Shown piece by piece: positions 1 through 64,000 of a stretch of DNA of 64,000 nucleotides. A program made the position numbers and the translations under genes. Below the pieces are notes generated by a model. That model made no database searches and had not been told where the DNA came from. It was given only the letters and a program-made list of their open reading frames with translations. Location: positions 22,885 to 86,884 of the forward strand of contig JAHDGD010000003.1 of assembly GCA_020627825.1 (NCBI GenBank), written 5' to 3'. Positions within the stretch are counted from its first letter, which is position 1, and each line of letters starts with the position of its first letter. This DNA comes from Saprospiraceae bacterium. Lineage in GTDB: Bacteria > Bacteroidota > Bacteroidia > Chitinophagales > Saprospiraceae.

Positions 1-55
1 ATAACTTTTCGAAGTCATTGTTTACACCAAACAACTTGTATAGTAATTGCTTCAT
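1..55 (-). CDS. N-terminus of probable ABC transporter permease (partial)
   Basis: An ATG at 55-53 on the minus strand opens a frame that stays open to the left edge and encodes MKQLLYKLFGVNNDFEKL. It begins one base after the stop codon of the ABC ATPase at 57-884, so the two are almost certainly co-transcribed. ATPases of the LolD/FtsE/MacB kind usually sit next to their permease, which is why I suggest permease. Only 18 residues are visible, so the function is inferred from position alone. Confidence 0.45.
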   Translation of the reverse strand, partial: MKQLLYKLFGVNNDFEKL

Positions 56-56
56 A

Positions 57-884
57 TTATTTGGTTAAAACTTGATTAATGAAATCATGTGGAGCATCTA
101 TTTGTTGGCCTTCTATATTCTTCCAAGTGTGATCAGCTTGGCGCACAAGATAATGCTTGTCCTCTATCCTTCCTACCGGATCAGTGATGGCATCACGTCT
201 TGATAGTAATAAAATAATATCTGCAAAATTCAATGCAAGTGGAATATCATGGGAAACAATCAATCCAGACCCCTGAAGATCTTCCAATATTTCTTTTAAA
301 GTGGACATTAATCGATGTGATGTATTTTTATCAAGATTCCCTGTTGGTTCGTCCCCAAATAATACACCGAAGTCACTTGCTATAGCTCTTACAAATGCTA
401 AGCGTTGTCTTTGTCCTCCTGATAATTCGTAAATATTTCGATCAAAAAGAGATCGATCCAAATTCAATTTATCCATAAAGTGCATCACGCGTTCCTTAGA
501 ATCTTCAATTTTCTTCCCTTCCAATAACATTCTAACTGCCATATTCTCACCTGCAGTGAAATTCGGCATTAAATTGGTATTTTGAAAAATAAAACTAAAA
601 TGTTTTCTTCGAAATTGAGAAATGAAATCATTATCACGATTCCATATATCCCCAATATTATCATTCGTCTCTTGATTGGAAAAAATGATCTGGCATTCGT
701 CTGCATTCTTGATGGTATTATTCATCAATCCAAGAGTTTCAATAAGTGTACTTTTCCCTATTCCTGAAACTCCTAGTACAAAAACTAATTTTCCTTTTGG
801 TATGTCTAAATCTTCAATGTGCAGTACAGTTTGTCCATTACTGTATGCACATTCAAGATTTTTTATCTTAAAGACTGAATTCAC
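57..884 (-). CDS. ABC transporter ATP-binding protein (LolD/MacB/FtsE-like)
   Basis: A 275-aa nucleotide-binding subunit that would power an inner-membrane ABC exporter or mechanotransmitter. All core motifs are visible: Walker A GVSGIGKS (38-45), Q-loop Gln101, signature LSGGQ (154-158), Walker B VLFGDE (174-179) and the switch His212 in IVSHD. The GDEPTGNLD wording after Walker B is typical of the LolD/MacB/FtsE branch. About 60 residues past the H-loop form a C-terminal extension without a recognised fold. The start is GTG at 884, because no ATG gives a complete N-terminal strand. The gene lies 28 bp after the vWA protein gene and directly before the presumed permease, which suggests an operon. 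The substrate is unknown; lipoprotein or cell-division transporters are both possible. Confidence 0.88.
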   Translation of the reverse strand: MNSVFKIKNLECAYSNGQTVLHIEDLDIPKGKLVFVLGVSGIGKSTLIETLGLMNNTIKNADECQIIFSNQETNDNIGDIWNRDNDFISQFRRKHFSFIFQNTNLMPNFTAGENMAVRMLLEGKKIEDSKERVMHFMDKLNLDRSLFDRNIYELSGGQRQRLAFVRAIASDFGVLFGDEPTGNLDKNTSHRLMSTLKEILEDLQGSGLIVSHDIPLALNFADIILLLSRRDAITDPVGRIEDKHYLVRQADHTWKNIEGQQIDAPHDFINQVLTK

Positions 885-912
885 TTAGTTGGTTTTTGGT
901 CAAATATAAGAT

Positions 913-3423
913 TTAGAAGGTGTATTCTACTGGTACCCAGAAATAAACATTATTGGAAGTAGGATAACAAAATTCATATTTCTTCCCTAAGTCTTTTATT
1001 CTTTCCAGTTCTCTAGTCTTTTCTAGAAGCTCTTCAATTAGCTTAGCTAATTTATCATCAGGCATTTTCTTTTCGCTTCGAATATCTCCTATTTGAAAAT
1101 CCATTCGATTACCGAACTCAAGCCCTTCTTTCTTTACACCCTGCATCCTAGCAGCCAATTCTGCACTTGAAAACTTCTCTACTTCTTTTTTGGATAAATC
1201 ATCATTACCTGTGAATTGTTTTAGTAGTTCTGTAAATGTCGACATCAATGCCTCTCTTTGCTTATCAGGAGAACTATCATATGCAGAGGCTAAACGCTTT
1301 AAGTTGTCTATATAACTCACCAAATCTTCATATGGCATAAATAGTACGTAAGAAAGTGAATTATTATCTGCTTTGCCCGGTTTTTTAGCTACATAAATTT
1401 CTTTGTACAAGTGATATTTTTCATGTACAATTTTCTTTAAATCTTCTTCATCATATCCATTGCCTTTTTTTGCCTTATTTAACAATCGATATACCTCTCG
1501 AGCAATTGCTGGCGACCATGTTCCAGTAGATTGATCCATTGCATTTCCACTCTCCGTCAAGCTGCTCATTTCATTACGGAATTGATCCACTTGTTGATAA
1601 ATCTTTTCTACTGATTCTTCAATATACTTTTCTACATCAGAACCTTTGATCTTATTCTCAAAAGGCGCTTTAATTAATCGACCAAACGAAGGCCCATTTT
1701 CAACATTTAAGTCATTCCCATCTAGTAAATCAGCCATTGAAGGGTTCGCTACAGCAAATCCAGGGAAATACTCCTTCAACTGAACGTAATCTCTATGCTG
1801 TCGTTGTGCTGATTCTAGCATCATAGTTCTTAGTAACTTGTTATATGAAGCAGACTCTCTCGTTCTATAGCTTCTACACTGAATAGATACCATGTGCATA
1901 TCAAGCTTATCTAAGAAATTCAATATATCATCACGTTCTACAAGTGTCTCATCTTTCGTTTCTTCAGCTTCGACACTTCTTACAATATTATTTTTGTAAT
2001 CTCCATAATTACCAATTGCTATAATAATATTCGATTCAGAAGTCGAAAAGCCAGCTTTTTTAAGCGTTTGTAATAAACCATAACGAGCTGAAGTCCAGTC
2101 GTCAGAATCTTTCCATGTATCGAATTGTAATTGATCTACGAAGTTGATCACTTTTGCACGATCTTGTGTCAATTCTTGAATCTCAAATAATTTTCCTACT
2201 TCCTTTTCCGGTGTATCACGATATACGGATGCTCCGTACTTGATTTTCACATTATCAGGAATATTATTTTCTAGGTTCGCCATTGCATTCATGATGGCTT
2301 GCTTATAATCATACATTGATCTTGTTCCTTCGATCATGAACATAACATTAATAAACTCTCTTTTCTTATTATTCTCCTCAACATCAGCAGTTATGGTAGC
2401 CCATTTTACCTCATCTATTTCACTTTGCACAAGATCCATCATAGATTGCGTATTAACTTCCGCAATCGCTCCTGTTCTATAATACTTCTCTGTATTATCG
2501 ATCATTGGGAATCGAACAACTTCACCTCTCAATCGTTTTCCATCACTTGCTAATTCAGCAGGATTTCTAGTGACAGGATCATTATTCCATAATACTTTAT
2601 CTTCGATTATTTTACCAGAATTATAATATGCATTTGCACTACCTGGATCCATAAATCCTACAACACGCTTCGATTTATCATTTTTACGCTCATTGAACGC
2701 ATCATCTTCGAAGTTTGGCTCAAGTGCAATTCTTGTATTCCATTTGGAAGCTTTCGCTTCTCTTACCCATCCTACTAAAGTCGTACTAATACTTCCACTA
2801 GGGCAACGACTATCTTTTCCTATAAGAAGACGACCATTCTCTCTTTTATAAACAAAGTAAAATTCGTAAATCGTTTTATTCCCTATCGTTTTGGAACCAT
2901 TCGGAGAGGTGTATATTTTCACAAGCTCTTTGTTATCGGAATTGATAACATTTGCCATATCCTTTACTTTATTAAGTAAGAATACTTTTCTATGAATAAG
3001 AGATCTTGGATCAATCAAGCTATTGTTCCATAAGAGTAGTTTGTCTTTTTTAATCCAACCCACATCGTGCTTCAAACTTTTTATTCCAAACTTTCCATCT
3101 CTTCTAGCTTTAACTACTTTTACCCATTCCTTGTTACTATCGACGACATAAAACCAATCCCCAAAGTTTACGGTACTTTGCTCTCCTGATTTTGCATCGG
3201 GTTTAGTATAGGCTTTGTTATTATCTCGATCACTAATTACAATCCATGGATCATCACTTGATCTTTTATGCTTTGAAGTAAGAAATTCATTTAATTGATC
3301 TACATACTCATCATCAAAGTAATCCAGAGGACTTTCGTAAGCGATAGGTTTCCCTTCTATTCGCTGAGAATAGCTGACAGATAAAAAAGTAAAAAATGCT
3401 AGGGTCAATAATATTATTCTCAT
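913..3423 (-). CDS. Secreted SH3-like / vWA-like protein, possibly TssR-related
   Basis: An exported protein of about 836 aa. I chose the ATG at 3423 because it starts directly with a signal peptide (MRIILLTLAFFTFLSVSYSQ); a longer frame to 3456 would add 11 polar residues in front. The N-terminal third looks like SH3-type modules (GDWFYVV...VGWIKKDKLLLW). A von Willebrand A-like domain begins near residue 360: FMIEGTRSM occupies the MIDAS position, but the first Asp of DxSxS is Glu, so metal binding is uncertain. The rest is helical. This order resembles TssR, the vWA protein of Bacteroidota type VI (T6SS-iii) loci, which would be meaningful next to an injection system, but I recognise the likeness only by general pattern. 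It precedes the ABC ATPase gene and follows the OMP gene, all on one strand. Confidence 0.6.
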   Translation of the reverse strand: MRIILLTLAFFTFLSVSYSQRIEGKPIAYESPLDYFDDEYVDQLNEFLTSKHKRSSDDPWIVISDRDNNKAYTKPDAKSGEQSTVNFGDWFYVVDSNKEWVKVVKARRDGKFGIKSLKHDVGWIKKDKLLLWNNSLIDPRSLIHRKVFLLNKVKDMANVINSDNKELVKIYTSPNGSKTIGNKTIYEFYFVYKRENGRLLIGKDSRCPSGSISTTLVGWVREAKASKWNTRIALEPNFEDDAFNERKNDKSKRVVGFMDPGSANAYYNSGKIIEDKVLWNNDPVTRNPAELASDGKRLRGEVVRFPMIDNTEKYYRTGAIAEVNTQSMMDLVQSEIDEVKWATITADVEENNKKREFINVMFMIEGTRSMYDYKQAIMNAMANLENNIPDNVKIKYGASVYRDTPEKEVGKLFEIQELTQDRAKVINFVDQLQFDTWKDSDDWTSARYGLLQTLKKAGFSTSESNIIIAIGNYGDYKNNIVRSVEAEETKDETLVERDDILNFLDKLDMHMVSIQCRSYRTRESASYNKLLRTMMLESAQRQHRDYVQLKEYFPGFAVANPSMADLLDGNDLNVENGPSFGRLIKAPFENKIKGSDVEKYIEESVEKIYQQVDQFRNEMSSLTESGNAMDQSTGTWSPAIAREVYRLLNKAKKGNGYDEEDLKKIVHEKYHLYKEIYVAKKPGKADNNSLSYVLFMPYEDLVSYIDNLKRLASAYDSSPDKQREALMSTFTELLKQFTGNDDLSKKEVEKFSSAELAARMQGVKKEGLEFGNRMDFQIGDIRSEKKMPDDKLAKLIEELLEKTRELERIKDLGKKYEFCYPTSNNVYFWVPVEYTF

Positions 3424-3516
3424 TTGTATCTCTTTTAGTTCCATAAATTTGGGCAATTTTCTATCGAATGTAAAGTTTTACCCACATTTAATTCTGATTC
3501 TGTATTATTTTTATCA

Positions 3517-5031
3517 TTATAACTTAAATACAAGACCTATTCTAGCCCCATATCTTAATACTCCGATGTCTTTGAAATTTTGCTGTAACACACTTGGATT
3601 TTCTGCACCTGAAATATCAGGTAGACCTGAAAGTTCAACACGCTCTCCTAAATGATTCGTCTCGTTTTGGAAATAAGGTAAGAAATTATAACTTACGTTA
3701 AGTCCAGCTTCAAGTGCCATATTGAAATTAAATTTGTAATGAAATAATGGAGTAACTTGAACAGCTGCACTGAATTTATTGCCTGTTTCTACTAATTCTT
3801 CATTAAAATCACTTTGTCCGAAATAGTCTTCTATAACATTTCCATTATCAAATTGATCTAAAACATATAATTCAAATCCTTCTGAAAAATTCGATCGATC
3901 TTCAGGAAATTGAACGAATGCTAATTCCCCAGTATAACGACCTGAAGAACTTATGGAATAGATTGGTACAGCTGCAACATCCAAAAAGATATCGTAATTA
4001 TAGCTTTCCACAAGTCTCAGGCTTACGCCCAAAGGAATATAAATATCTATAACTTGTAATCTTTCACTCAATGTATTGACTTCCTCGAATAATATGGTAC
4101 GAACAGTTGGAAAATCTTCTTCTGTAAATGTTCCTGTTGGAGTAAAACCTGCACCACCAATTTCAGCACGAATACCTGCTGCTGAACTAAATGACCCTCC
4201 GCCTGTAAATTCGTTCAGATTTGTCCTGAAATTATTAAAATTCAAGGAAAGTCCAGCCAATATATAAATGCTTTTCTTATTGTTGATACTTCGTCTAAAA
4301 ACAGCATCAATACCATATGAGTTATAGCTTACAGGGATATTACCATCAAACCCTACTGCTAAATCGGATGTTGTTTTCGAAATATTACCAAGATGAAAAT
4401 TTAGATCAGTTGAAATCATCGTTGCAGATTCAACTTTAACTTTTGTAGCTTCACCTTTAATGCTGATGATAGATGGAGCAGATAAATCATATTCTGGTAC
4501 CTCAATTACCATTTTCAGATTAATCGTTCGTCCATTATTTGGGTAATTAACAAACTTATTGTCTTTATCTAAACCATTAAACATGATCTTTTCAAATGAT
4601 ACAGTGACTTGATAAAATCCACTTGAATCATAGGCAATTTCATCAAGATAAACTTCATTCAATTCAAACTTTACTCCTGTCCCTTGCATGTATTCATACA
4701 CTTTATCGGCATAGGTTCCATAATTGATGTTTTGAGCATCTTTTTTAGCTAAATCATCGAATACTTCAGCAGATCCTGAAAAAATGCTGATAAAATCAGA
4801 ATATGCATCATCTGAAAATTGCATATTATCATCTAGAAAGGATGCTACTTTTGCATACTTGTTCATGATATTTGTAGCCGATGCCATTATTTCATCTTTC
4901 TGTTCATCGGTGATATCTGCTTTGATGTAAGACCCATCTTGGTATATTTTTATTTGGGCTTGACCCAAAAAACCTATGAGTAAAAAGAACATCAAAAAGA
5001 GCGGTTTAGTGTAGTGCATGTAAAATTTCAT
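3517..5031 (-). CDS. Probable outer-membrane beta-barrel protein
   Basis: A 504-aa exported protein with a hydrophobic signal peptide ending near FLGQAQ. The first 200 residues are mixed helix and strand with no recognised fold. From about residue 215 the sequence becomes short alternating amphipathic strands with many aromatic and Asn/Gly turns, and it ends YGARIGLVFKL with a terminal hydrophobic residue, as Bacteroidota outer-membrane barrels do. The gene follows the small lipoprotein gene by 12 bp, and both encode an N-terminal region with similar wording (tracking of residues such as YADKVYEYM and YYADIVSSFM), so the two proteins may share a periplasmic domain or act together. The specific function is unknown. 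Confidence 0.6.
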   Translation of the reverse strand: MKFYMHYTKPLFLMFFLLIGFLGQAQIKIYQDGSYIKADITDEQKDEIMASATNIMNKYAKVASFLDDNMQFSDDAYSDFISIFSGSAEVFDDLAKKDAQNINYGTYADKVYEYMQGTGVKFELNEVYLDEIAYDSSGFYQVTVSFEKIMFNGLDKDNKFVNYPNNGRTINLKMVIEVPEYDLSAPSIISIKGEATKVKVESATMISTDLNFHLGNISKTTSDLAVGFDGNIPVSYNSYGIDAVFRRSINNKKSIYILAGLSLNFNNFRTNLNEFTGGGSFSSAAGIRAEIGGAGFTPTGTFTEEDFPTVRTILFEEVNTLSERLQVIDIYIPLGVSLRLVESYNYDIFLDVAAVPIYSISSSGRYTGELAFVQFPEDRSNFSEGFELYVLDQFDNGNVIEDYFGQSDFNEELVETGNKFSAAVQVTPLFHYKFNFNMALEAGLNVSYNFLPYFQNETNHLGERVELSGLPDISGAENPSVLQQNFKDIGVLRYGARIGLVFKL

Positions 5032-5043
5032 CTTATGGTTTTT

Positions 5044-5646
5044 TTATTTTTGTGGAAGAATAGAAACGATATCAGCTGACTGATTCTTTATAGAAATTCG
5101 GAAAGTGATAACGATAGGGTATTCTATAGCTTCATCATAATAAAGTACTTGATTGTTTTTATTTAGTATATTGTAATTTCTTTTTATGGTTTCATAGGTG
5201 TAATAAAAATTGTAATCATCTTCTTCAGCATCGTCTACCTTAGGATCAAATTGAGCGCCAGTTCCTGCAAAAAAAGTATTAATGTCAGGCGTATCAAACT
5301 CTGTTACAACTCCTTTTCGATTCATAAAGGAAGAAACAATGTCCGCATAGTAATCTGCTTCAATTAACTGTTGGTCTCCTTGTGGATAGAGTTGTATATC
5401 ATTAAGGACCCGAGCACCTGATTCAAATAAATTCTTAAAATCCCAAACAGATTGATCGGTAACTACTCCACTTGTGTCCGTTAAAGAAGCTAATGTTATG
5501 TATTGCAAGTAAGATTCGTATAAAATTCGCTTATTAGCAGCTTCATACTTTTTTACATTTTGCATATATAGCATTTCTCGCTTATCTGTACTCATGGTTG
5601 AAGTACTGCGTGTAGTTGAACAAGAAATGAATAAATACATCATCAT
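5044..5646 (-). CDS. Small lipoprotein, unknown function
   Basis: An exported lipoprotein of about 200 aa with lipobox LFISC at the N-terminus. The first ATG (5646) gives a signal peptide of only eight residues before the Cys, which is too short. Reading upstream in frame adds a basic, hydrophobic stretch (RKLSIL) and reaches CTG at 5667 and ATT at 5670, just after the TAG stop of the giant protein gene at 5675-5673. The real start is therefore probably a non-ATG codon at 5667 or 5670, translationally coupled to the upstream gene; I give the ATG as the conservative boundary. The mature part resembles the N-terminal domain of the neighbouring outer-membrane protein in its YADIVSSFMNRKGVVTEF segment. 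Function unknown. Confidence 0.6.
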   Translation of the reverse strand: MMMYLFISCSTTRSTSTMSTDKREMLYMQNVKKYEAANKRILYESYLQYITLASLTDTSGVVTDQSVWDFKNLFESGARVLNDIQLYPQGDQQLIEADYYADIVSSFMNRKGVVTEFDTPDINTFFAGTGAQFDPKVDDAEEDDYNFYYTYETIKRNYNILNKNNQVLYYDEAIEYPIVITFRISIKNQSADIVSILPQK

Positions 5647-5672
5647 AAGTATACTTAGTTTTCTCAGAATCT

Positions 5673-8600
5673 CTATTGCTTTAATAATTTTATTAATTCT
5701 TGATTTCCATCCTCATCTGAAATCTGCATTAAATACAGACCAGTCGCTTGATGGTCTAACCTAAGGGTAAAGGTCTGTTCAATCTCTTCTTTCTCAAATT
5801 GTCTTTCCATTACAAATTGACCAGTCGTGTTGTATATTCTAAGTCGATAAAAACCCAATACATCTCCTTTTAGCTTTATATTAACCAAACCTGTAGCAGG
5901 GTTAGGAAATACTGTATATTGAGTCCCTTCCTCTGGATTAACACCAAGCCCAGGAGGCTCTGTTGCATTAAAATATATTTCCGATACGCATTCTGTTACA
6001 TCACAATAATTCACTTGTATCGATAATATATCATCTGTTTCCAATGGAGATCCTTTGATATAAAACCGATCCGTTTCACCTTCAATAGGCTGCCCATTTA
6101 GCATCCATTGATAACAGTAATTTTCATCATCACCAGTAAATGCATACAAGTCGCCAGGCCATCTTATAATTGAATCTATTGAAGGAGAACTTGCATCTAA
6201 AACATTTAATAAGATTTCATCACTGTTAGAACAAGTTAATAGATCACCACCAATTATGGTGTCTTTTTCTTGTTCAAGAAGAACACTTATGGTTGAATTC
6301 CCAGGAATATCTGGCGAAACATCCAATAGTACTTGAGATTTCCCTTCGATTGTGTGAAGTGTAGTAAATTCTTCAGGAGTAACCGTAAACGCACTTCGAA
6401 GAGCATCCAAGTTCATACGCATTTGAAAATCAAATTCATTTTTACATACATCAAAGTCATCTTCAAGATTTTCTAAATTGGTATTCGGATCTTCATAAAT
6501 GAGAATTTGTTTTGGGTTTAAACCCAAACAAGTTGTATCAACACTAAAGCCTTGTGCAGAAGCATCTTTTTCAAAGATAAAAGCTGTTATGAAGTATTCT
6601 GTATTTGTCTCTAAATTCGGACTGCTATTTACATCAAAAGTAAATACTGAACTATTCGAAGGAGCTTCACTATAGACTAAACTAGATTCTGTATACTGCT
6701 GAGTAGATTGATTAAATACAGCAAAAACAATACGTTGGCCTTCAAAAATATCAGGCTCAGGGGTCAAGGTAAACTGAAATTCATCAGACGAACAAATGTA
6801 TTGATCACCATTAAAACTAATATTCTGTTCTTCAGCAATAGGCTGAAAAGAAACGCATGTTTCACATTGACCAGCTACAGATATGATTTCTGAATTCTCT
6901 TCATCACATCCTTCATCCACTATAGTGAATGTGGTTGCCTCTCCATTCTCAAATATATCAGATTGGAAAGGGTTTTGTGTGACTGCCTCGCCATTAACAG
7001 AAACCATACCAGTACCACCATTAAATAGGATGTCATATTGTACTTCAAAATTTTCATTATCCAAACATATAGTATCTACAACAAAAGTTAATTCTTCTAG
7101 AAATTCTACTTGAAATGACGTATCAATTCCATCATTTTCACAACCTGTAGGAATGTCATTTATGTTCTCCGTACTTTTATATCCAACTAAATCAATAAAT
7201 GTTACATCAACTACGGATGGTAAATTCAATGGTGATGGCAGTTGAATGGTATCGCTTGCGCCATTAAAGATTTTGACATATGGATTTCCATCTAACTCAT
7301 AATTCAAAACAAAATCATCGGAATTAGATGGTATATCAAATTCAAAAGATAACTTTTCACCAAAACAAGCTTCTTTATCTAAAATAAAGTCATTAAAACT
7401 AGGTATCTGCTGGACATTGGCATTTCTAACACCAGAAGTTCTTATACAGGCATTACTATAATTCACAAAGAATTGATATGGATAATTACCTGGTTCTTGA
7501 AACTCTACAATAATAGAATCAAGAAATTCTTCATCCGTCTTAAAAAATGTTTCTTTTATAATAAATTGAAGCCCAGTAACACCTGTTTGGATCTCATTCA
7601 ATTCAATTAACTCATCTATATCAATACCGTCAATAATGAAATGCCCATCAATTGGTACAGTTGCAGTTTCACCTGGAATAGGATTGGCAACTAAAGCACT
7701 GCACGCTCCGGCGCAAAAGTTGTCTTGAACAGGAAAACTAATACTACAAGAACCATTTGCTGCAACATCCATGTTAACACAACTCCCCTCTGAACTACAT
7801 CCACAATCATCAACTACAACTAAACAAACATCAAAAAATCCTTCATCCATGAACTGATAGGAAAACAAATCATCTTCAGTGAATGTAGATTCAATAAATT
7901 CTCCATCTACGTACCAATCGAATCTAAATATTGGACAATCTGTATCGCTAGAAGGATCAACCACTGAAAATTCAGCAGTAGAAAGTGCTTCAATAATTTC
8001 CACGTCAGTACTTATACCTGCAACAGGAATTGTTTTGATATCTAATTCAATCAAATCGATTCCTTGACATCCATTCTCATCTTCGACAACAACACTGTAA
8101 TTTGGTATATTAGGATTTGCTTGTATTATAATCATAGATTCTTCTGATCCTGTATTCCAATTGTAAGAGACAAAAGATTCAGTCGTAGAAAGCGTAACCT
8201 CTGAATCTTCACAATAAGAAGATGCATCGCCTACAATTTGAGGAATAGGTAATGGATTAACCACTATTTCTATATTTTCTACAATTTCACAACCCACACT
8301 ATTACTTATAATAGCAGTATATAATGTAGTTTGAGTAGGGCTTACTTCAACTAAAGCGTCATTTTGGACATCTTGTAATTCTTCATTTATCCACGTAATC
8401 GTTCCTGAAAAACCTTCTGCGATTAACGATATTGTTTGGCCTAAACATATTTGATTATCAGGATCGTTAGATGTTATAGTACCTTCTACATCTGAAAGAA
8501 CAATCTCTTGTGTTTGAACAGTTTGACAACCCGTATCATTATCAATTACTGTCAAAATATAGGAACCTTCATAAGAAGCATCAACTGAATTCAATTCAAT

Positions 8601-11261
8601 TGTTTCATTCATAAAAATGCCTACTGGAGTTTCCCATGAAAAACTAAAATTCCCATCTCCTAAGTCTGTTGTTAATGTAAAATCATCTCCTTCACAGACT
8701 AGATCACTACTTACGGGCAATTTTATGATAGAAAAATCTAAATCTTGATTTACTTGTAGCGTAATACTCGCACTCATATAATCAGATGGTGTGCTGCAAA
8801 AATCATCTGAAATAGCTACAACCTTATACACTCCAAGTTCAGGATTCTCAATAAGAAGTGTATTTGAATTAGTAACTATTCCTTGAATAGGATCTCCACC
8901 ATTGAATGTGTAGCTTGCCATTATAGTACCTTCTCCTTCCAAAAAGAATTCAATAGGGTCCGAATTTGTGGCATCACATGTTTCTTGGATAATATCAGTT
9001 ACTGGAAACGTCACACCCGGTATGCTTTTCTGTTCTATGAAAGTAGCTCCTGTTCCGACGCAGCTATTGAAATCAGTTACCATTACAGAATAATTTCCGC
9101 CAGCTGTAATATCAAGAGTTTCATTCATTGAATTATCGTTCCAGACATATTCTTGGTATTCCTGCTCAACCGACAAGGTCAATGTACTGCCTTCACAAAT
9201 TTGTCCATTCTGAGGTAATACATTGGGATTTGGCAATTCAAAAATTACAAGCATAACAACTGTTCTACTGGCACTTTTACATTCTGTTATTGGGTCAAAA
9301 GTTTCAACGAAATAAGAATAGGTACCAGGATTGGTCTCCAAAGGAGTATAACTAAGTGTATTTTCACCATTCACTAATATATCACCTCCAGCTGCTTGAC
9401 CGTACCAATTTGCAGAAAAACCTGTTTCAACACTGACACTAAGTGTTGGGTTTGGCTCACCAAAACATACTTGCCCATCAAAGGCTTGAAAAGGTGGTGA
9501 TATTACTGGACATTCACAATTTGGTGCTTCTATCTCGATTGTGTTAACACAATTATCTCCTGAAGTTATAGTTATTGTTACATTCTGTTCGGCTGGTATT
9601 TGTGTGATCATAGATCCACTTATATCCACGATTCCATGAGAAGAAGTAATATTGTCTGCATTCGTTGAGAAACTTATAGAGTATGAAAGAAGATCCGAAG
9701 AACATGACAATGAAATAATGGAAAATTCAGCTAAGTCATTTACTTCTAGATCAATAGTTGTTGAATTCGAACAGTTGTCATCATCTGTATAGGTGAAGGT
9801 AATAGTATGTGTACCTATACCTGCTATGACTGGATCAAATGTTCCGCTATTATCAGTAATTCCATTACCTGAAAATTCTCCCATTGGTCCCATGGGTGAA
9901 CCTGAAAGTTGAACTGGATCATCATTTATACAGAATGAACCGGGGTCTGAAATACTCACAACTGGCAATTCCAAAACCTGAACATCAATAGAAGCAAAAT
10001 CAGAACATCCGTTTTCATCTTCATAAGTATATGTTATTGTATGAATGCCTACCCCTGCTACTGATGGATCAAATGTTCCATTTGCAGTATTTGTAATTCC
10101 ATTTCCATCAAAAAGACCACCAACAGGTGAACCTAACAAGTTTTCAGGAGATCCATCTATACAATAAGGCCCTGCTTCATTCAAAATTACCTCAGGTAAT
10201 GAATTTACAGTAATGGTAACATCAGCAGTTGATTGGCATCCATTACTATCTGTAACTGTAACCGTATAAGTTGTTGTTGATCCAGGATTTACTGTTTTTA
10301 CAGCTCCTGAACCCAAACCATTATCCCATTCATAATCCGCTCCTCCAGATGCTGTCAAGACCACTTCATCATCCTTACAAATGACTCCATCATTATCTAT
10401 ATTTCCTGATGATTCAACAAGACTTATATTAGCATTTGGTAAGGCATTTACAGTAAAAGTTTGAAGACAACATGCTTCGCTTTCACAACCTGTGTTATCA
10501 GTAAAATAGTCAAAATAATAATCGAAACTACCAGGAGAATCTGTATCCATCGGGATAATCAATTCATTTGTAGGGCTAGTTTCTGTAAACTGAATTCCAT
10601 CAATACTGTACACTATGGTATATGGGGCAACACCTTCCAATATTGAAAATTTCAATTCAGCATCTTCTCCGAGACACACTGAAGGGCTGGAAATTTCCAT
10701 AACACCACTTAATTCTTCAAAAACATTTATTGTAATTTGTTCAGAAGCTGAACACCCGGATCCAGGAGCAAATGTATAAGTAATTACATGACTACCTGGT
10801 CCTGCAAGAGAAGGAACAAATAAACCTTGATTGGGATCTTCAATCCCAGGTCCTGAAAATTCGCCCCCCATAGGAGATGCATCTAAATTCGTTTCTTCAT
10901 CATTTAAACAAAAAGGTCCAGCGGGAGGAAAATCAATAATAATCTCCTCTATCATAAAAACTTCTGAATACAAAACTGAGCCATCATTTTGAACTCCAAC
11001 AGCAACCGTAATATCAGGAGTATTCCCGAGTGTCAAGGTCAACGAAGGTCCCATTGCAGTACCGTTATCTTGACCGTCATTCCATTCCCAATAATTTGCT
11101 TCAGGATCACAAACCGCAGTAAATTGCACATCATTTCCAGGACATAGTAAGCCCTCAACTACAATATCTGCACATTGCGCCATAACATTGGTACTTACCA
11201 AATGCCCTATTAAAATAATTGACAGCAGTCTGATTAAAGTATTCAGCATTGTTCTATTCAT
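5673..11261 (-). CDS. Giant Ig/PKD-repeat surface protein with T9SS sorting domain
   Basis: An 1862-aa cell-surface or secreted protein. A signal peptide (MNRTMLNTLIRLLSIILIG...VMAQ) leads into a long series of about 80-100-residue beta-sandwich repeats. Recurring phrases are GGxFSGxGITxxxGTFDPxxAG (HYR/Ig-like repeats of Bacteroidota adhesins) and YxWNxGS/YVWNDNS modules. Many repeats contain paired Cys. The final 80 residues form a type A T9SS C-terminal domain (YTVFPNPATGLVNIKL... ending IKLLKQ), so the product is exported through the Por system and probably attached at the surface. A segment beginning SCSISFPVQDNFCAG is nearly identical to the paralogue encoded 14 bp upstream. The likely role is adhesion, matrix or a structural filament; the ligand is unknown. 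Confidence 0.85.
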   Translation of the reverse strand: MNRTMLNTLIRLLSIILIGHLVSTNVMAQCADIVVEGLLCPGNDVQFTAVCDPEANYWEWNDGQDNGTAMGPSLTLTLGNTPDITVAVGVQNDGSVLYSEVFMIEEIIIDFPPAGPFCLNDEETNLDASPMGGEFSGPGIEDPNQGLFVPSLAGPGSHVITYTFAPGSGCSASEQITINVFEELSGVMEISSPSVCLGEDAELKFSILEGVAPYTIVYSIDGIQFTETSPTNELIIPMDTDSPGSFDYYFDYFTDNTGCESEACCLQTFTVNALPNANISLVESSGNIDNDGVICKDDEVVLTASGGADYEWDNGLGSGAVKTVNPGSTTTYTVTVTDSNGCQSTADVTITVNSLPEVILNEAGPYCIDGSPENLLGSPVGGLFDGNGITNTANGTFDPSVAGVGIHTITYTYEDENGCSDFASIDVQVLELPVVSISDPGSFCINDDPVQLSGSPMGPMGEFSGNGITDNSGTFDPVIAGIGTHTITFTYTDDDNCSNSTTIDLEVNDLAEFSIISLSCSSDLLSYSISFSTNADNITSSHGIVDISGSMITQIPAEQNVTITITSGDNCVNTIEIEAPNCECPVISPPFQAFDGQVCFGEPNPTLSVSVETGFSANWYGQAAGGDILVNGENTLSYTPLETNPGTYSYFVETFDPITECKSASRTVVMLVIFELPNPNVLPQNGQICEGSTLTLSVEQEYQEYVWNDNSMNETLDITAGGNYSVMVTDFNSCVGTGATFIEQKSIPGVTFPVTDIIQETCDATNSDPIEFFLEGEGTIMASYTFNGGDPIQGIVTNSNTLLIENPELGVYKVVAISDDFCSTPSDYMSASITLQVNQDLDFSIIKLPVSSDLVCEGDDFTLTTDLGDGNFSFSWETPVGIFMNETIELNSVDASYEGSYILTVIDNDTGCQTVQTQEIVLSDVEGTITSNDPDNQICLGQTISLIAEGFSGTITWINEELQDVQNDALVEVSPTQTTLYTAIISNSVGCEIVENIEIVVNPLPIPQIVGDASSYCEDSEVTLSTTESFVSYNWNTGSEESMIIIQANPNIPNYSVVVEDENGCQGIDLIELDIKTIPVAGISTDVEIIEALSTAEFSVVDPSSDTDCPIFRFDWYVDGEFIESTFTEDDLFSYQFMDEGFFDVCLVVVDDCGCSSEGSCVNMDVAANGSCSISFPVQDNFCAGACSALVANPIPGETATVPIDGHFIIDGIDIDELIELNEIQTGVTGLQFIIKETFFKTDEEFLDSIIVEFQEPGNYPYQFFVNYSNACIRTSGVRNANVQQIPSFNDFILDKEACFGEKLSFEFDIPSNSDDFVLNYELDGNPYVKIFNGASDTIQLPSPLNLPSVVDVTFIDLVGYKSTENINDIPTGCENDGIDTSFQVEFLEELTFVVDTICLDNENFEVQYDILFNGGTGMVSVNGEAVTQNPFQSDIFENGEATTFTIVDEGCDEENSEIISVAGQCETCVSFQPIAEEQNISFNGDQYICSSDEFQFTLTPEPDIFEGQRIVFAVFNQSTQQYTESSLVYSEAPSNSSVFTFDVNSSPNLETNTEYFITAFIFEKDASAQGFSVDTTCLGLNPKQILIYEDPNTNLENLEDDFDVCKNEFDFQMRMNLDALRSAFTVTPEEFTTLHTIEGKSQVLLDVSPDIPGNSTISVLLEQEKDTIIGGDLLTCSNSDEILLNVLDASSPSIDSIIRWPGDLYAFTGDDENYCYQWMLNGQPIEGETDRFYIKGSPLETDDILSIQVNYCDVTECVSEIYFNATEPPGLGVNPEEGTQYTVFPNPATGLVNIKLKGDVLGFYRLRIYNTTGQFVMERQFEKEEIEQTFTLRLDHQATGLYLMQISDEDGNQELIKLLKQ

Positions 11262-11275
11262 AAAAGAAAAGTCCT

Positions 11276-14200
11276 TTATTGTTTAATTACTTTTATTATT
11301 TCATTTTCCCCGTTTTCATTGAAAACCTTCAAAATGTATAATCCCGCAGAAAAATCATGAAGAGAAACTTGTTCTTTATGATTAACATTCTCTTTAATAA
11401 AGGATTTACTTGAAATGAATTCGCCAGTTGTGTTATAGACCATAACGACAAATTCTCCTTCTTCAGAACCATTTAACTCCAGCGTAAACTGTCCATCGTT
11501 AGGGTTAGGATACAATAAATATTCTATCTCTTTATCAGGAGTGACTAATTGTGGAGGACCGAAAGAATTGAAATAGATTCTTGATGTACATAAGGTCTCA
11601 TCACAATCCCAAACATCAATCCATAATATTTCACCATCCTCAAGTGGTTCACCTGCAATGTAAAATCTAGTGTCTTCACCAGCAATTATATCTTCATCTA
11701 TACCCCATTGATAACAATATTCTTCTGAATCACCCGTATAGGCATACAAGTACCCTGGCCATTGAATGATGCTATCTTTTGGAGGTGAAAATCCATCGTG
11801 GATTGTCAATACAAGATCATCTTGATTTACACAATTGAACAATCCTTCAGAATTGTTGTAAACTGCAGTTTGCTGTAAGGTAAGTAAAAGTTGATTCGAT
11901 GTTAAAGTATCAAAACTGATTAATGCAATTGTATCCCCTTCAATATAAAATACATTTGTATTTTCTTCATCTGAAGAAAAGAATTCGTTAATTGTAACAT
12001 TATCTATGTCAAAAGAAACTTGAAAGTCAAATTCATTACTACATATAATATCATCTTCTAAATTATTCAACTCTGTATCTGGTTCTGCAAGAAATGAAAT
12101 AGGTTGATTCGATAAACCATTACAGGTCGAGTCAGCCAAAAACACACCACCTTGTTCAGGAAAAATATAAGCTGACACAAAATAGGTCTCACCAGCCACA
12201 AATTCAGATGCGTCATCTATTGTAAAAGAGAAAGATGTAGGGTTTGTTACATCTGCAATTTCTGTTAATATGATGTTGTTTTCTTTATATAGCACATTTG
12301 ACGCTTCCTGTACAACATAGATTACATTCGCACCTGAAGGTAAATTTAATTCAGCTGGTTCTCCATTGGACTGTAATAATTCCAATTTTATCGTATCACT
12401 TTCGCAAGCAAAGCGAGTAATATCAACATCTAAGTCAATTTCTTGAGCTAACTCAGTAAATGAGATACAAGTCAAACATTCTGTATTTGCTTGTAAAATA
12501 ATTGGAGGATAATCATCTTCACAGCCTTCATCAACTATATTGAAAAAAGTAACTGAACCACTAGGAACTGGTGGATCAGACACAAATGTGTCAACTCCCA
12601 TTAAATCTTGATCGTTAATCGAATACATACCTGTTCCACCACTTAATTCTATTTCGTATGTAACCTCTGTTAAATCAGTATTACATGAATCTGTCAATGC
12701 ATAAGAAATTGAATCTAAGAAATAAATTTTGAATGGATCTTCATCAAATTCAGTTGAACATCCAGATGGAAACCCAGTTTGATCAACTGGATTATAATTT
12801 ACAATAATATTAAATTGAACCTCTACAGAGTCTGCCATATTAGAAGGCGGATTTATTTCAATAAAATTATTACTTCCGAAAAAGTCTTTCGTCTGATTAA
12901 CCCCATCAATTGTATAGTTTAATTGAAAATCCTCTTGTCCATCTGGTAATTCAAATTCAATTCTTGGTTTTTCTCCGAAACATGCTTCGGTATCAATAAT
13001 AATTTCTTCGAATGTTGGAATAGTTTGAACTCTTGCAGATCGTACACCAGAAGTTCTTATACATGCGTTACTATAATTTACGAAGAATTGGTATGGATAA
13101 TTACCAGGTTCCGAAAATTCAACAATAATAGAATCTAAAAAAACTGCATCTGTCTTAAAAAAAGTATCTTTAACAGTAAATTCAAGACCAGAAACTCCTG
13201 TTATAGGTGCACCCAAAGTAATTCCATTATTTATTTCAATTCCGTCTATAATAAAATGTCCATCAATAGGTACAGTTGCTGTTTCTCCTGGAATAGGATT
13301 CGCAACTAACGCACTGCACTCTCCTGCACAGAAGTTTTCTTGTGCAGGAAAACTAATACTGCACGATCCATTAGGAGCTACATCCATTGTAATACACGCA
13401 GCTTCTGACAAACATCCACAATCATCTAGAATAAACAAACAAACATCAAAGAATCCTTCATCTGAAAATGTATAATTAAAAATTTGAGGTTCCTGATATG
13501 TTTCGATTCCTATACCTTCCACAAACCATTGATATTCTACAATAGGACAATCTGGATCACTAGTTGGTTGGACAACACTAAATTCTACTTCGGTTAATGC
13601 TTCTACTATCTCAACTGGTGTGCTTATACCTGTTTCAGGTCTCATTTTAACATCAATCATAACTTCATCAGAACCAATACATCCATTTTCATCAACCACT
13701 TCTACACTAAAAACTGTTTCATCGATATCCGCATCGAATGTTAATGTTGATTCTTCTGATCCATCATTCCATTCATATGAGACATATGATTCAGTAGTTG
13801 ACAAAGTAACCTCAGCATCTTCACAATAAGGATTGGCAGTCTCTATTACTGGCGTAGGCAGTGGATTCACTATAATTTCAATACTTACTTCAATTTCGCA
13901 CCCAAAATTATTACTCAAAATGGCTTCATATACTGTAGTTTCGGTTGGGCTAACTGTTACCAATGCATCGTTTTGCACATCTTCGAGTTCTTCATTCAGC
14001 CAGGTTACATCTCCTGAGAATCCCTCGGCAATTAAGTTTATAGATGAACCTATACACACTTCATTATCTGCATTACTTGAACTTACAGAACCTTCAACAA
14101 CTGATAAAACAATTTCTTGAGAGACTGTAGATTCACACCCCGTATCTTCATTTGTTACAGTACACGTATAGGTACCTTCATTTGCTGAACTTGCATCATT

Positions 14201-17200
14201 AAATGTAATTTCATCAGTGTTAAATGTTCCTAAAGGTGTTTCCCATAGATATGTGTAGTTACCAGCTTCTATGTCAACAGATAATGTAAAACTTTCTCCA
14301 TTACATACAAGATCTGCTGCAATAGGTGTCTTCACAATTGTAAACGATGGGGATTCTAGTTCAACAACCTCAATAGAATTACTCGTATAGCCATCATCTG
14401 TACTACAATTATTCGTTGTATTGGTAATGGAAACGACCTCATATACACCAGGTGCAGGATCTACTATGGTAAGTATATTTCCAGAAATATTTTCAGTTAT
14501 GACATTTCCTCCATCAATCGTGTACCCTACTTCAAATGGACCAGATCCTGAAATTTGGAACGTAATATCAGGTACATCTAATCCTTCACAATACGTTACT
14601 TCTTCATCAATCACTGGATCTATCACCTCTGGTAGATCAATAACTGTAACGGTCACTTGATCTGCTTCAGAACAACCATTATCGTCTGTAACAATAACTC
14701 CATAATTACCAGCTTCTGTGACTTCAAGTGTTGCATTTGTAGAATTATCTGTCCACAAATACTCAGCATAAAGTTCAGTTAAACCAAGTGTTAAGGTCCC
14801 ATTTGCACATATTTCACCTCCTTCAGGTGTAATTTGAGGCTCTGGTAAGGCATTAATAATAAATACCAATGTATCTGAGTCGCCTTGACAATCACTAACG
14901 GGGTCATAAGAAAATACAACATAATTATAGATACCTGGATCAGTAAATGTTGGTACATATGTTAATGTATTTTCTCCCATTGGTAAAGGTGTTGAGCTGC
15001 CCTCTAAGTACCAATTCGCTGATAATCCATTTTCAACTGTTACTGATAATACAGGATTGTTATCTCCAAAACAAATTGCAACTGGATTCATGTCTGGCAT
15101 GGGCTTTGCTATTTCTTCACATTCACAATCTTCAGCAATAACACTTTGAGTAAATACACAGTTGTCAATAGAAGTAATTGTTACTATTACATCTTGGTTA
15201 GCTGGTATATTTTGGATTTCATTTCCAACAACAGTTCCGAAATCAGATAAAACTGTTGATGCATTTGAATTGAATATTATTGTATAAGTTAATAAGTCTT
15301 CAGAGCACACTTGGTCAACAACACTAAATTCTGCTAATGGATTAATTTCTATATCAATCGTTGTAGAATTCTCACAATTATTTCCATCCAAGAATGTATA
15401 AGTTACAGTTGCTGTACCTACACCAACTACAGATGGATCAAATGCACCAGCTGAATTGGTAATTCCATCACCAGTAAATATTCCACCTGAAGGATCACCC
15501 ATCAATTGTGTAGCTGGATCTGTTACACAAAATTCTCCAGGGTCTGTTATGCTGACATCTGGTAAATCATTAACAACGATATCGATCATATCATCGTTTT
15601 CACATCCATTCTCATCAATATAAGTATAAGTAATCGTGGTGGTTCCTACACCAGCAATAGTAGGGTCAAAAGTCCCTGATGACGAATTCGTTATACCATC
15701 TCCACTGAATGTACCACCTGATGGAAGTCCTGTCAAATCAACAGGATCAGCATCTACACAAAAAGGACCTGCAGCTGCTAAGTTAACAGAAGGTAATGCA
15801 TATATTTCAAATTCAATTTCTAGTCTTGGGATACTAACGCATCCACTCACAGGATCAACAGTTTCTACATAATAAGTATATTCGCCCACAGCAGTAACGT
15901 CCGGGGTAAGCGTATTTACCATACTTATTGGTGTTCCATCCGAAGGCTCTTCAAGATACCAATTTACATTTAATCCACTAGGCACTGAAACAGATAATTC
16001 TGGGTTTTGCGAACCAAAACAAGCATCTTGGTCTGTGCTAGTATTTGTAGCTCCTTCAATATCAGGACATAAGCAATTTGGAGCAACTACAAGAGTTGAA
16101 ACAATACAGTTTTCCGAAGATGTTGCTGTGATTGTTACATTATTCATGGTATCTATTCCTACCACCATATTTCCTGAAACAGTACCAAAGTCGCTTGTTA
16201 CGGTTCCATTTGAGGTAAATGGAACACTGTAAGTTGATAAATCTGCTGAACACATTACCCCTTCTGTATCAATATCAAGCGTTGGTAAATCATTAACTGT
16301 AATGGTTGTCTCCGCTGTGGATTCACATCCCTCGGAATCGGTTACCGTAACAATATAGGTTGTAGTAGAACTCGGTGAAATAGCTTGAACAGGATTTGTC
16401 CCCAATCCCTCATTCCATTCATACATTACTCCTCCACTTGCTGTTAAAACTACGTCATCTTCATTACATATAATACCATCATTTGATGATGCTCCAGACG
16501 TTTCAGCAACATCAATCATTGCATCTGGTAATGGATTGATCACAATAGCAACTTCCGCAGTTCCTGTACACATAGATGCCATATCAGTAACTGTCAAAGC
16601 ATACGTACCTTCATCAGATTCCATTGCATTCATTACAGTTACTAACTCCGTTGTTGATACTTGACTACCATCCAATTCCCAGTCATAAGAATAATCACCT
16701 GTTGCACCTGGCAAACCAGTTATAGATAAAATAAACGTTTCATCTTCACAAAACTCTGTCTGCTGTGGAGATACCATGATCATAGGCATAGGAGATAAAT
16801 TTTCCACAACTGTAATACTACTACTCATATATCCTCCAGCAGTCGAACAAGCGTCCATATCGGTAATAGAAGTAATAACATATACTCCTGGACCTGGATC
16901 AGCGAGCGTAAAAGGACTCGTCACATTTGTTACAACTGTTGGATTAATACCATCCACTGTGTATGTTACTGAAAAAGGTGATGCACCGCTTATTTCAAAT
17001 GTAACATCCGGACCTGTATCTGCTGAACAATATTCTAATGTCTCATTTGCAGCAGGCATAGTCACCTCTGGAGCATCGTTTTGAACAACCGTAATGCTAT
17101 TGCTCATATAACTAGGATCTGTCATACAGCCATTTGCATCTAGTATAGACGTTACTATATACTCTCCAGCAGCAGCATCAAAAATGGTTATAGGACTTGA

Positions 17201-19051
17201 AACACCAGAAAGTGAAATTGGTGCGCCATCAAATGTATAGGTTACATCAAAAGGACCAGTTCCACTTAAAGCAAATACAATATCAGGAAGGTCATCTCCT
17301 TCACAATAATTCTCAGTAATATCTGAATTTGGGATTGTAACTTCTGGATTATCAAAAATACTTACTATACCGTCATCAGCTAATGAAGCAATACATCCTT
17401 CAGCTGTAGTAGCTTCTACTGTATAAGTTGTTTCACTAGCAGGTGCAGAAATTGTAATTTCAAGTGGATTTTCACCTGAACTTGTAACTGGAGACCCAAC
17501 ATCTATGCCTCCTTCTTGTACTTGATAAGAAACACCCGATTCACTATTAGCAATTTGAATAACAGCATCTGTTTCACCTGCACAAATATCAACTCCATTC
17601 ACATCTAATGTAATATCTGGAAGCGGATTTTCTATTACTGTAATGCTATTACTCATATAACCTGCACCTGTTACACATCCATTAACATCTGCTATGGAAG
17701 TAATTACATATTCACCAGGAGCAGCTCCTACGATTGTAAAAGGACTCATCGTATTATTTACTGTTGTAGGACTACTTCCATCAATCGTATATACAATTGA
17801 GAAAGGTGAACTACCACTGAATTCAAAACTTATATCTGGAGCTGTTTCTCCTTCACAATATTCTTCTGTAATATCCATTGAGGGTACGGTAACATCAGGA
17901 GCTGAAAACTCAACAACTGTTATACTATTACTCATAAAACCAGGAGGAGTTGTACAACCATTCATATCAGTTACATCCGTTATAACGTATTCTCCTGGAC
18001 CTGCACCTGCAATTACAAAAGGACTAATTGCATTCGTAACGGTAGTTGAACTACCCCCATCTATTGTATACGTTACAGAATAAGGAGATGAGCCGCTTAA
18101 TTCAAAACTTATATCAGGTGCATCATTTCCAACACAATACTCTTCTGTCTCGTTCGTCGTTGGCATTGTTACATCTGGTAATTCATGAACTGTAACAGTT
18201 AGTGTTAGTTCATCTGCAGCATAAGTAGTGATACAACCGTTTTCATCTTCAATCTGTGTTATTTCATATTCGAATATTCCAGCCACATTTGTAGGTACAT
18301 CTAAATCCTCCTCATTGTTATTTCCAGGAGAACTATCTAGTGTTTGGACGGGACCATCATTAATCGTATAACTAAATAAATATGGATTATTGCCATCTGC
18401 ACCTGTGAACGTTATAGTGGGTTGCGGATCGTTTAAACAAACTTCAGAATCATCCACACTGAAAGATGCTGTTGGTGAATTATACAAACTAACAATACCT
18501 GTATCCGTTAAGGTGTCAACACATCCTTCAGGTGTTGTCGCTTCTACAAAATAAGTAGTTTGCATTGCAGGTGTATTAAATGATATAATTAAAGGATCCT
18601 CACCTGTACTCGTAACTGGTGATTCAAATGGCACATCATTTGCTATTAATTGGTAGGAAACTCCACTTTCAGAATTAGAAATTTCAACTTGAGCCATTCC
18701 TCCAGGACAAGCATCAGGAGCATCCACAGCAAGTCCATCATTAGGCAATGGATTAACCGTATAATTTTCTGTGTGAGATGTTGAACCATCTCCAGCATCG
18801 CCAACAGAAATGGTAATGTCTGCTGACATGGTCAGGGTTAATGTTTCTCCAGTAAAGGTGGTTACTCCCCCGCCTGTGTCGTATTCCCAATCTGTCGTTG
18901 TGTTTCCACAGGTTGCTGTAAATGTTATTTCATCGCCTTCGCAAAAAGGCCCATCAGGCATGATGTCGGTGCATTGTCCTGAAACTGATTGGCTAACTAG
19001 TAGGTAAAAGCAGATAGCTAGAAAAGATAGACGTTGTAGATTCTTTCCCAT
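11276..19051 (-). CDS. Giant Ig-like repeat surface protein with T9SS sorting domain (paralogue)
   Basis: A 2591-aa paralogue of the protein encoded at 5673-11261, larger by extra repeats. The signal peptide is MGKNLQRLSFLAICFYLLVSQSVSGQ. Near the N-terminus about five copies of a roughly 95-residue unit occur (PDVTxPxxxxTEEYC ... DISFELSGSSPFSVTYTIDG ... PGEYVITSITDxNGC), interleaved with NSESGVSYQ units. The middle and C-terminal two thirds follow the smaller protein domain by domain, including the SCSISFPAQENFCAG block and the C-terminal sorting domain (YLLYPNPNDGQFTLEL ... IKVIKQ). The start ATG at 19051 is preceded by a 210-bp gap, so a promoter for the two giant genes probably lies there. 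It is probably a surface adhesin or filament; the repeats make assembly errors and length polymorphism likely. Confidence 0.85.
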   Translation of the reverse strand: MGKNLQRLSFLAICFYLLVSQSVSGQCTDIMPDGPFCEGDEITFTATCGNTTTDWEYDTGGGVTTFTGETLTLTMSADITISVGDAGDGSTSHTENYTVNPLPNDGLAVDAPDACPGGMAQVEISNSESGVSYQLIANDVPFESPVTSTGEDPLIISFNTPAMQTTYFVEATTPEGCVDTLTDTGIVSLYNSPTASFSVDDSEVCLNDPQPTITFTGADGNNPYLFSYTINDGPVQTLDSSPGNNNEEDLDVPTNVAGIFEYEITQIEDENGCITTYAADELTLTVTVHELPDVTMPTTNETEEYCVGNDAPDISFELSGSSPYSVTYTIDGGSSTTVTNAISPFVIAGAGPGEYVITDVTDMNGCTTPPGFMSNSITVVEFSAPDVTVPSMDITEEYCEGETAPDISFEFSGSSPFSIVYTIDGSSPTTVNNTMSPFTIVGAAPGEYVITSIADVNGCVTGAGYMSNSITVIENPLPDITLDVNGVDICAGETDAVIQIANSESGVSYQVQEGGIDVGSPVTSSGENPLEITISAPASETTYTVEATTAEGCIASLADDGIVSIFDNPEVTIPNSDITENYCEGDDLPDIVFALSGTGPFDVTYTFDGAPISLSGVSSPITIFDAAAGEYIVTSILDANGCMTDPSYMSNSITVVQNDAPEVTMPAANETLEYCSADTGPDVTFEISGASPFSVTYTVDGINPTVVTNVTSPFTLADPGPGVYVITSITDMDACSTAGGYMSSSITVVENLSPMPMIMVSPQQTEFCEDETFILSITGLPGATGDYSYDWELDGSQVSTTELVTVMNAMESDEGTYALTVTDMASMCTGTAEVAIVINPLPDAMIDVAETSGASSNDGIICNEDDVVLTASGGVMYEWNEGLGTNPVQAISPSSTTTYIVTVTDSEGCESTAETTITVNDLPTLDIDTEGVMCSADLSTYSVPFTSNGTVTSDFGTVSGNMVVGIDTMNNVTITATSSENCIVSTLVVAPNCLCPDIEGATNTSTDQDACFGSQNPELSVSVPSGLNVNWYLEEPSDGTPISMVNTLTPDVTAVGEYTYYVETVDPVSGCVSIPRLEIEFEIYALPSVNLAAAGPFCVDADPVDLTGLPSGGTFSGDGITNSSSGTFDPTIAGVGTTTITYTYIDENGCENDDMIDIVVNDLPDVSITDPGEFCVTDPATQLMGDPSGGIFTGDGITNSAGAFDPSVVGVGTATVTYTFLDGNNCENSTTIDIEINPLAEFSVVDQVCSEDLLTYTIIFNSNASTVLSDFGTVVGNEIQNIPANQDVIVTITSIDNCVFTQSVIAEDCECEEIAKPMPDMNPVAICFGDNNPVLSVTVENGLSANWYLEGSSTPLPMGENTLTYVPTFTDPGIYNYVVFSYDPVSDCQGDSDTLVFIINALPEPQITPEGGEICANGTLTLGLTELYAEYLWTDNSTNATLEVTEAGNYGVIVTDDNGCSEADQVTVTVIDLPEVIDPVIDEEVTYCEGLDVPDITFQISGSGPFEVGYTIDGGNVITENISGNILTIVDPAPGVYEVVSITNTTNNCSTDDGYTSNSIEVVELESPSFTIVKTPIAADLVCNGESFTLSVDIEAGNYTYLWETPLGTFNTDEITFNDASSANEGTYTCTVTNEDTGCESTVSQEIVLSVVEGSVSSSNADNEVCIGSSINLIAEGFSGDVTWLNEELEDVQNDALVTVSPTETTVYEAILSNNFGCEIEVSIEIIVNPLPTPVIETANPYCEDAEVTLSTTESYVSYEWNDGSEESTLTFDADIDETVFSVEVVDENGCIGSDEVMIDVKMRPETGISTPVEIVEALTEVEFSVVQPTSDPDCPIVEYQWFVEGIGIETYQEPQIFNYTFSDEGFFDVCLFILDDCGCLSEAACITMDVAPNGSCSISFPAQENFCAGECSALVANPIPGETATVPIDGHFIIDGIEINNGITLGAPITGVSGLEFTVKDTFFKTDAVFLDSIIVEFSEPGNYPYQFFVNYSNACIRTSGVRSARVQTIPTFEEIIIDTEACFGEKPRIEFELPDGQEDFQLNYTIDGVNQTKDFFGSNNFIEINPPSNMADSVEVQFNIIVNYNPVDQTGFPSGCSTEFDEDPFKIYFLDSISYALTDSCNTDLTEVTYEIELSGGTGMYSINDQDLMGVDTFVSDPPVPSGSVTFFNIVDEGCEDDYPPIILQANTECLTCISFTELAQEIDLDVDITRFACESDTIKLELLQSNGEPAELNLPSGANVIYVVQEASNVLYKENNIILTEIADVTNPTSFSFTIDDASEFVAGETYFVSAYIFPEQGGVFLADSTCNGLSNQPISFLAEPDTELNNLEDDIICSNEFDFQVSFDIDNVTINEFFSSDEENTNVFYIEGDTIALISFDTLTSNQLLLTLQQTAVYNNSEGLFNCVNQDDLVLTIHDGFSPPKDSIIQWPGYLYAYTGDSEEYCYQWGIDEDIIAGEDTRFYIAGEPLEDGEILWIDVWDCDETLCTSRIYFNSFGPPQLVTPDKEIEYLLYPNPNDGQFTLELNGSEEGEFVVMVYNTTGEFISSKSFIKENVNHKEQVSLHDFSAGLYILKVFNENGENEIIKVIKQ

Positions 19052-19261
19052 TTCAATTATTTTTTGGTTAGTATAAGGTTCTTTAGGGTTTTATATCATT
19101 TAAATTCTAAATCGTAGTCTAAATTCTTTTTACAATACGTGTTTACTCCTTAGAAAATTTCGAAATATCTCAATCTACTCCTCTATTTTATAGGTCGTAC
19201 TCACCTATTTGTAATTCGAATGTATTTCCGACAATTTAAAAATTAAATGGTCTTGTAGATT

Positions 19262-21127
19262 CTATTCGAATCCAAATTTTATATCAAATAATGTCATTAC
19301 ATTGTCTTTGTACTTTACTGCAAGTCGATCATCCGATGCAAATGTTGTATTACATGTACCTCCATTTTCCAATGCAACTTGTTCTGTTGAAGACATAGGC
19401 TCAACAATCAATGTATAGGTCTTGCCTGCCTGTAAAATGACTCCAAAATCACCAAACTCTATTGTACTAGGGCCAGGTAATATTTGGACATTATTAATTT
19501 TTCTTGTGATGCTTCCATCAGCCGCTTTTAGTGTTACTTTCGCCAACGCGACCTTTTGACCATATATCCTTGCATTCATCAATTCCATTCTAACTTTTGG
19601 ATTCAACGTAATTTCCGTAACTCCTGAATGGAATTCAGCTTCACTATCCGGACATCTTTGTGATGAACGCAAACCAGATCTTGATGCATCCATAGCAAAA
19701 AATTCTGTAGTCGGTGCAGTTGTTTTAGTTGCACTTGAAGTTTCCGTTTTAGTAACAACTTCTTTAACTGGTTCTGGCTTTGGTTTCGGTTTTTCTTCTA
19801 CCGTAATCACTTTCGATTCACATAAAGCTGATCCTCCATTTACACATAATTTCAATGTGTATTTACCTGCCTTGTCAAATGTTTTACTAAACCGCCTGTT
19901 CGTCAGATTCGATTTCACTCCGTTTATAAACCATTCTCTTGACTCGACTGCTTCTGCAGGATATGTTTCATCTCTAATCTCTATTGGCTTCCCTACTAAA
20001 GTCTTAGAAGCAGAACTGATAGAAACTTTTGATACTGTTGGTTTTTTTACCTCTTCTTTTTTAGGTTCTTCTTTCTTTGGTTCTTCTTTCTTTACAACAA
20101 CAGGAGCAATAACTGGCTTTTTTCCTTCTTTTACTGTTATTGTTTTTGTTTTGCATTTACTACTATAATTTAAGCATAATTTTACATTATAAGTACCTGC
20201 TTTCAAATACGAATATTTCACACCTCCTCTTCTCACAGACATTGTGTTTCCATCCCCCCAATCCCACACTTGATTCTTCACAGCCTCTGCAGGTACACTC
20301 ATATCTTTAAATGATATGGTCTCTCCTTCTTCTACAATCGTTTTAGATACGGAAAAATCCACTCTTTCAACTTCTACTTTTTTAGGAGCAGGTTTAGGTA
20401 CGCTTGCTTGTTGGGTCGTAGAACTAGTATAGTTTGTTGTAGATTTAGAAGCCGTTGAGGTTGTTTTTGATTGAGTGGCTGGCTTAGAATTATATGAAGT
20501 TGAAGATGAGGGCTTGGAATAACTAGATTGTGCCGCTGGCTCTGGATCAGTTGATGCATATACATCTTCATTTGTCATGACATCTTCAGCATCCATTTCT
20601 GTCATTTCTTCCACTTCTTCCATAGGCTCCACTTCTTCTTCAGCAAAAGGTGTGCTCATATCTGTTTGGTCAGAAAAGTAAATACCTTTACTTACATTCG
20701 TATTATCGTTATATTTTAATATAACAATAGAAGGCCCTACTTCTTCAGAGTAAAAAGTAACTTCTCTTTCATTTGATGGAAGTTCTTCTCCATCAACGTA
20801 CCATCTTCTTTTTCCAGAAGGTTCTTTTGCAAATTGACTAATATCTTTAAGATAAATGGTGTCGAAAATATCAACATGAAGGACATGTTCTTTATTTGCT
20901 CTATCTTCTTTATAAACATCCATAGATACATCTAGTCCGAGACGATCTTTTTTCGGCAATTGCATGGTATTTACCGTAAAATTTATAACATCGGGTCCAT
21001 CGAAAGCATCAGCTAAATTGATGTCTTTTTTATCACTTTTACAAGAGCTTACAGAAAGAATTGCGAACAGACATAATAGAGCTATAGGATTCTTAATTTT
21101 CCAATCAAGTTGTTGAATCATTATCAT
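19262..21127 (-). CDS. PKD-domain lipoprotein
   Basis: A 621-aa lipoprotein: hydrophobic N-terminus with lipobox SVSSC near residue 29. A first Ig-like segment (residues 45-150) is followed by a long Ser/Thr/Pro/Lys linker (about 165-250), a PKD domain with VWDWGDGNTMSVRR and GTYNVKLCLNYSSKC, a Lys/Glu/Pro spacer (repeated KKEEPKKEE), and a second PKD-like domain (REWFINGVKS ... GKYTLKLCVNGGSALC). It ends in a C-terminal beta domain of about 150 residues (RSSQRCPDSEAEFHSG ... YTLIVEP). The protein encoded at 21380-23104 has the same plan and conserved C-terminal domain (QILPGPSTIEFGDFGV versus QVLPGYSTVEFADLAF), so they are paralogues. No catalytic motif is seen; a structural or binding role at the envelope surface is likely. 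Confidence 0.75.
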   Translation of the reverse strand: MIMIQQLDWKIKNPIALLCLFAILSVSSCKSDKKDINLADAFDGPDVINFTVNTMQLPKKDRLGLDVSMDVYKEDRANKEHVLHVDIFDTIYLKDISQFAKEPSGKRRWYVDGEELPSNEREVTFYSEEVGPSIVILKYNDNTNVSKGIYFSDQTDMSTPFAEEEVEPMEEVEEMTEMDAEDVMTNEDVYASTDPEPAAQSSYSKPSSSTSYNSKPATQSKTTSTASKSTTNYTSSTTQQASVPKPAPKKVEVERVDFSVSKTIVEEGETISFKDMSVPAEAVKNQVWDWGDGNTMSVRRGGVKYSYLKAGTYNVKLCLNYSSKCKTKTITVKEGKKPVIAPVVVKKEEPKKEEPKKEEVKKPTVSKVSISSASKTLVGKPIEIRDETYPAEAVESREWFINGVKSNLTNRRFSKTFDKAGKYTLKLCVNGGSALCESKVITVEEKPKPKPEPVKEVVTKTETSSATKTTAPTTEFFAMDASRSGLRSSQRCPDSEAEFHSGVTEITLNPKVRMELMNARIYGQKVALAKVTLKAADGSITRKINNVQILPGPSTIEFGDFGVILQAGKTYTLIVEPMSSTEQVALENGGTCNTTFASDDRLAVKYKDNVMTLFDIKFGFE

Positions 21128-21295
21128 TTGGTTTTTTGTTGTAATATCAAATGCTAATATAGATTTTTAATTCATAAAGGCATAATAAAATAAAGGAATT
21201 AACGGAGGAAATTGTATTTTCATAAATGTTCTTTTTCTTTCAAATAAATAAGCTACATGTCTACAATTTAGAGTACAGTAAACACCATAATAATT

Positions 21296-21311
21296 TTGGG
21301 CGAAAGCCCAA
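21296..21311. repeat. TTGGGC-GAAA-GCCCAA palindrome
   Basis: A six-base-pair stem TTGGGC/GCCCAA around a GAAA loop in the 252-bp gap between the two PKD lipoprotein genes. It belongs to a family of TTTGGGC...GCCCAAA palindromes found at several places in this window. No T-run follows on either strand, so a classical intrinsic terminator is unlikely. Confidence 0.55.
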
Positions 21312-21379
21312 TTCCCCTTTTATCCTCTAAGAATTTAAATGCTTGGCGCTATGAATGGAGCAATAACTTTCGAAACGAA

Positions 21380-23104
21380 TTATAAGCAATACTTAATGTC
21401 ATACATTACAAAAGCTTTTCCTTGATAATCGACTGTCATATCATCATTTGAATAAATCGGCACTTTACAAGCCGAAGCACTTTCCAAGCCAATACGCTCC
21501 CCTTTGAAGCTCTTAGGTTTTAGTAAAATACTATATGATTTACCTTTTTCCAAAGTAAATGCCAGATCAGCAAATTCTACGGTTGAATAACCCGGCAATA
21601 CTTGAACATTCTTAATTCGCCCGATCTCTACAAACTTATCATCCAACAAAAAGACATCCATATACCCATCGTTTTCCCCATAAATTTCAGCATTTTGCAA
21701 TTCCAAAGTTTTATGTGGAACAATATTTATAATGGCATTTCCATAGTGGTAATTCTTATCCGTAGTACATTTATACTTGCTTTTCAAACCAGCTTTACCG
21801 TACGTTTGACACATAAATCCTTTCGAAGTCTTAGGAGGAATAGGAATGTATTCAATAACTGGTAAACGCTCTTCAGGAACTACAACTTCCTCTTCTGCAA
21901 CTACCTCTTCGACCACCTGTTGTTGATACACATTAATGGTTTTACTCATGCATAAATCTGCTTTTTTATTCAAACACATTTTGATGGTATACGTCCCAGG
22001 AGAATCAAAAATATAGTTGATGGTACGTTGGTGGAAAAATTGCTTTTCTCCATCAATAAACCAAGACCTTGATCGAATAGCTTCATCAGGAAACGATTGA
22101 TCTTTCATTCTTACTGGCAATCCTGCCTGCATCTCATTCGGCATGTCAAAGCTCACATTCTGCAACACGACTTCGGCAGCAGAGTTACTTTCTGTCGACT
22201 TTGTTTCGATAGTAGAAACTGATGTGATCTCGCTAGAGGTCTGATTGTATACGTTCTGATTCCTTTGTCTTGTGGATGGCGCTGATTCTGTGGTTTTCGG
22301 TCCACTAAAATTGGCTTCCGCCAAAAGTTCATCTTCTTTTTCTTCGATTAAATTTTCCGCAATGATGCTAGGCGCTTGTGCCTCATTCGAAACAATAATT
22401 CTTTTTCGTTTGCAATTATTTGTCATGTTAACACATAACTTCACCTCATATACACCTATTTTATCATACGAATATTTCACTTTTTTACCTTTGGTAGGGA
22501 TAACCGTACCATCTCCAAAATCCCATAGTCTATTCGTAATTTCATTTTCTGTTTCGGAAATATCCTCTAACACAATGGCTTCCCATTTAGCGGGTTTCGG
22601 GTTACTAATTGCAAAGTCAAATACTTTAAAATATCCAATATCTCCTGTCGTCCCTAAATCATTAGTTGAAGTATTCTCCGAAGAACTATCATCTAATACG
22701 CGAATAAACTTTGTCACACTTCCTAAAGAACCGTTTTTTAAACTAACTCTATAAATTCCAGGTGTATCAAAACTATAATCAAAGCTTTCTTTATTCTGTG
22801 CAATTACTTTTTGAGTCTGAAAAGATTCACTATCCAAATACCATTCACTCTCCTCTTTCAATTCTGGAACTGTAATATCTTCAAAGTGTATAGTTGAGCC
22901 GACTGTCGTAAAGTATATTTTATCCGGATCATTTTTGTACAAAGAAAGTTCCTTTTCACCATAATCTAGGCCTAAAGATTCAAATTCCTGGCCATTAATC
23001 AGGTAGTCAACTTGATCAGATGAATCGGTGTGTGATTCAGAATTCGAACATGATGTGAAGGCGATGATTGCCGTTAAAAAAAGGATAATGTTGTACCGTT
23101 TCAA
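21380..23104 (-). CDS. PKD-domain lipoprotein (paralogue)
   Basis: A 574-aa lipoprotein starting MKRYNIILFLTAIIAFTSC, with lipobox FTSC. Architecture as in the downstream paralogue: N-terminal Ig-like region with YLDSESFQTQK, a PKD domain (NRLWDFGDGTVIPTKGKK ... GVYEVKLCVNMTNNC), a low-complexity linker with Ser/Thr/Asn, a second PKD-like domain (RSWFIDGEKQFFHQR ... GTYTIKMCLNKKADLC), a Val/Glu-rich hinge, and the conserved C-terminal beta domain with paired Cys. The matched pattern (Cys in the last strand of each PKD, conserved terminal domain) suggests that the two proteins form similar rods and may heteromerise. It is the first gene of the minus-strand group and shares a 408-bp upstream region with the divergent TerB-like gene. 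Confidence 0.75.
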   Translation of the reverse strand: MKRYNIILFLTAIIAFTSCSNSESHTDSSDQVDYLINGQEFESLGLDYGEKELSLYKNDPDKIYFTTVGSTIHFEDITVPELKEESEWYLDSESFQTQKVIAQNKESFDYSFDTPGIYRVSLKNGSLGSVTKFIRVLDDSSSENTSTNDLGTTGDIGYFKVFDFAISNPKPAKWEAIVLEDISETENEITNRLWDFGDGTVIPTKGKKVKYSYDKIGVYEVKLCVNMTNNCKRKRIIVSNEAQAPSIIAENLIEEKEDELLAEANFSGPKTTESAPSTRQRNQNVYNQTSSEITSVSTIETKSTESNSAAEVVLQNVSFDMPNEMQAGLPVRMKDQSFPDEAIRSRSWFIDGEKQFFHQRTINYIFDSPGTYTIKMCLNKKADLCMSKTINVYQQQVVEEVVAEEEVVVPEERLPVIEYIPIPPKTSKGFMCQTYGKAGLKSKYKCTTDKNYHYGNAIINIVPHKTLELQNAEIYGENDGYMDVFLLDDKFVEIGRIKNVQVLPGYSTVEFADLAFTLEKGKSYSILLKPKSFKGERIGLESASACKVPIYSNDDMTVDYQGKAFVMYDIKYCL

Positions 23105-23512
23105 TTTAAATTTATTTAATAAGGGGTTTAAGGGATGAAGATACGGAGTTTTTGAATAGGAGTCAACAGCTGCCTGTCGGAATTGTAATTATTTTTACAA
23201 AAACTTAAGTCAAATACAAAGTCACTTTGCTCATTAGATTTCGCATGCTTCCATACATAGATTTTATATATCGACTTAAAATCCAAATTTACATCAAGAT
23301 TCCATGCTGAATCTATGCAATAAAATTTTGCTTTTAACCGAATTAGGTATCGTATGCCTACAAGGAAAAATGGAATTTTCAAAACAATAAAATGAGTTAA
23401 ATTTTACTGTAAATGGAGTTTTAAAGGTACGTTTATTTTCAATCAAGTCAAACAAAATTGAATAATTTGCTATTTTTGATTGTAAATATTGAACCTCAAA
23501 ATACACTAGATT
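23105..23512. other. Divergent intergenic region, no gene seen
   Basis: 408 bp between the start of the PKD lipoprotein gene (minus) and the TerB-like gene (plus). Two short minus-strand open frames here have no recognisable protein character and overlap each other or the TerB gene, so I do not call them. The region must hold both promoters; the only consensus-like element I see is TATTTTTG at 23471. Confidence 0.6.
23471..23478 (+). promoter_or_regulatory. Possible Bacteroidota -7 element for the TerB-like gene
   Basis: TATTTTTG matches the TAnnTTTG consensus of the Bacteroidota primary sigma factor and lies 35 bp upstream of the ATG at 23513. I do not find a TTTG at the expected -33 distance, so support is weak. 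Confidence 0.3.
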
Positions 23513-24490
23513 ATGGATTTTGCATACGAAGAAATTTCGAAATATGTATTGGACTACCAAATAGACGGAAACCGAGTAGTTGTTGAATTTCAAAATGAAG
23601 CAGGAGAAGTATTTGACTCATCTGCTATCATAAAAAGATCAAATACTCTGACATCACAAGTACAACGAAAAGTAGGTCGTATGGCGAAAGCACAAGCGAG
23701 AAGACATGCAAGCAGAATGGTTCGATCTGCATTAGGTGGGGGCATGCTAGGAAGAATCGGTTCTTCTGTTGCAAGATCTTCTATTTCAAATTCTATGAAA
23801 TCTGCTGAACCAAGCAATCATAATGAAACGGATATTAATGATGCTATTGCGAAAGCTTTCAGAAGAGTTTCGCGAAATTTCGGTGTGAAAAGTTCTAGTG
23901 AACGCGTTAGTGGTCGAGAAAGAAGAGTAAGACAAACTGATAGAAGAGGACGAAATGAAGAAAGAGCATTGTCAAGACATGAAGAACTAAGTTTTCAAGA
24001 TTATCTTGCAAAACATCCCATTCAAAATTTATTTGAACAAGATGTATTATCAAGACTGCTTGTTTCAGTTGCACAAGCCGACGGCAGAATAAGTGAGGAT
24101 GAGCGAAACTTCATAATGGAAGCTTTACCAAAAAAACTAGGATCTATTCAAGATATTGCTGCGAGGGGTGAGATTTCATCAGTAGAAGCTGAGGAATTAT
24201 CTTCCGAGTCTAAAAAAAGCATCCTCTTATTGGCTTATGCGGTTGCGTTAGTTGATTTTGATCTAGCACCTTCGGAATCGAGAAAACTTAATGAATTTGG
24301 TTCATTATTTGGTTTTTCGCATGAGGAAATGTCGAGCATTGCGACATTAGCTAAATACGAAACAATGACAAGTGTCATGGATCCATTGATGGCAAAAAAC
24401 GAACTATATGATGCTGCAGAAGGAATTGGCTTAACACAATCTGAGGCGGAACGTATGTTGATTCAATTCAAAAAGTCAGTATCTTATTAA
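23513..24490 (+). CDS. TerB-like domain protein
   Basis: A 325-aa soluble protein. The N-terminal 60 residues form a small strand-rich region (MDFAYEEISKYVLDYQIDGN), followed by an Arg/Ser-rich basic stretch (about 60-165, for example SGRERRVRQTDRRGRNEER) that could bind nucleic acid or an acidic surface. The C-terminal 140 residues are all helical and look like TerB/DjlA: the first helix carries SVAQADGRISEDERNFI, with the acidic residues that coordinate metal in TerB, and a second copy of the pattern is ALVDFDLAPSESRKLNEF. TerB folds occur in tellurite/stress and phage-defence related systems, often with membrane-associated partners. It is convergent with the ubiquitin-like operon (257 bp between ends); a functional link is possible but not shown. 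Confidence 0.65.
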   Translation: MDFAYEEISKYVLDYQIDGNRVVVEFQNEAGEVFDSSAIIKRSNTLTSQVQRKVGRMAKAQARRHASRMVRSALGGGMLGRIGSSVARSSISNSMKSAEPSNHNETDINDAIAKAFRRVSRNFGVKSSSERVSGRERRVRQTDRRGRNEERALSRHEELSFQDYLAKHPIQNLFEQDVLSRLLVSVAQADGRISEDERNFIMEALPKKLGSIQDIAARGEISSVEAEELSSESKKSILLLAYAVALVDFDLAPSESRKLNEFGSLFGFSHEEMSSIATLAKYETMTSVMDPLMAKNELYDAAEGIGLTQSEAERMLIQFKKSVSY

Positions 24491-24550
24491 GCTGCCTTTA
24501 AGATTTCTTGTTTTTTACTATTGCTTTATGATATACTATTTGAGTAGATA

Positions 24551-24574
24551 TTTTTTGGGCTCGAGCCCAAAAAA
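24551..24574. repeat. 24-bp perfect palindrome (TTTGGGC family)
   Basis: TTTTTTGGGCTC/GAGCCCAAAAAA is a perfect 24-bp palindrome between the convergent TerB-like and K+ channel genes. The T-tract precedes and the A-tract follows the GC core on both strands, the reverse of a Rho-independent terminator. It is the longest member of the dispersed family seen in this window. Confidence 0.65.
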
Positions 24575-24718
24575 GCCTTAGAAATGGGCATTTAACCTGA
24601 CCGCGGATTATAACAAAACACTCGGTTTAATATAATGTGATCTATTAATAACTCTTTGACAACAAAAAAAATCATCAAATGAATATAAACAGGTACAGCT
24701 AGTCTAAGTTCCAGTTTT

Positions 24719-24739
24719 TTTTGGGCTTAAAGCCCAAAA
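24719..24739. repeat. 21-bp palindrome (TTTGGGC family)
   Basis: Arms TTTTGGGCTT and AAGCCCAAAA flank a single A, 9 bp beyond the stop of the K+ channel gene. With the palindrome 145 bp away it brackets the convergent intergenic region. It may cap transcripts, but it lacks the trailing U-run of an intrinsic terminator. Confidence 0.6.
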
Positions 24740-24747
24740 TTAAAAGT

Positions 24748-25659
24748 CTAGCTGTTATCCAATTGCGGTTCATGAGCATGTTCCAATCCTCCTCCACAAT
24801 GTGGGCAAATATGACGATGAGTTTCTTCTGGATCTTCTCCTCTATTCTTTCTGTCTTTTTCTTTTTGATCTTTTATCGCTTGAACAAAAGATCCCGATAA
24901 AATACCAGTAGGCAAAGCAACCAGGCCTATTCCTAAAAGTGCAATAACGCCTGCAAGCATCTTTCCCATAGGAGTAACGGGATAAACATCACCATAACCC
25001 ACTGTTGTGAGGGTGGCAATGGCCCACCACATCGAAGAATAGATATTTGGAAATTGTTCCGGTTGTTGATCATGTTCTACGGTAAAGATGATGGCAGAAG
25101 ACAAGACTAATAATATACCAGTAATAAATATCGTAATGAATAGCTTTTCTTTTTCTTCACGAATCACGTCACCTATCATCTGCATAGAACTATTGTAACG
25201 ATTCAACTTAAAGATTCTCAATAATCTCATAAGTCTTAAGACTCTAATGAAGCGTAAATCAAGCATTCCCGTTTCTGATGTTCCACCACCTAAATGCTGT
25301 GTATAAATTAATATTCCAAGCTCCAAATAGAATGGCAAAATCGCTAGAAAATCGATAATAGCCATAGGTGAAGTAATATATTTCACCACCGCTTGCCATC
25401 TATTCAAATGTGGGTATTCTAAACTTGCTGTGTAAATTCTTGCGAGATATTCTAATGTAAAAATGACGACCGCAATAATCTCAAAATTTAAAAAGATCGA
25501 ATGATATTCTTTGGACAATATTGCATCAGATTCTAGAATTACAGCTACTATACTAGCTAAGATTAAAATCATAATTCCAGTGCTCAAATAAGCATTTGCT
25601 TGGGAATCTGCTTGATTATCGTCGTCTATAAGTCGGAATACTCGTTGTCTGAAGGTCAT
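24748..25659 (-). CDS. Voltage-gated-type K+ channel with C-terminal zinc-knuckle-like tail
   Basis: A 303-aa six-TM inner-membrane channel. S1 is about residues 25-43, S4 carries the regularly spaced arginines RFIRVLRLMRLLRIF (136-150), the pore helix leads into the K+ selectivity filter TTVGYGD (218-224), and S6 follows (234-258). The cytoplasmic tail is highly charged and ends with CPHCGGGLEHAH, where Cys285, Cys288, His294 and His296 could bind one zinc ion; this is unusual for a small Kv-type channel. It is the last gene of the operon, 12 bp after the vWA/FHA gene, so it is probably co-expressed with the ubiquitin-like system. Whether it is a functional partner (sensing or ion flux) or a passenger is open. 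Confidence 0.88.
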   Translation of the reverse strand: MTFRQRVFRLIDDDNQADSQANAYLSTGIMILILASIVAVILESDAILSKEYHSIFLNFEIIAVVIFTLEYLARIYTASLEYPHLNRWQAVVKYITSPMAIIDFLAILPFYLELGILIYTQHLGGGTSETGMLDLRFIRVLRLMRLLRIFKLNRYNSSMQMIGDVIREEKEKLFITIFITGILLVLSSAIIFTVEHDQQPEQFPNIYSSMWWAIATLTTVGYGDVYPVTPMGKMLAGVIALLGIGLVALPTGILSGSFVQAIKDQKEKDRKNRGEDPEETHRHICPHCGGGLEHAHEPQLDNS

Positions 25660-25671
25660 AGGGTATTTATT

Positions 25672-28011
25672 TTAACGTTCTTTATACTGCATTTTAGAAT
25701 TTGAATATCTACCAAGTTGAATGATGTCATCGTTATTTAATTCAACTTTTTGGTTTTCAGGAATGATTACACCATTAAGAAGAGTTTCATAGAGTGCGAT
25801 AATGTGTACTCTACCATTCTCCAGAATGAGCATAGCATGTTTATCTTCCACATGTTCATCATTCCATTTTATAAACACATAACATTTAGCACTTCTTCCT
25901 ATAAATACTTCCATTCCATTCTTCAACCATTTACTTATTGGCTTGACCATGCCATTATATTCTTGTGGAGAAAGATAAATCAATTCGAAATTTTCAAGAG
26001 AGGCAATAACTTTTACGATAAGAGCACCTAGAATACCTCCTAATAATATGAAGCTAAGAAGCTTCGCTAATTCATCATTGGGAACTAACTCTAAAATTCC
26101 AAAATAAACACAATAAGCAACGATGCATGAGATCACTCCTCCAAGAATTCCTTTTTTCCACTCTATTGTAGAATATATCGATAAAATTATTCCAAAAAGG
26201 ATGCCATACACTGTCCAGTTTATTAACCCGCTAAAGAAAACACTATATTGAACATTTCCTAAAAGTGTATATTGTAAAAAGAATCCACTGCCAAAGACTA
26301 AAAATGAGATGATAACACCTATGAACACCCTCAAGCTTACTCGAAGTGGTGAAAATTTTCGTGTACTACCTAACTCTTCAGCAACCGTAATCGCTCCTAT
26401 TAAAGCAGTTCCCAGCAAGCCACCTTGAAAAGTTTGTTCTAAAAAAACGGACGTATTTTGCGCTATACTGGTAATGTTATTGAAAGCTGCAGTGGGATCT
26501 AGACTTGATTCATCAAAAAATGATTTTACATATTCGTTTAAACCATTCAATTTTGAAATTCGGAATAAACCACTATACAAGATCCAACCTATAAGTCCAC
26601 CTAAAGAGCCGTACCACAGCCAATTGTATATTTTAGAATTACCTTTTTGCGAGAAGAAGGCTGTTTGTGTTTCTTCTCCACCTTTTCCAGGACAAGGGTC
26701 TTGAAACTCCATACAAGATGGAAAATTGGGGCAATATCCTAGAGCATCCCATGTTTCAAGTGTCGTTATTTGATTGCATTTCACAACGACCTTATCACCC
26801 TCTTGAATAATATCTTGTGTTATGGGGTCCCGTTTTATTTTGTTTGCTTCAGGTACATATTTTACAACATGTTTCTTCAAGAATTCCCTTCTTTTAAAAA
26901 ATGGAAGTAGGTAAATAAGTAAGAATAGAGTACCGAATACCAATAATAAGCCGATTAATAATAACAAAAACCAGTTCATTCGATCCTCTTTCAAAACCCC
27001 TATATAAACAGGTTCAATTGAGGCTCCTATTTTATATTCCTTTTGATCGTATTGTACACCAAAGTCTTTAGATTTCCATTGTAACAGAAGATTTCTTAAT
27101 TCCCCTCTATATTCATTACAAGAAGGTTTCGTATGGAAAACATAATCGTTATTGTACTCTGCTAATTGATCAACCAAAATTTTCGTAATACTACTCGGAT
27201 CAGATGTAAAATAATGTTGATCTTCAAGAGCTTCCGTTAAAGACGGTAATTCTTTTAGAAAAGTAGAATCTACTCCATTCCCTATACCATAGGTTAAAAT
27301 CATTAATTCATTTGTAATATCTGCTACTCGTATTGCTTTATATACATCTTTGGATGTTGGTCTTTTCTTGTTATTTAGGCTATAGTAAGGATTTCTGAGG
27401 TTATCGTTTTTTCCATCTGAAAGCAAAATCAAGATTTGTTTCCCTTCTTCTTCGGATAATTCTTCCACTTTATCAATCATCGCTCTGAATAAGTCGGTAT
27501 CTTTTCCACCTCCTTCAGGTGTTGGATATTTACTCAATTCCTCATCTATATTAAATTTATTGATTTTAACGGAAGGAAAGATATCATCATGAAAAGCGGC
27601 AAGTTCGAATTTGGAGCCAACAGGTAGTGAAATCTGATTGATTACATCTTTTATGGTTTGTTTCGATTTACCAAGTCTATCATTTATTTTCATTGATCCA
27701 CTGTAATCCAATAAAAACAAAATGTTGATTTTAGTTTCTATATATCCTTCAGGAGGTGAAGCATTAAATCCAGTGATAGCTAATCTACATTCACCAAGGT
27801 CTTTCCCTGGGACTTGATCAATAAACTTTATGGTATTTGCATTTATATTCGTATTCGGACCAGGAGGAGCACTTACATAAATATCAAGTATATTAAGCGA
27901 ATCATCTTGACTGATTCGAGTAATCTTAATACTATCTTGAGCAGTGAGAATTGGAACAGATAGGAAAAATATAAAAAATGTGAAAAAATATCGTTGAAGG
28001 TATAATCTCAT
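25672..28011 (-). CDS. vWA-TM-RING-like-multiTM-FHA membrane protein (E3 candidate)
   Basis: A 779-aa membrane protein. Order: signal peptide (1-24); periplasmic vWA domain with an intact MIDAS DYSGS (102-106) and LLSDG (196-200); TM at 346-370; a Cys-containing cytoplasmic module (394-441); several further TM helices (about 463-640); and a C-terminal FHA domain (700-779) with FIGRS and DEHVEDKHAMLI. The 394-441 module reads DPIT...VVVKC...LETW...YCPNFPSC, very like a RING/U-box in spacing, with Cys412, Cys427, Cys433 and Cys440 but DPIT where the first CxxC would be. Beside E1, E2, UBL and JAB genes, an E3-type role is a sensible inference. FHA suggests reading of phospho-threonine. The start follows the JAB gene stop by 1 bp. 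RING identity is unproven. Confidence 0.7.
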   Translation of the reverse strand: MRLYLQRYFFTFFIFFLSVPILTAQDSIKITRISQDDSLNILDIYVSAPPGPNTNINANTIKFIDQVPGKDLGECRLAITGFNASPPEGYIETKINILFLLDYSGSMKINDRLGKSKQTIKDVINQISLPVGSKFELAAFHDDIFPSVKINKFNIDEELSKYPTPEGGGKDTDLFRAMIDKVEELSEEEGKQILILLSDGKNDNLRNPYYSLNNKKRPTSKDVYKAIRVADITNELMILTYGIGNGVDSTFLKELPSLTEALEDQHYFTSDPSSITKILVDQLAEYNNDYVFHTKPSCNEYRGELRNLLLQWKSKDFGVQYDQKEYKIGASIEPVYIGVLKEDRMNWFLLLLIGLLLVFGTLFLLIYLLPFFKRREFLKKHVVKYVPEANKIKRDPITQDIIQEGDKVVVKCNQITTLETWDALGYCPNFPSCMEFQDPCPGKGGEETQTAFFSQKGNSKIYNWLWYGSLGGLIGWILYSGLFRISKLNGLNEYVKSFFDESSLDPTAAFNNITSIAQNTSVFLEQTFQGGLLGTALIGAITVAEELGSTRKFSPLRVSLRVFIGVIISFLVFGSGFFLQYTLLGNVQYSVFFSGLINWTVYGILFGIILSIYSTIEWKKGILGGVISCIVAYCVYFGILELVPNDELAKLLSFILLGGILGALIVKVIASLENFELIYLSPQEYNGMVKPISKWLKNGMEVFIGRSAKCYVFIKWNDEHVEDKHAMLILENGRVHIIALYETLLNGVIIPENQKVELNNDDIIQLGRYSNSKMQYKER

Positions 28012-28012
28012 T

Positions 28013-30091
28013 TTAATTTAAATTAGAATTCTCAATATCAACCCACTGGAACCATCCTACTCCTTCTTTTCTATCTGTAGAATTATTCATTCTTCCTGAA
28101 GATTGTCTTGTAAAAATTGACATATCTAGTCCTTTTGTTAAACTATCAATTTCCATAGCAACTTGATAATCAGAAGGAAAGTGTCGTTGTACGGATAAAT
28201 CACTTGTAGATAAAAACAAACCATGGCCAGGGTGGGTATGGAACCAACCTATAACTTCTAGATCTGGATTTTTATCCTGAGCATCACCTAGTTCATCTAC
28301 AATTGTTTTTGTACCTATTTCTATTTTAAATACATCATTGTATTCAGGAACAAATGGCACAAATTTTTCTACAAGTACTTGTAAAGCATCCTGATGATCA
28401 GAAAACCTTCCCATCATAAAACCTCCCACCTCTGGTATAGCACCTTGCAATTCGTTTTGAATACCATCACTGGAACTTTCCGCAAGAAAAGCGTCCAAAT
28501 CACCAATAAATTCAGGAGTTAAGTATACATTTTGAATTTTGGAATCAAGCCAAATATGTGAAAGATTTAGATTAACTGTTTTGTTAGCATTAACCAACTT
28601 TACAAAGTCAGCATAAGGTATTGGTTTACCAGCTACTTTTTTCTTCGTAATCTTTATTTTTCTAGAGGACAAACCTGTGCTTCTTGCAACTGATGATTTT
28701 GGTGTCAATTCTGAAGCTTTTCGTAATGCTGTTTTTTGTCCAATCACAATTTTTCCTTTCTTTTCACTATTCGATGTTGGGACAGAATCGTTTGTTGTCA
28801 ATTTCCCAGGTTTAGTATCCATTGATTGTTCAGCAGTTACTTTATTTTGGGCCATTTTTTGCTGAATTTTTTTCTTATTCTCCGCTTGACGTTTTTCTTT
28901 ATTGCGTTTGTTAAGAAAGGCAAATACACCTAGACTTACCAATAGAAAGCTAAGGGCATAGATCAATAATTTTGTATTGCTTTTTTTCTGCGCTTTATTT
29001 TCTAACAATGCCGCTGTTTTATATACTTCCAATCCTTGTGCGTTGACAATATTCAATTCATTGAATGCTCCTTTAATTCTATTTTCATTCAGTAATCCTG
29101 CACTTAGTTCCACAGCTGAATCTCTGGTAAAAGCAGGTATATTTATTGTATTGAGCAGATTCATTTCTTCTTCTCCTACCTTTTTCAGGTTTAGCTGCAA
29201 AGGCATTTCAGTATTTGCAACCTTGATAATTGAAATGTCATCCTTATGAATAATCGACAAGTTGTATAACTTAAAATCTTCTTCTTCAGGCTCATCTTTG
29301 TAAAGACTATCTACAATAGCTTTCACATCCTCTACTAATTTCTCATTATCTAGTTCATCAATATCATCAGAATCTGATCCTCTAGCATCAACTAACTTCG
29401 ATTCATCAAGTTTTTTTTGCTCTTTTTCAAGCATCTCTCTCGCTTCAATAACAGTTTCTGCTTTATTGGCTAGTTTTACATATCGATTAGCCTTTGGTAA
29501 TTCTCCATATGTTGTCAGAAACTCTTCAACTTCGGATTTGCTTTCTGTATCTACTTCTCGCCATATTTTCCCGATGTCACTTGAAGAAAGTTCTTCTAAC
29601 TTATCAGACGGAGTAACGATCCTAAAAGACTGTGTAAACTGCCCTTTACCCCCTTTGTACGTAAAAGGAATATTTAGCTTGACATCTCCTTTACCCTCAA
29701 TTTCAAAATAAATTTCACGAATATAATTTTCGATAGGTTTTAAAGAAACTACTTTTGTTTTCTGATTTATGGCAGCTTTTGCTTTCGAGTCAAATTTAAT
29801 TTCTTCTGTATCAAACGAAATTTCAGGTTGTCCTTCCATCTCATACCATAAGAAGTTACTCATATGGAGAATAAAACTATTTACATCAGATTCCACTTCA
29901 ACTTCTCCGCCATTTCCATCGAAAGAAACAGTGGGTTTACCAGGAAGATTATGTTTAAGTTCTACAGAAAACTGACCTACTTTTTTAGTCCCATCTAGAA
30001 TTTTAATCTTTTGTTGAGCATGAGATACACTACAAAAAATAAGAAAGATTGACACATAAAAAGCTCTTACAATTGGTTTCGGAGGTTTCAT
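28013..30091 (-). CDS. Membrane-anchored JAB/MPN+ (JAMM) isopeptidase
   Basis: A 692-aa protein. Signal peptide 1-25; a periplasmic beta-rich region (26-160) and helical/coiled region; TM 374-393; a basic cytoplasmic linker; and a C-terminal JAMM metalloprotease domain (about 500-692). The catalytic set is complete: Glu554 in PEVGGFMMG, then HTHPGHGLFLSTSD giving His618, His620, Ser628 and Asp631 (E, HxH, x7, SxxD). The family cleaves ubiquitin-like proteins from substrates or trims their C-termini, with zinc. The cytoplasmic placement of the protease matches soluble E1, E2 and UBL neighbours. The linker carries KIKITKKK, like the basic tags of nearby proteins. The gene is 3 bp after the E2 gene and 1 bp before the vWA/FHA gene. 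The periplasmic half is not recognised. Confidence 0.88.
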   Translation of the reverse strand: MKPPKPIVRAFYVSIFLIFCSVSHAQQKIKILDGTKKVGQFSVELKHNLPGKPTVSFDGNGGEVEVESDVNSFILHMSNFLWYEMEGQPEISFDTEEIKFDSKAKAAINQKTKVVSLKPIENYIREIYFEIEGKGDVKLNIPFTYKGGKGQFTQSFRIVTPSDKLEELSSSDIGKIWREVDTESKSEVEEFLTTYGELPKANRYVKLANKAETVIEAREMLEKEQKKLDESKLVDARGSDSDDIDELDNEKLVEDVKAIVDSLYKDEPEEEDFKLYNLSIIHKDDISIIKVANTEMPLQLNLKKVGEEEMNLLNTINIPAFTRDSAVELSAGLLNENRIKGAFNELNIVNAQGLEVYKTAALLENKAQKKSNTKLLIYALSFLLVSLGVFAFLNKRNKEKRQAENKKKIQQKMAQNKVTAEQSMDTKPGKLTTNDSVPTSNSEKKGKIVIGQKTALRKASELTPKSSVARSTGLSSRKIKITKKKVAGKPIPYADFVKLVNANKTVNLNLSHIWLDSKIQNVYLTPEFIGDLDAFLAESSSDGIQNELQGAIPEVGGFMMGRFSDHQDALQVLVEKFVPFVPEYNDVFKIEIGTKTIVDELGDAQDKNPDLEVIGWFHTHPGHGLFLSTSDLSVQRHFPSDYQVAMEIDSLTKGLDMSIFTRQSSGRMNNSTDRKEGVGWFQWVDIENSNLN

Positions 30092-30094
30092 TGT

Positions 30095-30895
30095 TTACTT
30101 TTTATTTATGACAATTTTTTTGGGGCCTGCTTTAATTTTTTTCAAAATACTGATCCTCTTTTTTCCATCTGACGGGGTCGTATCATCGGAATCATCAGAA
30201 GAAATTTCATCTGGAGGAGGTTTTTGCTCCATATTGAGTTCAACCTTTTGAACAGTTTTTTCTTCTGCCTCCATTTTAGGTAAAACTGCGTTGTCAATTT
30301 CGGAAACGATGCCTTCAGGTTCACCACCTTTTATAAGTGGTGTATTATCAATAACTATATCTTTATATTTATTTACTATCCCATTGGGTTCAGCATAAGC
30401 CATTACCCACTTAGCAGAATGAATATCTTCTGGAAAAGGAGGAGTGTTTTCAGCATGATATTGCTTATACTGAAGAATTTCACCAATTCTTATAATCAAA
30501 AGATATAGATCAAATCCAAGACCAAAACCTTTTGTATTTCCACAAATTCGTCCTTTGTATTTTCCATCTGACTTGATATTCGGATGCCATACATTAGTTT
30601 GCATGTATAATTCAGGAGCTTCTATTGGATATCGAGGAGGGAAAGTTATTCTTGCTGTATGTTTAAAGCCGTAAACAGGTGTTTGATCATTATTTATAGC
30701 AGTAATACTTCTAAACAAAAAATGGACATGATATACACATGGAATCTTCAATGGACTTCTTGTTTCTATGACCTCCCATTCTATAACATCACTATCTAAT
30801 TCGAACATAGACAAGTGATCTTTTGCTAACCTTTTATAGAAAGGATTCTTTTTAAATAAACCACTGTTAAAATCGTAAGTAGGTTTCTTGTTCAT
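30095..30895 (-). CDS. E2-like ubiquitin-conjugating (UBC fold) protein
   Basis: A 266-aa cytoplasmic protein. Residues 1-170 form a UBC core: the strand-turn FPPRYPIEAPELYMQT, then the hallmark HPN (104-106) and candidate catalytic Cys118 in GRICGN, followed by helices that include AKW. There is an insertion of a few residues between HPN and Cys compared with eukaryotic E2s, as expected for divergent bacterial E2s. It would accept the UBL from the E1 as a thioester and pass it to lysines. The tail (190-266) is a low-complexity Glu/Asp then Lys region ending KAGPKKIVINKK. It lies 22 bp after the UBL gene and 3 bp before the JAB gene. The catalytic assignment is by motif; activity is inferred. 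Confidence 0.87.
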   Translation of the reverse strand: MNKKPTYDFNSGLFKKNPFYKRLAKDHLSMFELDSDVIEWEVIETRSPLKIPCVYHVHFLFRSITAINNDQTPVYGFKHTARITFPPRYPIEAPELYMQTNVWHPNIKSDGKYKGRICGNTKGFGLGFDLYLLIIRIGEILQYKQYHAENTPPFPEDIHSAKWVMAYAEPNGIVNKYKDIVIDNTPLIKGGEPEGIVSEIDNAVLPKMEAEEKTVQKVELNMEQKPPPDEISSDDSDDTTPSDGKKRISILKKIKAGPKKIVINKK

Positions 30896-30917
30896 ATGTG
30901 AAAATTTAGGCTAGTTT

Positions 30918-31202
30918 TTACTCTTTTCCTGGTACAAGTCTAGGTGCTAGGTATAATGTATCTCCATCTTGAATTTGTAAATCAAATAAAGTTTTTGTAT
31001 CCCCTATTGATACATTTTTCCTTTTAAATATTAAGTCATAAACATAAGGCTGTCCTTCAGGATCTACTCTAGGAGCTACTTCAGCACTTAATAATTCGTC
31101 TTTAATTTCTTTACCTGTAGAATAAATTGGTAATTCTACTTCAATCTCGTCGCCGCTTGGCATAACTCGAATGATAATCGCAATAACTTCTGAATTCGAC
31201 AT
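30918..31202 (-). CDS. Ubiquitin-like beta-grasp protein (YukD/EsaB-like)
   Basis: A 94-aa protein with a single beta-grasp domain: a first hairpin (VIAIIIRVMPSGDEIEVELP), a helix (TGKEIKDELLS), and the ubiquitin-type end FDLQIQDGDTLYLAPRL. YukD/EsaB proteins of this type accompany type VII secretion, but small variants also sit with E1/E2/JAB genes in bacteria, as here. The C-terminus is VPGKE rather than GG, so Gly92 would be freed only if the last two residues (KE) were removed, for which the adjacent JAB enzyme is a candidate. Alternatively the terminal carboxylate is activated directly. Placed between the E1 and E2 genes with 24- and 22-bp gaps. This is the likely modifier of the system. 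Confidence 0.83.
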   Translation of the reverse strand: MSNSEVIAIIIRVMPSGDEIEVELPIYSTGKEIKDELLSAEVAPRVDPEGQPYVYDLIFKRKNVSIGDTKTLFDLQIQDGDTLYLAPRLVPGKE

Positions 31203-31226
31203 TTGTATTATTTATTGGTTTTTATT

Positions 31227-32435
31227 CTAAAATGTTAAATAAGGTTCATCTTTCGTACATTCTACAAAGAAGATATCCTTTTCAGTCTCTACAGTCAAAA
31301 TCTGTAAAGGTGGCACTCCACAAGCTTTCAAACTCACTTTCCCATCTTCGAAATCCTCGCTAATGTAATCAACATATTTCGTAATTCCTAGTACTTCCCC
31401 TATTTCTTCTTGATATTCTGCTTGGGCAACTTCACTAAAATGAGGTTCAGGAATAAGAACTTTATGAGATTTATCCGTACTCATTGACGTAACCTCCGTG
31501 ATGATTTTGTAATTCAAACTTATGGAAATCTGCTCAGCTTTTAGCTGTTTTTTTATTTTTTTAATGGCATCTTCCACTGTGTCTTCATGAGTCAAATTTT
31601 TCATACGTATTATCTCATCTTTTTGCAATGCATAATGACTTTCGCATTCATCTTTTAATGGAGGAGAAGCAAAATTCACAATCCAATTATTCATCCCATC
31701 GTATGTAAACTGTTCACCCATCATGGATTTATCCTCATAATTATGAATAATCTTTAAAGCTTCTTGAACTTGCATTGCCGCTATAATGGAAGACGATATA
31801 GGTGTTGTAGGCACTCTACCTGCTGAACTATTCCTTTGCGCAACATCAGCACAACCTAATTTGGTACGAATATTTGCCCAGTCTGTATCCGTCAAAGCAC
31901 ATTCGTAACAAGAAACCTCATTTTTGTAAACATTCAATTGACCCGACATATTCAAAATCGCTCCATCAATCCATACTTTGCCTGTCTTATAAGCATAACG
32001 GTTTATAAATAATCGAGCTATCCGATTATCCAAACATCCTATTATCACATCCATTCTGTCGAAAACACCAAGTCCTACATCAATCATAATATCACCATTA
32101 ACAGCTTGAACGTTAATATTGGGATTCATCTCTTTTATTCTTTCTGCTGCTATAAGACTTTTAAACTTGTCTCTTTTTATATCCTTTTCTCTGAAAAGAA
32201 CTGATCTGCATAGATTAGCATATTCAATTGTATCAAAATCAACAATAAAAATATTCCCCACATTCATCAAGGCTAAATTCTTAAGTACTTCATTTCCCAA
32301 TGCCCCAGCACCTACTACCATTACTTTGGCATTTGCCACTTTGTCTGCATCCCACCAAGACATTAATCTAAACGTATCGTCCCAGTGTTCTCCCTTCTTA
32401 CTGATATTCTGAAGATTCAATTTTTTCTTTGCCAT
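31227..32435 (-). CDS. E1-like ThiF/MoeB-family UBL-activating enzyme
   Basis: A 402-aa protein with a Rossmann-type adenylation domain: nucleotide loop GAGALG (42-47), acidic residues in VDFDTIEYANLCR (66-77), Lys90 and Asp136 in GCLDNR. These match the ATP and Mg sites of ThiF/MoeB/UBA enzymes, which adenylate the UBL C-terminus. The Zn-binding pair is partly kept: CYEC (176, 179) is present, but the second CxxC is absent. Cys195 in KLGCADVAQ lies in the crossover-loop region and is a candidate catalytic cysteine. The last 150 residues form an extra alpha/beta domain, possibly for E2 or UBL docking. The start is 2 bp after the ATPase gene's stop. E1 identity is well supported; thioester chemistry is inferred. 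Confidence 0.9.
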   Translation of the reverse strand: MAKKKLNLQNISKKGEHWDDTFRLMSWWDADKVANAKVMVVGAGALGNEVLKNLALMNVGNIFIVDFDTIEYANLCRSVLFREKDIKRDKFKSLIAAERIKEMNPNINVQAVNGDIMIDVGLGVFDRMDVIIGCLDNRIARLFINRYAYKTGKVWIDGAILNMSGQLNVYKNEVSCYECALTDTDWANIRTKLGCADVAQRNSSAGRVPTTPISSSIIAAMQVQEALKIIHNYEDKSMMGEQFTYDGMNNWIVNFASPPLKDECESHYALQKDEIIRMKNLTHEDTVEDAIKKIKKQLKAEQISISLNYKIITEVTSMSTDKSHKVLIPEPHFSEVAQAEYQEEIGEVLGITKYVDYISEDFEDGKVSLKACGVPPLQILTVETEKDIFFVECTKDEPYLTF

Positions 32436-32437
32436 GT

Positions 32438-34423
32438 CTATTTTTTCTTAATCACAATTTTAGGTTTCTTGACAATCTTAGCTTTTGGAGGAGCTGATTC
32501 TGTTTTTTCTTTGGGCTTTGAGCCCAAAACTATCTTTGCTTTTGGTTTTATGGAAACTTTAGGTTTTTTAGGTGCTGGCTCTTCAGGCGGTGCGGAAATC
32601 TCTTCCTTCTTTTTTGCTTTGATTTTGGTTTTAATCACGCGCTTTGGCTTAGGAGCTTCTTCTTGCTGACCTGATTCATCATCACCTTCTCCTTCCAACA
32701 GTCTTTTTATCGCCTCATCTTCTTCATCCAATGCGGGTTCCATCTCACTAACTTGTTCTTTCTGAACATCATTTTTTGGGGCTTGACCCCCACTATTATC
32801 AGACGAATCACTTATCCCTAGAATTGCAAGTGCTTCTTTTCGAGCATCATCATCTGCCTCTGATCCGCTAGATTTAACATTGATTTTCAAGTCTCGTTTC
32901 ACCTTCTTTTTCAGGCTCATCTTTTTCCTTGTCCCATCACTTGCTTTATACTCTACTGGACCATAAGTTTCGATCAACTTATCTATAAAATCCAGACCAA
33001 GCTCATATTGCTCATGTTGAGCACGCGCCCAACTTTCCGTAATCATATCTACATCAATAGTTGCAAACATAGCTTTATACTGAGCTTTTGAAAGAACGGA
33101 ACGCATCTCAACACCATCTATATAATGAGAAATTGCTGCATCAGCTAACTGGATAAATTTAACTTTTAATATGTTGCTATTTTTTATCCACTTCTTTATA
33201 TCATCCCACTCATCGAATAATGAAGCATCATTTATTGACAATTTTTTTCGATCCATGGCCAATATGGTTGGAATCTGCATAACCAATTCACCTAACTGAT
33301 CCATTGTTATGGCTAATATATCGATTGCTTTCTTCCGATCCACGTTTACTGCTTTCAGTTTACGCCCATTGTCATTAATCAGGTGTGGAATAATCCGTTT
33401 AAACAATGATTTATTGTATTCCGACAGATTCGCATAATCCGTTTTTGCCATCGCTAGGCTGTCACCGCCTTCTGCAGCATTCAATAAAGAATCTACACTT
33501 TTCGAACCGCTTTTCTTCAGCCCTCTTGCAACAGCTTTAGATTTCTGACCAGTAGCTCTGAAATAATGAGCTTTTGTAATGGTTTTGTCTTTATGATTTC
33601 GCTTCCATTCCAGCCAAGTTCTAGACATCAACAATTGCAATTTTCTCAACTGATCGCTATCTTGCAGCAACATAAGCATGAGCTCTTTTCCAAGATCATC
33701 AGCTACTACACTTTTCACCAATTTAGAAGGTGCGTTTATTGCAAGACTTAATCCATTATTATCTAAGAATTTCAGTTTATGCATTCCCATATTCAAAGCC
33801 TTGTGAAACTTTGGATCTTCTCTGAGTTTTGGAGACTTAAAATCATCGCGATCAAATGCAGTTACAAAAAACAACGGCAATAGTTTTTCTGAGTATGCAC
33901 GATAAATCAGCCTAAAGAACTTGTGTCTCTGACGAGGATCAACATCCATATCAAAAACGTCAATCATATCATCTATAGCAATAAGAATGTTGATTTCTCT
34001 ATCGCCTATAATACGTTCAATAACCCTTACTAAACCGTAATCATTTTTCATTAGTTGTTGATAAACTTCTTCCTCCATACTGGGAATAATTTTATCACTA
34101 ATTTTATTAACCGGATTTACGATGGCTTTTGCAAGCGCTAAAACAGGATTTGTATCAGGCATCATAAAAACACATCGCCAACTACTCCCATTGTACCCAT
34201 CAAAAGGTTTCTGTCGTAAATTTGGAATAAGGCCTGCACGGATAAGAGAAGTTTTACCCATTTTGGGTTCGCCTATTATACTAATAAGTTTACGTTGACG
34301 GATCTTAAGTTTGAGGGTTGAAATATCTTTTTCTCTGCCGAAAAACAAATTGTCTTCATCCTCTAAATAAGGACGATAGAACCCATTTTCAAAACCAGGA
34401 TATGGATTAACTATTTTCAGCAT
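32438..34423 (-). CDS. STAND-type (nSTAND1-like) P-loop ATPase with Lys-rich C-tail
   Basis: A 661-aa cytoplasmic NTPase and the first gene of the ubiquitin-like operon. The N-terminus NPYPGFENGFYRPYLED...FFGRE matches the nSTAND1 entry motif (PYPGLRPF...FFGRE). Walker A is GEPKMGKTS (51-59), and Walker B is INILIAIDD (144-152). The helical middle (170-500) resembles the winged-helix and sensor part of STAND ATPases, although no WD40 or TPR sensor repeats follow. The tail (540-661) is low complexity, Lys/Glu/Pro rich, with repeated PKxxIKxK units ending KPKIVIKKK. STAND proteins usually work as ligand-triggered switches, so it may gate the UBL system or bind machine parts. The gene starts at 34423, 261 bp from the M23 gene of the injection-system operon. 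Confidence 0.78.
   Translation of the reverse strand: MLKIVNPYPGFENGFYRPYLEDEDNLFFGREKDISTLKLKIRQRKLISIIGEPKMGKTSLIRAGLIPNLRQKPFDGYNGSSWRCVFMMPDTNPVLALAKAIVNPVNKISDKIIPSMEEEVYQQLMKNDYGLVRVIERIIGDREINILIAIDDMIDVFDMDVDPRQRHKFFRLIYRAYSEKLLPLFFVTAFDRDDFKSPKLREDPKFHKALNMGMHKLKFLDNNGLSLAINAPSKLVKSVVADDLGKELMLMLLQDSDQLRKLQLLMSRTWLEWKRNHKDKTITKAHYFRATGQKSKAVARGLKKSGSKSVDSLLNAAEGGDSLAMAKTDYANLSEYNKSLFKRIIPHLINDNGRKLKAVNVDRKKAIDILAITMDQLGELVMQIPTILAMDRKKLSINDASLFDEWDDIKKWIKNSNILKVKFIQLADAAISHYIDGVEMRSVLSKAQYKAMFATIDVDMITESWARAQHEQYELGLDFIDKLIETYGPVEYKASDGTRKKMSLKKKVKRDLKINVKSSGSEADDDARKEALAILGISDSSDNSGGQAPKNDVQKEQVSEMEPALDEEDEAIKRLLEGEGDDESGQQEEAPKPKRVIKTKIKAKKKEEISAPPEEPAPKKPKVSIKPKAKIVLGSKPKEKTESAPPKAKIVKKPKIVIKKK
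32510..32528. repeat. TTTGGGCT-TTG-AGCCCAAA palindrome inside CDS
   Basis: An eight-base stem with a 3-nt loop lies inside the coding sequence for the Lys-rich tail of the STAND ATPase. It belongs to the dispersed palindrome family that is otherwise mostly intergenic (24551, 24719, 21296). It may have been inserted into a permissive low-complexity tail. Confidence 0.5.
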
Positions 34424-34684
34424 AAAAAGTGGTCAATTTTCGCTTTTCAAAAGCAAAATTTTTTCAATAAATCTCAATCATTCCATCTATTCGAACACTT
34501 AAATGCGCGCCTATAAACCGATTTAATCAAGCTTTATTTAAAATTTGGGGTTTAATAATTTAGCTTTTAATGATTGCCAAAATAAATATATATTTACAAA
34601 AATCATGCTTTTACCCTAAAAAATCATTAAAAGAAAGTTGTCGAAATTTATTTTCAGGAACTTTCATATTTTGACAGCAAGCTT
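34424..34684. promoter_or_regulatory. Divergent control region: UBL operon / injection-system operon
   Basis: 261 bp separating the start codons of the STAND ATPase (minus) and the M23 peptidase (plus). It is strongly AT-rich and includes a short GCTTTT-c-AAAAGC palindrome (34442-34454). I find no exact TAnnTTTG on either strand; TATTTTG at 34667-34673 is one base short of it. The two operons may share regulation through this region, but no regulator site is proven. Confidence 0.5.
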
Positions 34685-36082
34685 ATGAGTAGACCAAAGA
34701 TTGTCATAAAATCAAAAGACACACCACAGGATCCTCCACCTAGAACTCCTGTAAAAAAAGAACCCATTCCTGCACCAAAAACAGCACCAAAATCAAAACA
34801 ACAACCTACACCTTCACAAGATGAAAAGATTCCTTACAAACCTATAAATAAAAAGAAGGTTATAGCTTGGAGTGCTGGGGGACTATTCCTTGTTTTACTT
34901 GGTGCAGCAGCTGTATATTATTTCTTTTTCATGAAAGATTCTACGATAGAAAAGGAAGAGCTTTCAACGGAAGCAATTGTTTCAGAAAAAAGCACGAATT
35001 ACGAAGCCGAATATGAAGATTTTGAAAAAGACATATTAAGCAAATCAACAACAATTCGTTCCTTATTAAATGAAATAGGAATTGCAGGAGCAGATATTTC
35101 CGAAGTTGATTCGAAACTGAAGGCACTTAACCTAGGAAGACTTAGAAAAGGAGACAAATTCACAGTGTTTTATGAAGAAGAACCACAGATGATAATCCTA
35201 GAACCAAAAACGACTCCTTATCATAAATATGTTATTAATTGTTCGAATCTGGAGGTAGAGAAAGTTGCCAAAAATCGTGAAATTCGAGTAAATGAAATGG
35301 CTGCGATAGTTGAAGTAAACCTAGGGGTTACGTTCATCAACAATAATCTGAATTTAAAACTTATTTCAAAATTGGAGGAGATTTTTCAATATAGTCTTGA
35401 CTTCTTTGAAATAGACGATGGTGATCGATTTAAGATCTTATACGAAACGGAGTATTTGGATGGCAAACCAAATGAGGTATTAGGGATTACTTCAGCATTT
35501 ATAAAAGAAGGCAACAAATCCTATTTTGCATTTAGAAGAAAAGAAGGGAATAAAGTGCAATATTACAATGAATATGGCGAATCGTTAAAAAAGTCGTTCT
35601 TACAATCACCTATAAAGTACGGAGGTGTAATTTCATCAGGATTTGGGTTGCGGGTGCACCCAAAGTCAGGGCACACCAAGATGCATCTGGGAACAGATTA
35701 TGCCGCACCAGAAGGGACACCTATTGTAGCCGTTGCAGATGGCGTAGTCACTGGAAGGGCATTTGCAGGGGCTAGTGGAAACTTTGTAAAGCTAAAACAC
35801 GACGATCAATTTGAAACACAATATCTTCATATGCAAAAATTTGAACCTTCTGTTACTATGGGTACGAGAGTGAGGCAAGGAGATGTAATAGGATATGTAG
35901 GAAGTACAGGATCATCAACTGGACCACATGTTTGTTTTAGATTTAAGAAAAACGGAGAACAAGTAAATCCAGCCAATCATAATTCAGGAACTTCAGGTAG
36001 AATAAGCCCTATTGAAATTGAAGCATATAAAACAGAAATTTCACCACTTCAAACAGCAATCAAAAAAGTAGAATACTTTTAA
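34685..36082 (+). CDS. Membrane-anchored M23 (LytM) peptidase
   Basis: A 465-aa protein. The N-terminal 57 residues are cytoplasmic, basic and Pro-rich, beginning MSRPKIVIKSK. One TM helix (58-83) follows, then a periplasmic region with LysM/OapA-like and MepM-like elements (100-310), and the M23 fold. Zn ligands HLGTD (His334, Asp338) are present. The second motif reads GPHVCFRF: His415 is kept, but the usual second His is Cys417. This HVC variant is familiar from Bacteroidota M23 enzymes and may still bind zinc. Family members cleave peptidoglycan peptide bridges, so here it may open or shape the wall for the injection machine. It is the first gene of the plus-strand operon. Activity is inferred. 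Confidence 0.85.
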   Translation: MSRPKIVIKSKDTPQDPPPRTPVKKEPIPAPKTAPKSKQQPTPSQDEKIPYKPINKKKVIAWSAGGLFLVLLGAAAVYYFFFMKDSTIEKEELSTEAIVSEKSTNYEAEYEDFEKDILSKSTTIRSLLNEIGIAGADISEVDSKLKALNLGRLRKGDKFTVFYEEEPQMIILEPKTTPYHKYVINCSNLEVEKVAKNREIRVNEMAAIVEVNLGVTFINNNLNLKLISKLEEIFQYSLDFFEIDDGDRFKILYETEYLDGKPNEVLGITSAFIKEGNKSYFAFRRKEGNKVQYYNEYGESLKKSFLQSPIKYGGVISSGFGLRVHPKSGHTKMHLGTDYAAPEGTPIVAVADGVVTGRAFAGASGNFVKLKHDDQFETQYLHMQKFEPSVTMGTRVRQGDVIGYVGSTGSSTGPHVCFRFKKNGEQVNPANHNSGTSGRISPIEIEAYKTEISPLQTAIKKVEYF

Positions 36083-36229
36083 TCAAGTAATCTATAGATG
36101 TTCAAGATTATTTGTTAAAAGAACTGGATTACAAATTTTATTTTTAAATTTATTGACAATAGCAATTAATTGCAGTATCTTGGGCTTGATTAAAACCCCA
36201 CATCTTTAATCATTAAATAATTAACCATA

Positions 36230-37813
36230 TTGAGAATAGCGCGACATATCATTAAATTTGCTGCTCTAGGGGCATTTCTATGTCTCTTTATATCTCCTCT
36301 TAAAGCTGAAGTTTTATTGGACATTAAGTCTTTTAAATTAGCAAAAAAATATCCTGCAGAGTTTCAATTTAATTTAAAACAAGGAGACAATTTTATCATG
36401 AGCTTCAGTAAGGTAAGTGGAAACCTTGATCCTTCACAAGTGAAGATTGAAGTAATTGATCTAAACAATGTAGAGGAAGAAGTACTTGGTGATTTTAGAA
36501 TACCTACCGGAAATGTTCGAATACCATCAGATGGGATTTATGTTGTTCGTTTCACTTATTTAGGTCGTGACTTAAGTCTTCAAGGAAGAAGATTTGGGAA
36601 TTTTTCATTTCGTGCAGAATCTTTACAAACCGAAGAACTAAAACCTGGTGAATTCAGAAACATCATGCAAGTCACTAGCATAGCAATTGACAATGATATA
36701 GACAATGCGATGAAACTAGTACTTGATTTGAAAGAAGGTGATCGAGTTTCTTTTTCATCTGCTGACCCAAAAGCTTCCATCGTAAAAGTCAATCTTCAGC
36801 AACTGGGTCGAACTGCTTTTGTGAATAGCTTAACGAATGAAATCGCAACTCGTGACATGAAATTAACGGTCACTCTTTATTTAGCTGACAATGACGAAGC
36901 ATTTAATATCTACAATTTAAATGTCAATGAGTTATTAAAAAACGATGACCTTTTATTTACTGACCTAGGCATAGGAATCGAACGGCAACAAAACAACATA
37001 ATGGGAGGTGGTGACTTGTACAGCACAACAGTTCCTAGTTCAAGCGAAGAAACACAAAGCAATGAACCTGATCCATATGCTGCAATGATAGAACAAATGC
37101 AAGCTCAGGCAGAGGCAGGAAGTCAAAGTTATCAAGCAATGTTGGAGCAGATGCAAAATGATAATAGTTTGTCAGATGAGTATCAAGCTAAATTACTTGA
37201 AATACTATTGGAAAGCACAAAAGAAAAAGAGTATGTTGAAGTATATGCGGCGGGAGGAACAGATATTGAAGTGGATTTAGGTCCCGAAGGGAACCTATTC
37301 AAAAAAAATAAAAATGCAACAAAAGAAAGTAGACATTGTGAAGAGCTTAGCATACGACCTGGTGTTTACAACAAATGGTTTTATTGGATAGGTGTAGGTG
37401 AAAATGCTGGAGAAACATTTGTATTAGAAAGCGAAAAATTCAGCAAGTTAAATGGTGGAAGGAAAGAATTAATTCAAGCTAAAGCCGAATATTATTATTT
37501 CATGGGTGACCCTCAAAATCCGAGAGTAAATCCTCCATTTCCAAATTTGAGAAACTATCCGAAATATTTCACAGAAGATGTTGAATTTGCAATAGTAGAC
37601 CTTCAAAATAAAGACAAATTTTTAAGGGGAATACCATATCGCAAAGTGAATATTTCAAGAGCAGAATATATAAAAGTTGATAGTGGATGGACCATTACTC
37701 CTCCCAATCCTGATACACTATATTATGTGTGCTTTCACAATAACAATGAAAGAACTCCTATAAAGTTGGTCTTCAAATATTTTACAATTGATATTGAAAA
37801 GTCTTTACGATGA
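36230..37813 (+). CDS. Exported protein, unknown function
   Basis: A 527-aa exported protein with a signal peptide (MRIARHIIKFAALGAFLCLFISPLKAE). The start codon is TTG at 36230; the next in-frame Met lies 51 residues in and would remove the signal peptide, so TTG is right. The first 260 residues look beta-rich and repeat-like (two segments read as DLKEGDRVSFSS and LKQGDNFIMSFS). A Gln-rich stretch (280-320, for example IEQMQAQAEAG) could be coiled coil. No family is recognised. It overlaps the next gene by 4 bp (ATGA), so the pair is translationally coupled, and its place in the operon suggests an envelope role for the machine. Confidence 0.62.
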   Translation: MRIARHIIKFAALGAFLCLFISPLKAEVLLDIKSFKLAKKYPAEFQFNLKQGDNFIMSFSKVSGNLDPSQVKIEVIDLNNVEEEVLGDFRIPTGNVRIPSDGIYVVRFTYLGRDLSLQGRRFGNFSFRAESLQTEELKPGEFRNIMQVTSIAIDNDIDNAMKLVLDLKEGDRVSFSSADPKASIVKVNLQQLGRTAFVNSLTNEIATRDMKLTVTLYLADNDEAFNIYNLNVNELLKNDDLLFTDLGIGIERQQNNIMGGGDLYSTTVPSSSEETQSNEPDPYAAMIEQMQAQAEAGSQSYQAMLEQMQNDNSLSDEYQAKLLEILLESTKEKEYVEVYAAGGTDIEVDLGPEGNLFKKNKNATKESRHCEELSIRPGVYNKWFYWIGVGENAGETFVLESEKFSKLNGGRKELIQAKAEYYYFMGDPQNPRVNPPFPNLRNYPKYFTEDVEFAIVDLQNKDKFLRGIPYRKVNISRAEYIKVDSGWTITPPNPDTLYYVCFHNNNERTPIKLVFKYFTIDIEKSLR

Positions 37814-39477
37814 AACGCAATTACAAAGTCCTCATATTCCTTTTCTCTTTTTTAATATGTAATCTGTATTATGTAGAAGTTGATGCCGCTCATCCTGTTC
37901 TTGAACGACTATCAAAAAGATATTTTAAGAAAAATAAATTAAAGAAATTAGGTAAGCGAGCTCAACGAGCTGCGATGGATATAGATTTAGAAGAATACTC
38001 CATAAAATTCCAACACGATATTATAGGTATGGAACCTTCATGGATGATAGAAGAAGGATATTATGCGGAACACTATTTTAATTTACTGTCAACATTAGTT
38101 GTCGGTGAATATGATATAAATCCATTAACAGGCTATCCAAGAAACAGTTCTGCAATGAACATGCATCTTACGAAAACAGCCAGGGATAAAAATGCAAAGC
38201 AAAACTACAATATCATTCAATCAGCAGATTTTAACAATTCAAGGATTAATTTCCTGTTGCATCTCACCTATTCTGATGACTTTGGTCAGAATAAGAGTTT
38301 AATAAGGAATAGTTTATTAAATGAAGCAGAGGTTTTCAACAATCTTACGGATAGTTTATCTAATTACTTCACACGACTTACAAAAGATTATAAAATTGCA
38401 AAAGAACGTACTGGACTTTATGTGCAATTTGATTTTGGAGATAAGAAAAACCTTAAAAGTTATATTGCCTGGTTAAAAAAAGTACACGATCAATTAGACG
38501 AAGAGCAAAAATTATATGTTGTTGTCCCTGCAAATATTAAAAGAGGATATGCCTATTCATATGATGAAATAACACAATTGCTTGAATTTGCAGATAAAAT
38601 TGTAATCGATGCAACAAACTTTGACAAGTACCAAAAGAAAGTACCTGTACCTCCTACTAACTTCAGTCCTAAATCTGATTACAGCATATTTGGTACATTA
38701 AAACAGTATTTGATAAGCCCTGAAATGATTGATAAACTGCAACATGCTCAGGCGGGAGAATATATACGGAGTAATAAAATAGCTGAGAGACGAGCAAGGT
38801 TTGCAGTCATGTTACCATACTTTGGATTAGAGTACCAGATTGACAAAAAGAAGAATCAAATGCGAAAGGTAGGTCCTCTAACACTTGAAAATTTCTATAG
38901 CTATGAATTAGGAAAATCAGGTAGCTTAAAATATAGCACGAAAGTATTTAGTAAAAACGATAGCATTTTTGCTATGCTTAACATGCCGGTAGAAGGGACT
39001 AATTTTGAAAAACATTTTTTTGTTGATGATGGATTTACGCTACAGAATAAATATTTTTATTTAAAAGATACATTGGGTATTGACAATGTAGCGCTTAATA
39101 GTATATCTTACTACAAGACAAAAGACCGCATTAAGCCGATGTGGGCCGTATTAGCTTTGACATATGGCAAAGAAAGGGAAAAAATGGGATGGATCATTGC
39201 ATCATTTTTGATGGGATTCATACCGATAGGTTTTGTATTCTCGATATATCGCAATTGGGAAGTAAGAAACGCTCTTGCAAAGTATGGTAATATATTTACA
39301 AGGTTTAATTTATTTTTTGTCTTGTTTTTATTTTTATTTCTAACAGCTGCTAATGTAGTTCCAAGAAAGACGGTTGCATTAGTAATTGCGGTTATAATAT
39401 TAGGAGCATTTTTTATCTATATACTGATTAAGAAGATATTGATGCGATCTAAGAAGTATGTTAATATCGTAAAGTAA
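37810..39477 (+). CDS. Exported protein with three C-terminal TM helices, possible GH18-like fold
   Basis: A 555-aa protein. Signal peptide 1-27. The central domain (90-420) has strand-helix alternation reminiscent of a TIM barrel: GLYVQFDFGD sits where GH18 chitinases carry DGxDxDxE and is followed by LKSYIAWLKKVHDQL and KIVIDATNF. The catalytic Glu is not obvious, so an inactive or substrate-binding relative is possible. Three hydrophobic segments close the protein (about 460-480, 495-515 and 520-545). It would place a cell-wall-binding or wall-processing domain outside the inner membrane. It is coupled by a 4-bp overlap to the gene before it and is 7 bp from the next. The GH18 idea is my inference from pattern. 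Confidence 0.5.
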   Translation: MKRNYKVLIFLFSFLICNLYYVEVDAAHPVLERLSKRYFKKNKLKKLGKRAQRAAMDIDLEEYSIKFQHDIIGMEPSWMIEEGYYAEHYFNLLSTLVVGEYDINPLTGYPRNSSAMNMHLTKTARDKNAKQNYNIIQSADFNNSRINFLLHLTYSDDFGQNKSLIRNSLLNEAEVFNNLTDSLSNYFTRLTKDYKIAKERTGLYVQFDFGDKKNLKSYIAWLKKVHDQLDEEQKLYVVVPANIKRGYAYSYDEITQLLEFADKIVIDATNFDKYQKKVPVPPTNFSPKSDYSIFGTLKQYLISPEMIDKLQHAQAGEYIRSNKIAERRARFAVMLPYFGLEYQIDKKKNQMRKVGPLTLENFYSYELGKSGSLKYSTKVFSKNDSIFAMLNMPVEGTNFEKHFFVDDGFTLQNKYFYLKDTLGIDNVALNSISYYKTKDRIKPMWAVLALTYGKEREKMGWIIASFLMGFIPIGFVFSIYRNWEVRNALAKYGNIFTRFNLFFVLFLFLFLTAANVVPRKTVALVIAVIILGAFFIYILIKKILMRSKKYVNIVK

Positions 39478-39484
39478 GTTTGTT

Positions 39485-39778
39485 ATGAAAAGAATGTTTA
39501 GAGCAATAATACCGCGTATAATACCAGAGTTAATCCTGTTATTCACTAGGTTATTGCCATTAGCTTGTTTAATTTCGGTTATTTTCATAGTAGGAACAGA
39601 CGCCGCTTATCAAATACGAAGTGAATTCAAGTTGATATTATATGGTGTATTACTCAGTTTAGCTGGGTTATACCTATTAAGAATCACAAGTTATGTTATA
39701 TGGAGAGTTATTACTGGTATAGGTAGAATAATTCCAGATATATACTTTGACGAAACAAAAAATAATAAAGCAGCATAA
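39485..39778 (+). CDS. Small two-TM membrane protein
   Basis: A 97-aa protein with two hydrophobic segments (about 14-38 and 51-77) joined by a short charged turn; the start is MKRMFRAII. No family is recognised. It lies 7 bp after the preceding multi-TM protein gene and 3 bp before the cap gene, which marks it as part of the injection-system operon. It could anchor the machine at the membrane or modulate the adjacent exported proteins. Confidence 0.6.
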   Translation: MKRMFRAIIPRIIPELILLFTRLLPLACLISVIFIVGTDAAYQIRSEFKLILYGVLLSLAGLYLLRITSYVIWRVITGIGRIIPDIYFDETKNNKAA

Positions 39779-39781
39779 GAT

Positions 39782-40300
39782 ATGATACACGAAGTTATAC
39801 CCATTATAGCTGATGAGCTAAATGATTATTTGGAATCTAAATTTGATACAAGCGATGAGCCTGTATTATTATCAAACATTGTTAATCAAGATGGAACATT
39901 AGCAATACGAGAAGAAAATAAAGTTATCGTATCCTTGATCAACATAGAACGAGATGGGTCAAATCTTTATGGTGGAGGTGGTATGACTGCAGGAGATTTA
40001 CCAATTCATGTAAATCTTTATGTATTATTCTCGGCATATTTTACTAATTATTTTGAGTCCCTCAAGTTCATTTCAGGAGTAATTGGCTTTTTTCAAAGCA
40101 ATCCAAGCTTTATGATTGATGGAAATAATATATTAGCCGAGATGCATAATATCGATATAAGAGACATGAGTAATATTTGGACAGGATTTGGTGCTAAGTA
40201 TATTCCATGTGTATTATTTAGATTCAGAACAATCAATATGGATGATGATAGAATCAATGATGAAATACCCCCTGTTTCAGGTTCTGTAATCGACCAATAA
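39782..40300 (+). CDS. Cap/terminator protein, Pvc16-like (DUF4255)
   Basis: A 172-aa protein. MIHEVIPIIADELNDYLESKF and the central NLYVLFSAYFTNYFESLKFISGVIGFFQSNP are characteristic of the DUF4255 family (Pvc16), which forms the cap at the top of the tube and sheath in extracellular contractile injection systems. It is placed first among the structural genes, whereas in classical PVC loci it is last. The C-terminus has RFRTINMDDDRIN and a short polar tail. The start ATG at 39782 is 3 bp after the two-TM gene. Confidence 0.83.
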   Translation: MIHEVIPIIADELNDYLESKFDTSDEPVLLSNIVNQDGTLAIREENKVIVSLINIERDGSNLYGGGGMTAGDLPIHVNLYVLFSAYFTNYFESLKFISGVIGFFQSNPSFMIDGNNILAEMHNIDIRDMSNIWTGFGAKYIPCVLFRFRTINMDDDRINDEIPPVSGSVIDQ

Positions 40301-40325
40301 TAAAACAAAACGAGAAAACAATTAG

Positions 40326-41390
40326 ATGCAATCACGTATTGATATCGGTTTCAACTGGGATAAATTATTATCTGTCCAATGCCATCACGAATATTACACA
40401 GATGGAAAAGGAAAGGACTTTGAATTCATTCCAACGAATAAAACTTCAGTAATTTTTAAAAATTTTAAAACTTTTTTTAAGCCTGTCGATAATGGCTTTA
40501 TCATTTTCTGCGACAACAAGCAATTCTCCCGTATTCATTCGCTTAAGAAGGTATCAGATCAGAAATTAACCTTCTTAATTAAGAACAAAAATAACCTCTT
40601 AGCGAACTATACTGACTTAAATTTTAACCATTTTGATGAAGTTTTTTACTTCACTAACTTGACAATTAAGAAAAATAAAAATAAATTGCTATTACATGCG
40701 GAAGAGTACATGAAGGATCAAGAAAAAATTAGAATCTTCAGTCCATTCCAAGTGTTAAAGTTCAATGAAATAGCGAAAGGTAATAAACTGATAGACCAAC
40801 GAGGAAAAGTTGTAAAAAGAGAATATTGGTATGAAGAAAGATTTGACTTACATGTTGTAAAACTAAGAAGTCTTTCTGAGGGAAAATATACATTCGTAAA
40901 TGGCAAGAATTCTTTAGAATTTTATGTTATGGATTATATAAAAGAACCAGTATGGGGAATACTTGATGTATTTCTTTATGACTTACCAAAAACTGGTGAC
41001 TTTATTACAAAGGATGGATTAACTCCTGTTCAGTATGATATACATTTTCAATCAAGATCAACATATTGGAAATATTTTATTATAGGACAGAATAAAGAAC
41101 TAAAGCTATCCTTAGATGAAGCAAAGATCAGTTACAATGGTGAAGATGTCGAATTTACAAAACCAAAAAAAGTAACCCTATCAAACGGTGTAGAAGCTTA
41201 TTCAATAGAGTCCAAAAAGCCAATTGAATTGAAAGAACTACATCACGTTACCGATAAGCTTGAAATGCAACTAAAGCGAGACAATAAGTGGCAAAACAAA
41301 ACCTATAAGGTTCCTAAGCCTACAATTGATCGTTTAAAACCAGATAAGAAATCGAATAAGATTTATTCGACCACTTATATATATGTTTAA
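40326..41390 (+). CDS. Unknown protein of the injection-system operon
   Basis: A 354-aa protein without signal peptide or TM. It is strand-rich, Lys- and aromatic-rich, with a mid-protein stretch KREYWYEERFDLHVVKLRSL and a C-terminal domain (LSLDEAKISYNGEDVEFTKP) that reads like an Ig-type fold. No family is recognised. Being set between the cap gene and the sheath gene (38 bp before it) implies a structural or assembly part of the tail-like device. Bacteroidota-specific accessory genes are common at this place. Confidence 0.55.
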   Translation: MQSRIDIGFNWDKLLSVQCHHEYYTDGKGKDFEFIPTNKTSVIFKNFKTFFKPVDNGFIIFCDNKQFSRIHSLKKVSDQKLTFLIKNKNNLLANYTDLNFNHFDEVFYFTNLTIKKNKNKLLLHAEEYMKDQEKIRIFSPFQVLKFNEIAKGNKLIDQRGKVVKREYWYEERFDLHVVKLRSLSEGKYTFVNGKNSLEFYVMDYIKEPVWGILDVFLYDLPKTGDFITKDGLTPVQYDIHFQSRSTYWKYFIIGQNKELKLSLDEAKISYNGEDVEFTKPKKVTLSNGVEAYSIESKKPIELKELHHVTDKLEMQLKRDNKWQNKTYKVPKPTIDRLKPDKKSNKIYSTTYIYV

Positions 41391-41428
41391 AATTAAAAAT
41401 TATTTCTTAACCAATTAACAATCGTATT

Positions 41429-43060
41429 ATGGCTAGATTAGCAACCCCGGGTGTTTATGTTAGGGAAAATAATGCTTTCAGCAGTAGCGTTGTTGCTGCT
41501 CCCACTGCAATTCCTGTTTTCATAGGATATACAGCAAAAGCGGAAAGAGGGCATGAATCTTTAGCGAATACTCCACACAGAGTAGATTCGTTTAAAGAAT
41601 TTCTCAACTTTTATGGACGCGGGCCAAAGATCTCATTTTCAATTAAAGCTAAAGGTAATTCAGACTATAGCTTGAAAGTAAACCCAGAAAGTCAATTTCA
41701 TCTTTACAACAGTTTAAGACTATTTTATGCAAATGGTGGAGGACCTTGTTACATTGTATCTGTAGGAAACTATTCTTCAGGTATTAAATTAAAAGATTTA
41801 CAAGCTGGATTAGAAGTTTGTATCGCAGAACAAGAGCCAAGCTTAGTAGCATGTCCTGACGCAGTAAACCTAGACTCAAAAGAGTGTATGGAATTTTACA
41901 GAGATGTATTAAACCACTGTGGTAGAGAGACAAGAGACAGATTTGCATTATTTGATGTTCCTGGTGGACACCAAGGAAGAACTTATGACAGCAAAGATGT
42001 TATTAATGAATTCCGTGACGGAGTAGGACACAATAACCTTGCTTATGGAGCAGCTTATTATCCGTTCCTTAACACAACTGTAGTTTCAGGTAGTGAAATT
42101 TCTTACAGAAACATCAGTAACAGAAAAGAATTAGCAAAAGTTCTTATCGAAGAAGCTGAGTACAGATTCTTAGGTGGACCATCAACTCCAGCGCCAGCAC
42201 CAGCTGCAAAAGCAGGAGCTAAAGGTGCAGCTAAACCTGCAGCAGCAAAGGCAGCTCCTAAAGTGGATGCTAGAACTCAACAAAAATTCGATGAGGTTAA
42301 AAAAGAAATCGAGAAGCTTGTTAGCAATGACGGATCTCCTTCTGTACTTGACCAGAATTTAAAAGCTATAAGTTCAACTTATAACGCTATTCTTAGAGAA
42401 ATCAAAGACCAAGTAAATCTTATGCCAACTGTTGGTGCAATTGCAGGAATTTATGCAAGTGTTGACAACAATGTAGGAGTACACAAAGCTCCAGCTAACA
42501 TAGGATTGAATTCTGTACTTGCTCCAGCTGTAAATATTACAGGAGCTATCCAAGAAGATCTTAACTTGCCAGTAAACGGTAAGGCTGTAAATGCAGTAAG
42601 AAGCTTCATCGGAAAAGGAGTATTAGTATGGGGTGCAAGAACTCTAGATGGTAACTCGCAAGATTGGAAATATATCAATGTAAGAAGAACACTTCTTATG
42701 ATTGAGCAATCTGTAAAATCAGCAGTTGAAAATTACATATTCGAACCAAACACTCCACAAACATGGATGAAGGTAAGAATTGCAATTGAAAATTTCTTAA
42801 CTTCTATGTGGAAAAGAGGTGCTTTATTGGGTATTTCTCCAGCAGAAGCTTATGAAGTAGCAATAGGAATTGGTGATACAATGACTCCAGAAGACGTATT
42901 GGACGGAGTAATGCGTATATCTGTTTTCTTATCAGTTGCTAGACCAGCTGAATTCATTGAAATCACATTCGAGCAACGTATGCAGGAGCCTGTAGACGAG
43001 AGCGTAGAAGGTGAAGACGGTGAAGAAGGAGAAGATGGTGACGAAGGTGGTGAAGAATAA
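41429..43060 (+). CDS. Contractile tail sheath protein
   Basis: A 543-aa sheath subunit. The N-terminus MARLATPGVYVRENNAF and the IPVFIGYTAKAE phrase, the FYANGGGPCYIVSVG strand and the C-terminal ARTLDGNSQDWKYINVRRTLLMIEQS region are classic of phage-tail sheath proteins. An Ala/Pro/Lys-rich insertion (249-283) divides the two halves and probably sits on the outer surface of the sheath. The tail ends in an acidic run (EGEDGEEGEDGDEGGEE). Only one sheath gene is present, whereas PVC loci carry three. The gene is followed by three tube-type genes. Contraction would drive the tube outward. Confidence 0.95.
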   Translation: MARLATPGVYVRENNAFSSSVVAAPTAIPVFIGYTAKAERGHESLANTPHRVDSFKEFLNFYGRGPKISFSIKAKGNSDYSLKVNPESQFHLYNSLRLFYANGGGPCYIVSVGNYSSGIKLKDLQAGLEVCIAEQEPSLVACPDAVNLDSKECMEFYRDVLNHCGRETRDRFALFDVPGGHQGRTYDSKDVINEFRDGVGHNNLAYGAAYYPFLNTTVVSGSEISYRNISNRKELAKVLIEEAEYRFLGGPSTPAPAPAAKAGAKGAAKPAAAKAAPKVDARTQQKFDEVKKEIEKLVSNDGSPSVLDQNLKAISSTYNAILREIKDQVNLMPTVGAIAGIYASVDNNVGVHKAPANIGLNSVLAPAVNITGAIQEDLNLPVNGKAVNAVRSFIGKGVLVWGARTLDGNSQDWKYINVRRTLLMIEQSVKSAVENYIFEPNTPQTWMKVRIAIENFLTSMWKRGALLGISPAEAYEVAIGIGDTMTPEDVLDGVMRISVFLSVARPAEFIEITFEQRMQEPVDESVEGEDGEEGEDGDEGGEE

Positions 43061-43114
43061 TCATAATCCTTTCACTATTTAATTTTATTTTTTAACAATC
43101 AAAATTTCTAAATC

Positions 43115-43579
43115 ATGGCAGCCGAAGATTATGAAGGCATGTGGCCCGTCGCGAAGTTTCACTTCGAAGTAGAAATAGACGGTACTCCCATCAGTTTTCA
43201 AGAGGTAACTGGTCTTGAATCTCAAACAGAAGTAATTGAGTATAGACACGGTGATAGCGAGATATTTAGTCCAAATAAATCAGCAGGACTTGTTAAAACA
43301 AGTAACCTGGTACTTAAAAAAGGTATTTTCCACGATGATGAAGATTGTCTTGAATTATTCAAGAAAATCACAGAGGAAAAAGCTTATTACACGCAAGATG
43401 ATAGAATGGATATTACAGTAACTTTGCTTGATGAGCAAGGTGAAGCAGTAATGTCTTGGAATATTACAAATGCGTTCCCTATTAAGTACACTGGTACGGA
43501 TTTAAAATCTGACGCAAACGAAGTTTCTCTTGAAACTATAGAATTCGCATATGAAGAAATCGAAGTAGAGTTCGAATAA
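43115..43579 (+). CDS. Tail tube protein 1 (Hcp/gp19-like)
   Basis: A 154-aa protein of the T4 gp19/Pvc1 tube family. Signature features: WPVAKFHFEVEIDGTPISFQEVTGLE at the start and the KTSNLVLKKGIF strand near residue 65. It would stack in hexamers within the sheath. It is clearly related to the tube gene at 43678 and more distantly to that at 44139. It is 54 bp after the sheath gene. Acidic C-terminus (YEEIEVEFE). Confidence 0.93.
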   Translation: MAAEDYEGMWPVAKFHFEVEIDGTPISFQEVTGLESQTEVIEYRHGDSEIFSPNKSAGLVKTSNLVLKKGIFHDDEDCLELFKKITEEKAYYTQDDRMDITVTLLDEQGEAVMSWNITNAFPIKYTGTDLKSDANEVSLETIEFAYEEIEVEFE

Positions 43580-43602
43580 TATGCAAGCTAAAATACGATT
43601 AT

Positions 43603-43628
43603 ATCACCTTCCTTTCGAGGAAGGTGAT
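43603..43628 (+). other. Stem-loop between two tube genes
   Basis: ATCACCTTCC and GGAAGGTGAT form a 10-bp stem around TTTCGA in the 98-bp gap between tube genes. The tract downstream is only partly T-rich, so it is not a clear terminator. It could stabilise or partially end the transcript to raise the sheath/tube output relative to baseplate genes. Confidence 0.5.
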
Positions 43629-43677
43629 TATAATTGTTCTTCTTTTCATAAACCACATTTTAAACAACAAATAAAAA

Positions 43678-44139
43678 ATGGCAGCAAGAGATAAATTCCC
43701 AGTTCCTAAGTTCGTATTTGAAGTAAGTATTGACGGAACTGCTATCCCTTTTCAAGAAGTAACTGGTCTCGACCAAGAATATGAATTTCTAGAATATAGA
43801 AGTGGAGTAGATGCAGAATTAACTACAAGAAAAAGATCTGGTCTTTATAAATCTGGTCAAGTTACTTTCAAAAAAGGTATATTCAAAGGTGACTCAGATG
43901 TATGGGATCTTTTTGACAAATTGCTTAATGGTAAATCAGATAATCACAGAGCTGAATCAGACCCTATTGATATCGAAGTAACCCTTATGGATGAAGCTTC
44001 TGAACCTGTTGTTACTTGGAGAATTACTGGAGCCGTTCCAGTTAAGTTAACAAATGGCGACTTGAAGTCTGACGAAAATGCAATTGCAATCGAGCAAATT
44101 GATTTCGTTTATCAAAGAATTTACTCTGAATATCAATAA
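43678..44139 (+). CDS. Tail tube protein 2 (Hcp/gp19-like)
   Basis: A 153-aa protein related to the tube gene just upstream: FPVPKFVFEVSIDGTAIPFQEVTGLD, the KSGQVTFKKGIF strand and DLKSDENAIAIEQIDFVY near the end. The two closely related tubes plus a third, more distant one suggest that the tube is built from different rings, with the distant copy perhaps at the baseplate end. A stem-loop precedes it; it overlaps the next start codon by 1 bp (TAATG). Confidence 0.92.
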   Translation: MAARDKFPVPKFVFEVSIDGTAIPFQEVTGLDQEYEFLEYRSGVDAELTTRKRSGLYKSGQVTFKKGIFKGDSDVWDLFDKLLNGKSDNHRAESDPIDIEVTLMDEASEPVVTWRITGAVPVKLTNGDLKSDENAIAIEQIDFVYQRIYSEYQ

Positions 44140-44618
44140 TGTTTTCTAAAAGCGATAAATTTCCCAATCCCGCCTACTTATTTTCTGCTAGCTTATGGGG
44201 GCAGAATATTAAATTCCACGAAATCTCTGGCTTGAAAGCTGAAATGGGTTTCAAAGAAGTACGAAGTGGCGGGTCCAATAACCAGGTATATAAAATACCT
44301 ACGGTTGCATCTTATGGTGATGTAACTTTTAAAAAAGGTATCATTAGTGCTGGAGATTCCTTAAGCAGTACTATGGATCTTTTTAGAAAAGTTAAAGAGT
44401 TGTTGCATATAAATGCTCCATATTCACTTTTAAATAAGTCAATTGGAAATATTATCATTAATTTGAACAACGACAAAGGTAACAGTGTTTGCACATGGGC
44501 TCTTGTAAATCCCTCATTACTTTCTTGGGAGATTAGTACAATGAATGCTCAAAATAATGAACTTGCCTTTGAAACTCTTGTATTTAGTTGTTCTGAAATC
44601 ATTAGTTCAGTATATTAA
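44139..44618 (+). CDS. Tube initiator-like protein (Pvc5-like)
   Basis: A 159-aa tube-family protein, more divergent: FPNPAYLFSASLWGQNIKFHEISGLKAEMGFKEVRSG and VTFKKGI. By order and divergence it matches the Pvc5 type, which forms the first ring on the spike adaptor. It overlaps the preceding stop codon. No extra domain is seen. Confidence 0.85.
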   Translation: MFSKSDKFPNPAYLFSASLWGQNIKFHEISGLKAEMGFKEVRSGGSNNQVYKIPTVASYGDVTFKKGIISAGDSLSSTMDLFRKVKELLHINAPYSLLNKSIGNIIINLNNDKGNSVCTWALVNPSLLSWEISTMNAQNNELAFETLVFSCSEIISSVY

Positions 44619-44630
44619 ACTATAGCCCAA

Positions 44631-44798
44631 ATGGCGATCGAAATTCGTGAATTAAAAATAAAAGGCTATATTGACAGAACTAAAAAAGCAAGTTCTGGAA
44701 CGATCGATGCACAACAATTAGATAAATTAAAGAGACAAATAATAAACGAATGTAAAGCTGAAATACAGAAAGCTTTAGATAGACAAAAGCGACGTTAA
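44631..44798 (+). CDS. Pvc6-like short protein (DUF5908)
   Basis: A 55-aa protein, MAIEIRELKIKGYI to QKALDRQKRR. The short N-terminal strand and long basic helix match the DUF5908 family, which in PVC-type loci lies between tube and LysM genes. It begins 12 bp after the tube-initiator gene and ends 1 bp before the LysM gene, so it is a real operon member despite its size. Confidence 0.8.
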   Translation: MAIEIRELKIKGYIDRTKKASSGTIDAQQLDKLKRQIINECKAEIQKALDRQKRR

Positions 44799-44799
44799 A

Positions 44800-45492
44800 A
44801 TGGCAAATTATAGCATAGGTTCAAGTAACATAAAATTCGTGCCGAGTGTTCAAGACCCTTACGATGGTGGAGGTCCTGGTGGTCGACCATTTGAGGCTAA
44901 AATAAACCCGGAAAGCATAAAGCATTCCAGAGCTGTTAATGTCAACAGTGACAACAATTCGAATACAGCTTTTGACTCTTTTCAATTCAAAGGATATGGT
45001 AAGGAAACTGTATCTATGCAACTCATTCTTGATGGTACAGGTTATGTTAATGCATCAGCAGGTACAGTAGAACAACAGCTAAGTGAATTACTAGAATGTG
45101 TTTATCTTTTTCAAAGTTCTTCGCATAAATGTCACTTTATCCAAATACAGTACGGTGCAGCTTTCAAAAGCAAATGGTGGAATATAGAATCATTCGACAT
45201 AAATTACACATTATTTGATTCAAAAGGTGATCCTCTTATAGCTGAAGTTGATTTAAGTTTTGTTATTCATAGAAATAAAAAGGCACTTTCACAAAGAGAA
45301 CCTCCATTTTCACCAGATGTTACGCATATTTTCACTTTCAAAGAAGGAGATAGCCTCACTTCAATGTGTCAAGAAATATATGACGATGTAGGATATTATG
45401 TACAGATTGCAAAAATGAATGGTCTGACAAATTTCAGAGATATCCCTATAGGAACTAAATTGTTTTTTCCTCCACTTATCAATTTAAGTTGA
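44800..45492 (+). CDS. LysM-domain baseplate adaptor (Pvc7-like)
   Basis: A 230-aa protein. The first 150 residues form the gp53-like adaptor fold (PFEAKINPESIKHSRAVNV is a typical start), and the last 55 residues are a LysM domain (THIFTFKEGDSLTSMCQEIYDD ... IPIGTKLFFPPL). In PVC and AlgoCIS this part links spike to tube. It lies 1 bp after the DUF5908 gene and 4 bp before the spike gene. Confidence 0.88.
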   Translation: MANYSIGSSNIKFVPSVQDPYDGGGPGGRPFEAKINPESIKHSRAVNVNSDNNSNTAFDSFQFKGYGKETVSMQLILDGTGYVNASAGTVEQQLSELLECVYLFQSSSHKCHFIQIQYGAAFKSKWWNIESFDINYTLFDSKGDPLIAEVDLSFVIHRNKKALSQREPPFSPDVTHIFTFKEGDSLTSMCQEIYDDVGYYVQIAKMNGLTNFRDIPIGTKLFFPPLINLS

Positions 45493-45496
45493 GACT

Positions 45497-47299
45497 ATGA
45501 AATCACCCCTTATTGACCAAACCACCTCCCTGGTTTCCTTTAAAGTATCAATTAATGGAACACAGGTTAGTGAAGAATATCAGATTTCAGAAATTGAGGT
45601 TGAAACTAATCTCAACAAACTGCCGTATGCGACTGTATACATATTAGATGGAAATCCATCCGAACAGCGCATGAAAGTTATGGATGACAACAATTGGAAG
45701 CCAGGTGACGAACTTAAAATTGAATTAGGTTATCATCAAGATGTCCAAACAGTATTTGAAGGAATAATTTCGAGCGTTGGTTATGGTTCTGATAGTGTAG
45801 TACACGGAAAGACCAAGATTGTAGCAACAGATAAATGTGTCGGGCTTACTCTTACTAAAGACAATGAATATTTTGCTGAAAAAAAAGACAGTGAAATAGC
45901 AAAACAAATTTTGCAAACTTATGGTATTGATTGTCAAGCTGACACAACTAATACTAAACATGCCAAGATCGTTCAATACAATGCATCTGACTGGGATTTT
46001 TTATTATCTAGAGCAAAAGCATGTGAAAGAGTAGTCATAGCAGAATTTAATAAGTATTATTTCGTAAAACCTGGTTCAGGTGGCAAACCTGTAAAGCTTA
46101 CATACGGTGATGATATCATTAAATTTAAACTCGATGTAGACGCCAAAACCCAAAGAAAACAGATTGAAATAAAAGGCTGGGATGCCTCAGGGCATCAATT
46201 CAAAACAGCCATGTCGTCAGAACCTGACTTAGACAAACAAGGATCTGCAGATGTAAAAGGTCCAAAACTAGCCGAAGCTCTAAAATTAGAAAAAGAAACA
46301 TTATACCTTCCTACAGCTTTAGATACAGATGAATTAAAAGATGTAGCTAATTCAAAACTCCTTCACAGCAGATTAGCAAGAACAAGGGGAGTTATAACAA
46401 TGCAGGGTATTGCGGATTTGAGAATTGACTCTTATGTAGAAATGGAAAAAGTCCATGATTACTATAAAGGAGAAATGTATGTTACCGGAATTAAACATAT
46501 TGTAGAACAAGGAAACTTTATTACTGAGGCAATTATTGGATTAGATGAACATTCATTTGATCCTGAACATACCGATGGTACAACACCAGATAATATGGGG
46601 TTGATGCCTGCACCAAGAGGACTTTTTATAGGGGAAATCACTAAAATGTCTGATGACCCTGATAACGATTTTAGAGTTCAAGTAAAGATACCTTCTTTCA
46701 AAGAAGATGATGACGGACTATGGGCAAAACTAAGTGGTGTTAGTGCTTCAGAAGATAGTGGTTTCATATGGTATCCTGAAGTAGGTGATCAAGTTCTCGT
46801 AGGGTTTTTGATGAATGATCCTAGATATCCAGTTGTGATGGGTAGTTTGTACTCTAAAACACACGCTGCATTTAATGATCATGAACCAAAATCAGGAAAC
46901 AATCAAAAAGCGTTAGTTACTCGTTCACACATGAAACTTCTTTTTGAAGAAGACAAAAAAGATATAACACTAACAACACCAGGAAATAATTATCTAAAAA
47001 TTTCAGATGATAAACGTTCCATCACCCTTGAAGATCAACATGGAAATAAAATCGTAATGGACAGTTCTGGGATTTTAATAGATTCACCAAAAAAAGTTGT
47101 AGTAAAAGCAGGATCAGAAATCGATATGGATGCTGTTCGTTCTTTTACTGCTAAAGGTTCCTCTGTAGAAATAAAAAGTAAGACTGGATCTGCTGAGTTT
47201 AAAGCGGCGACATCATTAACAGTAACAGGAGGAACAACAGGTAAGGTCTCTGCATCTGGCGTAATGACAGTAAAAGGATCTCTTTTAAAACTTAATTAA
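45497..47299 (+). CDS. VgrG/gp27-gp5 spike protein (Pvc8-like)
   Basis: A 600-aa protein. The N-terminal gp27-like domain (VSFKVSINGTQVSEEYQISEIEVETNLNKLPYATV) leads to the gp5 OB-fold segment (GLFIGEITKMSDDPDNDFRVQVKIP ... FIWYPEVGDQVLVGFLMNDPRYPVVMGSLY) and a beta-helical C-terminus (VVVKAGSEIDMDAVRSFTAKGSSVEIKSKTG). This trimer would tip the tube, with the PAAR protein below. No additional effector domain follows. The tandem start-to-stop spacing of 4 and 10 bp on each side supports an operon. Confidence 0.93.
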   Translation: MKSPLIDQTTSLVSFKVSINGTQVSEEYQISEIEVETNLNKLPYATVYILDGNPSEQRMKVMDDNNWKPGDELKIELGYHQDVQTVFEGIISSVGYGSDSVVHGKTKIVATDKCVGLTLTKDNEYFAEKKDSEIAKQILQTYGIDCQADTTNTKHAKIVQYNASDWDFLLSRAKACERVVIAEFNKYYFVKPGSGGKPVKLTYGDDIIKFKLDVDAKTQRKQIEIKGWDASGHQFKTAMSSEPDLDKQGSADVKGPKLAEALKLEKETLYLPTALDTDELKDVANSKLLHSRLARTRGVITMQGIADLRIDSYVEMEKVHDYYKGEMYVTGIKHIVEQGNFITEAIIGLDEHSFDPEHTDGTTPDNMGLMPAPRGLFIGEITKMSDDPDNDFRVQVKIPSFKEDDDGLWAKLSGVSASEDSGFIWYPEVGDQVLVGFLMNDPRYPVVMGSLYSKTHAAFNDHEPKSGNNQKALVTRSHMKLLFEEDKKDITLTTPGNNYLKISDDKRSITLEDQHGNKIVMDSSGILIDSPKKVVVKAGSEIDMDAVRSFTAKGSSVEIKSKTGSAEFKAATSLTVTGGTTGKVSASGVMTVKGSLLKLN

Positions 47300-47309
47300 T
47301 AGAATAGAT

Positions 47310-47726
47310 ATGTTTAATGGAAATTTTTTAGGTCGAGGTTGGACTTTTCCGCCTACATTCCTCAAAGATAAGGGATCGATCGAAATGGTATCAGATGTAA
47401 ACGACATTGTCCAATCTATGAAAATTATTTTGAGCACTAGAAAAGGAGAACGACTTACCAATCCTCATTTTGGATGTGCAATGCATGATTATCTTTTTGA
47501 ACCGATCAACGAAGTAACTAAAAATATGATTTCAGATGCCATTCAAAATGCATTGATCGAATATGAACCGAGAATTATTGTCGAAGATATAAAATTGGAT
47601 TTCGCAGAACAACTTGAAGGTATTGTAAATGTTGAGCTTGACTATGTTGTAAGGAAAATAAATACAAGGCATAATGTAGTATTTCCATTTTATAAAATTG
47701 AAGGAACATTAGTAGACGAAGTGTAA
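47310..47726 (+). CDS. gp25-like baseplate wedge protein (Pvc9-like)
   Basis: A 138-aa protein with the gp25 pattern: VNDIVQSMKIILSTRKGERLTNPHFGCAMHDYLFEPINE near residues 30-68. It forms the sheath-like baseplate ring in contractile tails. It follows the spike gene by 10 bp. Confidence 0.93.
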   Translation: MFNGNFLGRGWTFPPTFLKDKGSIEMVSDVNDIVQSMKIILSTRKGERLTNPHFGCAMHDYLFEPINEVTKNMISDAIQNALIEYEPRIIVEDIKLDFAEQLEGIVNVELDYVVRKINTRHNVVFPFYKIEGTLVDEV

Positions 47727-47762
47727 CTTTTTACATATCTTAGCAGTCAAAACCAATTACAA

Positions 47763-50700
47763 ATGAATAAAGTTGCGCCAAGTAATGGTTCTACTTTTTT
47801 CGGTTATGGATCTGCAAGACATAAAAGAGCCCCAAAGTCTCTTGATCCTGATTTCGTAAGACTTGACGATAGATCACTTCCAGAACTTATCGCATACGCC
47901 GCCGAACTAAGTAAACATATACATTATTATAACGCTGATAATAAAAAAGATGGTTCGTGGGAACCTTTTTTTTACTCAGATATAAGCGTAAATATCGCGC
48001 TAATCATCTCTGTTGATTTAGCTTCAATAGATAAAGAAGCTACTAAAATAATCAATAGATTCTATAACACTCAAACCATTGAAGACAAAGCAAAGGAGTA
48101 TATAAATCTCTTTATCATATGTAAAGAAATTATTCAAAATTTCAATGATTGGCATTCGTCAATAGTTAGACTAAACTTGAATCAAAAGAAATTTGAAAGC
48201 CAAGTCGAATTCGAATTATTCAATATAATCAATGATAAAGTCAAGCCTCACTTAAATGAACTTATTCATTTCAAAAAAGTAGGTGAAAAGATAAAACCTC
48301 TTCAAGATCTTGATCTTTATACATTCGACTCGGTAAACAAGCAATGGATCGATCCTGATCATGAAAGTACAGATCTTTTTCAAGGAAAAAATAACTTAGA
48401 CAAGATCATCTCTGGAATGCTGGCACTTAGACTACAGTATAGATTTTTATTCCAAGCTTTAAATTTTACCGTAAATCATTTTAAAAGATATTTTTATAAT
48501 TCACTGAAGTTTAAAGACAATCACAACCCTGATATTGCTTTATTTATCAGTTTTTTAAAAGTGTTTAAAAACATACAAAATGATTATAATAAAATAACTG
48601 AAAGACTTCAGTCATTTTACTACAAAAACATTTTAAATCTAGAGCCCCATCTGGGTGAATCCGACTATACTTATTTATTTTTTGAAACTGCTGATAGAAT
48701 AAATAGACATTTACTTGAAAAAGGAACTCTATTAATAGGTGGGATAAATGAAGATGGTAAGGAAATATTATTTGAAACTTTAGATGACCTTGAAGTTACA
48801 AATGCAAAAATTGAGAAAATACACACCCTATATTCGAGTCGTTTAGATGATTTAGATACTAGTAATTATAAACTCACAAGCCACATTTATTCAGCTCCTA
48901 TAGCTAACTCAGTAGATGGGTTTGGTAAGTTTAAAGAAATTAGACATCCTTGGCCGATTTTTGGTGAAGAACAGGAATATAAGGCGAGTGAAGAATCTAA
49001 CATGGGATTGGCGGATCTAGGATTTGCATTTAGTTCTCCAGTCTTACACCTGAATGAAGGCAATAGGACCATAACTATAAGATTAGATTTTAATAAAGAT
49101 TCAACAAGAATTTATAAAAGGCTTGTATACGATATTTACTTAAAAGTTAATAAAGATCGTAAAGCTAATGAGCCAGCAAAAATCCTTCAAGAAATATTTT
49201 ATGATAGAATATTTAATCAAGTTGACAAAGAACGAAATTTTAGAATCTACTTAAGTTCAAGCCTTAAGTGGCATGAAGTTCAAGCAAATACGATAACATT
49301 TAAAGCTGTAGGTGATGGCGATTGGGTATTTGATACCGAGCTACCAGATGAAGAAAATATGAGTGTACTAAATTCACTTGAAATCTCATTTACTCTTCCA
49401 AATTCAGCACCACCTATTGTTTCATACGACCCGAATGTGCATGAGGGATACGTATTTGATAGTCCTGATCCAATGATCAAGTTTTTAATCAATGATAAAA
49501 AACAACCATTGGTCTATTCGTTTTTCCAATCCTTAGCTATAGAAAAAATCAATGTAAAAGTTGAAGTAGATAGAATACGTTCATTACGTATATACGATGA
49601 ACTAGGTGCTATGTATGAAAGCAGAAATGCATATCCATTTGGTATGGAACCACAACGAGGCTCTCTGGCATATATAGGCAATCCTGAATTATTCAAAAAG
49701 AACCTTACTGAAGCTGCTATTTATATAGATTGGGATAAGATACCTGACACTGTTGAAGAATTCGAAGAACATTATAAAGGGTATGAAGATCCTCTTCATC
49801 CTTCACAAGTTAAAATTCAATTTGGTGTAATTACCAATTTTGAACATCAAATGCCAGGAGATGAAGCATTAGAGTTTCCACTTTTTACTACAACTGAAGG
49901 AAGAGAAGATATACATCCAGTTACAAAATTGGACTCTTCTGAATATGTTCTTGATGAAGATAAGCTAGCTTTATTGGATATTATTCCAAATTATGATTTA
50001 CCAAATGACAACCCTTATGAAGACAACATGGAAACAGGGTATTTCATTATGCAGATCATTGAACCTAGGCATGCTTTATACAACAATATTTATCAAAATG
50101 AATTGCAAAAAGCAATCAATAAAAATATTGAGAATCCTGAAGAACAAAAGAAATTCCCAGAAGCACCAATTGTGCCATTTTATAAAAATGTTCATCTGAG
50201 TTATAAAGCAGAAGCTGAATGGAATATCCTTCATGGCGATAGTAATAAACCCGAAATGAATTTCCATATTCATCCTTATGGTGTAGAAACTGTATTCGCT
50301 GGAGGAACTTCTAAAAAGAACTTTTTACTTCCTGAATACAACAATGATGGCTATTTATTTTTGGGTCTTAAGGATGTGAATCCACCTGAAACTATATCGC
50401 TTTTCTTTGAACTTACGAGTGAAGAGACTACGGATCAAACTATAAAAAATGTTCCTCATATTAGATGGATGTATTTAAGCGAAAATAGATGGATTCCATT
50501 TGATGATAGTAAATTGATTTTTGATACTACTTATGGTTTTACTGAAACTGGAATTGTTCGTCTTCAGCTTCCGTTAACTATGACAGACGGAAATACCATT
50601 TTAGATGAAAATCTTTTTTGGATAGGCGCGTCAATCAATGGCGATGTCACTAAAATATGCAAAGCTATAGAGTTAAAAACAAATGGTGTTATTGCAAAAT

Positions 50701-51752
50701 GGGTGTATGACAAAGACAATAATCACAGATTAAACAGTGAATTGCCAGCCCACACCATCAATGCACTGTACACCGATATCCCACAAATAAAAGACATAAC
50801 TCAACCCTACCCTTCTTTTGGATCCCGAATCCCAGAAAACACAAAGGAATTTAATATACGTGTAAGTGAGAAACTAAGACATAAAGAAAGAGCAATTACA
50901 CACTGGGACATAGAAAGAATTGTGCTTGAAAGTTTCCCTAGAGTTCAACAAGCAAAAGTACTTAGTTTTTTGTCGGACCCTGTAGATCATGACGATTCGG
51001 ATAATAAAGAATATGTTTTTGAAAATGAGGAAGCAAATGAAGAACGATATGGCATAGAACATCTCAAAGGTATAAAAGTGGTTGTAGTTCCATTAAGAGA
51101 ACTAAATAAACAGACCACAACTCCTAAATTCTCTCTTCATCGATTATTACTAATAGAACAACATATTAGCCAAAGGATTTCTCCTTTTATGAGTGTTCAG
51201 GTGATTAATCCTAAATATGAACATGTTCGTGTAATTGCTAATGTAAAATTCATCGAAAATTATAACAATGGACAGACTCTGAATCGATTGTTTGAGGACA
51301 TCAATAAGTTTATCGCTCCGTGGCTTTTTGATGAAAATCAAGAAATAAAAATAGGTGGCAGTATTAATGAAAATGTGCTTCAGACCTACATTAAAGGTTT
51401 AGATTATGTGAAATTCTTGACTAAATTTTCAATCTTGCACATCATTGATGACGATGGAATTTACAAACTCCAAGATACGGCGATGGAAGAAGATATCGTA
51501 AGTTTCATTTCAGCACGTCCTTGGGGGCTATTAATACCAGACGATTTTCATGAAATAGATATGGTAGAATACGAAGAAGAAGAATTACCAGTTCCTCGTG
51601 TAAACTCCGATCAAATCATACGATTCCAAAATAAGGTCAATATCTTGGGAGATAAGAAATACATCAAAGTGAAAAATTCGAAATTAGCAGATGGTGATAC
51701 AAAGTCAATTTCTAAAAAGAACCCTACGAGTAATTTTACAATAAGTATTTAA
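47763..51752 (+). CDS. Large baseplate J-like protein (Pvc11-like)
   Basis: A 1329-aa protein, the largest of the machine. The N-terminal 850 residues contain long charged helical and strand regions unlike compact phage gpJ. The last third has the baseplate J features: RHKERAITHWDIERIVLESFPRVQQAKV, the KVVVVPLRELN strand, and the INENVLQTYIKGLDYVKFLT. This matches Pvc11, whose large size is usual. It ends at 51752 with an ATG one base later, so the operon is continuous. The large N-terminal part could face outward in the wedge. Confidence 0.9.
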   Translation: MNKVAPSNGSTFFGYGSARHKRAPKSLDPDFVRLDDRSLPELIAYAAELSKHIHYYNADNKKDGSWEPFFYSDISVNIALIISVDLASIDKEATKIINRFYNTQTIEDKAKEYINLFIICKEIIQNFNDWHSSIVRLNLNQKKFESQVEFELFNIINDKVKPHLNELIHFKKVGEKIKPLQDLDLYTFDSVNKQWIDPDHESTDLFQGKNNLDKIISGMLALRLQYRFLFQALNFTVNHFKRYFYNSLKFKDNHNPDIALFISFLKVFKNIQNDYNKITERLQSFYYKNILNLEPHLGESDYTYLFFETADRINRHLLEKGTLLIGGINEDGKEILFETLDDLEVTNAKIEKIHTLYSSRLDDLDTSNYKLTSHIYSAPIANSVDGFGKFKEIRHPWPIFGEEQEYKASEESNMGLADLGFAFSSPVLHLNEGNRTITIRLDFNKDSTRIYKRLVYDIYLKVNKDRKANEPAKILQEIFYDRIFNQVDKERNFRIYLSSSLKWHEVQANTITFKAVGDGDWVFDTELPDEENMSVLNSLEISFTLPNSAPPIVSYDPNVHEGYVFDSPDPMIKFLINDKKQPLVYSFFQSLAIEKINVKVEVDRIRSLRIYDELGAMYESRNAYPFGMEPQRGSLAYIGNPELFKKNLTEAAIYIDWDKIPDTVEEFEEHYKGYEDPLHPSQVKIQFGVITNFEHQMPGDEALEFPLFTTTEGREDIHPVTKLDSSEYVLDEDKLALLDIIPNYDLPNDNPYEDNMETGYFIMQIIEPRHALYNNIYQNELQKAINKNIENPEEQKKFPEAPIVPFYKNVHLSYKAEAEWNILHGDSNKPEMNFHIHPYGVETVFAGGTSKKNFLLPEYNNDGYLFLGLKDVNPPETISLFFELTSEETTDQTIKNVPHIRWMYLSENRWIPFDDSKLIFDTTYGFTETGIVRLQLPLTMTDGNTILDENLFWIGASINGDVTKICKAIELKTNGVIAKWVYDKDNNHRLNSELPAHTINALYTDIPQIKDITQPYPSFGSRIPENTKEFNIRVSEKLRHKERAITHWDIERIVLESFPRVQQAKVLSFLSDPVDHDDSDNKEYVFENEEANEERYGIEHLKGIKVVVVPLRELNKQTTTPKFSLHRLLLIEQHISQRISPFMSVQVINPKYEHVRVIANVKFIENYNNGQTLNRLFEDINKFIAPWLFDENQEIKIGGSINENVLQTYIKGLDYVKFLTKFSILHIIDDDGIYKLQDTAMEEDIVSFISARPWGLLIPDDFHEIDMVEYEEEELPVPRVNSDQIIRFQNKVNILGDKKYIKVKNSKLADGDTKSISKKNPTSNFTISI

Positions 51753-51753
51753 T

Positions 51754-52665
51754 ATGGCACAACATACGAGATCAGAGCTCTATAAAATCTATAAAGGAGG
51801 TTTTCACGACAAAGCCTTCGAGCACTTGGTGGACTCTGCCCTGAATATAAAGGATGATGGGATTGGAATAAACCCTGATAATGGACTTGTGCTAACTTCC
51901 AAAGGAGCAAATAAAAACTTGATGAGTTTTTATCAGCGAGTAAGTGATCGCTCTTCCCCTTTGTGGAACATAAGTTTAGATAGTAATGAAAACAGTCGTG
52001 GATTAAATTTCAATCAGAACGGAAGATCCTTGTTATTTCTACAAGATGATGGTCATGTAGGAATTAATACCGTTACCCCAAATTACGAATTGGAGGTTAA
52101 TGGATTGATTTCGACTAAGGGGATTCTAGGAAGTTTCTCCAAGGGTTATTGTACTGCTGATGCAAAATGGCATACACTGGATGGATTAAGAAATTTGGAT
52201 GGATGTGTTGCATTCGAAATTTTCGCTCACATTAATGATGATAAGGATCGCAGATATGGACTCACTTATGCAACAATGCTGATGACTCATACAAAACGAG
52301 GTCATAAGAATAAAATGAGAACAGTAGAAGCTGGTTCAAAATTTCTATTTGGACGATTTCTCAACAAGATTCGCTTTAGATGGGTATTGGATGATTTAAA
52401 TAGTGAGCCGGGTAAACCCAAATATATGGTTCAACTTAGAACAAGATCGCACTATGGAATGAAAGACGGAACAACTAAAGATGTTTTTTACAGAGTTCGA
52501 TTGTTATGGGATAAGGAATTTGAAAATGACTCATATCCAAAAGAATGGGTTGCTGAAGGCCCTGGCAAAACAATAAATAGAAGCGGTCCTGCTCGACCAA
52601 ATGTTTCAGCACCTGCTGCTTCAAATGGAGCTGGACCAAAAAAACTAACCATAAAAAAAAGGTAG
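51754..52665 (+). CDS. Tail-fibre-like protein with basic C-terminal tag
   Basis: A 303-aa protein. An N-terminal segment reads NLMSFYQRVSDRSSPLWNISLD, and a central phrase VGINTVTPNYELEVNG matches the GIGTTSPxxKLxVNG signature of trimeric tail fibres and Bacteroidota adhesins. A globular C-terminal part (about 130-280) includes RRYGLTYATMLMTHTKRGH and KYMVQLRTRSHYG and may bind a target. The last residues are GAGPKKLTIKKR, much like the tails of the E2 and STAND proteins. It sits between the baseplate proteins, where fibres are found in such loci (Pvc13 role). The fibre assignment is by motif, not by full length. Confidence 0.6.
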   Translation: MAQHTRSELYKIYKGGFHDKAFEHLVDSALNIKDDGIGINPDNGLVLTSKGANKNLMSFYQRVSDRSSPLWNISLDSNENSRGLNFNQNGRSLLFLQDDGHVGINTVTPNYELEVNGLISTKGILGSFSKGYCTADAKWHTLDGLRNLDGCVAFEIFAHINDDKDRRYGLTYATMLMTHTKRGHKNKMRTVEAGSKFLFGRFLNKIRFRWVLDDLNSEPGKPKYMVQLRTRSHYGMKDGTTKDVFYRVRLLWDKEFENDSYPKEWVAEGPGKTINRSGPARPNVSAPAASNGAGPKKLTIKKR

Positions 52666-52668
52666 AAG

Positions 52669-52845
52669 ATGAGTGATTCACAAGAGGTTGAAATATTATT
52701 GGACATGAAATTCACACTTGATGAAGTGAATACTATATTAAAAGCTCTTAGTAAAGAACCTTTCAAAGATGTTTTTGAATTGATAGGCAAAATCAATGAA
52801 CAAGCATCTTTACAATTGAACGACCCTACAACTACTAACCAATAA
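52669..52845 (+). CDS. Small protein of unknown function
   Basis: A 58-aa open frame, MSDSQEVEILLDMKFTLDEV to NDPTTTNQ, starting 3 bp after the fibre-like gene and ending 12 bp before the Pvc12-like gene. Two helices with acidic faces are likely. No family is recognised. Position and tight spacing speak for a true gene, perhaps an accessory or chaperone for the neighbouring baseplate or fibre protein. Confidence 0.6.
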   Translation: MSDSQEVEILLDMKFTLDEVNTILKALSKEPFKDVFELIGKINEQASLQLNDPTTTNQ

Positions 52846-52857
52846 ATCCTGTCGATT

Positions 52858-55590
52858 ATGGCAATACAAGAACCAAAAATAATCGTTAAGGGTCTTAAGC
52901 ACCCCAAAAGCATGGACTTTGCTGAACTCAAAAGAGAAGGCGTAGCAGAAGTTCAAAAACTTTCCGGTAGGATATGGACCGATTATAACGAACATGATCC
53001 GGGTGTTACCATCCTAGAAAATCTATGTTTCGCCCTTACTGAACTCGGGTATAAAACGAATTTTGATATTAAAGATTTATTCTTTAAAAAAACAGATTCT
53101 GAAGAAAAACCTTTCTTAAAAACATTTTATTCACCTGAGGAGATCTTACCTCCCGCTCCTATTACAGAATTAGATTTTCGAAAGCTTGTAATCGATCACG
53201 TCAAAGGTGTTAAAAATGTTTGGATCAACCCAAAGAAACAAAGTCAAGTAGGTACTAGAATTAATGGTCTTTACGAAGTACTGGTGCTTGTTGACGAGAC
53301 CGTTAAAAATCCAAATGAAATCTTAGATGAAGTAAAAAACCTGCTTAATGCATTTAGAAACTTGGGTGAAGATTTTGATGTATACAGACTATTAGAATTC
53401 GAAAACATACATTTTCAAGCAAACATTTCAATATCTACTGATGCTATTGGCGAAAGTGTTTATGCAAATATTCTTTCCATAGTTCAAGCTCTCTTCTCAC
53501 CTACTATTCCTTTTTACAGCGAAGAAGAAATTTTATCGAGACCTGACGGACAAGAAATCATACAGAATCATCCACCAGTCAAGAATGGATATGTACTAGA
53601 TCAAGATCTTGAACAAAGTAGACTGGAGCATATTTCCAAATTATTTACGTCTAAAATTATAAAAGCTATAACCGAAATAGAAGGTGTCGACGAAGTATTC
53701 GATTTTGTTTTCTATGTCAATGAAGAAAGGAATCCTTCTGAGATTATTCAATTAGAAGATTATAAAGTCCCTTCCTTGAATGTTGAAAAAATTCTGAATG
53801 AAGGCCTAGTGAATATTTTTGCTGGAGATATAGAATATTCTCCTGATGTTAATGTGGTCAAATATACATATGACATAGAGAAAAATAGAAAAGCACTTAA
53901 GCATAAAAGATATAATGAAAAGCCTACTGAAGAAATCATTTCAAACACTCACAAGAATGAAATAGCTGAATACATTTCAATTCAAAATAGCTTTCCAAAA
54001 AGTTATGGTATAACTGATTATGGATTGGATGGCAAAGTTTCTGACGAACGACTAGGACAAGTTAAACAACTTAGAGCTTACTTGTACTTTTTCGAACAAC
54101 TTATGGCCAACTATTTAAATCAACTAGCAAATGTAGATCAATTATTTTCTACAGATAGCGAGATGAAAAATACCTACTTTTATCAACATCTTACTGATGT
54201 TACAGGGTATAAAGACATTTTTTCTTCAAATGGAACTGGTCATTTACCACTCGAAAAAATTAACAACAAGTTTGACAAGGCACAAGAAAGACGCAATAGA
54301 ATTCTAGACCACATGCTTGCACGTTTCGGTGAGGAATTTTTAATGGAAGCCTATAACGCAATTCACCGAGAATCTTCATCTCTAGCAAAAGGCGAATTCA
54401 CAAATGAAAACATAAAGGCGAAAATAAAATATTTAAATAATTATATCGATATAAGCAGGAATAAGGCAAAAGGCTATAATTACAAACAGGATTACAAACA
54501 AGAAGAAAACGTATCAGGATTAAAGAAAAAAATTGCGCTTTTATTTAATTTTAAATCATATGGCTTTAAGCGTCTTGATCAAGTGATCAACGCTAGTTTG
54601 AAAATTAATGAGAAAAAAACGAATCCGTCCAAGTCTAGTTTTAGTTTCAATTCAGAAGAACCAAACTTCCTTGCTGATGTCTTAGCGTATGGTGTAGATC
54701 GTAATAATTATTTAATTGAAAAAGGAACTTCTGTAGTTATTAATTTTAATAATCCAGCTACTAAAAAGCAATATCCTATTTACAAGTCTTCCAAACTGGT
54801 AGAAGCAGAGGAAGCACTTACAAAATTGATGGCTAATTTAAAAGAACTCAATGAATTAAGTGAAGGCTTTCATATGGTAGAACATATCTTATTAAGAGAT
54901 GTGAATGCTGCCTTTCGTTTTATTTATATAAGTGAAGATAATATAGAATTAACGAGTGAGTTTGATTACAATGATTCTTCATACAGTAGAACTGAATTTA
55001 CTTCAAACTTACTATCTACAGGAAAAACAAAAGCAAACTATACGGTCAAGAAAAAAGGGGATCTATATCATTTTATATTAACGAAAAAATCTTCAAAGTT
55101 TCGAGTAACTAGTGAAAATTTCAGCAGTAAAAAAGAGGCTGAAGGAGCAATTGAAGATCTTATTCATGAATTCGAGAATACTAAAATTATTGATTCTGAT
55201 CTTGACTTAAGAATACATATAGATCAAGACATGTCGAATATAAGCATCTATGATGAAGATCCTTATTCGTTACAAGTTACTTGTGTGTGTCCTAGATGGA
55301 GTGGACGATTTAGATCAAAAAAGATGAAATTCCTTTTTGAAAATGTAGTAAAACTAAATGCACCAGCGCATCTTAAATTTAATTTCTGTTGGTTGAGTAT
55401 TCCTGAAATGAACCAATTTGAAGAAGCATATGAGAAATGGCTGCAATTAAAATCGAATGAAAAGGATCGAAAAACAATCGACAAACTTTCAGCTTACATT
55501 TTACTACTTTTCAAAAAATTCAATGAGGGTGAACTTGATAAAGAAAGCGAAAAAACCCTCAAAAAAATGAAGGCTGAACTGAAAGTATGA
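52858..55590 (+). CDS. Baseplate wedge protein (Pvc12-like)
   Basis: A 910-aa protein. Residues 40-75 carry the typical phrase WTDYNEHDPGVTILENLCFALTELGYKTNF, and a helical stretch around 400 (LRAYLYFFEQLMANYLNQLANVDQLFS) is also family-like. A long C-terminal part contains LLRDVNAAFRFIY and a Cys-bearing CVCPRW strand. These support a Pvc12-like baseplate component that pairs with Pvc11. The N-terminus, MAIQEPKIIVKGLK, is a further case of the basic strand motif. It ends overlapping the tape-measure gene by 4 bp (ATGA at 55587). Confidence 0.87.
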   Translation: MAIQEPKIIVKGLKHPKSMDFAELKREGVAEVQKLSGRIWTDYNEHDPGVTILENLCFALTELGYKTNFDIKDLFFKKTDSEEKPFLKTFYSPEEILPPAPITELDFRKLVIDHVKGVKNVWINPKKQSQVGTRINGLYEVLVLVDETVKNPNEILDEVKNLLNAFRNLGEDFDVYRLLEFENIHFQANISISTDAIGESVYANILSIVQALFSPTIPFYSEEEILSRPDGQEIIQNHPPVKNGYVLDQDLEQSRLEHISKLFTSKIIKAITEIEGVDEVFDFVFYVNEERNPSEIIQLEDYKVPSLNVEKILNEGLVNIFAGDIEYSPDVNVVKYTYDIEKNRKALKHKRYNEKPTEEIISNTHKNEIAEYISIQNSFPKSYGITDYGLDGKVSDERLGQVKQLRAYLYFFEQLMANYLNQLANVDQLFSTDSEMKNTYFYQHLTDVTGYKDIFSSNGTGHLPLEKINNKFDKAQERRNRILDHMLARFGEEFLMEAYNAIHRESSSLAKGEFTNENIKAKIKYLNNYIDISRNKAKGYNYKQDYKQEENVSGLKKKIALLFNFKSYGFKRLDQVINASLKINEKKTNPSKSSFSFNSEEPNFLADVLAYGVDRNNYLIEKGTSVVINFNNPATKKQYPIYKSSKLVEAEEALTKLMANLKELNELSEGFHMVEHILLRDVNAAFRFIYISEDNIELTSEFDYNDSSYSRTEFTSNLLSTGKTKANYTVKKKGDLYHFILTKKSSKFRVTSENFSSKKEAEGAIEDLIHEFENTKIIDSDLDLRIHIDQDMSNISIYDEDPYSLQVTCVCPRWSGRFRSKKMKFLFENVVKLNAPAHLKFNFCWLSIPEMNQFEEAYEKWLQLKSNEKDRKTIDKLSAYILLLFKKFNEGELDKESEKTLKKMKAELKV

Positions 55591-58500
55591 CAGTAAAACA
55601 TACGATTCAGCAATTAGTATTTGAAATTGATGGATTCGAAAATAATTCTCAATTCCAATCGATCGCTTCAAGAATTAGTTCCTGGGTCAGAGTGTCATTG
55701 GAACCAATGCTGAATAGTGTCCTAAATGAATTTAATATTGAAGGTCATCACATTGTCATCGAAAAACTTGAGCTAGATCTCGGATTTTTAAATCAAAACA
55801 ATCTTACTTTTAATATTGGCAGACTTTTACGTGCAGAACTCGTAAAAAAAATACGCCCAATTTACTCAAAGGCTATATATGAAGTAAAGCACGGTTCCGT
55901 GTCTACCAAAGATTATATACTTGAAAAAGATAAAACAATTGATAGAGTACTTCAACAAAAACAGGCAAGTACTCCGTATGAGCTAAGTAAAGACCCTACA
56001 CATTATTTCAGTACCATAACACATTCTAAAGTTGTACCTGAAGATGCTCGATATTTCGATGCTGTTGTACACTACTTGGAATATGGCTGGTTACCAAGAT
56101 ATTTAGATATCCCTATGCAGCAATTTGACGAAATATTTGTCGAAACATTATCAAAGTACGGTGATGAAGTATCAAGTCATTTTGGGCGAAAGCCCGCCTA
56201 CAAAAGAGAAAAAATAACAGAACGAATCTTTCGTCAAACTGCTAAAAATCGTTTTCTTAAAAAAAATAAAAAAGCAGTAAAGGCTCTTTCAAAAACAGTA
56301 TTGGGAAAAAATGCAGACATTCAGCTACAATCCTTCATTGCCTTATTAGATTATGCAGCTTCAACTTCTCAATCTTTTACAAAAGTGGAAACTGAAAAAC
56401 TTAAAGAATTAAGCAAAGAAATCGGAATTTCCAATCAATTGGTAAAAAGTATTAGTGGTATTAATTCATCTTCTTTTAATGCATTTGAACAACTAGATGA
56501 AAGAATAGAGGAAATTCTCAATGCTGAAGATAAAAGTTTATTCAACACTTTACTTCAATCCAATTTCTATAAATCTTTGGTACAATCTTATGTCCCGAAA
56601 ACAGATTCATATGCCGTACTGATACGATCTTTAATCCCAGTTATTTTATATCCTGAAGAATCACAAAATTTACTTGCAGCAGCTCCTGAATTATTCGATA
56701 CTGAAAATGAAATAATTAATCAATTATATGGTAAATCTCCCTTTATAGTAAATAAATTATTCCTTTCCATAAAAGAATATAGCGGAAGTGAAAAGGCCAC
56801 TTTAGAATATATAACAGCATTTATAAATAAACTGTCAAAGAAACAAATCAATAAGATTTTTAATGCTTATTTCAGCTACTTTTCTAGGTTATCTCCTCAA
56901 TTAAATAAAATCAACAAAGTCCTTTCGATTGAAACATATAAAATATTTTATTCTTATGTTATCAATTCAATAACAGGTAAAAAAATCCAATCACCGGCAG
57001 TCCCAAGTAAGGAAATTACCTTTAGTCACACTCAATTACTTGGCATAATTTCAATTTCTAATGAAACACCTGAAAAGATTCTGAAAACTTACTTTCAATC
57101 TATACAATCATTCTTTTCAATTACTTCTATTGATGAAATAAAACCTTACGTCGAATTGAATTCAGTATCCTTTTCACCTAAAGAAATCATACGTATAATT
57201 CATAAAAAGTCAAGTGACTTGTTATCAAGCAGTGAAAAATCTAAATTAGTCTCTCAAAAATTAACTACTCAAGAAAAAGAATTTCTACTAGACGAATACG
57301 GGAATCCCATTCCAAGCGATCATGAAACAAGCCAGGAAGATAGAGATGATCTTCGTATAAACCAAATTCGCGATGAAGCCAAACATTCTTTGTCAAGCTC
57401 GAATAACAAAGCAGATCAACAAGAAAACATCTCTGATAACATACACCAATCTCAAGATTTAGCCAAGCAACAAGATGCTTTTAGCTTCAAAGATGATGAA
57501 AATAGAACTGGGCAATTACCACAATCTAAAGATCAAAAAACTTCAGATGGTAATGAGATTCATGAATCTTCAGAAAGCAGTAAGGATAAAGAATCATCTG
57601 CTAGAAATAAAGATAATGAAAAGAAATATGCTGAAGATTCTGTGACAAAAGGTAAAGTCACGTCAAAAGAAGATCAAGAAAGAACAACTTCAACTAGTGG
57701 CTCTCAAAAATCAAACCAATCGGTTGAGGATAATATTCATGATGTTTTACAATTGGATACATCTATCAAAGGAAGGAAATTCACTAAACAAGAAGAGGCT
57801 GATGGAATTGTTTTCGAGAATTTAAGACAAGAACAACAACTCTTAAAAGAACAAAACAAGCAGGTAGCGCTTTACAGCTTGAACACGCTACTTAAAGACT
57901 ACTATCTACCTACTTCCTTTTCAAAAGAAATAACAAAAAAACTAGGTGAATCAACAAAAAAAGTTGTTCAAAAAAACAAAGGTCGACAAGCCAGTTCAAA
58001 ACAAAATACAAAAGGATCTAAGGAGAAGCTAAAAGAGTCAAATTCAAAACCAACATCCGAATTAAAACCACAAAAGCTTATTCTAAAGGACGTAAAACTA
58101 GAAACGAATGTAGCTAAGTTATTAAATGTTTTAGCTTCTTATAAAATCAAAAAAACAGAAATAAGATCTTTACTTTCCAATAAAAACATTCTAAAAAATC
58201 CTGTATTAGCTAGACTCGATAGAAAGTCTTTCAGAGCATTCATTAATTTAGCATTACCTACGAGCAAAGCCAGACTGTTTATTCAATTTATCGAGAAACA
58301 CGAACGGATTTTTAAATTGAATGTAAGCCTTCAACAAGTACAATTAATATTCATTAAATTGATCAAGCATCACAAGCAAATCAATTCTGAGAATATTTTC
58401 AAATACTTCTATGAAGAATTAAAAGTTTTCAAAGGATGGACCTATGATATTCATAAAAAGAAATTAATCGCGCTGTATGAAAGCGGTAAAAGTGATTATT

Positions 58501-59099
58501 TAACAGAAGAGGAGAAAGAACAATATATAAAGTATGTTGATGAAATCCCTACATATCTAGGACTTGAATTACGTGATACAAAGAAAAAACTCGAAGAAGG
58601 AATTCCAGTAAAAAATGCTGGCTTATGCTTACTTTGGCCTTTCTTCAAAACACTTTTTTCAGTCAGTGGTTATCTAGACCCAAAAGGAGAATTCAAAAAT
58701 GTTGAAATGCGGGAAAGAGCAACATTGTTGCTTCAATATTTAGCTGTTAAATCAACAGCAATTGAAGAACCTTACTTAGCTCTTAATAAAATATTTACAG
58801 GACTTCCACTGGAAGAATCACTTCCACAAGAAATTGTCCTTACCGAAAAAGAAAAAGATATTGCAGATGCATTGCTATTAAATGTAATCAAACAATGGCC
58901 CTCCTTCAATAACTCTAGTCCTGACAATCTACGTGGTTCCTTCATTATAAGAGACGGGGTTTTATTTTTCCGAGGCAAACAATGGGTTCTTCGAGTTGAA
59001 AACAAGGCGTTTGACTTATTATTAAGTAAGTTACCATGGGGTTTTTCAATGATTCGATTGTCTTGGGTTCCTTATATAATTAAAGTTGAATGGAATTAA
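55587..59099 (+). CDS. Tape-measure protein (Pvc14-like)
   Basis: A 1170-aa protein. The beginning (HTIQQLVFEIDGF ... NIEGHHIVIEKLELDLGFL) and the end (NAGLCLLWPFFKTLF ... LRGSFIIRDGVLFF ... LPWGFSMIRLSWVPYIIKVEW) are hallmarks of the contractile injection system tape-measure family. Between them lies a hydrophilic low-complexity section (about 570-735, Ser/Lys/Glu/Asp rich) and helical segments, whose length probably sets machine length. A GGGCGAAAGCCC palindrome occurs within the coding region at 56184-56195. It overlaps the Pvc12 gene by 4 bp. Downstream is an 86-bp gap. Confidence 0.93.
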   Translation: MTVKHTIQQLVFEIDGFENNSQFQSIASRISSWVRVSLEPMLNSVLNEFNIEGHHIVIEKLELDLGFLNQNNLTFNIGRLLRAELVKKIRPIYSKAIYEVKHGSVSTKDYILEKDKTIDRVLQQKQASTPYELSKDPTHYFSTITHSKVVPEDARYFDAVVHYLEYGWLPRYLDIPMQQFDEIFVETLSKYGDEVSSHFGRKPAYKREKITERIFRQTAKNRFLKKNKKAVKALSKTVLGKNADIQLQSFIALLDYAASTSQSFTKVETEKLKELSKEIGISNQLVKSISGINSSSFNAFEQLDERIEEILNAEDKSLFNTLLQSNFYKSLVQSYVPKTDSYAVLIRSLIPVILYPEESQNLLAAAPELFDTENEIINQLYGKSPFIVNKLFLSIKEYSGSEKATLEYITAFINKLSKKQINKIFNAYFSYFSRLSPQLNKINKVLSIETYKIFYSYVINSITGKKIQSPAVPSKEITFSHTQLLGIISISNETPEKILKTYFQSIQSFFSITSIDEIKPYVELNSVSFSPKEIIRIIHKKSSDLLSSSEKSKLVSQKLTTQEKEFLLDEYGNPIPSDHETSQEDRDDLRINQIRDEAKHSLSSSNNKADQQENISDNIHQSQDLAKQQDAFSFKDDENRTGQLPQSKDQKTSDGNEIHESSESSKDKESSARNKDNEKKYAEDSVTKGKVTSKEDQERTTSTSGSQKSNQSVEDNIHDVLQLDTSIKGRKFTKQEEADGIVFENLRQEQQLLKEQNKQVALYSLNTLLKDYYLPTSFSKEITKKLGESTKKVVQKNKGRQASSKQNTKGSKEKLKESNSKPTSELKPQKLILKDVKLETNVAKLLNVLASYKIKKTEIRSLLSNKNILKNPVLARLDRKSFRAFINLALPTSKARLFIQFIEKHERIFKLNVSLQQVQLIFIKLIKHHKQINSENIFKYFYEELKVFKGWTYDIHKKKLIALYESGKSDYLTEEEKEQYIKYVDEIPTYLGLELRDTKKKLEEGIPVKNAGLCLLWPFFKTLFSVSGYLDPKGEFKNVEMRERATLLLQYLAVKSTAIEEPYLALNKIFTGLPLEESLPQEIVLTEKEKDIADALLLNVIKQWPSFNNSSPDNLRGSFIIRDGVLFFRGKQWVLRVENKAFDLLLSKLPWGFSMIRLSWVPYIIKVEWN
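56184..56195. repeat. GGGC-GAAA-GCCC palindrome inside Pvc14-like CDS
   Basis: A further copy of the dispersed palindrome, with the same GAAA loop as the one at 21296. It encodes FGRKPA in frame. Its identity with the intergenic version makes chance less likely, though a single short match cannot exclude it. Confidence 0.4.
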
Positions 59100-59185
59100 A
59101 ATTTATCGTATATTAAGGTTAATTTTGTACCCCTACCGCATTTTAAATCGTTTAATATGTGTATTTTGAACTAAAATGTTAAAAG

Positions 59186-60022
59186 ATGAACCTTAAAACA
59201 ATCATTTCCATCAGTTTTTGCCTTTTTATATTCGCCTCAGCATCTGGTCAAATTAATTTGAAAAACATAGTAAAAGATGTTGAAAGAAGCATAAACAATA
59301 GAACTGAACGAGCTATAGAAAACAAAGTTGATGACGTATTGGATAATGCAGAGGATAAAGTAAGAGGTAGAAATAAGAAGAAGAAAAACGATGGAGAACG
59401 TTACAATTCGAATGGTGAAACTAAAGTGATCAAAGAAGTACTTCCTTTTAACTTTAGTGGAAATTTAACCATTAACATTGATGGAACTGGGAATGTTGAA
59501 GATAACATCATTACGGTCGTTTCAGATAAATACGATATGGCAGTTCGTCCTATGTTGGTAAAAAAACCTCACAACCTAATCATATATAACAAACAAGAGG
59601 AAGCTGCTACTAAGATAAACACCGAACTATATGAAGATAAGGCTTTGAAAGAATTCCACATGTATGAACAGTACGAAGCTAACAATACCAAAACGGAAAT
59701 GGAGCGTACTTCGGATATAAAAGAAATAGAAGGCTTTATTGCAAGAAAATATGTAGTCGATGGAGATGATTATGAAGGTGTTGTATGGTTAAGTGCAGAA
59801 GTAGACCTTGATTATGACCTATTTGCTTCTCTTATGGAATTTCAACGATTAGATCTAGGAACAATGTATGGTTTTCCTCTTGAAATGCACATAACATACA
59901 AAAGTGGTGACACTATGGACTTCTTTGTAAAATCAGTTGAAGAAGGAAACCCAGATAAAGCACTTTTCGATACAAAATCATATGACCTCATAGACATGAC
60001 CGACTTGAAATCGGGTAATTAA
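59186..60022 (+). CDS. Exported protein between Pvc14 and Pvc15 genes, DUF4412-like
   Basis: A 278-aa exported protein with a clear signal peptide (MNLKTIISISFCLFIFASASGQ), a basic/helical region (30-75), and a beta domain containing IKEIEGFIARKYVVDGDDYEGVVWLS, reminiscent of DUF4412-type lipocalin-like domains. It overlaps the ATPase start (TAATG). Exported proteins at this place are unusual in PVC-type loci, and it could be a periplasmic accessory or immunity factor. An 86-bp gap upstream may carry a separate promoter. No toxin motif is seen. Confidence 0.6.
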   Translation: MNLKTIISISFCLFIFASASGQINLKNIVKDVERSINNRTERAIENKVDDVLDNAEDKVRGRNKKKKNDGERYNSNGETKVIKEVLPFNFSGNLTINIDGTGNVEDNIITVVSDKYDMAVRPMLVKKPHNLIIYNKQEEAATKINTELYEDKALKEFHMYEQYEANNTKTEMERTSDIKEIEGFIARKYVVDGDDYEGVVWLSAEVDLDYDLFASLMEFQRLDLGTMYGFPLEMHITYKSGDTMDFFVKSVEEGNPDKALFDTKSYDLIDMTDLKSGN

Positions 60023-61380
60023 TGACAAGTAACCAAAAGAACAGATCAGAATTAAACGCCAACACTTTAGCAAAAGAATTTGTGTGGCTTCATAAAGTCA
60101 TGACATTCAGATTTGCAAAGTACTTCGGTGCAGATACACCGTATAAAAGACTCTCGGAAATAAAGGCACCCGTTCTCACTAGAGATAATTCAGTTTATGC
60201 TCAGCTCGTAAAACGTCACAAGCTAAGTATAGAAGAACGAATTGTTATTTTACTTGCTCTTGCACCTCACTTATCACCTCAATTGCTAGATATGTTCTTC
60301 ACAAAGAATGAAACGTATGGTCGAGGTTTTACTGAATTCGGAGGAGTTAAAGGTAATCAGCATAGTGGATTTTTGCCAACAGGTGAAACTGCTGCATTTG
60401 TAATTGCTGGAACAGACATTAACAAACGTTTCGAAGTGATGTCTATATTTGATGAGTCTTATATCTTACGAACGAAAAACATAATTAGTTTAGAAAGATC
60501 AAAGAGTACAGAACCTATTCTTTCAGGTATTTTAAATATTTCAAAAGATTATTTAAGTTTTTGTACAACAGGCGAAGATTATGTACCTCCATTTAATTCT
60601 GAATTCCCAGCGCAAAAGATAACCACAAAGTTAGAATGGGAAGATTTAATTGTCGAACCTTTCGTTTTAGACGAGGTTGAAGAAATTCTAAAATGGTTAG
60701 ACTTCAGGCACCAGATTATGGATGAATGGGGTCTGCAAAAATTTCTAAAACCGGGATATAGAGCCTTATTCTATGGCCCTCCAGGTACAGGTAAAACACT
60801 AACTGTTAGCCTATTAGGAAAATCAAGTAAACGTGAAGTGTACCGTGTCGATCTATCGAAAATTGTTTCAAAATATATAGGAGAAACGGAAAAGAACTTA
60901 GCAAATATTTTTGATCAAGCAGAAAATAAAGAATGGATCTTATTCTTCGATGAAGCAGATGCCATTTTCGGAAAAAGAACCAATACACAAGATGCCAAAG
61001 ATCGATATGCCAATCAAGAAATAGCCTATCTTCTTCAACGAATGGAGGACTTTCCTGGCTTATTAATCTTAGCAACTAACTTAAAATCCAATATGGATGA
61101 AGCATTTGCCAGAAGATTTCAAAGTATGATTTACTTTCCTCAACCAAGTCACAATCTTCGTTTAAAACTATGGAAAAATACGTTTAATAAGTTCGAATTT
61201 GATGATGACGTTGAATTAAAAGACATAGCTAAAAACTATGAATTAACAGGTGGTACAATCATCAATATTTTAAGTTATGTAAGTTTACGAGCAGCTGAAA
61301 AAGGATCAAAAACTATAAGTAAAAAAGATATCATTCAAGGTATTCGAAAAGAATTTCGTAAAGAAGGTAAAACGATTTAG
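60022..61380 (+). CDS. AAA+ ATPase (Pvc15-like)
   Basis: A 452-aa AAA+ ATPase. Walker A GPPGTGKT (252-259), Walker B with DEAD at Asp310-Glu311 (WILFFDEADAIFG), sensor ATNLKSN, and the arginine finger in DEAFARRF are visible. The N-terminal 200 residues form the family's helical cap, with RSELNANTLAKEFVWLHK. In PVC loci this enzyme is required for assembly or cargo loading. Its start overlaps the previous stop codon. The gene ends the main run of machine genes; the PAAR gene follows after 300 bp. Confidence 0.93.
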   Translation: MTSNQKNRSELNANTLAKEFVWLHKVMTFRFAKYFGADTPYKRLSEIKAPVLTRDNSVYAQLVKRHKLSIEERIVILLALAPHLSPQLLDMFFTKNETYGRGFTEFGGVKGNQHSGFLPTGETAAFVIAGTDINKRFEVMSIFDESYILRTKNIISLERSKSTEPILSGILNISKDYLSFCTTGEDYVPPFNSEFPAQKITTKLEWEDLIVEPFVLDEVEEILKWLDFRHQIMDEWGLQKFLKPGYRALFYGPPGTGKTLTVSLLGKSSKREVYRVDLSKIVSKYIGETEKNLANIFDQAENKEWILFFDEADAIFGKRTNTQDAKDRYANQEIAYLLQRMEDFPGLLILATNLKSNMDEAFARRFQSMIYFPQPSHNLRLKLWKNTFNKFEFDDDVELKDIAKNYELTGGTIINILSYVSLRAAEKGSKTISKKDIIQGIRKEFRKEGKTI

Positions 61381-61680
61381 GGCGTCCGGGCGCTACGATA
61401 CAGTGCTCGCTATTCGCTCGTCCCTTAACTTTATAATTTTGAAATTAATCTACGCATTCTTAAAGTGCATACTCAAAAGCCTTATCAAAACACAAAAAAC
61501 GGGATAAACACTTCCTCATCGCTGACGCATAAATTTATCTTAGATTCAACAATTTTACCATGATATTCTTAGCCGTACTTTATTGAAAAAATTGAAAAGA
61601 TTATAATTCAGAAAATTGATCTTTCCATATATATTGACAAAATGAGGAAAATGATTTAAATTCGAGTAAAAGAAATCATT
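61381..61680. other. Intergenic region with GC-rich islet
   Basis: 300 bp between the Pvc15-like and PAAR genes. The first 47 bases (61381-61427) contain GGGCGTCCGGGCGCTACG and GCTCGCTATTCGCTCGTCCC, a composition unlike the AT-rich surroundings, then typical AT-rich sequence follows. I see no gene. The islet resembles dispersed GC-rich repeats of Bacteroidota genomes, and the AT-rich part probably carries a separate promoter for the PAAR gene. Confidence 0.5.
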
Positions 61681-62172
61681 ATGCCAAAACCAGCAGCACG
61701 GATAGGAGATTCTACGTCACATGGAACACCACTAGGAGGAATCGGAATAGGCTCCACGAATGTTTTAATAGGAGGAAGACCTGCATGGAGAGCGATTCCT
61801 ATGGCCGCAGCTGCAGGATTACAAGCTGCCAAACAAACTACTAATATAACTTTACAAAGTTTGAAAGCAGCAAGAATTGCTGCAAGTGGTACTCCAGGAG
61901 CTCCAGCAGCTGTTGCTGCAGAGTTAGCAGGTCAAGCAACTGCCTCTGCGACCATGTCGTCTATGATTTCATCTATAGGTGCAATGTCTGACATTTCATT
62001 ATGTCCTGTTCCTCTTCCTACCCCACCACATGGACCTGGTGTAGTTACTAATGGAAGCCCTACCGTTTTGGTGAACAATATGCCTCTTGCTCGAATGGGT
62101 GATACAATTGTAGAAGCTCTTGGTCCACCTAACAAAATAGTTTCAGGTGCTACTTCCGTCATGGTAAAATAA
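61681..62172 (+). CDS. PAAR-type spike tip protein (Pvc10-like)
   Basis: A 163-aa protein. MPKPAARIGDSTSHGTPLGG is the PAAR/DUF4150 opening, and the C-terminal half repeats the pattern (PTVLVNNMPLARMGDTIVE). A helical Ala-rich insertion (50-105) is present between the halves. It would sharpen the VgrG spike. It is separated from the main cluster by 300 bp. No toxin domain is attached. A weak AT-rich stem (ATAATCT/AGATTAT) with a short T-run follows at about 62169-62200. Confidence 0.88.
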   Translation: MPKPAARIGDSTSHGTPLGGIGIGSTNVLIGGRPAWRAIPMAAAAGLQAAKQTTNITLQSLKAARIAASGTPGAPAAVAAELAGQATASATMSSMISSIGAMSDISLCPVPLPTPPHGPGVVTNGSPTVLVNNMPLARMGDTIVEALGPPNKIVSGATSVMVK

Positions 62173-62200
62173 TCTCATCTAAAAGATTATAGACTTTTTT
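62169..62200 (+). terminator. Weak possible terminator after the PAAR gene
   Basis: A 7-bp AT-rich stem (ATAATCT/AGATTAT) with an 8-nt loop is followed four bases later by six T residues. It overlaps the stop codon. The low GC content makes it only a weak candidate. Confidence 0.3.
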
Positions 62201-62344
62201 AATACTCCCAATTATATTTCAAAAGGAGTAAACTAAGATTTAGTATAGATAATATACTAATACAAGATCACTATATTTTAGAAGGTCCTCAATTTTTACT
62301 TTAAAGATTTTATACCATTGAAATTTTAAATAGTCGATAATTAC

Positions 62345-62422
62345 AAATAGGTGAATTCGACTTATAAATTAGAGGAATACCCTGAGCTTCTGCGAATTTT
62401 TCTAGAAAGAAATCACCTATTT
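62345..62422. repeat. 78-bp segment with 14-bp inverted ends
   Basis: AAATAGGTGAATTC at the left and the inverse of AAATAGGTGATTTC at the right (13 of 14 match) enclose a 78-bp AT-rich segment. This could be a very small mobile-element remnant or a long hairpin. No target-site duplication is obvious. Confidence 0.35.
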
Positions 62423-62515
62423 TAATAAGTATATTTCCGAAACTTTAGAACGCAAATTGTTTGATACAAATAGTATTCATTCAAATAAAATCATTCTTTA
62501 TCGTATAAAGCTCTT

Positions 62516-62531
62516 TTGGGCCCCGACCCAA
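62516..62531. repeat. TTGGG-CCCCGA-CCCAA palindrome
   Basis: A five-base stem with six-base loop, a degenerate member of the TTTGGGC palindrome family. On the plus strand the sequence after it is ATAAAATAAAA, so it is not a typical terminator. Confidence 0.35.
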
Positions 62532-62567
62532 TAAAATAAAAGAATCATAAATACTTTCAATTTGTAC

Positions 62568-62607
62568 AAAAAAAAAGGACCCGATCCAACTTTATGGACC
62601 GGGATCC
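62568..62607 (-). terminator. Strong Rho-independent terminator of the T9SS gene
   Basis: On the minus strand GGATCCCGGTCC and GGATCGGGTCC pair in an 11-bp stem (one bulged T, one G-U pair) with loop ATAAAGTT, followed by nine T residues. It begins about 39 bp after the stop codon of the gene at 62646. It is the clearest terminator of the window. Confidence 0.85.
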
Positions 62608-62645
62608 TATCCCAAAAACAGTAAACAATCTTTTACCTGTCGGTA

Positions 62646-64000
62646 TTATTTTAACACAACCATTTTTCTGGTTGCAGAATATTCATTTGTTTCTACTTGA
62701 TAATAAAGTATACCACTCGCATCAAAGTCATTTACATCAATTACTACAGAATTTAATCCTTTAGCGAATGTATTTGACGTGCTGTATAATTTCTGTCCTG
62801 AAACATTATAGATCGTAATATTTACATCTGATGTTTTAGGTAATGAGAAGCTTATAGATGTTGATTGAGCAAATGGATTCGGAACATTCTGGAATACTTC
62901 GAAAGTAGAAGTAATTTCAGGTTGACCTACTTTATTTCTGAACTCTAGATTTACATCCATCGTTTCTAAATGCATATTATATGCTTCAGCAACGGTAACA
63001 TCAGAAGAAATTGTGATATTATTAGCAAGATTACCTTCTGATAATGCAATGAAATCAAGAGTGAATAATATATCTTCTGATTTCAGTGTTTTCAATGTCG
63101 CATCAGAAACAGATACAGTTATCATTCCATTATCAAGTTGAACAAGACCAATGTTTGCATTTTCTACTGCTTCAAATATTGAAGAAGAACTTCCGTTATA
63201 TTCAAGACTAGCCGTATTGAAATTCAAAGTAAATTGTGCACCATAAAGATTCACTAACTTAGCAACTCCAAAAGACATCTCTACTAAATCATCTGTCTTA
63301 TATTGAGCATCATCAACTTGTAATGTCAATACCTCATTGCTTCTTGTAGTAGCATCTTCACTTGTTAAATTTACAGTAGCTGTATTGTTAATATCACCTA
63401 CTTTTATAGATACAAAATCTACAGTCATGTCGTCAGTTAATTCGTTGATCACATACGTTTCATTAAAATTATCCAAGAATGGATTAGAAGGATCAAGGAA
63501 TGTATAAGCCGCATCTACAAATCTCCAAGAATCATTATTAGGGAATTCATCATAATATCCAAGAAGTAATTTTCTGATATTGATGATATCATTTCCACCT
63601 ATTTTAGAATCTTTATTGACATCAGCAGCTATCATTTTATAAGGACTATCTAGTAAATCAAGACCTAATATGTGCTTTTGTATCAAAATAATATCTGCTG
63701 TAGTAATACCATTTACTGCATCATCATTCTTCGATGGTTCAATAGTGTAATTTCCACCTGTTGGCATAGAAGGGAATGCATATTCACCAAAGTTATTAGT
63801 CATTGTGTGAAGTTCACTTCCTGTAAGATTAACATTTACATCACTAGATTTTTCATCCATCTCAGTCTTAACTTCTCCTTCCACTACTACAAGCATATTT
63901 GGATCCATACCATCACAAATACCATTATTAGCTTGAATATCCAGATTAGCAGTACAGAAATCAGAAAGAATATCACCATTTGGAAGCAGAGCATGAGCCC
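62646..64000 (-). CDS. T9SS-sorted cohesin/dockerin-like surface protein (partial)
   Basis: The reading frame remains open to the right edge (upstream residues read AHALLPNGDILSDFCTANLD), so the gene is truncated by the window and the Met at 63908 is not its start. The visible 450 aa comprise a carboxypeptidase-regulatory-like segment (NNFGEYAFPSMPTGGNYTI), a dockerin-like pair (ITTADIILIQKHILGLD and VNKDSKIGGNDIINIRKLLLG), a cohesin-like beta domain (LTLQVDDAQYKTDDLVEMSF ... EDILFTLDFIALSEG), and a T9SS type A sorting domain (VFQNVPNPFAQSTSISFSL to KMVVLK). These parts typify large Bacteroidota surface proteins. It converges with the injection-system operon and has its own terminator. The role is probably structural or adhesive. 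Confidence 0.85.
   Translation of the reverse strand, partial: AHALLPNGDILSDFCTANLDIQANNGICDGMDPNMLVVVEGEVKTEMDEKSSDVNVNLTGSELHTMTNNFGEYAFPSMPTGGNYTIEPSKNDDAVNGITTADIILIQKHILGLDLLDSPYKMIAADVNKDSKIGGNDIINIRKLLLGYYDEFPNNDSWRFVDAAYTFLDPSNPFLDNFNETYVINELTDDMTVDFVSIKVGDINNTATVNLTSEDATTRSNEVLTLQVDDAQYKTDDLVEMSFGVAKLVNLYGAQFTLNFNTASLEYNGSSSSIFEAVENANIGLVQLDNGMITVSVSDATLKTLKSEDILFTLDFIALSEGNLANNITISSDVTVAEAYNMHLETMDVNLEFRNKVGQPEITSTFEVFQNVPNPFAQSTSISFSLPKTSDVNITIYNVSGQKLYSTSNTFAKGLNSVVIDVNDFDASGILYYQVETNEYSATRKMVVLK

Follow-up and report, generated by a model that had tools for sequence, protein, structure and literature searches.

In the Bil system (BilABCD), as set out in the available part of its description (PMC11354881), an E1, an E2, a ubiquitin-like protein (UBL) and a JAB protease are encoded together, and a glycine of the UBL is exposed by the JAB. 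BilA is composed of two tandem, ISG15-like UBL domains, the E2 (BilB) has a CEHH motif and the E1 has one inactive and one active adenylation domain. Sets of UBL, E1, E2 and JAB genes also occur among the predicted prokaryotic ubiquitin operons that Iyer, Burroughs and Aravind described in 2006 (PMC1779556), where UBL and JAB were noted in phage tail assembly clusters; the accessible portion of that text makes no mention of FHA, type VI or injection system. For the Bacteroidota T6SSiii with TssNQOPR, the authors propose that a ubiquitin-like domain of TssN serves to dock the baseplate (PMC10781749), and the part of the paper at hand mentions no E1/E2/JAB or M23 partner of the complex. According to excerpts of two further sources, the membrane protein CisA is needed for recruitment and firing of the cytoplasmic contractile injection system (CIS) of Streptomyces (PMC12237407), and the fibre-position protein of T6SSiv, Aasi_0556, is proposed as an inner-membrane anchor of a CIS (PMC12210884). 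Nothing in a literature search assigned ubiquitin-like conjugation a role in any bacterial secretion machine.

The window, the whole 64,000-nucleotide stretch of Saprospiraceae DNA that was analyzed, contains an operon of seven genes, all on the minus strand and spaced by 1 to 24 bp. It opens with an nSTAND1 NTPase (32438..34423; Pfam nSTAND1, 1.3e-36) that ends in the basic tail KPKIVIKKK. The E1-like adenylating enzyme of the ThiF/MoeB type follows (31227..32435; Pfam ThiF, 5.9e-52); it has 402 residues and a single ThiF domain, and its Cys195 is invariant in all 15 aligned sequences. The UBL (30918..31202) is a single domain of 94 residues that matches the YukD profile of Pfam over its cut-off (8.6e-7), and the fold matches listed for it (the best 50) are ubiquitin and ISG15, with YukD not among these. 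Its Gly92, followed here by Lys-Glu, is invariant in 23/23 aligned sequences, with 0 to 6 residues beyond the glycine. No EssC or WXG100 gene, as would be expected next to a T7SS YukD, was noticed in the window. The E2 (30095..30895; Pfam UQ_con, 1.8e-8) has a disordered linker and a basic C-terminal tail, KKIVINKK. The fifth gene encodes a predicted membrane-anchored JAB (MPN+) isopeptidase (28013..30091; Pfam JAB, 1.5e-8), for which hydropathy and Pfam give a signal peptide, an outer domain, a single transmembrane segment (375-393) and a C-terminal JAB domain. The operon is completed by a vWA-transmembrane-FHA protein (25672..28011; Pfam VWA 2.8e-9, FHA 4.9e-8, with hydrophobic segments) and a voltage-gated-type ion channel (24748..25659; Pfam Ion_trans, 1.8e-36). 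The E2 and JAB active sites read from the sequence in the original prediction proved to be conserved throughout the aligned relatives: all 37 E2s share HPN104-106 and Cys118, and all 13 JABs share E554, H618, H620, S628 and D631 (E/HxH/SxxD). Judged by its residues, the ubiquitin-like cascade set is intact, with E1, E2 cysteine, deconjugase and UBL C-terminal glycine all in place. In the window a motif was noticed in the JAB linker; as it is not enriched in the JAB family (2 of 38 other JABs, 2.1 expected), it was dropped.

The original prediction had also assumed kinship to Bil, and this relationship is not close. Where Bil has two tandem UBL domains, an E2 with CEHH and an E1 with two adenylation domains, as far as the consulted part of the source describes them, the cassette has one UBL domain of 94 residues, a canonical HPN E2 (37/37) and one ThiF domain in an E1 of 402 residues. 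A JAB-family deconjugase with complete residues (13/13) is common to both, but is membrane-anchored here, and only here are STAND, vWA-FHA and ion channel partners and linkage to the host's own injection machine found. Membership of Bil was rejected, as three Bil-specific features fail. A fused E1-E2 of the CBASS type was also rejected, since E1 and E2 are separate genes and the PADLOC E1-E2 models match only the ThiF part. The E2 of group 6d in the accessible text of PMC1779556 lacks the classical His, whereas the E2 here has HPN.

A Pvc-type CIS operon, entirely on the plus strand, begins 261 bp from the cassette start (34423 to 34685), so that Pfam matches, layout and gap bear out the predicted E1/UBL/E2/JAB cassette beside an injection system. 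The first CIS-operon gene encodes an M23 peptidoglycan peptidase (34685..36082; Pfam M23 4e-30, Csd3_N2 2.4e-15) with a cytoplasmic N-terminus, MSRPKIVIKSK, and one transmembrane segment (59-83). Three envelope genes of no assigned family, conserved beside the CIS, come next (36230..39778): a signal-peptide protein and two transmembrane proteins, the gene at 36230 having no useful PDB sequence match. They are followed by a Pvc16-type cap (39782..40300; Pfam Pvc16_N, 2.9e-22), an Algo2-like cap-adaptor protein (40326..41390; PDB 7adz_1A, 6.6e-7), the sheath (41429..43060; Pfam Phage_sheath_1C 2.3e-10, PDB 9r9h 1.7e-137, AlgoCIS 7adz 1.1e-98), three gp19-type tube proteins (43115..44618; Pfam) and the CIS_tube/LysM hub, spike and gp25 (44800..47726; Pfam). 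Further downstream are the tape measure protein (55587..59099; Pfam CIS_TMP, 1.3e-70), a Pvc15-type AAA ATPase (60022..61380; Pfam AAA, 1e-29) and the PAAR tip protein (61681..62172; Pfam PAAR, 1.8e-14). Pfam upheld the list of Pvc-type parts predicted originally (cap, sheath, tubes, spike, gp25, tape measure, AAA, PAAR) except for Pvc11 and Pvc12; the proteins at these positions (47763..51752 and 52858..55590) have no Pfam match and were assigned by gene order and size only. Between them lies a predicted T4 gp9-like baseplate connector or contraction trigger (51754..52665), whose disordered C-terminus ends in KKLTIKKR. It has no useful PDB sequence match, and its tentative match to the gp9 C-terminal domain was made on a structure model with a pLDDT of 67.6. 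The comparison with Aasi_0556, like that of the membrane genes with CisA, is one of role, as a proposed anchor or a membrane factor; the CisA system as described in the excerpt has no ubiquitin-like step, unlike the present cassette.

By its cap, sheath, tube, hub, spike, gp25, tape measure and AAA ATPase, the window machine reads as a Pvc-type CIS. These parts and the PAAR protein are common to AlgoCIS, which the sheath matches; the M23-transmembrane protein, further membrane genes, a nearby TssR homologue and the tailed connector are extra here. T6SSiii was rejected as the window's own machine since the sheath is of the Pvc/phage type, and the TssC of this genome sits on contig C109, away from the cassette. 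The TssR homologue, a T6SSiii envelope-complex protein (913..3456, minus strand), is the sole TssR match in the genome; the N-barrel (8.5e-15), VWA (6.5e-12) and C (6.4e-8) domains score over the Pfam cut-off and the M domain below it. It places the feature further left than 24748..62172, the span given originally. The intervening region includes a PKD-domain protein, probably a lipoprotein (19262..21127, minus strand; Pfam PKD), and a TerB-domain protein (23513..24490, plus strand; Pfam TerB, 5e-8), a recurrent cassette neighbor close to the cassette in seven genomes (G061-G064, G069, G073, G074); relatives of the PKD protein adjoin TerB in G061-G064 (phmmer). From its gene content we infer that the window CIS is envelope-docked; the membrane genes and TssR argue, indirectly, against free release of extracellular particles.

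A survey of relatives was carried out to follow the linkage. Among 32 genomes with an E2 cassette, 17 have it on the same contig as a contractile machine, nine beside a Pvc-type CIS and eight beside the Bacteroidota T6SSiii. The original prediction was to be given up if homologous operons lay mostly away from injection genes; instead, 15 of the 17 cassette contigs of at least 45 kb have a CIS or T6SSiii within 50 kb, the distance from E2 to sheath or TssC in these 15 being 10.5 to 49.5 kb. In three of the eight T6SSiii-linked genomes the cassette stands directly behind TssK-M23 on one strand. When 396 genomes of the order were compared, a machine marker (CIS_tube or TssC) was present in 16 of 18 cassette genomes and 107 of 378 others (Fisher 3e-7, kinship not removed), with four genomes of E2 matches at 1e-5 to 1e-9 (G090, G103, G165, G187) scored as cassette-negative. 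The pairing of cassette and machine exceeds chance. Two genomes (G286, G435) have the cassette and no CIS_tube, sheath or TssC match, and in G073 and G079 cassette contigs longer than 150 kb are without a machine, the cassette being near the contig end on its E1 side in both. The genes adjoining E1 in L021/L024 and G079 match ankyrin, EGF, DUF3037 and integrase and are not machine parts.

TssR was considered as a marker of the cassette. It sets CIS genomes with the cassette apart from those lacking it, being found in 9 of 17 cassette genomes tested and in 3 of 51 cassette-free CIS genomes (of 85 available), all three of which carry TssC as well. However, the profile has no match in 26 of 37 T6SSiii genomes that are free of the cassette; TssR was therefore rejected as a marker, and little can be read into the lack of a TssR match in the eight cassette genomes linked to a T6SS.

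Several otherwise unrelated proteins were found to begin or end in a basic, beta-like short peptide (K-I-x-I-K-K): the E2, the STAND protein, the M23 peptidase with its membrane anchor and, in each machine, the predicted baseplate connector, which is the gp9-like protein in the CIS and TssK in the T6SS. By a pattern drawn up after the tails had been seen, the peptide is present in 61 of 75 E2 relatives, 26 of 28 gp9-like proteins and 7 of 9 STAND proteins. The N-terminal motif of M23 was recognized by eye in all 12 intact starts and by pattern in 4 (L033 has only an M23 fragment, and the M23 of G066 is partial in the sequence taken). All five cassette-linked T6SSs with TssK in view, of eight such genomes, have the TssK tail. 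In G066 and G077, where the T6SS lies on a different contig, near-motifs were recognizable only by eye; the connector tail of G074 was likewise scored by eye, and the G063 contig does not include the gp9-like protein.

The peptide was absent from the same parts in cassette-free genomes: 0 of 18 genomes for gp9-like relatives and, in T6SS regions, 0 of 17 for TssK and 0 of 32 for M23. The gp9-like controls came from 19 matching genomes of 51, after G046 (4.7e-4) and second weak matches of G350 and G408 were dropped, and include G103 with its weak E2 match; the T6SS controls were taken from 32 of 38 cassette-free genomes, with TssK found in 17 of the 32 regions. Among 109 background ORFs of the window's genome the pattern occurred at no C-terminus and one N-terminus, and the AAA and tube proteins of the CIS are without the tail. 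The tail is missing from the G227 connector although its machine is cassette-linked, and from TssK of the separate T6SS of the window's genome and of G085. On trees the connector tail requires one change for gp9-like proteins and two for TssK, so that the tail counts represent few events and not independent draws. Three TssK tails (G071, G072, G341) have no lysine within the motif itself, which favors docking over an acceptor site, and the tail as UBL acceptor was accordingly disfavored. In L030 and L031 the charge is reversed: the UBL is +1/+5, the E2 tail is acidic and the alternating pattern is kept. UBL and E2-tail charge are negatively correlated over 35 rows (Spearman -0.49), falling to -0.28 (p 0.12) when L023 and L030-L032 are left out.

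These observations suggest, at about even confidence, that the UBL-conjugation cassette is a dedicated partner of envelope-docked contractile machines that likely switches their docking and firing. Such a switch would likely control docking, wall opening and firing. The JAB would trim the UBL where residues follow the glycine, and E1 and E2 would transfer it to a target located at the inner membrane. The tails may recognize the acidic UBL in the way that SUMO-interacting motifs engage SUMO; if so, the UBL mark would bring the connector (gp9-like in CIS, TssK in T6SS) together with the cell-wall peptidase at a single site in the envelope. The mark would license wall opening and contraction, and the JAB, with its outer domain in the periplasm, and the vWA/TssR proteins may sense the envelope and take the mark off. 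The predicted action on the cell's own tail-like machine is thus supported in part, by linkage and by the terminal peptide common to machine parts and cassette proteins, but the Pvc-type CIS is not the sole partner, since in eight relatives the cassette accompanies a T6SSiii. A TssR in the window is a further likeness to the T6SSiii described in part in PMC10781749, and the TssK of cassette-free T6SSiii loci lacks the tail.

The possibility was considered that the UBL is mainly a soluble, non-conjugated docking adaptor, with the enzymes only processing or recycling it. A precedent is TssN, whose ubiquitin-like domain is proposed as a baseplate dock in the part of PMC10781749 available, and the tails resemble binding peptides and sit on the connector. 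However, the catalytic residues of E1, E2 and JAB are kept in every aligned relative and the last glycine of the UBL is invariant, and we regard this reading as unlikely. The strongly basic tails, and the M23 motif next to a transmembrane segment, could instead target the inner membrane via acidic lipids, the real substrate lying elsewhere in the envelope (for example in M23 or x553 turnover). This is quite unlikely, as alternating hydrophobic residues fit a beta strand and not a lipid-binding helix, and a pattern of reversed charge, as in L030/L031, would fail to bind acidic lipids.

A Bil-like antiphage system, marking phage tails and merely co-located with the injection system in a variable island, would agree with the defence role known for bacterial E1/E2/UBL/JAB operons (PMC11354881, as far as available) and with the match of PADLOC E1-E2 models to the ThiF domain. 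A search of 2.9 million viral contigs gave no cassette relative, which is uninformative on defence either way. The failure of tandem UBL, HPN-less E2 and two-domain E1, the association of the cassette with two machine types and the terminal peptides, common to cassette and machine parts and absent from the same parts in cassette-free genomes, make this account very improbable. We give as little credence to the UBL marking cargo or effectors for loading, or misassembled particles for removal. A Pvc15-type AAA ATPase is present in the CIS operon and is tied to effector loading in Photorhabdus (PMC11495950, in excerpt), but the proteins that carry the tail are the connector and the wall peptidase rather than any recognized effector, and the AAA and tube proteins lack it.

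In its fullest form the switch proposal holds that true UBL conjugation runs the bacteria's own contractile weapons. An inner-membrane mark would recruit connector and wall peptidase via one SUMO-interacting-motif-like peptide and license docking and firing; one cassette would be plugged into both Pvc-type CIS and T6SSiii, the peptide arising anew on each connector. We advance this tentatively, as a possibility short of an expectation. If true, the short tails would be accessible to peptide-binding tests, and cultured cassette hosts exist (Portibacter marinus, P. lacus and Neolewinella xylanilytica). In addition to defence, bacterial ubiquitin-like systems would then have a part in housekeeping or weapon control.

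An original prediction, that a ubiquitin-like conjugation cassette and a Pvc-type contractile injection system (CIS) adjoin one another in the window, was confirmed. The cassette operon occupies 24748-34423 on the minus strand and is transcribed in the order nSTAND1 NTPase, ThiF-type E1, YukD/ubiquitin-type UBL, E2, JAB, vWA-FHA and ion channel. The CIS operon starts at 34685 on the plus strand with an M23 peptidase that has a TM segment and whose N-terminus is cytoplasmic. Three envelope genes without an assigned family come next, and then the Pvc-type CIS itself, which reaches to 62172. The sheath matched PDB 9r9h (1.7e-137) and AlgoCIS 7adz (1.1e-98), and 40326-41390 matched the AlgoCIS cap adaptor. 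The recent structures 9r9h, 9r9i, 9r9n and 9rce are those closest to the sheath and tube. The contig comprises 86,884 bases and belongs to a 4.46 Mb draft genome of 297 contigs.

An alignment of the E2 was scanned over 84,980 species genomes, yielding 29 loci in 27 genomes. Five further cassette genomes (G000, the window's own, and G227, G341, G286 and G435) came from other searches, for a total of 32. In named collections, the relatives fall in Saprospiraceae, Lewinella, Portibacter, Chitinophagales and a few Bacteroidales. One cassette contains two E2 genes in tandem (L015:9333-10666), and a small second JAB-like gene (~205 aa) follows the membrane JAB at eight loci (L019, L020, L021, L023, L024, L026, L028 and L029). 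Genome G067 holds several E2 copies, one of them with an internal TAA (C122:11783-12484). In G084 a second set, two longer UBL-like proteins and a JAB (L136/L137, C685:23181-26881), lies ~13 kb past the cassette; G083 has a similar pair.

The survey of co-occurrence showed that 15 of the 17 cassettes on contigs of at least 45 kb are linked to a contractile machine and two, in G073 and G079, are not; the contigs of the remaining 13 unlinked cassettes are between 5 and 43 kb long. An estimate by uniform placement, giving each genome a chance of 0.1, puts the probability of such linkage at 1e-13, though these genomes are not independent of one another, being related. The proposal that the cassette may act on the cell's own tail-like machine fits its position beside a Pvc-type CIS in nine genomes (G000, G060-G064, G069, G074 and G227), but the CIS is not the only machine so placed, as genes of the Bacteroidota type VI machine (T6SSiii) lie beside the cassette in eight others (G068, G070, G071, G072, G076, G080, G081 and G341). 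In G071, TssC, TssD, TssN, TssK and TssB were identified by Pfam, and on the short contigs of G070 and G076 the assignment is by TssG/ClpV or TssF/TssG only, with profiles built here. Three genomes (G071, G072 and G341) have the one-strand order TssK-M23-E1-UBL-E2-x553-JAB-vWA, x553 being the gene between E2 and JAB. On the E1 tree roughly ten lineages seem to be linked, with three switches of machine label, at least one of them by supported branches. Among 396 genomes of the order, CIS_tube or TssC was found in 16 of the 18 with a cassette versus 107 of the 378 others.

The E2 C-termini consist of a variable linker and then a basic, alternating stretch, and a stretch of the same kind is present at the C-terminus of the STAND protein and of 51754-52665, a predicted baseplate connector, and at the N-terminus of the M23 peptidase. 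A pattern drawn up after these tails had been seen matched the C-terminal end in 17 of 32 E2, 7 of 9 STAND and 6 of 8 51754-type proteins. In the background it matched 8 of 307 unlabelled ORFs from those loci and none of 109 ORFs from other parts of the window's genome. With a slightly wider pattern, a large protein search gave 61 of 75 E2 and 26 of 28 51754-type relatives. The peptide is also borne by the vWA-FHA C-terminus in L021, L024, G073 and G074 and, in single relatives, by the N-terminus of E1 (G064) and of the small JAB (L024). The window's genome has a second contractile machine, a T6SSiii (C109:31170-32453); in the stretch covered there, no cassette is present and the TssK has no tail.

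The possibility was considered that the tail is the acceptor site for the UBL. In G071, G072 and G341 the TssK motif contains no Lys, which argues against this. SUMO-interacting motifs bind through beta augmentation. Most of the UBLs have an acidic net charge, from -3 to -10, and the tails are basic; at loci L030 and L031 the charges are reversed, with UBLs of +1 and +5 and an acidic E2 tail. These two loci are one sister pair, and the correlation between UBL and tail charge is weak without them and two other rows.

The gene at 913-3456 encodes the sole TssR homologue of the window's genome. TssR is present in seven of the nine CIS-linked cassette genomes, on the cassette's own contig in five (G000 and G061-G064), and also in G286 and G435. 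Among cassette-free CIS genomes it exceeded the cut-off in 3 of 51, all three with TssC. According to the portion consulted of PMC10781749, the T6SSiii membrane complex includes TssR, which has a vWA domain, and TssN is proposed to dock the baseplate through a ubiquitin-like domain. The window's CIS therefore appears to have envelope parts in common with T6SSiii and is probably cell-anchored. Beside the TssR gene, 5673-11261 and 11276-19051 (minus strand) each encode a giant protein of Ig/PKD repeats that bears type IX secretion sorting domains; the two are likely surface adhesins. Directly past TssR, on the same strand, are an ABC ATPase (57-884, minus) and, left of the window on contig C253, a likely permease of 511 aa.

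Bil marks phage tails. A link between ubiquitin-like conjugation and the same cell's own contractile machine was not found in the literature by titles and abstracts, a search with subscription journals mostly outside it. The comparison literature was used in excerpt (PMC1779556, PMC10781749, PMC8213781, PMC12210884, PMC8894135, PMC11354881 and PMC12237407).

Judged from the sequences, the pairing of cassette and machine is real, recurrent and more than neighbourhood, because the cassette and two types of machine have a terminal peptide in common on defined parts. The cassette is likely to be functionally integrated with these machines, and the specific mechanism of docking and firing is a reasoned guess that may prove right or wrong with about equal chance.
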